This document shows, piece by piece, positions 1-38,398 of a stretch of DNA of 38,398 nt. The stretch is from an uncultured Actinomycetes bacterium (GTDB lineage: Bacteria > Actinomycetota > Actinomycetes > Nanopelagicales > Nanopelagicaceae). Position numbers and translations under genes: made by a program. The DNA lies in the NCBI GenBank assembly GCA_903827945.1, contig CAIKKN010000034.1, positions 1-38,398 of the forward strand, in the 5' to 3' direction. Position 1 is the stretch's first letter. Each line of letters starts with the position of its first letter. A model generated the notes under the pieces. The model saw only the letters and a program-made list of their open reading frames with translations, ran no database searches and was not told where the DNA came from.

Positions 1-132
1 ATTTTTCCCAGTTAGAAGATCTGTCATAACAAAATTGATCTGAATCGCTGAAGCTGCTTGAGCCGAAATATCAAATACTGAGTTAGATAAAAGTGCAAAG
101 CCCAGTAAGCCAAAGGTGATTAGTTTGCGCAT
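1..132 (-). CDS. Secreted protein, N-terminal fragment (runs off the window)
   Basis: Only the first 44 codons lie in the window, so the function cannot be named. The reading starts MRKLITFGLLGFALL and ends at the window edge. Residues 1-29 look like a Sec signal peptide: basic N-terminus, a hydrophobic stretch at about 4-20, and a likely cleavage site after the AQAASA segment. The start is supported by a GGAGAG Shine-Dalgarno sequence at 143-148, 10 bases before the ATG. That site lies in the loop of a hairpin which is shared with the metallopeptidase gene starting at 16889. The first bases of both genes (ATGCGCAAA) are also identical. The neighbour on the plus strand is a truncated permease-oxidoreductase ORF, so the region between them may be a rearrangement junction. 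Confidence 0.75.
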   Translation of the reverse strand, partial: MRKLITFGLLGFALLSNSVFDISAQAASAIQINFVMTDLLTGKN

Positions 133-134
133 TA

Positions 135-156
135 AAATCTACCTCTCCGTAGATTT
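135..156 (-). promoter_or_regulatory. Hairpin with the Shine-Dalgarno sequence in its loop (copy 1)
   Basis: Read on the minus strand, arms AAATCTAC and GTAGATTT form a perfect 8-bp stem around the six-base loop GGAGAG. This is the only Shine-Dalgarno candidate for the secreted-protein gene starting at 132. A near-identical element is at 16893-16912. Control of translation is inferred; the complementarity and the second copy are seen directly. Confidence 0.7.
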
Positions 157-159
157 GAC

Positions 160-173
160 ACCCTTAGAAGGGT
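160..173. repeat. Short perfect inverted repeat, possible operator
   Basis: ACCCTT-AG-AAGGGT is a perfect 6-bp inverted repeat with a 2-base centre. It sits between the putative -10 (187-192) and the hairpin of the secreted-protein gene, so it would fall in the first transcribed bases. It could bind a repressor or be chance. Confidence 0.35.
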
Positions 174-186
174 AGCGCTTGGTATG

Positions 187-192
187 ACTATA
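187..192 (-). promoter_or_regulatory. Putative -10 (TATAGT) of the secreted-protein gene at 132
   Basis: TATAGT on the minus strand would give a 5' leader of roughly 45-50 bases containing the hairpin at 135-156. No convincing -35 was seen. Confidence 0.35.
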
Positions 193-214
193 GCCGCCAA
201 TCACCAAATAATCA

Positions 215-2215
215 TTGGCATCAGCCGATGGCGGCGTCTTTGTGCTGAATTTACTCAATCATTATGGCGGGACAGTCTTGTTTGATATTGGCGCTGTTCT
301 TCTTTGTACAAGCGTCCTGGCAGGATATTCGGCGCTTCACAATGCTGCCAGCAGATATCTCTTTGCACTTGGACGTGAAAATATTGCGCCCCATGTTTTT
401 GGTGAATACCACAAAGATTTCTTCAGTCCCCATATAGCAAGCCTTGCAATCACCGCAATCGCATCCGTCGTCTCGGTTGCATTTGCAGTAGGCGGAGCAG
501 ATCCGTATAAAGTTTTTGCTGCAAGTCTCATCGCGGTAGGAACTTTAGGAATCGTCGCCCTCCAAGCTTTCGCATCACTTTCGGTGGTGGTCTTCTTTTG
601 GAAGCGAAAAGATCGAAAGTTCTGGGAAGGCTTCCTAGCTCCACTTATCGGATTTGTTGGCCTCTTGGGTGCTTTTGCGCTTGCTGCAACGCACTACAAC
701 ACGTTGACTGGGACCGATAACAAACTCATTAACCTTGTGCCGATACTTCTTGTTGTAGTTACAGTTGCTGGAATTGCAAATGGAGTTCGTATCAAAAAGA
801 GCAAACCCGTGATTTATGCCAAGTTAGCATCGACGCAACTTCGTTCGCGAAAAGAGTCAGACATTGTTGCTCCAAAGATTGAGTACACCAAGAAATATTG
901 CTTAGTCGGCGCTGGCCCGGCTGGATTAGTCATGGCCCGCGCGCTCATTAAAGAAGGTGTGCCCTTTGATTGGTATGAACGCCATTTCGATGTTGGTGGC
1001 ATCTGGGATATGAATAATCCAGGTACTCCAATGTATGAAAGCTGCCATTTCATCTCTTCCAAATACACCAGTGGCTTCTACGGATTCCCAATGTCTTCGG
1101 ATCTTCCGGACTATCCATCAGGAAATCAAATTCTCACGTATATTCGAGAATTCGCGGATAAATATGATTTGAAGCGTCGAGTCAATTTTGGTGTTTCGAT
1201 TTCAGAGGCCCATTCGATAGAGAATGATCAATGGCGCGTCACTCTTTCCAATGGCAAGAGTGAAATCTACGAAGGTTTAATCAACGCTACCGGTGTCACA
1301 TGGCACGCAAATAGACCACACATAAGTGGCGAGGAGAATTTCAAGGGCAAAATCATGCACTCGGTCGAGTATCAATCGCCATCAGAATTTTCAGGTAAGA
1401 GAGTGTTAATTGTGGGTGCAGGAAATTCCGGTGTCGACATCGCATCCGATGCAGCTCAATCTTCTGATCAGGCTTACTTCTCTGTGCGCCGTGGCTACCG
1501 CTACATCCCAAAATATATATTTGGATTACCAACAGATGCTTTGATGTCTGGAAAAGTTCAAGCTCCCAAAGGTGTTTCTATTTCAGGTGATACCTCGAAG
1601 ATGATTGATACGCTCGTTGGCGATCTAACTCGCTATGGTCTTCCAAAACCGGATCATGATCTCCTTGCAAGCCATCCCATAATGAACACGCAAGTTCTCC
1701 ATCACTTGGGGCATGGCGATCTCATTGCCAAGCCAGATGTTCAAGAGATAACTGAAACAGGAGTCACTTTCAAGGATGGAAGTCACGTCGATGTGGATCT
1801 GATTGTTCTTGCCACCGGTTATTCATACTCTGTGCCGTATTTGGACCAAACCGATGATGAGTGGAAGGACGGGCGCCCTCAACTTTATCTACGCATCCTC
1901 TCCCGCAAGCACCCGAACCTTTACTTCATTGGTTATGCGGAATTCGCCGATGCTGCTTACAAGCGCTTCGACGAGATGGCGCAGATGGTTGTCATCGATA
2001 TTCGCGCGCGAACAACGGGCGTCCACTATCCAGAGCTGTTGGAACTTCGTAATAGTGATAATCCAGATCTAGCTGGTGGCCATAAATACATTGATAGCCC
2101 ACGACATACGAACTACATCGAGGTTGAAACGTATCTCAACTACCTAGCCATTCTTCGTGATCGCTTTGATTGGCCCGAGGTCGACGATACGACTTATCAA
2201 GGCCTTATTCGATAA
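215..2215 (+). CDS. 5'-truncated amino-acid permease fused to a flavin monooxygenase
   Basis: The ORF encodes 666 residues in two parts. Residues 1-195 match the C-terminal end of an APC-superfamily amino-acid permease: about five membrane segments (near 18-38, 73-92, 100-128, 140-160, 172-190) and the family-typical HNAASRYLFALGRE after the first. The roughly seven N-terminal segments of a normal 12-segment permease are missing. Residues 226-666 form a flavin-containing monooxygenase: the FAD motif GAGPAG (232-237), the family signature FxGxxxHxxxY (376-386), the NADPH motif GAGNSG (401-406) and a late ATGY. The only start is TTG at 215, with an in-frame TAA at 209-211, no Shine-Dalgarno site and no TAnnnT box, unlike most genes here. 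Permease homology begins right at the start codon, so this is probably the remainder of a longer fusion gene cut at about position 212. Whether it is still expressed is unknown. Its 3' end overlaps the SDR gene by 11 bp. Confidence 0.75.
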   Translation: MASADGGVFVLNLLNHYGGTVLFDIGAVLLCTSVLAGYSALHNAASRYLFALGRENIAPHVFGEYHKDFFSPHIASLAITAIASVVSVAFAVGGADPYKVFAASLIAVGTLGIVALQAFASLSVVVFFWKRKDRKFWEGFLAPLIGFVGLLGAFALAATHYNTLTGTDNKLINLVPILLVVVTVAGIANGVRIKKSKPVIYAKLASTQLRSRKESDIVAPKIEYTKKYCLVGAGPAGLVMARALIKEGVPFDWYERHFDVGGIWDMNNPGTPMYESCHFISSKYTSGFYGFPMSSDLPDYPSGNQILTYIREFADKYDLKRRVNFGVSISEAHSIENDQWRVTLSNGKSEIYEGLINATGVTWHANRPHISGEENFKGKIMHSVEYQSPSEFSGKRVLIVGAGNSGVDIASDAAQSSDQAYFSVRRGYRYIPKYIFGLPTDALMSGKVQAPKGVSISGDTSKMIDTLVGDLTRYGLPKPDHDLLASHPIMNTQVLHHLGHGDLIAKPDVQEITETGVTFKDGSHVDVDLIVLATGYSYSVPYLDQTDDEWKDGRPQLYLRILSRKHPNLYFIGYAEFADAAYKRFDEMAQMVVIDIRARTTGVHYPELLELRNSDNPDLAGGHKYIDSPRHTNYIEVETYLNYLAILRDRFDWPEVDDTTYQGLIR

Positions 2216-3074
2216 TCTCCCATACGCCATTTACTTGTTTTGCGATGCCTCGCGTTTCAAGTTCTTTGAGGTAACGCTTGTGTCCTCGATCGCCCTTGCC
2301 TACGAAGAGAGGCATAAGGCTAGGAAGTTGGCTTGGAAATAGCATCGCGATGCGCACCAACCAAGATTCACTTGGCTTTGGATAAACCTCGAATTTTGGT
2401 TTGTCGAGCATCTTAATAAAAGCTTTTACAACATCTTCGGTTTTCTGGGGTGGATCCATAAATTGAAGTGAGTTTCCGCCTTCTACAGCCTCGCGTTGCA
2501 ACATGGGAGTATCGGTAGCCGAAGGCATCACCGAACCAACCTTGATTCCCTTTGGTCCAAAGTCCAAACTCATTGAGAGCATTGCTCCGCGAAGGCCAAA
2601 TTTTGAGATTGTGTATAGCGGAGTTTCGCCGAGTGGGAAAATTCCACCTAAGGAAACTGTTGTGATTATTCTCGGATCATCTGATTTTTTCAGCAAATCA
2701 ATAGAGCTTCGAATGATTACCAGTGGCGATCGAAGATTAATATCTAACTCGTATTCGATGCTGTCGATGCTACGTTCATCAAACCTATCGGTCGTGGTGA
2801 TCGCCGCATTTGGTATCAACACATCAATTTTTCCGTACTTGGTGGAAATTTCATCAATTGCTGCGGTGATCGCGTTTCGATCGGTCAAATCAAGAGGTAT
2901 CGAGTGATGACCAGATCCTGTGAGCGAATTGAGCACATTGTGAAGTCGGGCGCTATTCAGATCTAGAAGTACTAATTTCGCACCTCTCTCAGAAAACTCT
3001 CGGGCTAAGTGCGAACCGATTCCGCCCGCTCCTCCTGTTATGACAATTACCTTCTCTTCGTAGTCATATTTCAT
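2205..3074 (-). CDS. Short-chain dehydrogenase/reductase (SDR)
   Basis: A classical SDR of 289 residues, an NAD(P)-dependent oxidoreductase of unknown substrate. It shows TGGAGGIG (13-20) for cofactor binding, NAA (89-91), and the catalytic set Ser141, Tyr154 and Lys158 (YTISK). An acidic residue at the end of the second strand (LLDLN, 35-39) suggests a preference for NAD. It carries about 40 residues beyond the usual 250-residue core, after a hydrophobic PSQLPSLMPLF stretch. The ATG at 3074 is preceded by TACCCT (3081-3086) with 6 bases between. It is tail-to-tail with the monooxygenase fusion, and the pair could act on the same oxidised substrate, but only proximity suggests that. Confidence 0.88.
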   Translation of the reverse strand: MKYDYEEKVIVITGGAGGIGSHLAREFSERGAKLVLLDLNSARLHNVLNSLTGSGHHSIPLDLTDRNAITAAIDEISTKYGKIDVLIPNAAITTTDRFDERSIDSIEYELDINLRSPLVIIRSSIDLLKKSDDPRIITTVSLGGIFPLGETPLYTISKFGLRGAMLSMSLDFGPKGIKVGSVMPSATDTPMLQREAVEGGNSLQFMDPPQKTEDVVKAFIKMLDKPKFEVYPKPSESWLVRIAMLFPSQLPSLMPLFVGKGDRGHKRYLKELETRGIAKQVNGVWEIIE

Positions 3075-3080
3075 CTGGAA

Positions 3081-3086
3081 AGGGTA
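3081..3086 (-). promoter_or_regulatory. -10 box TACCCT, leaderless start of the SDR gene
   Basis: TACCCT, then TTCCAG, then ATG at 3074. No purine-rich ribosome site lies in between. Confidence 0.6.
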
Positions 3087-3117
3087 CTTCTCTTTAGCGC
3101 GATATTGAAGATTTCTC

Positions 3118-3123
3118 TAGTAT
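3118..3123 (+). promoter_or_regulatory. -10 box TAGTAT, leaderless start of the DnaX-C-like gene
   Basis: TAGTAT ends 6 bases before the GTG at 3130. The spacing favours this GTG over the overlapping GTG at 3128. Confidence 0.5.
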
Positions 3124-3129
3124 TAGCGT

Positions 3130-3390
3130 GTGCAGATTGAGCAGCTTAAGAGTCAGTGGAATGGCGTTCTCGATTATCTGCTGGAGCAGGATCGGATCGC
3201 ATGGCTGGCCTTCTTTGATGCTCGTTTGGTCTCTTTGGAATCTAATGTTCTGACAATCAACTTTGCAGATAGTCAGAAGTTTGGTGGTCAGCACGATTTC
3301 ACCTTCGCACGCAATCCCAAGCACCTTGCTCTGCTTCACCAGGCAATCACTTCAGTTTTGGGTCAGGATCTTGAGGTGATTGAAGAATGA
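3130..3390 (+). CDS. Free-standing DnaX C-terminal (tau)-like small protein
   Basis: An 86-residue protein whose pattern resembles the C-terminal domain of actinobacterial DnaX (DNA polymerase III tau). It has a Trp followed by a Val-Leu pair (W10, VL), an R-x-A-W motif (22-25), a DAxxVSLExNVLTxxF strand pair (30-46), and a closing LxxAIxxVLGxxxxVIEE (68-86). Normally this region sits at the end of a protein of more than 500 residues with an AAA+ ATPase; here there is no ATPase part. The GTG start follows TAGTAT with 6 bases between. Its stop overlaps the lysozyme start as ATGA (3387-3390), implying translational coupling to an apparently unrelated gene. The family match is by eye and moderately sure; a role in the replisome is inference. 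Confidence 0.65.
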   Translation: MQIEQLKSQWNGVLDYLLEQDRIAWLAFFDARLVSLESNVLTINFADSQKFGGQHDFTFARNPKHLALLHQAITSVLGQDLEVIEE

Positions 3391-4673
3391 AGAAACTTCT
3401 CTTAAGTATTGCTCTTGCGTTGAGTCTGATTGCAAACAACGCTTTTGCTTTCACGCCTAAATCCATAGTTGCCCTCGGGCCCGGTGATCATATTCATGGA
3501 ATGGATATCTCGTATTGGCAGCACCCTGCAGGTAGCGCAATTGATTTCAAAAAAATGTATGCCGCAGGTATTCGATTTGTGATGATTAAAGGCGCAGACG
3601 CTCACGATGTCGCTGATGCTCAAGCGCTGAAATATCTGAAGATTGATCGTCCCGCCGCCCAAGCCGCGCGTTTGTACACGGGCTTTTATTATTACGCCTA
3701 CCTTCCAGATAGCGTTGATCCAGGCTTCATAATTAAGGACGCACAAGCCCAAGCCCAAAAAGTCATCTGGCGATTAGCCTCAATCGGGGGCTACAACTTC
3801 CGCGATATGCCAATTTCAATCGACTTAGAAAATAATTGCGTTCGCACCGCAGCAAATGGAAACTGCTCCAAGTATATGAACCGGGCAAATGTAACGTTGT
3901 GGGCCAAGACATGGCTTGCCTCTGTAACGGCAAAAACCAATCGGAAACCTTTTCTTTATTCGTATGCGAATTTTCTAGAACAAACCTTGGCGCGCGATCC
4001 AGAGCTTCGACAATACCCATTGTGGATGGCTCACTACACACTCAATCCTGCAAGCTCACAACCAAATCAAAAAACTGTTGGTTGTTACGCGCACGCATGG
4101 TCGAATGCAAATTGCACGGCGCAGTGGCAGATGTGGCAGTACACATCGTGTGGAATCGCCGGGAAATATGGCGTCCCTGGAAGCCGGGTAGATCTGAATG
4201 TATTTGCCGGAACTTCACGTCAATTTCTTGCACTCATGAGTAGGACGTGGGTTCCAGATGTCACAGATCTTCTTCCCGTCGATGAAGCCACAACGATGAC
4301 GATGAGTGATCCCATTGCTTCGGATACCAATGTGCCAGTGAAAATTACCGCCGATGTCGTACGCCCAGATGGCACACCGGTTGTAGCCGGAACAATTAAA
4401 TGGCAATCAGCTGATACAACTCAATCAAATGGCACTCAAACAGTTGCTCGTGCTGCAAGTGGAAGATTTGTTCTTAGTATTAAAGGACTTCCAGCAGGTA
4501 CGTATGTAGGATCGGTTAACTTTGAGGACATCACCGGAACACATGCTTCAAACCAATTACCAGCCACTTTTACAATCACGCAAGGTGTAACCCCTACCCC
4601 AACGCCAACTCCTACGGTTTCTAAAACTCCAAAACCACCAGTCGATACTTGCGCAGGACAGATCCGAATTTAG
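3387..4673 (+). CDS. Secreted GH25 lysozyme (muramidase) with Ig-like domain
   Basis: Hydrolyses the beta-1,4 bond between N-acetylmuramic acid and N-acetylglucosamine in peptidoglycan (family knowledge). A signal peptide covers residues 1-22 (cleavage after AFA). The GH25 barrel spans about 36-280: GMDISYWQ (38-45, Asp40), the catalytic pair in SIDLEN (Asp146, Glu148), LWMAHY, and the C-terminal VDLNVF with the Asp typical of the family. Residues of about 295-400 form an Ig-like beta domain, followed by a TP-repeat linker and a short Cys-containing tail. The tail suggests wall binding or a surface tether, but no LPXTG motif is present. The ATG overlaps the upstream stop. The gene converges on the ACT gene with a 4-bp gap. 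Confidence 0.9.
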   Translation: MKKLLLSIALALSLIANNAFAFTPKSIVALGPGDHIHGMDISYWQHPAGSAIDFKKMYAAGIRFVMIKGADAHDVADAQALKYLKIDRPAAQAARLYTGFYYYAYLPDSVDPGFIIKDAQAQAQKVIWRLASIGGYNFRDMPISIDLENNCVRTAANGNCSKYMNRANVTLWAKTWLASVTAKTNRKPFLYSYANFLEQTLARDPELRQYPLWMAHYTLNPASSQPNQKTVGCYAHAWSNANCTAQWQMWQYTSCGIAGKYGVPGSRVDLNVFAGTSRQFLALMSRTWVPDVTDLLPVDEATTMTMSDPIASDTNVPVKITADVVRPDGTPVVAGTIKWQSADTTQSNGTQTVARAASGRFVLSIKGLPAGTYVGSVNFEDITGTHASNQLPATFTITQGVTPTPTPTPTVSKTPKPPVDTCAGQIRI

Positions 4674-4677
4674 CTTT

Positions 4678-4914
4678 TTATGCTGGGTTGCAGGAAATTA
4701 CTTCGACTCCACCAATTTGTTTCAAGATGTCCAACAAATCAGTTGCATCACTGCCCGGTACAGCAACAATAATTTCATCGTATCCGCGACCATCAACGCT
4801 TTTGAGAACCTGTAGCCCACGGATATCTCCGCCGGCAAAACCAATTGCAGAAGCGACCGCTCCGAGTGAACCGGGACGATCAGGAAGTGTTATTTCAATC
4901 TTAAATAGCGCCAT
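4678..4914 (-). CDS. Single ACT-domain protein
   Basis: A 78-residue protein that is essentially one ACT domain, a small-ligand (usually amino-acid) sensing fold. It starts MALFKIEITLPDRPGSLG; the DRPGSL turn and the following Gly-rich helix start (GFAGGDI) are the family hallmarks. The longer reading from 4995 adds 27 low-similarity residues and overlaps the next gene. The ATG at 4914 is preferred because TATCTT (4921-4926) lies 6 bases upstream. No enzyme domain is attached, so it probably regulates a partner in amino-acid metabolism. Confidence 0.8.
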   Translation of the reverse strand: MALFKIEITLPDRPGSLGAVASAIGFAGGDIRGLQVLKSVDGRGYDEIIVAVPGSDATDLLDILKQIGGVEVISCNPA

Positions 4915-4920
4915 GGCATA

Positions 4921-4926
4921 AAGATA
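4921..4926 (-). promoter_or_regulatory. -10 box TATCTT, leaderless start of the ACT gene
   Basis: TATCTT, then TATGCC, then ATG at 4914. It lies in the 46-bp gap after the DoxX-Rieske gene, so the ACT gene can be transcribed on its own. Confidence 0.55.
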
Positions 4927-4960
4927 ACAGACCCGTGTTAACAGGGAATTACGATTAAGT

Positions 4961-5839
4961 TTAAATCTGGACGATGTTTGCGCCTTGGATTGCAACTTTT
5001 ATCTTTGGTAGCGGCGTTGGCGCAGGGCCAGCTACAACTTTTGCTCCATTGTTTGGATCAAAGCGGGCACCATGGCATGGGCAAGCAAGTTGATTTCCAA
5101 GTGAGTCGTAGTTAACCGTACAACCCTGATGTGTGCAGATTGCCGTGTATGCAAAGACACCGGCGGCTGTCTTGAAAAGATATGCAGGTGATCCATCTAG
5201 CGCGGTGAACTTCTTCACTTCCCCAACTTTCACATCTGCATTCTTAGCAATAATTGCGCTCACGGCTACCTTCTTTGGCTTAAATGAACCGCCAGCAAGA
5301 GCGCCAATAACTGCAGCGATACCAACTCCAACTAAGCGCATCACTTCTCGGCGATCGCGAAGATTTGGAATTAATCCCCCATCGCGTCGACCCCGGCCGT
5401 TGCTTGAATTTCGAACCATAAAGAAAAGTGCAAGCCAGAGAACGGCGTAAGGAAGATCGCTGCCTAAGAAGTATGGATGAACGTGATAGCTAACTGATAG
5501 CCACAAGACAATAGCCATTGAGAATCCACCGAGCGCCGCCGCTTGAAGTGCAACTCCAGCAAGCACTGCGATTCCTATCGCGAATTCTGACAACATAACA
5601 AACCAGGCAAAGATTGTTGCGTGTTCCAAAATTTTTGTGAGACCAAATGAGAGAGGTGAATGCCCAATCATTCCATTGATCTGCGCACCGAAGTATGTTG
5701 ATGATGCTTTATCTAGATATCCGCTGTCGATTGCTTTCGACCAACCGCCGTATACCCATGTAACGCCAAGCCAGAGGCGAATGATTGTCATTGGTAGCGG
5801 TTGTGCCCGCCATGAGTTGATGCCAAAACGTGAGGTCAT
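4961..5839 (-). CDS. DoxX/DoxD-like membrane domain fused to a Rieske [2Fe-2S] domain
   Basis: A 292-residue two-domain redox protein. The N-terminal part (about 1-150) is a four-segment membrane domain of the DoxX/TQO-DoxD type: RLWLGVTWVYGGWSKA near the start, then hydrophobic helices through LWLALFFMV. A basic linker (RGRRDGG..RDRREVMR) and another hydrophobic stretch resembling an uncleaved signal anchor lead into a Rieske domain in the last about 100 residues. That domain carries both cluster-binding motifs, CTHQGC and CPCHG (two Cys and two His). It would pass electrons at the outer membrane face, perhaps to or from quinones (inference). An upstream ATG at 5899 overlaps the divergent hydrolase start. 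The ATG at 5839 is chosen because TATCCT (5846-5851) lies 6 bases before it and family similarity starts soon after. Confidence 0.83.
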   Translation of the reverse strand: MTSRFGINSWRAQPLPMTIIRLWLGVTWVYGGWSKAIDSGYLDKASSTYFGAQINGMIGHSPLSFGLTKILEHATIFAWFVMLSEFAIGIAVLAGVALQAAALGGFSMAIVLWLSVSYHVHPYFLGSDLPYAVLWLALFFMVRNSSNGRGRRDGGLIPNLRDRREVMRLVGVGIAAVIGALAGGSFKPKKVAVSAIIAKNADVKVGEVKKFTALDGSPAYLFKTAAGVFAYTAICTHQGCTVNYDSLGNQLACPCHGARFDPNNGAKVVAGPAPTPLPKIKVAIQGANIVQI

Positions 5840-5845
5840 AGCAGG

Positions 5846-5851
5846 AGGATA
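5846..5851 (-). promoter_or_regulatory. -10 box TATCCT, leaderless start of the DoxX-Rieske gene
   Basis: TATCCT, then CCTGCT, then ATG at 5839. It decides the start against the longer ORF from 5899. Confidence 0.55.
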
Positions 5852-5885
5852 ACCTCCAAACCTTAAAATTGGGGACCATCGCAAG

Positions 5886-5891
5886 TAGAGT
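5886..5891 (+). promoter_or_regulatory. -10 box TAGAGT, leaderless start of the dienelactone hydrolase gene
   Basis: TAGAGT, then TCTTTC, then ATG at 5898. Together with the box at 5846-5851 it makes a compact divergent promoter of about 50 bp. Confidence 0.6.
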
Positions 5892-5897
5892 TCTTTC

Positions 5898-6581
5898 ATG
5901 GGTAAAAATCTTGAGTTTGAATTAAATGACGCAAGTGGGTCTGGCTACCTAGCGACACCACAAAACGGGAGCGGCCCGGCTGTAATTGTCATCCAAGAAT
6001 GGTGGGGGCTAGTTGGTCACATCACCGATGTCGTTGACAGGTTTGCTGCTGCAGGGTTTGTTGCATTTGCGCCAGATCTGTATCACGGACAAGCCGCGGC
6101 AGAGCCTGACACTGCAAAAAAATTGATGATGGAGTTGCAGTTAGATAAAGCAGGTAAAGAAATTATCAACTCTGCTAAATATTTAATGTCTTTGCCCGAG
6201 ACCTCTTCTAAAACCGTTGGAACCGTAGGTTTTTGTATGGGCGGTTCACTCTCAATTTGGAGTGGAACTCTTGACCCGGTCATTGATAGAGCGGTGGGTT
6301 TCTACCCGGGTTCCTCGTGGGAGCGGCACGCGCCAAAGTGGAGTAATTACAAGGGGAAGAGGGCGATGATTCATTGCGCTGAAAGTGATGGAACTTCTAG
6401 CGCCCCTGGAATTCAAGAGGCTATTGGCGGTATTACTGGAGCAGGTGGATCAATAGAAGTCTTTGATTATTCTGGAACCCAGCACGCCTTTTTTAATAAC
6501 GATCGCCCTGAAGTGTTCAATCCGGCGGCCTCACAGCTGGCGTGGGACCGCACGGTGAACTTTCTTAAGGACAAGGTATAG
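5898..6581 (+). CDS. Dienelactone hydrolase family protein
   Basis: An alpha/beta hydrolase of 227 residues, close to the usual family length. It shows the QEWWGL motif (Glu36 region), a Cys nucleophile in GFCMGG (Cys113), an acidic residue in AESDG (Asp164), and the catalytic His in GTQHAFF (His196), which is the Cys-Asp-His triad of the family. Canonical members open dienelactones in chlorocatechol breakdown. No aromatic-degradation genes are nearby, so the true substrate is unknown. It is cytoplasmic (no signal peptide) and converges on the next SDR gene with a 9-bp gap. Confidence 0.88.
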   Translation: MGKNLEFELNDASGSGYLATPQNGSGPAVIVIQEWWGLVGHITDVVDRFAAAGFVAFAPDLYHGQAAAEPDTAKKLMMELQLDKAGKEIINSAKYLMSLPETSSKTVGTVGFCMGGSLSIWSGTLDPVIDRAVGFYPGSSWERHAPKWSNYKGKRAMIHCAESDGTSSAPGIQEAIGGITGAGGSIEVFDYSGTQHAFFNNDRPEVFNPAASQLAWDRTVNFLKDKV

Positions 6582-6590
6582 CTATAAGTC

Positions 6591-7325
6591 TTATGACTGC
6601 TGATTCATTGACCAGAGAGTCCAGATATGGGTACGTACTGAACGAGGTTGCTTCAAGATTGTTGTGATTTGAAAAGCAATATCTTCAGAACGAAGGAAGC
6701 TTGCAAGAACTGGAGTTCCCGCGGTGCGACCCGCGCCGATTGCGAATTCTGTCTCTGTTCCTGCAGGGCAAACCAATGCAACGCGTACGCCTTTTTCACG
6801 AAGCTCGCGATCAAGACCGCCTGCTAAGCCGACCTGTGCATGCTTTGTGCCTGCGTAGATGGATTCATCCCCGCCGCCACGGAAACCTGCAACGGATGAA
6901 ACGATGACGATGTCGCCAGCCTTCTTTTCAAGCATTGCTGGAAGACATGCACGAATGATGTGAACAGTGCCCTCATAGTTTGTGCGCATCATGCGATTTA
7001 CTTCATCATCGCTGTAATCCAAAATTGAACCGTACATTCCGATTCCAGCATTCGGCACCACTGCATCGATAGTTCCAAACTTATCGATTGCTGCCTTTGC
7101 AACCGCCTTAGAAACGCTTGGTTCTGAGCAATCACCAGCAACATATGTTGCGTTTGCTTCGCCTAATGAAGCAACTATTTCTTTCAGACGTTCTTCGTTA
7201 CGAGCATTAAGCACAACTTTGGCGCCTTGCTCGACTAACTCTTTGGCCGTTGCAGCGCCCATTCCAGCGGTAGCTCCGGTAATTACGATTACTTGATCTT
7301 TTAGGTCTCTCAATTGATAGGTCAT
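6591..7325 (-). CDS. Short-chain dehydrogenase/reductase (SDR)
   Basis: An NAD(P)-dependent oxidoreductase of 244 residues, typical for classical SDRs. Motifs are TGATAGMG (16-23), NAGIG (92-96), and the catalytic Ser144, Tyr157 and Lys161 (YAGTK). Asn40-Ala-Arg42 after the second strand suggests NADP(H). The open frame extends to 7499, but the extra 58 residues are not SDR-like. The ATG at 7325 is supported by TAGAAT (7331-7336) with 5 bases between. The substrate is unknown. It is divergent from the SOUL gene. Confidence 0.88.
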   Translation of the reverse strand: MTYQLRDLKDQVIVITGATAGMGAATAKELVEQGAKVVLNARNEERLKEIVASLGEANATYVAGDCSEPSVSKAVAKAAIDKFGTIDAVVPNAGIGMYGSILDYSDDEVNRMMRTNYEGTVHIIRACLPAMLEKKAGDIVIVSSVAGFRGGGDESIYAGTKHAQVGLAGGLDRELREKGVRVALVCPAGTETEFAIGAGRTAGTPVLASFLRSEDIAFQITTILKQPRSVRTHIWTLWSMNQQS

Positions 7326-7330
7326 GGCGC

Positions 7331-7336
7331 ATTCTA
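7331..7336 (-). promoter_or_regulatory. -10 box TAGAAT, leaderless start of the second SDR gene
   Basis: TAGAAT, then GCGCC, then ATG at 7325. Confidence 0.55.
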
Positions 7337-7395
7337 TGCATAAGTTGTCAGGTAGTTGCAAGATGATTGTTGGTATCAGATCAGACTGGAAGAAG

Positions 7396-7401
7396 TAGAA
7401 T
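7396..7401 (+). promoter_or_regulatory. -10 box TAGAAT, leaderless start of the SOUL gene
   Basis: TAGAAT, then CTAAGC, then ATG at 7408. Confidence 0.6.
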
Positions 7402-7407
7402 CTAAGC

Positions 7408-7926
7408 ATGACCGAACGCCAGAAGTACCAGGTTCTCCAAACATACGAGGGCTTCGAGTTGCGCAAGTACGATGCCTGTGTGGTCGCGCAAGTCATCATT
7501 CAAGATGAATACAAGGCAGCAGCCACAAAGGCATTTCGACACTTATTTAATTACATCTCAAAAGGCAATGCAGGATCCGCGAGTATCGCAATGACCGCCC
7601 CTGTAATTGCCCTCACAGAGAGCAGCCTTGAATCCGAGCAATGGAAAGTCCACTTTGTGATGCCAGCTGGATCCTCTCTGGCGCAGATGCCACTTCCAAA
7701 TGCGTCGCAGGTGGAATTAATAGAAATTCCGGCCGAAAATTGTGTTGCCATATCTTTTAGAGGGCGTGCCACAAAGCGCCTCAGCGAAAGAAAGGAAGAT
7801 GTACTTCGCTTGGCCGCACAAAGAGCCCACTTCTCCCTCTCGCAAGAGACACGAATTTGCAGATTCGATCCACCGTTTAAACCTGGATTCTTGCAGTACA
7901 ACGAGATTGTGATTCCTACAAAATAA
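7408..7926 (+). CDS. SOUL family heme-binding-type protein
   Basis: A 172-residue single-domain protein. The SOUL/HBP pattern is clear: YEGFELRKYD near the N-terminus, IAMTAPV (about 60-66), the FVMP strand, and the closing FDPPFKPGFLQYNEI. Eukaryotic members bind heme; bacterial members are poorly characterised, and the His ligands are not conserved across the family, so heme binding here is not established. No signal peptide is present. It ends one base before the stop of the convergent sugar-permease gene. Confidence 0.87.
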   Translation: MTERQKYQVLQTYEGFELRKYDACVVAQVIIQDEYKAAATKAFRHLFNYISKGNAGSASIAMTAPVIALTESSLESEQWKVHFVMPAGSSLAQMPLPNASQVELIEIPAENCVAISFRGRATKRLSERKEDVLRLAAQRAHFSLSQETRICRFDPPFKPGFLQYNEIVIPTK

Positions 7927-7927
7927 T

Positions 7928-8782
7928 TCAGCCTTTAACCGACCCAGCGGTTAACCCACCAACAATGTTCTTCTGGAATATCAGCGCCAAGATAACTGGT
8001 GGGAGAGCCGCTAAGACTCCTCCTGCGCAAACCAATCCATAGTCAGATGAGTACTTGCCCGCGAATTCTGCGATGGCAACCGGAATAGTTTTTGAATTAG
8101 TGGTTGACGTAAAAATGAGTGCGAAGAGAAATTCATCCCATGCAAGCAAGAAAGCAAAGAGCGCGCTTGCGAATAGCCCAGGCTTTGAGAGTGGAATTAC
8201 TATTCTAAAGAACGCACCCAGTCGACTACAGCCATCAACCCTTGCAGCCTCTTCAAGATCGGCAGGCAACGTCCGGAAATAGTTGCTCATGGTCCACAGT
8301 GTGAATGGGGTGATTAATGAGCAATACGTGATGATTAATCCAAGCTTCGTATCTAGTAAACCCATATTCGCAATAATCAAATAAAGAGGGATAACTAGGA
8401 CGATTGGAGGCAACATATAAACAGAAAGAAAGCCGAAGAGCATGGTTCGGCGGAATCTGAACTTCAAACGTGCAAAGGCATATGCTCCTAGTGATCCGAC
8501 CAAAATGGAAATGAAGGTGGTTCCTGTGGCAACGATGAAGCTATTCACCATTGACACACGGAAATTTGCAGAGACGTTTTCGCCATTAGCACTCTGTAGG
8601 AAAATATCTTTGAAACGAGAGATGGTTGGGTGCGATGGGAACCAATGGAAAGGAACGGAAATTAACTCTTTGGCGGGGGAAATACTTGAAATGAAGAGCC
8701 AGAGAAATGGCCCAAGAATCACTACACCCATTAGGACTGCAGCGACGTGAATGAATATTGTGTAGGCGCGCGATGGCTTCAT
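7928..8782 (-). CDS. Sugar ABC transporter permease, MalG type
   Basis: A 284-residue inner-membrane permease with six predicted helices, last gene of the importer operon. The EAA loop that docks the ATPase is present (EEAARVDGCSRLGAFFRIVIPLSKPG region). The start ATG overlaps the stop of the MalF-type gene by 4 bp (8779-8782), indicating coupled translation. It pairs with that gene as a heterodimer. No ATP-binding subunit gene follows; the operon ends head-on against the SOUL gene. Confidence 0.92.
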   Translation of the reverse strand: MKPSRAYTIFIHVAAVLMGVVILGPFLWLFISSISPAKELISVPFHWFPSHPTISRFKDIFLQSANGENVSANFRVSMVNSFIVATGTTFISILVGSLGAYAFARLKFRFRRTMLFGFLSVYMLPPIVLVIPLYLIIANMGLLDTKLGLIITYCSLITPFTLWTMSNYFRTLPADLEEAARVDGCSRLGAFFRIVIPLSKPGLFASALFAFLLAWDEFLFALIFTSTTNSKTIPVAIAEFAGKYSSDYGLVCAGGVLAALPPVILALIFQKNIVGGLTAGSVKG

Positions 8783-9714
8783 GAAACACCTTCAAGCGTG
8801 CCTTGTCGAAGCAACTTAATGTAGAACCAGGCGATAACGAGTGTGAATATTACAATCAAGTAAGCAAGTGCGGATCCATAGCCAAAGTACTCGTTTGAGA
8901 AAGTTTGCTGGTAGGTATAGAAGGAGATTGTCTGGGTGCCAGATGCTGGTCCACCCTTTGTCATAATGTAAATAATGTCGAAGACTTTAAAGGCGTCAAT
9001 TGTGCGCAGAATGACGACCACCATGATGCTAGGAACAAGAAGAGGAATGGTGATGTTCCAGAACGACTTAATCGGAGTAGAGCCATCAACTTTCGCAGCC
9101 TCATAGAGGTCAGAAGGAATTGTTTGCAGTCCAGCCAGAATAAAGAAAACAACAAGGGATGTGTTCTTCCAAATGTCGGCGATTATCACCATGTTAAGTG
9201 CTTCAAACGGGGACCCAAGCCAATTATGACCTTGTCCCCCCAAGTGAAAGACGTGGAGTAATTCGTTTAGCACTCCATAGTTGCCGTTATAAATCCATTT
9301 CCAAAGAGCGCCATTCACAATCGTGGGCAGGGCCCATGGGATCACAACAATGCTGCGCCAAAATCCACGAAATTTCAGTGGGGAATTAAGAAGAAGCGCA
9401 ATAAGAATGCCAAGGGTAAGTTCAAAGAATGTGGAAACAAAGGTGAAATAGAGCGAATGCTCGGTGACCATGCGAAAGTCAGAACTCTTAAAAGCAGCAA
9501 AATAATTGTGTAGCCCTACAAAGGGATATGAACCAGGTAGCGGACTTTCAATGTCAAAAAATGACATCCAAAAAGTACGAAGAATGGGATAAAGAATGAT
9601 CCAACCAACAACAAGCAGAGAAGGCAGAATAAGGGCGAAGGCTAAAATGCCCTCGCCCCTAAATCTTCCTGAACTTTTGAAACGCTCTAGAACGTTTCGC
9701 TTTTCTTCAATCAC
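8779..9714 (-). CDS. Sugar ABC transporter permease, MalF type
   Basis: A 311-residue inner-membrane permease with six predicted helices and a short charged N-terminus. The EAA loop reads EAAKVDGSTPIKSFWNITIP. It overlaps the binding-protein gene upstream (9711-9714) and the MalG-type gene downstream by 4 bp each, so the three are co-translated. Family knowledge places it in the CUT1 class, which imports di- and oligosaccharides or sugar derivatives. Confidence 0.92.
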   Translation of the reverse strand: MIEEKRNVLERFKSSGRFRGEGILAFALILPSLLVVGWIILYPILRTFWMSFFDIESPLPGSYPFVGLHNYFAAFKSSDFRMVTEHSLYFTFVSTFFELTLGILIALLLNSPLKFRGFWRSIVVIPWALPTIVNGALWKWIYNGNYGVLNELLHVFHLGGQGHNWLGSPFEALNMVIIADIWKNTSLVVFFILAGLQTIPSDLYEAAKVDGSTPIKSFWNITIPLLVPSIMVVVILRTIDAFKVFDIIYIMTKGGPASGTQTISFYTYQQTFSNEYFGYGSALAYLIVIFTLVIAWFYIKLLRQGTLEGVS

Positions 9715-11024
9715 GCATTTAGTACTGCAGCTGCCTTTGTAGCTGCATCATCTAGTGCTTTCTGAGGAGTCTTCTGTCCAATAAGGGCCTTAGAGACTTC
9801 CGCTTGGATAACCAGTGACATTGCGTTGTACTTTGTTACCTGAGGACGCAAGATCATGTCATTGAGTTCCTTCTTGGCTTGTGCAACGACAGCTGGCGAT
9901 GTTTTCACAACGACAGGATCGGTGTACGAGGACTTCCATACTGGCAGTGAATCCATTGCGACGGCATTCTGTTCCTTCTGGCTTGTTAGGAAGGACATAT
10001 ATGCCCAAGCAGCCTCAGGATTTTTAGTTCCTGAACTCATGGACAACGCCATGCTTCCGTTGATTCCAGGGCGCTTTCCACCGGGACCAGCAGGAGTTTG
10101 AAGAACCTTCATCTTGCCTGCAACTTTGCTCTGCTTTGGATCATTAGCCATTGCCCACATATAGGTCCAGTTAAGACCCATACTGATTTGTCCTGCAGAG
10201 AACATCTTGCGAACGTCATCTTCAGCTGCAGTTGCGGTCGAGACTGGATCTGTTAATCCATCAACGATCGACTTGCGCATGAACTCGAGTGCTTGAACTC
10301 CGCCGCCCTTGTTAAAGGCTGGCTTGCCCGAAGCATCAAGGAATTGTCCGCCGAATGCGCCAAGCAATTGCATGTAATCGCAAAGCATGGATTCAGATTG
10401 TGTCCAAGACCATGCGAGTGGATACTTAACAAGTCCGGCCTTCTTGATCGCAGAAGCGGCCTTCATTACGCCATCCCATGTATCAAGGGATGCTTCATCC
10501 ACCTTGGCTTTTGCCATGTGTTCGGTGTTGTAGAAGAAATACTTTGTATCTAGAATCCAAGGAATTCCGTAGTAATGCTTGTTATAGACAGCTGTAGCAA
10601 CAGCCCCGCCAAGCATGTCATTTGTCCAAGAAGCGGGCCAACGATTGGTGATATCCACGACCATCTTCTTGCTTCCAAATTCTGCAGGCCAGATTACGTC
10701 AATCAACACAACGTCATATGTATGTGCCAGCGCGGAAGTAACAATCTTGTCGTGCAAAGCTTCGTATGCGACAAACTCTGTCTTGACCGTAACATTTGGA
10801 TAAACCTTTTTGAAATCTGCAGTCATTTTCGCAACGTCGGTATCTGAGTAACCGGCTTGCTTCATGAAGAGAGCACTAATCGTGCCCTTTACATTTGCCG
10901 CTTTACTGAAACCTGCCGCATAACCTTCTGTCGGCATCATTGTTACTAACCCCGCAGCTGCGCCGGCTCCGAGAATGGCGCGACGTGAAACCTGGCGATC
11001 TGTGATTGATTCTTCGTTTTCCAT
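9711..11024 (-). CDS. Sugar ABC transporter substrate-binding protein (Tat-exported)
   Basis: An extracellular solute-binding protein of 437 residues, family 1 type. The N-terminus carries a twin-arginine signal (SRRAILGAG, Arg14-Arg15) with a hydrophobic stretch and likely cleavage near GYAAG. There is no lipobox Cys, so it may be a soluble Tat substrate or stay anchored. Aromatic residues in the mature part (several Trp and Tyr, for example WSWTQSE and WTYMWA) suit sugar stacking. It is the first gene of the operon. Its ATG follows AGGAAGG, about 11 bases away, so it has a leader, unlike most genes here. The divergent NagB-like gene suggests an amino-sugar ligand (inference). Confidence 0.9.
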   Translation of the reverse strand: MENEESITDRQVSRRAILGAGAAAGLVTMMPTEGYAAGFSKAANVKGTISALFMKQAGYSDTDVAKMTADFKKVYPNVTVKTEFVAYEALHDKIVTSALAHTYDVVLIDVIWPAEFGSKKMVVDITNRWPASWTNDMLGGAVATAVYNKHYYGIPWILDTKYFFYNTEHMAKAKVDEASLDTWDGVMKAASAIKKAGLVKYPLAWSWTQSESMLCDYMQLLGAFGGQFLDASGKPAFNKGGGVQALEFMRKSIVDGLTDPVSTATAAEDDVRKMFSAGQISMGLNWTYMWAMANDPKQSKVAGKMKVLQTPAGPGGKRPGINGSMALSMSSGTKNPEAAWAYMSFLTSQKEQNAVAMDSLPVWKSSYTDPVVVKTSPAVVAQAKKELNDMILRPQVTKYNAMSLVIQAEVSKALIGQKTPQKALDDAATKAAAVLNA

Positions 11025-11046
11025 TTAAAAGAAATCCTTCCTGTTG

Positions 11047-11067
11047 ACCTATAGGTTGAACAGATTA
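11047..11067 (-). promoter_or_regulatory. Promoter and palindromic operator candidate of the sugar importer operon
   Basis: A perfect 10-bp palindrome, ACCTATAGGT, is at 11047-11056. On the minus strand TAATCT (11062-11067) could be the -10, which would place the palindrome at the transcription start, a typical repressor site. The 150-bp gap 11025-11174 also holds TAGAAT at 11106-11111 as a possible plus-strand -10. No cognate regulator gene is in the window. Confidence 0.4.
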
Positions 11068-11174
11068 ATTGCACCTATTCAATACCCGTTATGTGTAGGC
11101 GTCAATAGAATTAGGCTCAAAAGGGTGGCGTTTCGCACCCACTCATGGTTATTGTTCTAGCAGGGGTGGTAAAC

Positions 11175-12101
11175 ATGGCAAGTAACGATTTCACATACGA
11201 CTTAGCAAAGTTCATCGATTTTCAGGACAAGGACGCCTGTGAACGGGTGAGGGCAATCAAGAAGAAGGACATTGCCAAGACTGACAATCCAAATCTAAAA
11301 ATCAAAGTAATCGATTCAAAGGCTAAGTTTTACAAAGCGTTTGCTGAAGATCTGGTGGGCAGGATTGAGAAAGCTCGCGATGAAAGCAAGACTTTCGTAG
11401 CTATCGTTCCTGTTGGCCCTGTCCCACAATACGAAATTGCTGCGAAGATCATCAACAAGAAGAAGATAAGCATGGAGCACGTCCACTTCTTCAATATGGA
11501 CGAGTATGCAGACCAAGACGGCAACACCGCTCCTATTTCATGGGCTGGTTCATTCCAAAAGGCCATGCATGACAACTTCCTCTTAAAAATTGATAAGAAG
11601 CTTCGCCCTAAAGAATCTCAACTCAATTTCCCAACAACAGCAGCGATCAGCTCCTACACCTCAAAGATTGAAGATCTTGGCGGAGCCGATGTTTGTTATG
11701 GCGGCATCGGTTGGTGTGGACATATTGCCTTCTGGGAATCAGACCTAGGAAAAGAATTCCGTGGCGACCATGAAGCATTTAGAAACGCTGGTCCACGAAC
11801 AGTTGAATTAACGCCAATGACCGTGATGCAAAACGCACTTCACACATTTGGGGGCGACTGGTCTTGGGTTCCACCAAAAGCAAACACCATTGGCCCTGTC
11901 AACATTCTTACAGCAAGAGACAGAAGCTTCTGGCTAGATGGTTACCTCGGTGGTGGAGTCTCATGGCAGCGCTTCATCGCGCGCTTGGTTCTTCACGGTC
12001 CCGTATCTGAATTTGTTCCAGGTTCATTCCTGCAAACTGTGCCATCAAAGATCAACATCTTGGGTGGCGTTGCCGATGACCTTGAAATTAATATGGCTTA
12101 A
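11175..12101 (+). CDS. NagB-like glucosamine-6-phosphate deaminase/isomerase family protein
   Basis: A 308-residue protein of the NagB/RpiA/6-phosphogluconolactonase fold, longer than usual NagB (about 240-270). It keeps FNMDEY (the Asp72 equivalent), GHIAFWES (the His143 and Glu148 equivalents), a VELTPMTV strand, and the C-terminal SxLQ region. The stretch that reads GNDGH in E. coli NagB reads GWCGH here, so the Asp141 equivalent is Cys, and HIAFNEP has become HIAFWES. It may act on a different sugar phosphate. The start at 11175 is preferred over 11145 because GGGGTGG lies 6-7 bases upstream. It is divergent from the sugar importer and probably processes the imported sugar. Confidence 0.75.
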   Translation: MASNDFTYDLAKFIDFQDKDACERVRAIKKKDIAKTDNPNLKIKVIDSKAKFYKAFAEDLVGRIEKARDESKTFVAIVPVGPVPQYEIAAKIINKKKISMEHVHFFNMDEYADQDGNTAPISWAGSFQKAMHDNFLLKIDKKLRPKESQLNFPTTAAISSYTSKIEDLGGADVCYGGIGWCGHIAFWESDLGKEFRGDHEAFRNAGPRTVELTPMTVMQNALHTFGGDWSWVPPKANTIGPVNILTARDRSFWLDGYLGGGVSWQRFIARLVLHGPVSEFVPGSFLQTVPSKINILGGVADDLEINMA

Positions 12102-12105
12102 CGCG

Positions 12106-12885
12106 CTAGTTGTGCGCCACTGCTGTTAAGAGGACATCTACAAGAGCGAGAGCCATAATCGCTGCAAAGCCAAGCTTTCTTGGTTTCACAATGAGCGCGA
12201 TCAACGATGCGAGGAGCGCCGCATAGGCCCACGCGCCGTAGTGCGGGCGATGCGTCGCAACGATCGGCGTAATCGCAATCAGAATCAGAACGCAAATGGA
12301 AACCGAATATTTCATTCCAATTCGTTGAGGCAATCCATTTATGCCAAGTTCGCGATCTGCGTCCAAATCTTTAAGAACGTTTGCAAAATGAGCGATAGTT
12401 CCAAATCCTGCGCCGACAACAACCATCCATAGCGGTGGCGCCATTTCGCGAGCGACGAATGCGGCAGACGGTAGCGCGGCGAAAGCGAAGGTGTAGGGCA
12501 ACAGAGAGAACAGAGTTCGCTTAAAATAGAAGTTATAGGAAACTCCGCAGCCAACACCGAAAAGATGGAGAAGCCCTCCACGAATTCCAAGAGGGCCAAG
12601 AAGTGAGAGTCCAACGCATATTGGTAAATCAATCCAAAGTGAACGAAGGAGGGAAGATTCCTTCAACTCCCCCGTTACTAATGGTTTTTCAAGACGACCT
12701 TGCGCTTTGTCTGATTCAACATCCACTAATTCGTTTGTCCATCCAACTATCAGCTGTCCTGAAAAGATTGTTAGAGCGATAACGAAAGAATTAGCCAGAG
12801 TAAAGAGCGGATGCGCCAAGAAAAAGGCTAGAGACGTTACAAGTAACGTTGGGCCTAGATGGCTCGCCTTTAGGTACTTCAACAT
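12106..12885 (-). CDS. UbiA family prenyltransferase
   Basis: An integral membrane protein of 259 residues with about eight or nine helices. Both Asp-rich motifs of the family are present: NELVDVESD (Asn51, Asp55, Asp59) and KDLDADRELG near residues 167-176. They bind the Mg2+-diphosphate of a prenyl donor. Family members attach prenyl chains to quinone, heme or other aromatic acceptors; the acceptor cannot be told here, and no menaquinone genes adjoin. The ATG follows TAGTAT (12891-12896) with 5 bases between. It converges on the NagB-like gene with a 4-bp gap. Confidence 0.87.
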   Translation of the reverse strand: MLKYLKASHLGPTLLVTSLAFFLAHPLFTLANSFVIALTIFSGQLIVGWTNELVDVESDKAQGRLEKPLVTGELKESSLLRSLWIDLPICVGLSLLGPLGIRGGLLHLFGVGCGVSYNFYFKRTLFSLLPYTFAFAALPSAAFVAREMAPPLWMVVVGAGFGTIAHFANVLKDLDADRELGINGLPQRIGMKYSVSICVLILIAITPIVATHRPHYGAWAYAALLASLIALIVKPRKLGFAAIMALALVDVLLTAVAHN

Positions 12886-12890
12886 GCTGG

Positions 12891-12896
12891 ATACTA
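12891..12896 (-). promoter_or_regulatory. -10 box TAGTAT, leaderless start of the UbiA gene
   Basis: TAGTAT, then CCAGC, then ATG at 12885. It lies just after the stop of the secreted repeat protein gene. Confidence 0.55.
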
Positions 12897-12923
12897 ACTG
12901 TTTATGTGTTGGCTATGAGCGCC

Positions 12924-14903
12924 TTAATACGTAATGAACTGATGTCCTTTGTCGTAATAAGGATTGCTCTTATCGGTAATGAGAATCGTTCCAGAGAGAG
13001 TCAACCCCCAACGCACGCCGGCAGCGTTCTGCCAGTAATAGCCCGAAGCATCTCTGTTGATGGTTCCGATATGCCAAGCATTTGCTTGCGCTCCATTCAG
13101 TGATGGAATATCGGCGTAACAACCGAGGAGATTACCTGGCGACGTTACTGCAGTTGATCCGCCGTCAACCAAACGCAGGTAATTTTCTCCACCAGATCCA
13201 TCAAATTTGTATCCAGAAATCTTTGGTTGAGCTCCACCAACGGTATCCATTACAGCAGGACACTTTGCTGGCCACTTCGCGTCGCCGACTCCTGCTGCTT
13301 GCAAAATGGGAGATGGTGCTGGCTTTGGTGGCGGTGGTAGAAAACTTGATTGCAATACAAATTGATGTCCATCTGAATAATATGGATTCTCTTTGCCTGT
13401 ATTCATTACCGAACCAGACAAGGCCAAACTCCATTTTATTCCTTCACCATTCACCCAGTAATAGCCAGTCTCATCATGACTGATGGAGCCAATGGCCCAC
13501 AGATTTCCACCGGGACTGCTGAGGAGAGTTTCAAAGTCGGCGTAGCAACCGACAAGACTCGCTGGCGCTGTAGCTGCAACATTTGTTCCTTCACCAATTC
13601 TTTCAAATTTCTGTTGTGTTGCATCAAAGAGGAAGCCGACAACACTTGGTTCATTCTTGTTAGCAGTATTGACTACCTCAGGACATAAAGAAGGGAAACC
13701 CGATCCCTTTGCTGGCGTAGTTGCTTCTGGCGTATAGGCAGGTGCACTTGGAACTTTTCCCTGGCTGATGTCAGGGAATGAATCGCTTGGAAGTTGTGGT
13801 CGCACATACGTAGATGCAAAGGCGTGAATCATGTTGTCGCCAGTTTCAAAGTCATTCTGACAAAGAACTGTTCCGTTAAAGAATCCAATAAAGACAGGGT
13901 TCTTACCACCTAAATCCGCAACGCATTCGGACTGCCCCTGATTCTGCCAATGAGTGCCATCTGTCAAAAATCCATGGAATACAAGACCTGTAATTCGAGC
14001 ATCAGGAAATCCGGTGACGCAAGAAGGAGATGTGGCAATGTGTTCAAATTGTCCATCTTTTGAAAGAACGGTTCCTACTGGGCAACCAAAAAGCGGGCTG
14101 TTGATATCGCTGGGCATGTTAAGCGACCAACCGGCTGAAGTTAATTGTCCAACTACTACCGAGTCAGGTAAATCAAATTGATGAGTTAGCTTGCCATTCT
14201 CAAGATAAAAGTAAGAAAGATTTCGCGAATCAGTCGTTGAATCGGACTGCACAAGTATCTGATGTGCTCCTAACCAAATCAAGTCAACTGAATGACCTGC
14301 AGGAAGATCTACTTTTGTGATTTTGTCAGACTTGGAAATTGCAAAAATTGAGTCAACATTGAAGTTCCAACCCGCAGCGGCACGTGCTCCTGCTCGCTTT
14401 GGGTTATAACCCTTTGCACGCTTTAATTGGTGGGAGGAACAACCTACGTAGAGATAATCTCCTGATGCGATTCCTGCTGTACAAGATTTATATCCAGGGA
14501 ACTGCCATTTCTTGATTTTGTCATTGCCATCAACGGAGAGCACGTCGAAGAAACCAGACTTTGTCGCCCCGAGATATGCTTCAAAGAAATAACGATTATT
14601 AAAAGCGACAAATCCACCTGCTCTAGAAATTTGCTTTGGGTTGAGAACAATTGCGTGTTCCTTAAACTTATTATCTAACCAATAGAGCTGGCTCTGTGCT
14701 GGAGTAAGTCGAGTGCTTCCGCTATACGACAAGAAGAATCGGTCATCCAATGGAATTGGTTGCAGCGCCGCCAATGGGTCAGGTACTCGAGCGACCTTCC
14801 ATGTGGTTTTTAACTTGATCTTTATTTCCTGCGGCGAGGCTGCCTGAACTGGCTGAACTACCATCGCCAAGAGTGCAAAAATCGCGATTACGGCTTTTCT
14901 CAT
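12924..14903 (-). CDS. Large secreted protein with a tandem about 117-residue C-terminal repeat, unrecognised family
   Basis: A 659-residue protein with a signal peptide (1-21, QAA cleavage). I do not recognise the family. Residues of about 30-370 are rich in beta-type segments and Trp/Tyr/Gly, possibly a propeller (inference). After a PT-rich linker (about 378-400) come two similar units at 402-518 and 542-659, joined by PPPPKPAPSP (523-532). Both contain, in order, CP, G(Y/F)xF, GCYAD, W-x-IG-x-I, D-x-x-GYYW-x-N, W-x-L-x-LSG, NPYY and GHQF. The paired Cys in each unit suggest a disulphide. The start follows TAGCAT (14910-14915) with 6 bases between. It is the last of three adjacent secreted-protein genes on this strand. 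Confidence 0.8.
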   Translation of the reverse strand: MRKAVIAIFALLAMVVQPVQAASPQEIKIKLKTTWKVARVPDPLAALQPIPLDDRFFLSYSGSTRLTPAQSQLYWLDNKFKEHAIVLNPKQISRAGGFVAFNNRYFFEAYLGATKSGFFDVLSVDGNDKIKKWQFPGYKSCTAGIASGDYLYVGCSSHQLKRAKGYNPKRAGARAAAGWNFNVDSIFAISKSDKITKVDLPAGHSVDLIWLGAHQILVQSDSTTDSRNLSYFYLENGKLTHQFDLPDSVVVGQLTSAGWSLNMPSDINSPLFGCPVGTVLSKDGQFEHIATSPSCVTGFPDARITGLVFHGFLTDGTHWQNQGQSECVADLGGKNPVFIGFFNGTVLCQNDFETGDNMIHAFASTYVRPQLPSDSFPDISQGKVPSAPAYTPEATTPAKGSGFPSLCPEVVNTANKNEPSVVGFLFDATQQKFERIGEGTNVAATAPASLVGCYADFETLLSSPGGNLWAIGSISHDETGYYWVNGEGIKWSLALSGSVMNTGKENPYYSDGHQFVLQSSFLPPPPKPAPSPILQAAGVGDAKWPAKCPAVMDTVGGAQPKISGYKFDGSGGENYLRLVDGGSTAVTSPGNLLGCYADIPSLNGAQANAWHIGTINRDASGYYWQNAAGVRWGLTLSGTILITDKSNPYYDKGHQFITY

Positions 14904-14909
14904 CGGAGG

Positions 14910-14915
14910 ATGCTA
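14910..14915 (-). promoter_or_regulatory. -10 box TAGCAT, leaderless start of the secreted repeat protein gene
   Basis: TAGCAT, then CCTCCG, then ATG at 14903. It gives this gene its own promoter in the 68-bp gap after the preceding secreted gene. Confidence 0.55.
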
Positions 14916-14971
14916 CTGCACGTATCGTGACCTAACGCCCGGTGCCTGAAAAACCGCTTTATGTTTTGAAA

Positions 14972-15415
14972 TTAGGCGTTTGCCCCATCTAGCGACTTGA
15001 TCTCGTTCGCTGAATCTACGCCAAGGCGCTTATTTACTATTGAGAGGCCATAGGAAAGGGTGCGCTTTACTCCACGATAATCGACAGTAACCAACTGGCT
15101 AATACTGGCTTTGTCACTTACGCAGGCTCCAAAACCGAGGCCATCATTGAAGCTCAGGAATACATACTGACTTTTAATTGTCGCTTTGAAGACCTCAATT
15201 GAGACTGCCTTTTGAAAAGCCAAAGATGAATAGCTGTAAGCCCTCTTCCAATCATTCTTTGTGATGGCATCTATTTGCTTTGTTATATGTTTTATAACTG
15301 CTTGTTTTTGATTTTGACTACATGGGCTCACCTTTGAATAAGCATGAGCCGGTGCCATGCTTGAAGCAAACGCCACCAGCAAAGTAACTGCGACAATCTG
15401 GCTTCGCGTCTTCAT
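14972..15415 (-). CDS. Small secreted protein, DUF4864-like
   Basis: A 147-residue protein with a signal peptide (1-25, AHA cleavage). The mature part has the layout of DUF4864 or a related NTF2-like fold: a helix with ITKQIDAITKNDWKRAYSYSS (a small-residue repeat seen as A-x-x-x-D/N-D-x-x-x-A-Y in the family), then FKATIKSQYVFLSF and antiparallel strands ending RLGVDSANEI. Two Cys (32 and about 98) may form a disulphide. The role is unknown. A purine-rich AGGGG lies about 10 bases before the ATG, and the gene follows the metallopeptidase gene by 19 bp, so the two are probably one transcript. Confidence 0.7.
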   Translation of the reverse strand: MKTRSQIVAVTLLVAFASSMAPAHAYSKVSPCSQNQKQAVIKHITKQIDAITKNDWKRAYSYSSLAFQKAVSIEVFKATIKSQYVFLSFNDGLGFGACVSDKASISQLVTVDYRGVKRTLSYGLSIVNKRLGVDSANEIKSLDGANA

Positions 15416-15434
15416 TCGAGAAGGACCCCTACCC

Positions 15435-16889
15435 TTAATTCGTTCTCATTGGTTTAGCGGCATACTCTGCAGCAAGAATTTGTCCAAGAATTGTGGATCC
15501 CTCATCCCAACTCATTCCATAAACATTTTGGAAAGCTTGACTGAAATTGTCTCCCATAACGCCGCGTGAAACGAGAGCCATAACTGACTGGGGTCCGCCG
15601 ATTGCAAAAAGCGCCTCGGTGGCTGCAAAACCAATCGAGTAGCCCAATGCGTAAGAAGGGCTGCCGTAGCAAGTGTTTGCTACTGATTGATTAGAAATTT
15701 GAGAAGTGAGGAAGTCCTTTAACCCTGCAGCAGAGAAACCCTTAAAGTTAGCGGGCGTTGACCCAAGATGGGTGACTTGTCCATCACGGGAATCCAAATA
15801 TTCTCGCAAGGTTGTTGCGGATGCTCCAATTCCAGAAGAATTAGAAAGCCCTTCATTCAGCCAGCAGGGCATGAACATTTGTTCATAGTAGTTCTGATTT
15901 GCAGCAGACGTTCCAATGAATTGCGCGGAGGTTACTGTGTGCGTGTATTCATGTCCCACCTCACCGTTTTGAGTTGGGTCCCATGGATATGAAGTCGTTA
16001 CACCTAGAAATTCAACAGCTTCATCCGTCCCTGCCGTTTGACCAGCGTTTCCAGCATCGCAATTACTTGATTCAATTTGGCAACTTTGCTTTGCTCGATT
16101 AATCCCCTCTTGAGGGTCTTGGCTTCCAGGGTATGACCTGTCCTTCTGGACTTTGTTGTAAGTGGTCGCCGCCCAGTCCATATCTGCAAAGCTATAAGCA
16201 ATAACAGTTAAAAATTTTGTCTGTTGAAAACCGCCCCAGAGTTTGAACTCTCGAGAAAGTATATTTTCTTCAATAGTTTTGGTGACCGTCGTTGTATGTG
16301 GTCCAACCAGCAATTGATGCGGAACATCGACAGCAGCACTAGCATCGATAATATTTTGGATTCTCTGATAGGAAACGCTAGGAATATCGGAGATATGGCT
16401 CAAAGCATTAGCAAAGGTAATTGATCCATTTTGCACAACCGGTAGCGTGATTGGCATTGGTGCTTTAAAACTCGTAGGCGTTCCTTTATCCCACAGGAAT
16501 CCAGACCTTCGGTTGGTGCCCTCGCAGTAATAACGAAGATCGCCAACGGTTTTCCACTCTCCTGCTGTCGTACAACTTGATCCTGAGATCGCAGTGGTTG
16601 AGGGCTTAGCGCTAGAGCTCGGATTAGCAGTCGGTGCTGAAGATGGAGTTGGAGTTGGAGTTGCACCCGTCTTATTTGCTGAATTATTTGTAGATATTGG
16701 AGCTTTCCAAACACCCCAAATAAGCTTTTTGCCGCTCTTGACGCAGACAAACCTTACTTTCGGCGTATCAGCGAAGCTGCCCACTTTGGAACAGGTGCCG
16801 CCAATTTTGGGAGCAGCCGCGTTTGCCGGCGCTACAACCAAAGAGGATGCAAGAAAGAACATGGAGATTAAAATCGAAGATTTGCGCAT
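15435..16889 (-). CDS. Secreted zinc metallopeptidase (gluzincin-like) with duplicated two-Cys modules
   Basis: A 484-residue protein with a signal peptide (1-24, ANA cleavage). Residues 30-62 and 103-135 are two copies of a small module with the pattern GxxC..., R(F/Y)xC and (L/F)xW; the Cys spacing is 16 in both (Cys33/49 and Cys106/122). A Ser/Thr/Pro linker separates them. The C-terminal domain carries HEYTH (313-317), an HExxH zinc site, and NEG (345-347) 28 residues later, the gluzincin third-ligand pattern. No exact peptidase family was recognised, and the substrate is unknown. Translation is probably set by the hairpin at 16893-16912, which holds the Shine-Dalgarno sequence. Confidence 0.78.
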   Translation of the reverse strand: MRKSSILISMFFLASSLVVAPANAAAPKIGGTCSKVGSFADTPKVRFVCVKSGKKLIWGVWKAPISTNNSANKTGATPTPTPSSAPTANPSSSAKPSTTAISGSSCTTAGEWKTVGDLRYYCEGTNRRSGFLWDKGTPTSFKAPMPITLPVVQNGSITFANALSHISDIPSVSYQRIQNIIDASAAVDVPHQLLVGPHTTTVTKTIEENILSREFKLWGGFQQTKFLTVIAYSFADMDWAATTYNKVQKDRSYPGSQDPQEGINRAKQSCQIESSNCDAGNAGQTAGTDEAVEFLGVTTSYPWDPTQNGEVGHEYTHTVTSAQFIGTSAANQNYYEQMFMPCWLNEGLSNSSGIGASATTLREYLDSRDGQVTHLGSTPANFKGFSAAGLKDFLTSQISNQSVANTCYGSPSYALGYSIGFAATEALFAIGGPQSVMALVSRGVMGDNFSQAFQNVYGMSWDEGSTILGQILAAEYAAKPMRTN

Positions 16890-16892
16890 ATA

Positions 16893-16912
16893 AATCTACC
16901 TCTCCGTAGATT
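16893..16912 (-). promoter_or_regulatory. Hairpin with the Shine-Dalgarno sequence in its loop (copy 2)
   Basis: On the minus strand, arms AATCTAC and GTAGATT pair perfectly (7 bp) around the loop GGAGAG. Loop, arms and the following ATGCGCAAA match the element at 135-156. The loop is 10 bases from the ATG of the metallopeptidase gene. Confidence 0.7.
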
Positions 16913-16932
16913 AAATGGCCAATGAGCACCAG

Positions 16933-16938
16933 ATGATA
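16933..16938 (-). promoter_or_regulatory. Putative -10 (TATCAT) of the metallopeptidase gene
   Basis: TATCAT would give a leader of about 35-40 bases containing the hairpin. It lies between tRNA-Asn and the gene; read-through from the tRNA unit is also possible. Confidence 0.35.
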
Positions 16939-16969
16939 CGGATAATCGTAACCGAAGAGATAAAGAAAG

Positions 16970-17042
16970 CTCCCCCGGCTGGCCTCGATCCAGCGACATC
17001 TCGATTAACAGTCGAGTGCTCTACCAACTGAGCTACAGGGGA
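16970..17042 (-). tRNA. tRNA-Asn (anticodon GTT)
   Basis: A full cloverleaf on the minus strand. The acceptor arms TCCCCTG and CGGGGGA pair with one G-T. The D-loop GCTCAGTTGGTAGAGC, the anticodon stem CTCGA/TCGAG around CTGTTAA, and the T-arm GGATCGAGGCC follow. The discriminator base is G and CCA is not encoded. Confidence 0.95.
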
Positions 17043-17061
17043 CTATTGAAAGACTTGGGCG

Positions 17062-17093
17062 CCAACAGTTGTGACTGTCGGAGACTTCGTCTC
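17062..17093 (-). terminator. Two adjacent hairpins between dnaG and tRNA-Asn
   Basis: On the minus strand GAGAC-GAA-GTCTC (17081-17093) is followed by an 8-bp stem (17062-17081, ACAGT-CACA-ACTGT extended by CC/GG). There is no clear T-run after it, so it may be a weak terminator of dnaG or a processing signal ahead of the tRNA. Confidence 0.35.
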
Positions 17094-17115
17094 GGTTAGT
17101 GCAGGTCGCATCCTA

Positions 17116-18939
17116 CTAAACGGATTCGCCTATCGCCAATTCCTTTTGGACCCGCTTGGTGGCCTCTAAAGCCACTAATTCCGTGAACATTTGTGTGTAT
17201 TCCGCCTCATTTTCAACGGGGTTGAGGCGTTGAAGTGTGGACTTGATTTCAGCGATTTGACGGCTAATTGCGACTTCGCGAAGTCGGGCGAAGATGCTTA
17301 CGACATATCGATCACTCACTTCACCATCGGTGCGAATGGGTTCAACGGTGAGCTCAGTAATCAAATGTTTGTAATCTTCAGGAGCGCTTTCAAGAAGTTT
17401 ATTTGTGTCGCCATCGCCGTTATCAATAGCACTGCGAAGCGCGGCATACGGAGGATACGTGAATGCAAGCGGTTCTAAGGCGCTCCAATCAGCAATCATC
17501 TCTGGCACTTGTAACTTAGCTTTAAGAACTTCGCGCTCCAACATCAAGAGCGGATCTTTTAGATTAACTTGCCCTGCAGGAATATTTGGAAGCGGGGTAT
17601 TGCTCTTGCCGGCAACGCGCTTTACCGCTTGAGAAACTGTGTCGGTATCCATTCCAAGCCATCCTGCAAGTGAGCGGATGTACTCAGGGCGAAGTGATGA
17701 ATCCTTAATTTTTCCGATAAGAGGCGCAACTTGGTTAAGAGCACTCACTCGACCTTCCGGAGTTGTGGTGTCGTAATTCTTAATAACAGATTTAATAGCA
17801 AACTCGAATAGTGGAACACGTCGTGCAATCAGGTCGCGGACTGCCTCATCTCCCCCACTTTGGCGAAGCTCATTGGGATCCATGCCGTTGCTTGCAACAG
17901 CGACAAAAGTTTGCGCCACAAACTTCTGATCATCATCAAATGCGCGAAGGGCTGCTTTCTGTCCCGCAGCATCACCATCAAATGTGAAGATGACTTCACC
18001 TCGGAAAGCATCATCGTCCATTAAGAGTCTTCGAATAACGCGGATGTGGTCATCGCCAAATGCTGTGCCACATGTGGCAACGGCAGTTGTGATGCCCGCA
18101 AGGTGGGCCGCCATAACATCGGTATATCCCTCAACAATGACAACCTGGCGCTTCTTAGCAATCTCTTTCTTGGCGACATCAAGGCCATAAAGCAATTGTG
18201 ATTTCTTATAAATAGGAGTCTCTGAAGTATTGAGGTACTTGGGACCTTGATCAACATCATCGCCCGCAAGCTTGCGAGCACCAAAACCAACAACGTCGCC
18301 AGAAATATCTTTAACAGGCCACATAACGCGATTGCGGTAGCGATCAATTTGCGTTCCTCGGGCGCTCTCTTTACTTAACCCTGCGGTGTTCAACTCTTCT
18401 TGCGTGTAGCCGAGTGCCGTGAGGTGTTTGGTGAGGGCATCCCATTCATCGGGTGCGTATCCAACCTGGAATTGGTCGCAGTCAGCTTTCGTAAATCCTT
18501 TTTTCTGAATGAACTCACGGCCCGCTTGCGCTGGCCCTGGTTGATTGAGTTGTTCTTGATAGAACTTCATCGCTGCCGTATTTGCAGCAACCAATCTGGA
18601 GCGGTTGACACTTGGGCGATCAGATCCGCCCGTTTCGTCATAGCGAAGTTGGTAACCGATTCGTTCTGCAAGTCTTTCAATCGTTTCCGTAAAAGTAATG
18701 TGATCCATCTTCATGACAAATGCGATGACATCGCCACCTGTTTGGCAGCCAAAGCAATGGAAGTAACCCTTGCTTGGAGTTACGTGGAATGAAGGAGATT
18801 TTTCATCATGGAAGGGGCAGAGTCCTTTTTTCTGTCCGCCGCCTGCGTTTTTGAGTTGAACATAATCGCCAACAATTTCATCGATGGCGCTGTGCTCGCG
18901 GACGTAGGTAACGTCTTCATCTCTTATGCGGCCGGCCAT
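17116..18939 (-). CDS. dnaG: DNA primase DnaG
   Basis: Makes RNA primers for replication at the fork. Its 607 residues are the usual length. The N-terminal zinc-binding domain has Cys41, His44, Cys62 and Cys65 (CPFH...HCFGC). The catalytic TOPRIM core starts at about 200, with EGYTD (270-274) and an acidic DGDAAG near 320. The C-terminal third (about 440-607) would hold the helicase-binding domain. The ATG at 18939 follows TAAGAT (18947-18952) with 7 bases between. dgt lies upstream on the same strand, an order common in actinobacteria. Confidence 0.97.
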   Translation of the reverse strand: MAGRIRDEDVTYVREHSAIDEIVGDYVQLKNAGGGQKKGLCPFHDEKSPSFHVTPSKGYFHCFGCQTGGDVIAFVMKMDHITFTETIERLAERIGYQLRYDETGGSDRPSVNRSRLVAANTAAMKFYQEQLNQPGPAQAGREFIQKKGFTKADCDQFQVGYAPDEWDALTKHLTALGYTQEELNTAGLSKESARGTQIDRYRNRVMWPVKDISGDVVGFGARKLAGDDVDQGPKYLNTSETPIYKKSQLLYGLDVAKKEIAKKRQVVIVEGYTDVMAAHLAGITTAVATCGTAFGDDHIRVIRRLLMDDDAFRGEVIFTFDGDAAGQKAALRAFDDDQKFVAQTFVAVASNGMDPNELRQSGGDEAVRDLIARRVPLFEFAIKSVIKNYDTTTPEGRVSALNQVAPLIGKIKDSSLRPEYIRSLAGWLGMDTDTVSQAVKRVAGKSNTPLPNIPAGQVNLKDPLLMLEREVLKAKLQVPEMIADWSALEPLAFTYPPYAALRSAIDNGDGDTNKLLESAPEDYKHLITELTVEPIRTDGEVSDRYVVSIFARLREVAISRQIAEIKSTLQRLNPVENEAEYTQMFTELVALEATKRVQKELAIGESV

Positions 18940-18946
18940 GATGGGT

Positions 18947-18952
18947 ATCTTA
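18947..18952 (-). promoter_or_regulatory. -10 box TAAGAT, leaderless start of dnaG
   Basis: TAAGAT, then ACCCATC, then ATG at 18939. It separates dnaG transcription from the upstream dgt unit. Confidence 0.5.
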
Positions 18953-18978
18953 TTGGGTAGGTGTGACTTGCTTATAAA

Positions 18979-20229
18979 TTAAGAAGAAAACTTGGTCGAA
19001 AGCGCAGAATGCAGCGCGTAGGCGCCAGGATCGGTAAGGGATGCGACTTGGTCAATCACGACTCGAAGCTTCTGGGCATCGTTGGTGGCTTGGCGCCAAT
19101 CCTCTAAGAAGAAAGACTCCAGAGAGATCGGCGCGTGATCTAGAACCAGGTCCACCAATTCGCGAATCAGAATTTGTTGGTCGCTGTAACGCTTCTGGGA
19201 AGTCTCCGCCTGAAGAACATAGTAATTTGAAAGTGCTTTAAGAATTGCCACTTCAATCTTCTGCTCTCTTGGAACAATGAGATTTGCGCTGTAACGAGTG
19301 AGATCTCCTTCGCCATAGCTATCTCGTGTTGCAGTTTCCGCAGCCAAGGCAAAGCGACCGACCAATTGACTTGAAAGATCTTTCAACCGAGCCAAGTGGC
19401 GATGACTGCCATCGTATGTTGTTGGCCAACAAGAAAGTTTTTGGAGATCAGAGAGAGCGCGTTCTGCCTCTGCCTCTGTCATATCGTCCATGTAATCCTC
19501 GACGGCAACGTCAAAGATTTGTGGAAGATCATCACGCATGTGATGCAAATGAATCTGTCCCGTGACTAAGGCGTCTTCCAAATCGTGCACGGAATAAGCA
19601 ACGTCATCCGACCAATCCATAATCTGTGCTTCCATGGATTGTTTTCCTTCGGGTGCACCTTCGCGCATCCAGTTAAAAATTGCCACGTCGTCGTCATAAA
19701 CCCCGAATTTGCGAGAATTCACCGCGCGTGGCCATGGGTACTTTGTTGCGGCATCAAGTGATGCTCTAGTGAGATTGAGCCCGATTGATTTTCCTGACTC
19801 ATCTACAGTCTTTGCTTCGAGACGAATCAACAATCGCAGTGATTGCGCATTTCCTTCAAATCCGCCACATTCAAGTGCAATTTCATTCAGCGCTTCTTCA
19901 CCGTTGTGGCCAAATGGTGGGTGACCGATGTCGTGTGCAAGACAGGCACCTTCCATCAAATCTGGATCGGCGCCAAGTGCTTCGCCAAGTTCACGTCCGA
20001 CCTGGGCGCATTCAAGTGAATGCGACAAGCGGGTTCGTGGAAAATCTGTCTGCCAAGGAACTGCAACTTGAGTCTTGGCCGCTAGACGACGAAGAGCCCA
20101 CGAATGAATGATGCGGGCGCGATCACGTGCAAATTCTGTACGGCCACCGCGTTTGGCTGGTTCATCCATAAAGCGCGCGCGATCTGATTCTGTATAACCA
20201 GAGCGTTCATGTGCGGGGCGAAGAACCAT
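18979..20229 (-). CDS. dgt: Deoxyguanosinetriphosphate triphosphohydrolase-like protein
   Basis: An HD-superfamily dNTPase of 416 residues that cleaves dNTPs to nucleoside and triphosphate, controlling dNTP pools. Metal-binding residues are visible: His70 (RLSHSLE), His99-Asp100 (AHDIGH) and a later Asp in DWSDDVAYS. The PPFGHNGEEAL motif after the HD is diagnostic. The ATG is 12 bp after the YdcF-like gene stop, so it is probably co-transcribed with it. A TAGACT box 9 bases upstream is outside the usual spacing here. Confidence 0.93.
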   Translation of the reverse strand: MVLRPAHERSGYTESDRARFMDEPAKRGGRTEFARDRARIIHSWALRRLAAKTQVAVPWQTDFPRTRLSHSLECAQVGRELGEALGADPDLMEGACLAHDIGHPPFGHNGEEALNEIALECGGFEGNAQSLRLLIRLEAKTVDESGKSIGLNLTRASLDAATKYPWPRAVNSRKFGVYDDDVAIFNWMREGAPEGKQSMEAQIMDWSDDVAYSVHDLEDALVTGQIHLHHMRDDLPQIFDVAVEDYMDDMTEAEAERALSDLQKLSCWPTTYDGSHRHLARLKDLSSQLVGRFALAAETATRDSYGEGDLTRYSANLIVPREQKIEVAILKALSNYYVLQAETSQKRYSDQQILIRELVDLVLDHAPISLESFFLEDWRQATNDAQKLRVVIDQVASLTDPGAYALHSALSTKFSS

Positions 20230-20241
20230 AGTGAGAAGAGT

Positions 20242-20880
20242 CTATTTCTTATTCTGGTCGCTGAGATGAATTCCAAAGCGACCGGCAGTCTTGTATGCAA
20301 GATAGCCGCCTGTTTCGCGTGCAATGTAGTGCCAATTTGTTTTTTCTATAGCGGCAGGGCCCGTTTTGGCGGGCGAGCAAGTAGCTTTGACGCCCAAATC
20401 AGTTGCCATCGCGATCGCCCGATAGCAGTGATAAGCATCCGTCACAATGATGACACTTTTGTAGCCTTTTGCCTTCATCACATCAACATAAGCAATTGTG
20501 CTGCTCAAAGTATCTTTGCCAAGGTTCACCGCCCTCAAAACTGACTTTGGAATCTGACCCTTTGCAAGTGCACGAACACTTGCTTGCGCTTCTGTCCAGA
20601 GATCACCTTTTTGATTCGCTCCGACCGTCAAAATTCGAGGCGCGTAACCTTCTTTATACAGTCTCTTTGCTTCATCAATCCGTGCTTGCAAAACAGGAGT
20701 TGGCGTTCCATTATTTTGCGCTGCTCCCATAATGACAATAGCATCGCTTTTTGTCGGAGTTGCATTGTGTCCGGTGTTGTACACCTGAAGTGCCACATAA
20801 GCAGGAACCAATAAAATGATAAGCAGCACGAGAGACATAATTCGTCGCACCCAAGAGAAAGGATTTAATAAACCTAACAT
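20242..20880 (-). CDS. YdcF/SanA-like (DUF218) membrane-anchored protein
   Basis: A 212-residue protein with one N-terminal membrane segment (about 13-31) and an extracytoplasmic DUF218 domain. The domain starts DAIVIMGAAQ, continues with a conserved RIDEAKRLYKEG helix, then TLSSTIAYV (the family NT(x)EN-like loop) and TDAYHCYRA. Family members such as SanA and ElyC affect envelope integrity or undecaprenyl-lipid handling; the biochemical role is unproven. It lies 10 bp after dusB and 12 bp before dgt on the same strand. Confidence 0.85.
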   Translation of the reverse strand: MLGLLNPFSWVRRIMSLVLLIILLVPAYVALQVYNTGHNATPTKSDAIVIMGAAQNNGTPTPVLQARIDEAKRLYKEGYAPRILTVGANQKGDLWTEAQASVRALAKGQIPKSVLRAVNLGKDTLSSTIAYVDVMKAKGYKSVIIVTDAYHCYRAIAMATDLGVKATCSPAKTGPAAIEKTNWHYIARETGGYLAYKTAGRFGIHLSDQNKK

Positions 20881-20890
20881 TTTCTAGAAG

Positions 20891-22057
20891 TCACCCACCC
20901 GAAACTGAATCATCAATAGTGATTGTTGCGTACTCATCTGGGTCATTGAGCCAGCCATCTGGAAGTGAAGGTGGTCGACCATGCGATCGTCGTCCGCGAG
21001 GTGCTTCAGAAACAGCCGTTGGGTATGGCTGATCTTCCAATTGAGACGTAAGCCATTCCAATTCTCCATAACTTGCAACCATTCCAAGACCAGAACGAAT
21101 TTCGCGAGGAACTGTAAAGCCCTTCAAGTACCAAGCCATATGTTTGCGAAGATCGCGCATTGCACGGCCCTCTGCTTCGAAAAACTCCATCAATAATTGC
21201 CCGTGACGACGCATAACATCACGCACTTCAAACAAAGTAGGTTCTGATTTGCCTGGCTCATCATTCATGGCTCTAACTAAATCGGCAAACAACCACGGCC
21301 GACCGAGGCACCCACGCCCAACAACAACGCCAGCGCAACCGGTTTCCTCCATCATGCGCCGACCATCTGTGCCACTCCAAATATCGCCATTGCCAAGAAC
21401 CGGAACTCCTGTTGGTTTTAAGTGTTCAACGAGTTCGGCAATCTTCGACCACTCGGCTTGTCCGTCATACATTTGTTGCGCAGTTCGCGCATGCAGCGCT
21501 ACCCATGCAACTCCAGCGTCTGCTGCGCTTTTGGCTGCTTCCAAATAAGTTTCATGATCGCTATCAATGCCTACGCGCATCTTCACTGTGATTGGAACTC
21601 CGTAAGGCTTTGCGTTTTTCACAGCAGATTCAACTATCGCGCTAAATATCTTTCGCTTGTACGGAAGAGCTGCTCCCCCACCTTTTCGAGTCACCTTTGG
21701 TACGGGGCAACCAAAATTCATATCAATATGGTCTGCAAGATTTTCTTCACAGAGCATCTTTACTGCCATTCCAATAACAGTTGGATCAACACCATACAAC
21801 TGCACGGAGCGAGGGGTTTCGCCCTTGCCGGGTGTGATTAACCGCAGCGTTTCTGGATGTCGTTCAATGAGCGCTCTTGCTGTCACCATTTCTGAGACAA
21901 ATAATCCTGCGCCTTGTTCACGGCATAGAGTTCTAAACGCAGAATTTGTAATTCCCGCCATGGGGGCAAGAACTACTGGCGCCTCTAAGACCACCTCGTT
22001 GTTATTAAAATTCCCATTTGAGATGGGTAAACGAAGTGGTGAAACTTTTGTTAGCAA
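20891..22057 (-). CDS. dusB: tRNA-dihydrouridine synthase
   Basis: An FMN-dependent enzyme that reduces uridine to dihydrouridine in tRNA. Its 388 residues exceed the usual 320-330 because of a C-terminal extension (PRGRRSHGRPP...). Motifs are APMAGITNSAFR (31-42), the catalytic Cys117 in MNFGCP, GNGDI, and VGRGCLGRPWLF. The start is TTG at 22057. The glyS stop lies in the same frame just upstream, no ATG is available, and AAGGG sits 6 bases before the TTG. It is co-transcribed with glyS (gap 9 bp). DusB and DusA/C subfamilies cannot be told apart with certainty; the overall pattern fits DusB. Confidence 0.93.
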   Translation of the reverse strand: MLTKVSPLRLPISNGNFNNNEVVLEAPVVLAPMAGITNSAFRTLCREQGAGLFVSEMVTARALIERHPETLRLITPGKGETPRSVQLYGVDPTVIGMAVKMLCEENLADHIDMNFGCPVPKVTRKGGGAALPYKRKIFSAIVESAVKNAKPYGVPITVKMRVGIDSDHETYLEAAKSAADAGVAWVALHARTAQQMYDGQAEWSKIAELVEHLKPTGVPVLGNGDIWSGTDGRRMMEETGCAGVVVGRGCLGRPWLFADLVRAMNDEPGKSEPTLFEVRDVMRRHGQLLMEFFEAEGRAMRDLRKHMAWYLKGFTVPREIRSGLGMVASYGELEWLTSQLEDQPYPTAVSEAPRGRRSHGRPPSLPDGWLNDPDEYATITIDDSVSGG

Positions 22058-22066
22058 AACAATCCC

Positions 22067-23446
22067 TTAGCAACCAACGAGACGAGGCGCTAGCCACGCA
22101 ACAACTTGGTCAATACCTACACGCTCTTGTGCCATAGTGTCGCGATCGCGAATTGTTACTGCGTTATCTTCCAGAGTTTCAAAATCGATGGTGATGCAAT
22201 ACGGCGTACCGATTTCATCTTGGCGACGGTAGCGACGGCCAATGGCGCCAGCATCATCGAAGTCGACGTTCCAATTTTTGCGAAGTTCTGCAGCCAAATC
22301 ACGTGCTTTTGGAGATAAGTCAGCGTTACGAGAGAGTGGAAGAACTGCAACTTTGATTGGTGCAAGGCGGTAATCCAATTTCATGACCGCGCGCTTTTCC
22401 ATCTCACCCTTAGCATTTGGTGCTTCATCTTCAGTGTACGCATCCATCATGAATGTAAGCGCGCAACGATCGACACCAGCCGCAGGTTCAATAACAAATG
22501 GAACCCAACGTTCGTTCTTCTCTTGATCAAACCAAGACAAGTCTTTTCCAGATGCCTTTGAGTGAGCTTTCAAATCAAAGTCCGTTCGTGATGCAATTCC
22601 TTCTAGCTCGCCCCATTCCGTTCCCGCAAATTCGAATTTGTATTCGATATCTACGGTGCGTTTTGAATAATGCGATAATTTTTCCTTTGGATGCTCGAAT
22701 AAACGAAGGCGCTCGGGATTAATTCCGAGTTCCTTGTACCAAGCAAGACGAGTATCAATCCAGTATTGGTGCCAATCTTCATCCGTTCCTGGAACTACAA
22801 AGAATTCCATTTCCATTTGTTCAAATTCGCGAGTACGGAAAATGAAATTGCCAGGAGTGATTTCGTTACGGAAAGACTTTCCAATCTGGCCGATACCAAA
22901 TGGTGGCTTCTTACGTGACGTGGATGCGACGTTATCAAAATTGATAAAGATTCCTTGCGCAGTTTCTGGGCGAAGATAAGCCAAACCTGATTCATCTTCG
23001 ACGGCGCCAAGGTAAGTCTTAAGCAAACCAGAGAATTGCTTTGGCGTAGTGAACTTTCCTTTGTTTCCACAATTTGGACAATTTATTTCATCCATGGATG
23101 CAGGGGCTTTGCCGTGCTTTGCTTCAAAAGCTTCTTCCAAATGATCGGCGCGATAACGCTTGTGGCACTCTGTGCACTCAGTCAATGGGTCAGAGAAGGT
23201 TTCAATGTGGCCCGATGCTTGCCAGACTTCACGAGCCAGAATGACGCAAGAATCTAGACCTACAACATCTTCACGGCCTTGAACCATGTACTTCCACCAT
23301 TGGCGCTTAACGTTGTTCTTGAGTTCAACTCCAAGTGGGCCGTAATCCCAGGATGCGCGCAATCCGCCATAAATTTCTGATGATGGGTAGACAAATCCAC
23401 GTCGCTTTGCGAGTTGGACGATTGTTTCTAAACGATCTGCGGCCAT
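22067..23446 (-). CDS. glyS: Glycyl-tRNA synthetase (alpha2 type)
   Basis: Charges tRNA-Gly with glycine. Its 459 residues fit the single-chain dimeric class II enzyme used by actinobacteria, not the alpha2-beta2 type. Seen are the N-terminal [12 protein letters not shown], a zinc-type Cys cluster (CTECHKRYR...CPNCGNKG), class II motif 2 ([25 protein letters not shown] region), motif 3 (GVDRCALT), and a C-terminal anticodon-binding domain. A strong GGAGGAG lies 9 bases before the ATG. This is one of the few genes here with a clear leader and Shine-Dalgarno site. Confidence 0.97.
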
Positions 23447-23479
23447 TGTGGTTCTCCTCCGGCTGGCTGTCGGCTTGTT

Positions 23480-23509
23480 TTCTTGCTGGTCGCAAGAAGC
23501 GTAATTATA
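23480..23509 (-). promoter_or_regulatory. glyS promoter -10 (TATAAT) and 5' leader hairpin
   Basis: On the minus strand a consensus TATAAT is at 23504-23509. The first transcribed bases contain a perfect 7-bp hairpin, TTCTTGC-GACCA-GCAAGAA (23480-23498), ahead of the Shine-Dalgarno site. The leader of about 50 bases is too short for a T-box or glycine riboswitch. Confidence 0.5.
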
Positions 23510-23518
23510 GACGCCCGT

Positions 23519-23524
23519 TACACT
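23519..23524 (+). promoter_or_regulatory. -10 box TACACT, leaderless start of the ZIP transporter gene
   Basis: TACACT, then TAATTC, then ATG at 23531. It is only about 10 bp from the divergent glyS -10. Confidence 0.55.
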
Positions 23525-23530
23525 TAATTC

Positions 23531-24268
23531 ATGCTCGCAATCGTCCTAGCCGCTGTCACAGTGGGAGCCACCACAATTGGTGGGCTAGTTGCGCTCAAAT
23601 CTAAGGATCGCTTCCATTTGATTCTCGGGCTTTCAGCCGGACTTCTACTTGGCCTAGTCGCTTTCGACTTATTGCCAGCGGTTTTTGCGGAGTCAAAGTT
23701 AATGGTCAATGGAAAAATTGCTGGAGTCTCCATCGCATTCCTCGTGGGATTCCTTGCTCTCCATTTCATTGAAGAATCTTTTGGTGGCCACGAACCTGCA
23801 GATTCAGATTACGAACATGATCATTCCCACTATGGAAATATTGCCGGTGGCTTTGGCGCCCTTGCAATGGCCATCCATGTATTCCTTGACGGCGTTGCCC
23901 TCGGTGTTGCATTCCACGTAAGCAACAAATTGGGTTTAGCAATCTTCTTTGCTCTTCTTGTTCATGCATTTAGTGACGGTCTCAATACTGTTGCAATGCT
24001 AAAGAAATCAGGGCATTGGACGAAGGCTGCAATTTACTTGCTCTTTGTAGACGCACTCGCTCGCATCGGTGGCGCAGCTCTTGGTACATCACTACACCCA
24101 TCACCAGCTTGGCTAGCCATCTACTTGGCGCTCTTCTCCGGAATCATTATTTACATCGCAACTTCACATATTTTGCCTGAAGCTCATTCGGCCCATCCAT
24201 CGCGCGTCACCATGTTGACGACGCTTGCAGGCGTAGCGGTTATGTTTTGTGTCGTAACTCTTCTTTAA
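23531..24268 (+). CDS. ZIP family divalent metal transporter
   Basis: A 245-residue inner-membrane protein with about eight helices, probably importing zinc or another divalent metal. The transport-site helices carry HVFLDG (His116, Asp120) and HAFSDG (His145, Asp149), corresponding to the HNxPEG and HExPHE sites of ZIP proteins but with Asp in place of Glu. A His/Asp-rich cytoplasmic loop (about 87-100) precedes them, as is typical. It converges on uppS with a 9-bp gap. Metal specificity cannot be read from the sequence. Confidence 0.85.
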
Positions 24269-24277
24269 GAAAAAAAG

Positions 24278-24982
24278 TTAAGCTTTGCCGAATCGTCTTT
24301 CTCTCTCTGCATAAATCTCAATGGCATCCCACAATGTCTTGCGGGTGACATCTGGCCACAAGACATCCATGAATACCATCTCAGCATAAACACTCTGCCA
24401 AGGCAAGAAGTTGCTGGTGCGCATCTCACCAGAGGATCTCAAGAACAAATCCACATCACTCATGCCCGGGTTGTACAAATATTTGGAGAATAGATTCTCT
24501 GTGATTTGTTCGGGTTTAATTTTTCGCTTTGCAATATCCCTGGCAAGCTTTGTTGTAGCATCAACAATCTCTGCGCGGCCACCGTAATTTACGCACATAT
24601 TGAGAGTAAAAGCTTTATTTTTCTTTGTAAGTTCTTCCGCGTCAATTAATTCACTGAGAACGCTTTTCCATAAACGTTTTTCTTTTCCAACCCAGCGAAT
24701 TCGCACCCCCATGTCATTCATCTGGTCACGGCGCCGGCGAATTACATCCCGGTTAAATCCCATCAAGAACTTCACTTCTTCAGGGCTTCGCTTCCAGTTT
24801 TCAGTACTAAACGCGTAGGCACTTAACTCTTTTACTCCAAAATCAATTGCACCTTCGACAACATCAAAAAGAGCCGCTTCCCCTGCCTCATGCCCTGCTG
24901 TTCGAGGCAATCCACGCTTCTTTGCCCAGCGTCCGTTTCCGTCCATGACCACGGCAACGTGGTGTGGAATCGCGATTGTCAT
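24278..24982 (-). CDS. uppS: Isoprenyl transferase (undecaprenyl diphosphate synthase)
   Basis: A cis-prenyltransferase that makes the polyprenyl diphosphate carrier for cell-wall synthesis. Its 234 residues are typical. MDGNGRWA (13-20) holds the diphosphate-binding Asp14; [14 protein letters not shown] and [15 protein letters not shown] complete the conserved regions. The chain length made cannot be deduced. The ATG overlaps the recO stop by 4 bp (24979-24982), so the two are coupled, as in many actinobacteria. Confidence 0.95.
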
Positions 24983-25731
24983 GTCGCAAGTCTCTCAACA
25001 ATTGTTCTTTCAACCAATGGCAAACTTCGCAAACCTCGCTCCAGGTGCCATTGCAGATACGCAGCAATCAAGCCCGAAGCTTCGCGCTGGTAGCGAATCT
25101 CAGATACAACCGCTTGCTCCCAGTCACTTGAAAGAAGTTGCTGCATAAGAGCGAGCGTCTCTACGGATGGAGTCGCGGCCGCAGAAGGTTTGCATGAATC
25201 ACATACCAATCCACCGCCAACAAGTGAGAAATATCGATGCGGACCTGGTTCATCGCAGACCGAACAATTAACAAGGGATGGTGCATAACCTGCGACGGCG
25301 AGCGAGCGCAGAAGGAATGCATCCAAAATAAGAGAGGAATCATAGGTTCCATATGCCAACGCTTTAAGTGCGCCTACTAGTAATAGATATTGCTGCAAAG
25401 CCGGCTCGTGTTCATGGGCTGTGAATCTCTCTGCCGCTTCAAGAATTGCGCTAGCAATCGTCCACTTCTGATAATCCTCAGAGAGTCGATCACCGAAGTG
25501 TTCGATGGAAACAGCCTGCGTTACGGTGTCGAGAGATTTGCCTGTGTAGAGCTGAAGGTCAACATGGGATGTTGGTTCTAGCCGCGCACCCCAACGCGAT
25601 TTTGTTCGACGAACACCTTTTGCAACTGCTTTGATGCGCCCGTGTTCGCGCGTAAACAAGGTAATGATTCGATCGGCCTCTCCCAATTTCTGGGTACGCA
25701 AGACAATTGCTTGGTCTCGGTAGGTTGCCAC
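24979..25731 (-). CDS. recO: DNA repair protein RecO
   Basis: A recombination mediator that loads RecA with RecR. It has 250 residues: an N-terminal OB-fold ([18 protein letters not shown]), a helical region, and a zinc motif of CSVC and CDSC near 160-185. The start is GTG at 25731, supported by TAAGTT (25738-25743) with 6 bases between. It is first in the recO-uppS unit and divergent from the esterase. Confidence 0.95.
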
Positions 25732-25737
25732 GGGCTT

Positions 25738-25743
25738 AACTTA
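25738..25743 (-). promoter_or_regulatory. -10 box TAAGTT, leaderless start of recO
   Basis: TAAGTT, then AAGCCC, then GTG at 25731. Confidence 0.5.
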
Positions 25744-25749
25744 GACCAG

Positions 25750-25766
25750 GAGGTAGGCCTTACCTC
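25750..25766. repeat. Inverted repeat between recO and the esterase, possible operator
   Basis: GAGGTA and TACCTC flank GGCCT. The 17-bp site ends 2 bases before the esterase -10 (25769-25774) and begins 6 bases beyond the recO -10, so a bound protein could affect both promoters. Confidence 0.35.
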
Positions 25767-25768
25767 TG

Positions 25769-25774
25769 TATTGT
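25769..25774 (+). promoter_or_regulatory. -10 box TATTGT, leaderless start of the esterase gene
   Basis: TATTGT, then TGAGGTT, then ATG at 25782. Confidence 0.45.
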
Positions 25775-25781
25775 TGAGGTT

Positions 25782-28440
<2,659 letters not shown>

Positions 28441-28463
28441 TTACCTAGTTTCTACTTTCTCAA

Positions 28464-28506
28464 GAGTTTTGCCCGGATTTTTATTTTTTACCGGTATGCA
28501 AAACTC
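28464..28506 (-). promoter_or_regulatory. leuA leader hairpin (attenuator-type structure)
   Basis: On the minus strand GAGTTTTGC (28498-28506) pairs perfectly with GCAAAACTC (28464-28472). Inside it, CCGG at 28491-28494 can pair with CCGG at 28473-28476. A third copy, ACCGGT at 28520-28525, touches the leader-peptide stop and can pair with ACCGGT at 28490-28495 instead, giving mutually exclusive folds. No T-run follows, so it may act on translation or through an alternative fold, not as a plain terminator. Confidence 0.6.
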
Positions 28507-28524
28507 CCGCGGCGAGGGGACCGG

Positions 28525-28572
28525 TTATTTGGCCCCGCCACGGCAGATAAGTAGCAAACTGCGTGTGAACAT
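28525..28572 (-). CDS. leuA leader peptide (attenuation peptide)
   Basis: A 15-codon ORF, MFTRSLLLICRGGAK, 87 bases ahead of leuA. Three leucine codons in a row (TTG, CTA, CTT) followed by isoleucine make it a ribosome-stalling sensor of leucine supply. Leader-peptide attenuation of leuA is known or predicted in other actinobacteria. The ATG follows TACCCT with 6 bases between, so the peptide would be made from a leaderless transcript. Its stop TAA lies in the first of three CCGG-containing segments that can pair alternatively. Confidence 0.75.
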   Translation of the reverse strand: MFTRSLLLICRGGAK

Positions 28573-28578
28573 GGTTTA

Positions 28579-28607
28579 AGGGTAAGGCAGGACTACAAAA
28601 TCGGCAA
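28579..28607 (-). promoter_or_regulatory. leuA transcription-unit promoter (TTGCCG-17-TACCCT)
   Basis: The -35 TTGCCG (28602-28607) and -10 TACCCT (28579-28584) are 17 bases apart and overlap the last codons of the glutamine synthetase gene. This is the best-formed two-part promoter I found in the window. Confidence 0.6.
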
Positions 28608-29897
28608 ATACCGGTCTAATTCGTAGGCGGAAACCTGTTTGCGGTATTCCTCCCATTCAGCCTTTTTATTGCGAAGAACATATTCAAAGACATCTTCACC
28701 CAAAGTCTCACGAACAAGAGCGCTAGATTCCATAGCGACAATTGCTTCCTCTAGATTCGTTGGAAGAGGGATCGTTCCATCAGATTCTGTGAGCTCGTAC
28801 TTTCCTTCAATTCCCTTGAGCCCTGCAGCAAGAATTACTGCGAATGCAAGATATGGGTTGCATGCAGAATCCGGTGATCGAACTTCTATACGAGTGCTAT
28901 TCTCTTTCAAAGGCTTGTATGCAGGAATACGAACAAGAGCGCTTCGCGAATTTGCTCCCCATGTAACAGATGCGGGTGCTTCTCCCCCACCTTGAAGTCG
29001 CTTATACGAATTTACCCATTGATTTGTGATGAGCGTGAATTCGCGCGCGTGCTCCATGATGCCTGCAATAAATTGGCGACCAATTGGTGAAAGTGAGTAC
29101 GGAACACCATCTTGGTGGAACGCATTTGCTTCATCACGGAAAAGCGAGAAGTGCGTGTGCATTGCGCTACCTGGATGTTGTGTAAATGGCTTTGGCATAA
29201 AGGATGCATGGAAGCCTTGCTCTAAAGCTACTTCTTTTACAACATGGCGAAATGTCATTATGTTGTCCGCAGTTGAAAGTGCGTCGGCATAACGAAGATC
29301 AATTTCTTGCTGTCCAGGTGCACCTTCATGGTGTGAGAATTCAACCGAAACGCCCATTGATTCCAACATCGTGATTGCGTTGCGACGGAAATCATTTCCA
29401 ACAGTTGCCGGGGTCTGATCGAAGTACCCACCTTGATCCACAGGAACTGGAGCAACACCAACTTCAGGCGCATTCTTAAAGAGGAAGAATTCCATTTCTG
29501 GATGCGTGTAACAGGTATAACCCATTTGCGCGGCGTGATTGAGAACGCGCTTCAAAACATTGCGAGGATCTGAAGGAGAAGGAGTGCCATCTGGCAGTGT
29601 GATGTCGCAAATCATTCGAGCAGCGCCTGGTAGTTGAGTGCGCCAAGGTAATACAGAGAATGTTCCTGCGTCCGGCTTTGCCAACATATCTGATTCAGTG
29701 AGACGCGCATATCCCTCGATTGCCGATCCATCAAAGCCAATTCCTTCGGCGAATGCGTTATCAAGTTCGGCTGGCGCGATTGCAACAGACTTGAGAAATC
29801 CCAGCACATCTGTGAACCAGAGGCGAACAAATCGAATATTTCGCTCTTCTAGGGTACGAAGGACGAAGTCCTCTTGGCGACTAATATCTTCACTCAT
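28593..29897 (-). CDS. Glutamine synthetase family protein (GlnA2-like)
   Basis: A type I glutamine synthetase-like ligase of 434 residues, ATP-dependent joining of glutamate to ammonia or another amine. Motifs are FDGSAIEG near 50, the glutamate-site region (EMEFFLF, with later RIPAYKP), and the ATP-site KPFTQHPGSAMH. The sequence resembles actinobacterial GlnA2. Some GlnA2 proteins (Streptomyces) are gamma-glutamylpolyamine synthetases, so the substrate is open. The usual adenylylation site NLYxLP is replaced by GKYELT, so control by GlnE is unlikely. The ATG at 29897 is preferred over 29906 because GGGAGAGG lies 9 bases upstream of it and directly against the other. Confidence 0.9.
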   Translation of the reverse strand: MSEDISRQEDFVLRTLEERNIRFVRLWFTDVLGFLKSVAIAPAELDNAFAEGIGFDGSAIEGYARLTESDMLAKPDAGTFSVLPWRTQLPGAARMICDITLPDGTPSPSDPRNVLKRVLNHAAQMGYTCYTHPEMEFFLFKNAPEVGVAPVPVDQGGYFDQTPATVGNDFRRNAITMLESMGVSVEFSHHEGAPGQQEIDLRYADALSTADNIMTFRHVVKEVALEQGFHASFMPKPFTQHPGSAMHTHFSLFRDEANAFHQDGVPYSLSPIGRQFIAGIMEHAREFTLITNQWVNSYKRLQGGGEAPASVTWGANSRSALVRIPAYKPLKENSTRIEVRSPDSACNPYLAFAVILAAGLKGIEGKYELTESDGTIPLPTNLEEAIVAMESSALVRETLGEDVFEYVLRNKKAEWEEYRKQVSAYELDRYLPIL

Positions 29898-29920
29898 AGG
29901 GTGCATCCTCTCCCATCCGT

Positions 29921-29937
29921 GTTACGCGTTTGTTAAC
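29921..29937 (-). promoter_or_regulatory. GlnR-box-like sequence upstream of the glutamine synthetase gene
   Basis: The minus strand reads GTTAAC, six bases, GTAAC, with AC-n9-AC spacing. This resembles the actinobacterial GlnR site (GTnAC-n6-GAAAC) imperfectly. It lies in the 74-bp gap shared with the divergent uppP-like gene. No glnR gene is in the window. Confidence 0.3.
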
Positions 29938-29959
29938 TGCTTTTGAGCGTGCTCTGGCG

Positions 29960-29965
29960 TAACCT
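29960..29965 (+). promoter_or_regulatory. -10 box TAACCT, leaderless start of the UppP-like gene
   Basis: TAACCT, then TTCGGC, then ATG at 29972. Confidence 0.55.
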
Positions 29966-29971
29966 TTCGGC

Positions 29972-30829
29972 ATGACAATCACTTATTTCCAAGCAATCTT
30001 GACCGGTTTCGTGCAAGGCATCACAGAACTTTTTCCAGTTTCTAGCCTTGGGCACGCCGTTCTTCTCCCGGCTTGGATTGGTGGATCGTGGAGCAAGTTC
30101 ACATCAAATGCCGAATCGCCATATCTTCCTTTTACAGTCTTCCTACATTTTGCTAGCGCACTTGCCCTCTTCTGGGTCTTTCGCAAGCGTTGGGTTGAAT
30201 TAATTGCCGCAGGCCTGGGTTCTGCAAAGAAGCGAAAGAGTGAAGCAGGGCGAGTGTTTTGGTTGCTTGTCATCGCAACTCTTCCTGTTGGAATTATCGG
30301 GTTGGTCTTCGAGCATGACTTACGGACGCTTTTTGCAAAACCACTTGCCGCTTCGATTTTTCTCACTATAAATGGTGGAATTTTATTTGCCGCCGAGCGC
30401 CTCAGTCGTAAGCGTCTAGATCCAGTAATTGGTAGCGCAAATCATGAAATTACAGAACATATTTCCCCAAAAGTTGCAGTGACAATTGGATTTGGTGAAT
30501 CACTTGCTCTCTTTGCCGGAATTAGTCGTTTTGGCGTGACTACATCAGTTGGACTTCTTCGTAGGCTTTCACACTCTGTCGCTTCCGACTTTGCATTCCT
30601 TGCCGCTCTGCCAGTTATCTTGGCAGCAGCCGTTTATAAGATTCCTGAAGCTCTTTCGTCACAATACGCATCAATGCGTCCACAGATGTTTGTCGGCGCG
30701 GGAGTTTCATTCATTGCCACGTACTTCTCGGTGAATTTTCTTGTTCGTTGGTTTAAGACTCGCACCATGTATCCATTCGCAATTTATTGCTTTGCGATTG
30801 GAATTATCTCAATCATTAAATTCTCTTAA
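29972..30829 (+). CDS. Undecaprenyl-diphosphatase (BacA/UppP family), divergent
   Basis: A 285-residue inner-membrane phosphatase family member with about seven or eight helices, expected to recycle undecaprenyl diphosphate to the monophosphate for wall synthesis. The first motif is present as QGITELFPVSSLGH (Gln15, Glu19, Ser24-25, His28). The second, PGTSRSG in E. coli, reads AGISRFG (182-188): Arg186 is kept, but the Pro and second Ser are changed. It may be a divergent subfamily, and a standard uppP could exist elsewhere. The 3' end overlaps ald by 4 bp. Confidence 0.82.
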   Translation: MTITYFQAILTGFVQGITELFPVSSLGHAVLLPAWIGGSWSKFTSNAESPYLPFTVFLHFASALALFWVFRKRWVELIAAGLGSAKKRKSEAGRVFWLLVIATLPVGIIGLVFEHDLRTLFAKPLAASIFLTINGGILFAAERLSRKRLDPVIGSANHEITEHISPKVAVTIGFGESLALFAGISRFGVTTSVGLLRRLSHSVASDFAFLAALPVILAAAVYKIPEALSSQYASMRPQMFVGAGVSFIATYFSVNFLVRWFKTRTMYPFAIYCFAIGIISIIKFS

Positions 30830-31905
30830 AGTCCGTGCGCTCTGGCAACTGCCGGGTACATGATTTTTCCATCATGAACGTTTAAACCCTGCTCAAAGCC
30901 TGGATCATCGGCAAGGGCTTGTTCCCACCCTTTGTTGGCTAGAGCTAACGAATATTTAAGCGTTGCATTTGAAAGCGCGGCCGTAGATGTAGCGGGGACT
31001 GCTCCGGGCATATTTGCAACACAGTAATAAAGGGAATTGTGAACTGCGAATGTTGGATCACTATGGGTTGTGGCGTGCGAACCTTCAAAACATCCGCCTT
31101 GATCGATTGCAACATCAACTAACACGCTACCAGGCTTCATTTGAGAAACAATCTTGTCAGTGACTAACTTTGGAGCAGCTGCGCCAGGAATTAAAACCCC
31201 GCCGATAACTAAATCAGCCTCGATGCAGTATTGCTCGATTGCATATGCAGAGGAGGCGATTGTCTTTACTTGGCCGTGGAACATCTCATCAATTTCAACA
31301 AGACGCTTTAAATTTATATCAAGGAGAGTGACATCTGCGCGAAGTCCGATTGCCATCGCAGCCGCTGAAACCCCAACACTTCCACCGCCAAGAATGACTA
31401 CTTTGCCAGGTGCAACTCCAGGTACGCCGCCAAGTAATACTCCGCGACCGCCATTTGGACGTTGTAGCGCGGCAGCGCCAACTTGAATCGACATGCGACC
31501 TGCAACTTCTGACATTGGTGCAAGAAGTGGAAGTCCACCTTTTGCTTCAACTGTTTCATAGGCAATTGCTGTTGTGCCACTTGCGATGAGTGCATCTGTA
31601 CATTCACGTGATGCGGCAAGATGTAGATATGTAAAGAGAATTTGTCCACGACGCATGCGGTGATATTCAGAAGAAATGGGTTCTTTTACTTTAATGATCA
31701 TGTCAGCCTTGGCCCACACTTCATCGGCAGTCTCGATTATTTGTGCGCCAGCTTTTACATACTCAGCATCGGTAATTGCTGATCCAAGGCCCGCACCTTT
31801 TTCTACAAGCACTGTGTGATTAGCCGCTAAAGCATGGACTCCAGCAGGAGTTGTGCTTACGCGAAATTCATTATTTTTGACTTCTTTCGGGATTCCAACA
31901 ATCAT
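30826..31905 (-). CDS. ald: Alanine dehydrogenase
   Basis: An NAD-dependent enzyme interconverting alanine with pyruvate and ammonia. Its 359 residues are close to the usual 370. It begins MIVGIPKEVKNNE and has the substrate residues Arg15, Lys74 (IKVKEP) and His95 (YLHLAA), and the Rossmann motif GGGSVGVSAA followed by the Asp of LLD for NAD. The ATG follows TACTCT (31913-31918) with 7 bases between. Together with the glutamine synthetase it points to nitrogen assimilation or alanine use. Confidence 0.95.
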   Translation of the reverse strand: MIVGIPKEVKNNEFRVSTTPAGVHALAANHTVLVEKGAGLGSAITDAEYVKAGAQIIETADEVWAKADMIIKVKEPISSEYHRMRRGQILFTYLHLAASRECTDALIASGTTAIAYETVEAKGGLPLLAPMSEVAGRMSIQVGAAALQRPNGGRGVLLGGVPGVAPGKVVILGGGSVGVSAAAMAIGLRADVTLLDINLKRLVEIDEMFHGQVKTIASSAYAIEQYCIEADLVIGGVLIPGAAAPKLVTDKIVSQMKPGSVLVDVAIDQGGCFEGSHATTHSDPTFAVHNSLYYCVANMPGAVPATSTAALSNATLKYSLALANKGWEQALADDPGFEQGLNVHDGKIMYPAVARAHGL

Positions 31906-31912
31906 AAATGTG

Positions 31913-31918
31913 AGAGTA
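31913..31918 (-). promoter_or_regulatory. -10 box TACTCT, leaderless start of ald
   Basis: TACTCT, then CACATTT, then ATG at 31905. It lies in the 27-bp gap after the DUF4192 gene. Confidence 0.5.
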
Positions 31919-31932
31919 CACCCTCCCCCTGC

Positions 31933-32922
31933 TTAGCCAAATAACTTTTCGCATATCTTGGGATGCAGTTCAGCCCTCATTTGAGCAAAAGATGAAGGTG
32001 GCCAGCCTGCTGCAAATGAACGCCTTAATAACTTTGCCAAGGCATATTTCGGATCATCCTCAAGAGCCCTATCCAAGGCCCGTTGAGCCATCGCTCCCTC
32101 ACCACGTTCATAACTTGTCACTGCAAACAAGGTCGCAACCGGGGCTACATAACCTTCGGGCGCACTCTTCAACAACCAACGCCACATTGCCCACATGGAA
32201 TCAATATTCTCTTCATTTGTTATTCCCATTGCATAATCGCGAACTTGCAAATCATGTAATCGCACAAGAACTAACGCGATCAACGGAAGAGTCTGGCAGA
32301 TTCCCTTCTCTGAAAACTCAAGTGCCAAATCATTTACTGCTAGGGCAGCTTCACGTTGAAGCTCCACAACTTCTTCTCCTTCATAATCAATTCCACTAAT
32401 TCGGTCCAACTCTTTATCAAGTGCCGAATTCTTTGCTAGTGGCGCAATAGATTCTCGCAACTCTTCCAAATTCTCATAAGGCAAGGGATTTCCTTCTGAT
32501 ACTTGTTCAGCAGCAACTCGGGACTCTTCGTGTGATGGCATTGGACTGCCTTCCGGTGGGCAACATCCTTCATCCTCACAAATCGTAGAACGCCAACGAT
32601 TACTTCGGACCTCCAAACACTCTCGAAGAGTTATCCCCCGCATTGCAATTGCCTCACGGATCGGCGCCAATAGATATTCGCTATCGAGTACGCCATCTGG
32701 AACATAACCAACCAACAAAGCCGAATCCGCGCCTTCGCGGACAAGATGTGATGCCAGCGTATCGATCTGATCCAAATCGACTTCTTCTGGATAATCAATT
32801 CTCATTGCCATTCCAATGGTCTCCCCATTGAGGGCAATTACGACAAGTGAATTTGTGGGGTGGTACCCCACTAAGAATGGAACGGCTGCGAGTAAATCAT
32901 GAGGCGAAGTTAATGTTGTCAT
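31933..32922 (-). CDS. DUF4192 family protein
   Basis: A 329-residue protein that begins with the DUF4192 signature LTSPHDLLAAVPFLVGY and a following SLVVIALNG strand. The family is almost confined to actinobacteria and has no assigned role. The middle part contains an acidic, Pro/Glu-rich stretch with several Cys (about 110-130). The C-terminal third is helical, with a DRALEDDPKYALAKLL segment that resembles a TPR. No signal peptide is present. No TAnnnT box at the usual spacing was seen (TAGAAA is 9 bases upstream). Confidence 0.85.
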   Translation of the reverse strand: MTTLTSPHDLLAAVPFLVGYHPTNSLVVIALNGETIGMAMRIDYPEEVDLDQIDTLASHLVREGADSALLVGYVPDGVLDSEYLLAPIREAIAMRGITLRECLEVRSNRWRSTICEDEGCCPPEGSPMPSHEESRVAAEQVSEGNPLPYENLEELRESIAPLAKNSALDKELDRISGIDYEGEEVVELQREAALAVNDLALEFSEKGICQTLPLIALVLVRLHDLQVRDYAMGITNEENIDSMWAMWRWLLKSAPEGYVAPVATLFAVTSYERGEGAMAQRALDRALEDDPKYALAKLLRRSFAAGWPPSSFAQMRAELHPKICEKLFG

Positions 32923-32994
32923 GTGCGCAGGTTTCTAGAAAATTGAAAGAGCTGCACGAAAAAACCTTAAGGTTGTGGAAAGCGCGCCTTGTGG

Positions 32995-33765
32995 TTACTT
33001 AATGAACTTTGTAGGTGCATTGGAAAGAACATATGTTGCACTGTAATTCTGCACGATGTTTCCACCCAAGACCGGATAGATATAACTTTCAGCAGACCAG
33101 GTACCGGCCCACGAGATCATCAAAGTTGCCTTATAAGTTCCAGCTGCCCTGTATGTGTGAGAGATTGTCGTATCCGGATATGCAGCGCCTGGTTTATCGG
33201 TTGTAAAGGATGTGCCATCACCAAAGTTCCATGTAAATGTTGGTGTGAGCGTGACGCCAACAGAAATACCAAGGATCAGCGAGGTTGTAGAAAATGTTGA
33301 GGTGGCATCCGTCCAGAAATACATCGGTACCTGCACGACAGCGCCGCTCTTTGGCGCATAGAAAAGCGTACGTTGTGGAAGTAGCTCTGTGAGGCGATCA
33401 GAGAGTGAAACGGCGGCAACAACCTTAGGTTTTAAACTCACGGCGACTTTTGGAATTGGTTTCTTGCTAACTTTCGGTCTTGGTGTGTATTTCTTCGTTG
33501 CAACGGGCTTTGGTGCAACTGGTTTTGGCGTGTAGGGCCGAGGTGTGTATTTTCGAGCCACTCTCGTTGCTTTTGGTTTTGGTTTAGCAGTCGATCCAGG
33601 TTTATTCTGAACGGCAGTGATCACAATTTGATTTGTCGCAGGATCTGTCACAACTTGGACACAGACTTTGAGTTCGCAGGGAGCGGCCCAGGCCGCGCTG
33701 GCAGTGATGAGAGAGATGTGAGCGATGGACATCGCGGCTAAAAGGCGAATGAGCAACTTCTTCAT
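32995..33765 (-). CDS. Secreted protein with Lys/Pro-rich linker and PKD-like domain
   Basis: A 256-residue protein. A signal peptide covers 1-27 (AWA cleavage), followed by a short part with two Cys. A low-complexity Lys/Arg-Pro linker (KPKPKATR, YTPRP, KPVAPKP, KYTPRPK) spans about 62-105. The C-terminal half has a PKD/Ig-like beta sandwich marked by WNFGDGT and SHTYRAAGTYKATL. The strongly basic linker suggests contact with anionic wall polymers (inference). The frame opens at 33795, but the ATG at 33765 is chosen because it overlaps the upstream stop as ATGA and starts the signal peptide. Confidence 0.78.
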   Translation of the reverse strand: MKKLLIRLLAAMSIAHISLITASAAWAAPCELKVCVQVVTDPATNQIVITAVQNKPGSTAKPKPKATRVARKYTPRPYTPKPVAPKPVATKKYTPRPKVSKKPIPKVAVSLKPKVVAAVSLSDRLTELLPQRTLFYAPKSGAVVQVPMYFWTDATSTFSTTSLILGISVGVTLTPTFTWNFGDGTSFTTDKPGAAYPDTTISHTYRAAGTYKATLMISWAGTWSAESYIYPVLGGNIVQNYSATYVLSNAPTKFIK

Positions 33766-34289
33766 GGGAGCACCGATGTTTGGTGAATTGTCCACGCTTT
33801 ATTTTTGTTTACCAGAGTGAAATATGAAGTGATATCTGCGCCTTTCCACAACTGCTTAGATCCAGTTTTGCGCACAATATGGGTTGTATCGCTCATGTGT
33901 ATTACTACTTTCAATTCAATTTCTCGCGGGTTTTTGTGAATGACGGTGCTCTGCTTTAATGAATAGGAACCTCCAACGAGATTCGCCTTCAAGTAGATTG
34001 CGCGAAAGCTTTCCCCGATTACGCGACATTCACACCCCGCATCGGATGCATTGTTTATCTCGGTGTTTGCTCCGGTGTGCAGTCCAGTGGTTAGCGCATC
34101 GACATATTTAACAAGCGCGGTATTTGCGCCATTCGGGATATCTGAGAGCAAGCCCGGTGGACTGTCCACGATCTCGACTGCCGCAGTGAGCGTTGACGTT
34201 CTCCCCTCGTGTTTGCCTGTGGCAAGAAATACAGAAATAAGAAATGGAATTGCTAGAAATATTCCACCGATTCCCAAGATTCTGCGCAC
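33762..34289 (-). CDS. Membrane-anchored protein, possibly DUF6318-like
   Basis: A 175-residue protein with one N-terminal membrane segment (about 4-23) and an extracytoplasmic domain. The domain has a helix (TALVKYVDALTTGL) followed by CxC (Cys86, Cys88) and beta strands. This layout resembles the actinobacterial DUF6318 family, which I cannot confirm by eye. A TTG at 34307 opens the frame, but the GTG at 34289 is preferred because TAATCT (34297-34302) lies 7 bases upstream. It is translationally coupled to the PKD-like gene, so the two products probably work together at the cell surface. Confidence 0.7.
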   Translation of the reverse strand: MRRILGIGGIFLAIPFLISVFLATGKHEGRTSTLTAAVEIVDSPPGLLSDIPNGANTALVKYVDALTTGLHTGANTEINNASDAGCECRVIGESFRAIYLKANLVGGSYSLKQSTVIHKNPREIELKVVIHMSDTTHIVRKTGSKQLWKGADITSYFTLVNKNKAWTIHQTSVLP

Positions 34290-34296
34290 GGCCCGA

Positions 34297-34302
34297 AGAT
34301 TA
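34297..34302 (-). promoter_or_regulatory. -10 box TAATCT, leaderless start of the membrane-anchored protein gene
   Basis: TAATCT, then TCGGGCC, then GTG at 34289. It decides the start against TTG 34307. Confidence 0.45.
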
Positions 34303-34397
34303 GGCAAGAGAGTGCTCGCCAGTCTTTCGGCTCAAACTCGCCTGTGAATAAAGCGGGGCTTGTGCACAATCTGCGCAATTCGTGCCACTCTAGAGGT

Positions 34398-34859
34398 GTG
34401 GCACATAGAGATGGCGATGGCTGGGTCGAATGTACCTGTGGCTCCAAGCATTGGGGTTTACATGGCGCTGCCGGACTTCTGCTTGTGCAAAATAGAAAAG
34501 TCTTACTCCAACATCGCGCGCCTTGGGTTCACAACGGAGATACGTGGGGAATCCCAGGTGGGGCTCGCGACTCTCACGAAACTATTATTGAAGCTGCGGC
34601 GCGTGAAGCTCACGAAGAGGTGGGTATCCAGGTGGACGCGTTCACGCCAATCACAACACACACTGTCAATCATGATTTATGGGAGTACAACACCGTAATT
34701 GCTCATGCGCATGAAAACATCACAACTCATGCAATGAATGAAGAGTCCTTGCAAGTTGAATGGGTAGCAATCGATAGCGTTAGTGAGAAAAATTTACATC
34801 CAAGTTTTGAAAAGGCCTGGCCTGAATTAAAGGCCCTGCTCTTTGAAAGTGGCATCTAA
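34398..34859 (+). CDS. NUDIX hydrolase
   Basis: A hydrolase of nucleoside diphosphates linked to other groups, 153 residues from this start. The full Nudix box is present (GGARDSHE...REAHEEVGI, about 55-77), preceded by a CTCGSKHWGLHGAAGLLL strand typical of one actinobacterial subgroup. The substrate is unknown. The frame opens with GTG at 34344. The GTG at 34398 is preferred because similarity begins there and a CACTCT box lies 6 bases upstream; this choice is uncertain. The 3' end overlaps dinG by 33 bp. Confidence 0.85.
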   Translation: MAHRDGDGWVECTCGSKHWGLHGAAGLLLVQNRKVLLQHRAPWVHNGDTWGIPGGARDSHETIIEAAAREAHEEVGIQVDAFTPITTHTVNHDLWEYNTVIAHAHENITTHAMNEESLQVEWVAIDSVSEKNLHPSFEKAWPELKALLFESGI

Positions 34860-36848
34860 GCGTTTTAGTGATTCACGAATAACGGCGCCATCACTTGTGC
34901 GCCAAAATGGTGGCATTGAATTGAGCAGTAATGATCCATATCGCTTTGTCACGATTCTAGAATCCAAAATTGCGACAACGCCGCGGTCCTCAGAACTGCG
35001 AATCAAGCGCCCTGTCCCCTGCGCTAACAAAAGAGCGGCGCGAGGAAGGGAGACCTGCATAAATCCACTTCCACCAGATTCATCTGCTTGCGCCGTTCGC
35101 GCTGCCATCACTGGTTCATCGGGACGTGGGAAAGGAATGCGATCAATGACGACCAATGTGCAGGAAGGACCTGGCACGTCAATTCCTTGCCATAATGAAA
35201 TTGTGCCGAGCAAAATCGAGGATGGCTCTTTTGTAAAGCGATCGACAAGTGATCCAATCGAATCGCCCTTGCGTTGCACGATGATTGGCAACTTCAAATC
35301 TTCTAAGACTTTACGAAGGTGCACTTCTGCAGCGTCCACACCACGCCACGAACTAAACAAAGCGAGTGTGCGACCACCTGCGGCCTCTATTAATTCACCA
35401 AGCTCGGTAAGCGCTTCCTTGCTTGGACCATCACGACCTGGTTCTGGAATATGACGAGGCAAATAAAGCGCGCCCTGTTTTGCAAAATCAAAGGGTGATC
35501 CAACATCCAACATCGCCACATTGGCAGGGTCAATATCCCCTTCCTCAAGTTCTAGAGCGCTGTCATCGCCGCTCTCAAATCCAATGGATTTCGCGATGGG
35601 GTCAAATGATTTTCCAACGGTCAACGTCGCTGATGTTGCAATGACAGGAGTTTTGGTGAGTAGGTTTTCTCGCAACACATTTGAAACTTCAAGTGGCGCC
35701 AAATAAAGAGTGGAGAAAGTCGGTTCAAACCACATCACCTGATGGCGACCTGGCTTCAACATCTTTGTTGCCGTCGTCAACACTTCTTGCGTTGCACCCT
35801 TGACTCGCGCCCGTTCTGCCATGGAATCCACTTCAATGACATCACTATCTGCCTGAATTAATTGAATGACCGCTGCCGCTGTCTCTTTTACTTTGCGAAT
35901 TGGAGATTCAAGAATCGCAGGCACCTCTGGCATGCGCCCCGCTTTTGTTGGATCAGCGCGTAACATCTCGGCATATTCTTGAAGCGCTTCATAAAAGTTA
36001 TCCGCCGCTTTTTCAAAAGCAATAGATGCTTTTCCTGGCATATGTTTCTTTGCCATTTTTGCCGCGCGCTCGACCCGGCCCGCAGTCAACTCTTCGGTGA
36101 CCGCCTGAGTTGTGCGATCCATAAATTCATGTGCTTCATCGAGGATAACTGCGTCCCGGTCTGGCAAAATCGGATGAGAATCAACAATTTCAATTGCTAG
36201 CAAAGTGTGGTTTGTAACGACGACATTAGCCTTCGCTGCTTTTGCTTTGGCATTTACTGCAAAACATTGCGTTCCAAAGGGGCAATCATCGGCTCCCATA
36301 CATTCACGGCCAGAGACTGAATTGGCAAGCCATACGCGACGGTCTACATCAGGTGCATCATCGCGGTCCCCTGTAGCCCCCGGTGATTGCACCCACGCCT
36401 TAAGTCTTTTCGCATCTTTCTCTAGCGCGCCGATTTCCATGAGCGGCTCTAAATCAGGGTCGCCTTCTGAACCATTCATCTTCTGCAAGCAGACGTAATT
36501 GCCAACGCCTTTATAGATGGCAAAAGTAATGTCGCGGCCAAGTTCTTTATCTAAAGCTGGCTTGATCTTGGGTAGGTCGCGTTCTACTAATTGGCGCTGC
36601 AGCGCAATCGTCGCTGTCGCTACCAAGACTTTTTTGCCGTAAACCAATGCGGGCACCAGATAAGCGAGCGACTTTCCAGTTCCCGTTCCTGCTTGCACAA
36701 GCAAGTGATTCTTATTCTGCAGCGCATTTCCCACTGCCTCAGCCATTTCAATTTGGCCTTCACGAGCTTCACCACCAATGGCTTGGACTGCAGCACTCAA
36801 CGCGCTTAATACTTTTGCGTTGAAGTCATTCTTATTGCTTGCAGCCAT
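34827..36848 (-). CDS. dinG: ATP-dependent DNA helicase DinG-like (XPD superfamily)
   Basis: A 5'-3' DNA helicase of 673 residues acting in repair or in clearing R-loops and other structures. Walker A is AGTGTGKS (53-60), the DEAH box follows at about 238-241, and four Cys (120, 183, 189, 195) make the iron-sulphur cluster of the XPD/DinG group. Motif VI is seen in the C-terminal QGTGRLIRS. The ATG at 36848 follows TAGAGT (36855-36860) with 6 bases between. It is downstream of nrdJ, separated by a strong hairpin. Confidence 0.93.
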   Translation of the reverse strand: MAASNKNDFNAKVLSALSAAVQAIGGEAREGQIEMAEAVGNALQNKNHLLVQAGTGTGKSLAYLVPALVYGKKVLVATATIALQRQLVERDLPKIKPALDKELGRDITFAIYKGVGNYVCLQKMNGSEGDPDLEPLMEIGALEKDAKRLKAWVQSPGATGDRDDAPDVDRRVWLANSVSGRECMGADDCPFGTQCFAVNAKAKAAKANVVVTNHTLLAIEIVDSHPILPDRDAVILDEAHEFMDRTTQAVTEELTAGRVERAAKMAKKHMPGKASIAFEKAADNFYEALQEYAEMLRADPTKAGRMPEVPAILESPIRKVKETAAAVIQLIQADSDVIEVDSMAERARVKGATQEVLTTATKMLKPGRHQVMWFEPTFSTLYLAPLEVSNVLRENLLTKTPVIATSATLTVGKSFDPIAKSIGFESGDDSALELEEGDIDPANVAMLDVGSPFDFAKQGALYLPRHIPEPGRDGPSKEALTELGELIEAAGGRTLALFSSWRGVDAAEVHLRKVLEDLKLPIIVQRKGDSIGSLVDRFTKEPSSILLGTISLWQGIDVPGPSCTLVVIDRIPFPRPDEPVMAARTAQADESGGSGFMQVSLPRAALLLAQGTGRLIRSSEDRGVVAILDSRIVTKRYGSLLLNSMPPFWRTSDGAVIRESLKRLDATFKEQGL

Positions 36849-36854
36849 TACGGC

Positions 36855-36860
36855 ACTCTA
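36855..36860 (-). promoter_or_regulatory. -10 box TAGAGT, leaderless start of dinG
   Basis: TAGAGT, then GCCGTA, then ATG at 36848. The expected -35 position falls in the foot of the terminator hairpin at 36878-36909. Confidence 0.55.
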
Positions 36861-36877
36861 TCTTGTCTTGAAATGAG

Positions 36878-36909
36878 AAGAGGGCCGCGACGTTTATCGC
36901 GACCCTCTT
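36878..36909 (-). terminator. Intrinsic terminator-like hairpin after nrdJ
   Basis: On the minus strand, AAGAGGG-T-CGCGA and TCGCG-G-CCCTCTT form a 13-bp stem (one G-U) with a 6-base loop, followed by a moderately T-rich CTCATTTC. On the plus strand the odd pair would be a C-A mismatch, so it favours the nrdJ direction. Confidence 0.65.
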
Positions 36910-36924
36910 TAATTGCTAGTTAGA

Positions 36925-38398
36925 TCATGAACATCCAGATGTGTTGCCACAACCTTCGCAGACGAAACATGAACCGGCCATACGCATCTTTACTCCGCAT
37001 GTCATGCAAAGAGGTGCATCTGACTTAACGCCGCTCATCTTTTCGAAGAGTTCCATTGATGATCCGACGCCTGCTGTTGAATTGTTTGCAGCTGGTGCTG
37101 CTTCAATTTTTACATCCGCAGTTTTTACCGCAGCCGCAGGTGCTTTTGGGGTATCAACAACCTTAGGTGCTGCTGCTACTGGAGCTGAAGAAGTTACTTG
37201 ATCCGGTGTGTATTCACCTGTATCCAGTGCGCGTTGGCGCTCTGTTGCGGTGTACAAGCCCATTGCTGAACGTGTCTCATATGGAAGGTAATCAAGTGCG
37301 AGGCGACGGAAGATGTAATCCATCATGGATTGCGCTATGCGGATATCTGCATCATCTGTCATGCCTGCAGGCTCGAAGCGAAGGTTTGAGAACTTCTCAA
37401 CAAATGTCTCTAGAGGCACTCCGTATTGCAATCCGATCGAGATCGCGATGGAGAACGCATCCATAACACCAGCAAGTGTTGAACCTTGCTTGCCAAGCTT
37501 CAAGAAGACTTCACCGAGTGCGCCATCAGCGTATGTTCCTGCTGTCATGTAACCCTCTGCGCCGCCAACACTAAATGATGTTGTGCGTGAAGGACGTGAC
37601 TTTGGAAGACGCTTACGTGTTGCAACTGGATGTTCTGCCTCAACAGCTGAAGCATTAGAATCAGTGCCCTTGTTTGCGCCCTTACCCTCTGACAAAGGTT
37701 GTCCGACCTTACAGTTATCGCGATAAACAGCGAGCGCCTTGAGGCCAAGCTTCCAACCTTGGTAGTAAACCTCTTCGATTTCTTCAACAGAAGCATCTGC
37801 TGGAAGGTTTACTGTCTTTGAGATAGCACCTGACAAGTACGGCTGGCATGCTGCCATCATCTTGACGTGGCCCATTGCTGAGATTGAGCGAACTCCCATT
37901 GCGCAATCGAAGATGTCGTAGTGCTCGGTCTTGAGACCAGGAGCATCGATGACGTTTCCGTTTGCCGCGATGTATTCAACAATTGCTTCAACAGTCTCTT
38001 CTGTGTAACCGAGCTTGCGAAGAGCCATTGGGATTGTCTGATTAACAATCTGCATTGAACCGCCGCCGACAAGCTTCTTGAACTTAACAAGAGCAAGATC
38101 TGGCTCGATACCTGTTGTATCGCAATCCATCATCAAGCCGATTGTGCCTGTTGGTGCAAGAACAGATGCTTGCGCGTTACGCCAGCCGTTCTTCTCGCCG
38201 ATTTCAATTCCCTTATCCCACTCCTTGTTTGCTTCTGACCAAACATCAGCATCAAGTGTTGTTTGTGGCTTTGCAGCATGTGAAGCAGCTTGGTGCTTGC
38301 GCATGACGCGTGTGTGGCCTGCAGCGTTACGTGCATAACCGTTGTAAGCACCAACGATTCCTGCAATTTCAGCTGAGCGACGGTATGAAGTACCTGTC
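36925..38398 (-). CDS. nrdJ: Vitamin B12-dependent ribonucleotide reductase, C-terminal part (runs off the window)
   Basis: A class II reductase that makes deoxyribonucleotides with adenosylcobalamin and needs no oxygen. The frame is open to the window edge: the first residues in view read TSYRRSAEIAGIVGAYNG, so the ATG at 38304 is internal. About 490 residues are present. They include LAPTGTIGLMMDCDTTGIEP, the family core KFKKLVGGGSMQIVN, a low-complexity Pro/Ala linker (about 130-65 residues from the end), and a C-terminal CMTCG...CFVCEGC...C cluster, which carries the Cys used for re-reduction. The organism therefore depends on cobalamin. A cobalamin riboswitch, if any, would lie outside the window. 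Confidence 0.96.
   Translation of the reverse strand, partial: TGTSYRRSAEIAGIVGAYNGYARNAAGHTRVMRKHQAASHAAKPQTTLDADVWSEANKEWDKGIEIGEKNGWRNAQASVLAPTGTIGLMMDCDTTGIEPDLALVKFKKLVGGGSMQIVNQTIPMALRKLGYTEETVEAIVEYIAANGNVIDAPGLKTEHYDIFDCAMGVRSISAMGHVKMMAACQPYLSGAISKTVNLPADASVEEIEEVYYQGWKLGLKALAVYRDNCKVGQPLSEGKGANKGTDSNASAVEAEHPVATRKRLPKSRPSRTTSFSVGGAEGYMTAGTYADGALGEVFLKLGKQGSTLAGVMDAFSIAISIGLQYGVPLETFVEKFSNLRFEPAGMTDDADIRIAQSMMDYIFRRLALDYLPYETRSAMGLYTATERQRALDTGEYTPDQVTSSAPVAAAPKVVDTPKAPAAAVKTADVKIEAAPAANNSTAGVGSSMELFEKMSGVKSDAPLCMTCGVKMRMAGSCFVCEGCGNTSGCS

Follow-up and report, generated by a model that had tools for sequence, protein, structure and literature searches.

An invariant hairpin around the Shine-Dalgarno site precedes exchangeable secreted-protein genes in a few freshwater actinobacteria

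CsrA is the best-known binder of GGA in a hairpin loop, and its usual sites vary in stem sequence. Leaders controlled by CsrA/RsmA have GGA in the loop of a short hairpin overlapping the ribosome site, and the hairpin described here likewise carries GGA in its loop, GGAGAG, near the Shine-Dalgarno sequence (SD). It differs in having a frozen stem and in the absence of the csrA gene (PF02599) from all 16 family genomes searched, including all 13 that carry the hairpin, compared with 3 positive genomes out of 14 controls; CsrA was therefore rejected as the reader of the hairpin. RNA thermometers such as ROSE and fourU also use a leader hairpin involving the SD, which is paired in the stem, whereas here the loop contains most of the SD, and none of the thermometer models in Rfam matches. 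Ordinary actinobacterial SD leaders likewise place the SD at a workable distance from the start codon, but lack the invariant 18-nt palindrome around it, which is limited to secreted genes in one family. In the vpma locus of Mycoplasma agalactiae, a fully identical 21 bp lies at -51 to -72 and a dedicated recombinase (Xer1) is encoded in the locus (PMC2268961). The vpma/vsp sites resemble the present element as short invariant sequences just before a set of variable surface-protein genes with a common leader and signal-peptide start (PMC2268961). In contrast, the core of the present element lies at -5 to -22, contains the SD, and is not accompanied by any dedicated tyrosine recombinase that could be found.

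The window, i.e., the whole stretch of DNA analysed (38,398 nt, contig CAIKKN010000034.1, G+C content 47%), contains two copies of the hairpin. The original prediction placed them at 135-156 and 16893-16912 on the minus strand; both are exact, copy 1 lying precisely at 136-155. Read 5' to 3', each consists of AATCTAC, GGAGAG and GTAGATT, followed by a spacer, TTA or TAT, and then by ATGCGCAAA. The DNA flanking the two copies differs, as had been claimed. The features of the window considered here are:

1-132, minus strand: start of a secreted-protein gene (MRKLITFGLLGFALLSNSVFDISAQAASAIQINFVMTD...) behind hairpin copy 1, with an N-terminus resembling kelch-type family B
135-133, minus strand: spacer of copy 1, then ATG at 132-130
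136-155, minus strand: hairpin copy 1, exact sequence; 5' arm 155-149 (AATCTAC), loop 148-143 (GGAGAG), 3' arm 142-136 (GTAGATT)
137-154, minus strand: invariant core of copy 1, identical at 18 of 18 positions with 15 other intact copies
159-174, minus strand: small upstream hairpin TACCCT-TCTA-AGGGTG, 3 nt before copy 1
187-192, minus strand: candidate -10 box TATAGT for copy 1, weak and read from the sequence by consensus only
215-2215, plus strand: remnant of an amino-acid permease/flavin monooxygenase fusion, first ~344 codons missing
12924-14903, minus strand: third secreted gene (MRKAVIAIF...), without hairpin, own TANNNT at -12
14972-15415, minus strand: second secreted gene, DUF4864, 19 nt past the stop codon of the family A gene
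15435-16889, minus strand: family A secreted protein of 484 aa, PKxGGxCSKVGS N-terminus, GHEYTH motif, led by copy 2
16892-16890, minus strand: spacer of copy 2, then ATG at 16889
16893-16912, minus strand: hairpin copy 2, exact sequence; 5' arm 16912-16906, loop 16905-16900, 3' arm 16899-16893
16933-16938, minus strand: candidate -10 box TATCAT for copy 2, likewise a weak consensus match
16969-17042, minus strand: tRNA-Asn, just upstream of copy 2

The gene behind copy 1 is cut after 44 codons because this copy sits at the contig end; an IQINFVM/VQISFVM match read by eye makes it resemble family B. Copy 1 is located where the permease gene lost its 5' part, and nucleotide homology of the remnant to an intact 1011-codon relative (G025) starts at 223; the truncation is either a real insertion/deletion or an assembly junction. 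The 484-aa protein behind copy 2 has no match in Pfam or NCBIfam, and the DUF4864 gene is probably on the same transcript. The TANNNT of the third secreted gene suggests a leaderless start. Among ~32 other genes of the window, 12 have TANNNT at -11 to -13 (for example upstream of 3074, 5898, 12885, 14903, 18939, 23531, 29972, and 36848), and only four have an SD-like tetramer (GGAG, GAGG, or AGGA). This pattern looks like widespread leaderless transcription, in agreement with the earlier description of the region.

No match to the hairpin, even with three mismatches allowed, occurred in 100 dinucleotide shuffles of the window. Further copies in the genome and its relatives, on which the original prediction hung, were found: the same genome has a third exact 20-mer, at the end of its contig C17, and the hairpin is carried by 3 of 32 genomes of the genus and 13 of 296 genomes of the order, spread over five genera, in which a reversed control pattern had no match. 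When 84,980 species of bacteria and archaea were scanned, the only matches were ten actinobacterial MAG stretches and one chance match inside a Puniceibacterium contig. Small genome size, the G+C content of the window, and MAG names of freshwater type suggest the acI/Nanopelagicales group. Phage carriage was rejected, since the family A protein had no tblastn match among 50,697 phage records and the exact hairpin was not found in IMG/VR. Rfam models detected only tRNA in the window, with no cis-regulatory match to the hairpin, and only RNase P RNA and tRNA at four related loci, besides two sub-threshold chance matches. No description of the element was found in the literature covered, mainly freely accessible papers. 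The hairpin thus looks like a real but unstudied control element of a few freshwater actinobacteria, travelling with exchangeable surface-protein genes.

Not one position of the 18-nt core, ATCTACGGAGAGGTAGAT, varies among 16 intact copies. Identity among 11 divergent copies is no better than chance in the upstream 60 nt (28-31%) and in the 3-nt spacer (29%), and reaches 36% in codons 5-10. Exactly 3 nt, free in sequence, separate the hairpin from the ATG or TTG in all 16 intact copies, and the position relative to the start codon is constant. The fixed module can be written as ATCTAC-GGAGAG-GTAGAT, one base (usually T), three free bases, ATG or TTG, and usually CGN (Arg). Codon 2 is CGN in 15 of 16 intact hairpin genes vs 6 of 20 hairpin-less family A homologues (p 1e-4). 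The copies are related by descent or transfer, and their constant spacing does not represent 16 independent events. The core decays where the gene decays, or where the gene is later in an operon: it is damaged in the decayed gene L007 (AATCTGC) and in the pseudogene remnant L072 (GGAGATA), and is degenerate before a gene inside an operon (G171:C23:5904). In the same contig (L115, 4580-12327), four family A secreted genes follow one hairpin-led kelch gene, with an intact hairpin only at the first gene.

Recent copying of a single gene family, the hairpin being under no selection, would suit the sporadic distribution (13 of 296 genomes). This explanation is hardly credible, because within families A and B many of the hairpin-led proteins share only 35-55% identity, those of different families are unrelated, and the contrast between chance-level flanks and the unchanged core already contradicts it. 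The frozen core among such flanks and such proteins points to a selected element.

As claimed for the two window genes, every intact copy precedes a gene for a signal-peptide protein (signal peptides called by eye and a simple rule rather than by SignalP), and, judged on their mature parts, these proteins represent at least five families that appear unrelated: kelch, HExxH-like, Ig/cadherin-like, and two with no assignment. Family A starts with PKxGGxCSKVGS, and one member weakly matches an HExxH metalloprotease model. Family B consists of kelch propellers and is almost always led by the hairpin, which precedes five of the six homologues matching as far as the N-terminal region. L120 is a giant protein of Ig/cadherin/TIG type, and L111 and L123 have no convincing match. 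Most family A homologues elsewhere have no hairpin and look leaderless, as do most window genes, which makes SD-bearing leaders exceptional here. Several otherwise different secreted proteins have a common C-terminal tail, similar to ITCVKGKxxKKVTxxKPxCPxGYKKK (L115 ORF 10234-12327, L116 ORF 4076-6265, L117 ORF 1511-3637, L118 ORF 3722-5842, L123 ORF 1259-3094, and L007 at ~840-870), which is possibly a sorting or anchoring tag.

We tentatively regard the hairpin as an element that acts in cis on translation initiation, sits in the 5' leader of mobile secreted-protein genes, and is read by a sequence-specific factor; this seems quite possible, falling just short of probable, and both the factor and any regulation are part of the proposal. 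Transcription would start 25-100 nt upstream, judging from promoters that are consensus guesses, which would place the hairpin within the mRNA. The outermost A-U pair is missing in 4 of the 16 intact copies, and the conserved stem is therefore 6 bp. In silico, the isolated hairpin has about -6.5 kcal/mol at 37 C and forms in most leaders at 15 and 37 C, leaders L065 and L061 folding otherwise. The best SD match, GAGGU, straddles loop and stem, one half belonging to the loop and the other to the top two stem pairs; GGAGAG is computed to be unpaired in most leaders at both temperatures, with only the GU of GAGGU paired. With most of the SD in the loop and a stability that simply tracks temperature, the RNA thermometer initially suggested is unlikely.

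The arms were expected to show compensatory changes, and they do not co-vary: the core stem is invariant in the 16 intact copies. Nor were covarying or sequence-different hairpins with the SD in the loop present in ~500 kb of fetched DNA, and a loosened pattern run on the 296 genomes gave no alternative stems among the matches listed. Because the arms never vary, covariation cannot prove RNA pairing. Perfect dyad symmetry, strict letter conservation, and lack of covariation would all suit a DNA-binding dimer, in which case the palindrome ATCTAC-N6-GTAGAT would be a transcription factor operator overlapping the SD by chance. We consider such an operator distinctly unlikely, as the non-palindromic central GGAGAG is equally invariant, and the hairpin keeps a constant distance from the start codon, whereas its distance from the promoter probably differs (~20 nt in copy 2 and ~85 nt in the leaders of rnpB type, again by consensus promoters). 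Besides these two points, a second hairpin of differing sequence counts for RNA; it lies 2-4 nt upstream in 10 of 15 leaders vs 2.7 expected (p 5e-5; 0.006 in the reduced set). In rnpB-type leaders, which have TANNNT conserved at their head, a few upstream pairs change by G-U or on both sides, a level reached in 60 of 500 shuffles and thus not clearly above them.

Three other readings of the leader were rejected. Long-range pairing with the region around TAGCCT, proposed by RNAalifold, involves a probable -10 box and is not kept in G176. The TAGATT of the 3' arm would be misplaced as the -10 box of a leaderless transcript, since leaderless genes here have TANNNT at -12, not -9. An upstream reading frame in the rnpB-type leader is not conserved.

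The anti-SD duplex, computed with the canonical 16S tail, has -10 to -18 kcal/mol vs -6.5 to -12.9 for the hairpin and is stronger at every temperature computed. The hairpin would therefore be easily opened and would not by itself shut translation off, and a trans-acting factor, if any, would have to stabilise it. The same energetic advantage of the ribosome fits a constitutive, self-contained ribosome-binding module, in which the hairpin would present a strong SD and shield it from adjacent sequence, allowing moving genes to be translated in a mostly leaderless genome with no trans factor. The fixed distance from SD to start codon, the mobile contexts, and the leaderless background agree with this module as well. 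However, insulation needs structure only, and compensatory stem changes would then be expected; there are none among copies whose flanks are at chance identity, and we regard the module as rather unlikely. The letter-for-letter freezing of both stem and loop is what calls for a trans factor in the preferred reading.

Copies of the hairpin are found at exchange-prone places, including rnpB, tRNA-Asn, and the truncated permease gene. Those of G004, G009, and G285 are adjacent to rnpB, to which G062 is added by its leader and the C17 copy by a leader fragment; window copy 2 and a copy in G004 follow tRNA-Asn. In the relative G004, the same dnaG/tRNA-Asn site as that of copy 2 carries its hairpin with a decayed gene (L007). 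The rnpB leader of ~280 nt is 94% identical between G004 and G009 and is joined to unrelated genes, and a shorter, still homologous version precedes a different gene in G176, which indicates that the leader is portable. A leader of ~100 nt is homologous before the unrelated proteins A, C, and D.

Many genomes of the genus, as well as G285, have tandem repeats of the 3' end of the RNase P RNA gene (CGGCTTATAGGGCGACTCTTCTTT) downstream of rnpB, separated from one another by one or a few genes. Repeat positions include 1132, 1594, 2829, and 15399 in L112 (G028:C5), 807, 1018, and 1439 in L113 (G013:C18), and 191, 732, and 2343 in L081, with further loci in L114, L127, and L129. These repeats form an apparent integration hot spot with cassette-like arrays, and in G285 and G009 a hairpin gene lies in or adjoins such a cassette.

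By analogy with the mycoplasma vpma/vsp sites, the hairpin could itself be a recombination or switch site exchanging secreted-protein genes behind a common leader. The layout, inverted arms around an asymmetric core of 6 bp, fits a tyrosine-recombinase site, one and the same upstream leader stands before unrelated genes (L004 vs L005, L056, L065; L069), and vpma genes likewise have a common recombination site in the 5' UTR (PMC2268961). Six of 17 copies are no more than 600 nt away from a contig end vs ~2 expected, which is only suggestive, as multicopy signal-peptide genes alone can break contigs; the MAGs being fragmentary, some contexts, including that of window copy 1, could be assembly-affected. 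A dedicated tyrosine recombinase was not found in the locus or in six genomes (the window's genome and five other carriers), in a search for the tyrosine type (PF00589). There are only two PF00589 genes each in G000, G176, G264, and G300 and one each in G244 and G311, and two such enzymes fit XerC and XerD in number and size. Inverted site pairs within one contig were not seen, and the match of L004 to family A alleles continues past the hairpin through the spacer and codon 4, so that the junction of this one clear gene swap looks like ordinary homologous recombination. A switch site is thus quite improbable; if the hairpin were one, it would suggest that abundant lake bacteria vary their surface.

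Under the preferred reading, a translation-initiation element with its own reader, the portable 5'-UTR element would travel with horizontally exchanged secreted-protein operons, and recombination near the start codon would exchange the leader between unrelated secreted genes. An RNA-binding protein or small RNA recognising the hairpin would gate access of the ribosome to these operons. The original idea of a shared element for translation control stands as regards the copies, signal peptides, fixed position, and leaderless background, and fails on covariation and on the thermometer; the regulation itself we infer.

Knowledge of gene regulation in streamlined, mostly leaderless freshwater actinobacteria is very limited. 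The hairpin may belong to a clade-specific post-transcriptional regulon, in which an RNA-binding factor recognises the frozen hairpin with its ribosome site, and newly acquired surface genes join existing control by bringing the tag or by being swapped behind it; a regulon of this kind is a possibility that we hold to be somewhat unlikely. The 18-nt core could be used as bait in a hunt for this factor. Letter-perfect tagging of secreted genes that are exchanged horizontally would illustrate how variable surface genes stay under common control in a small genome.
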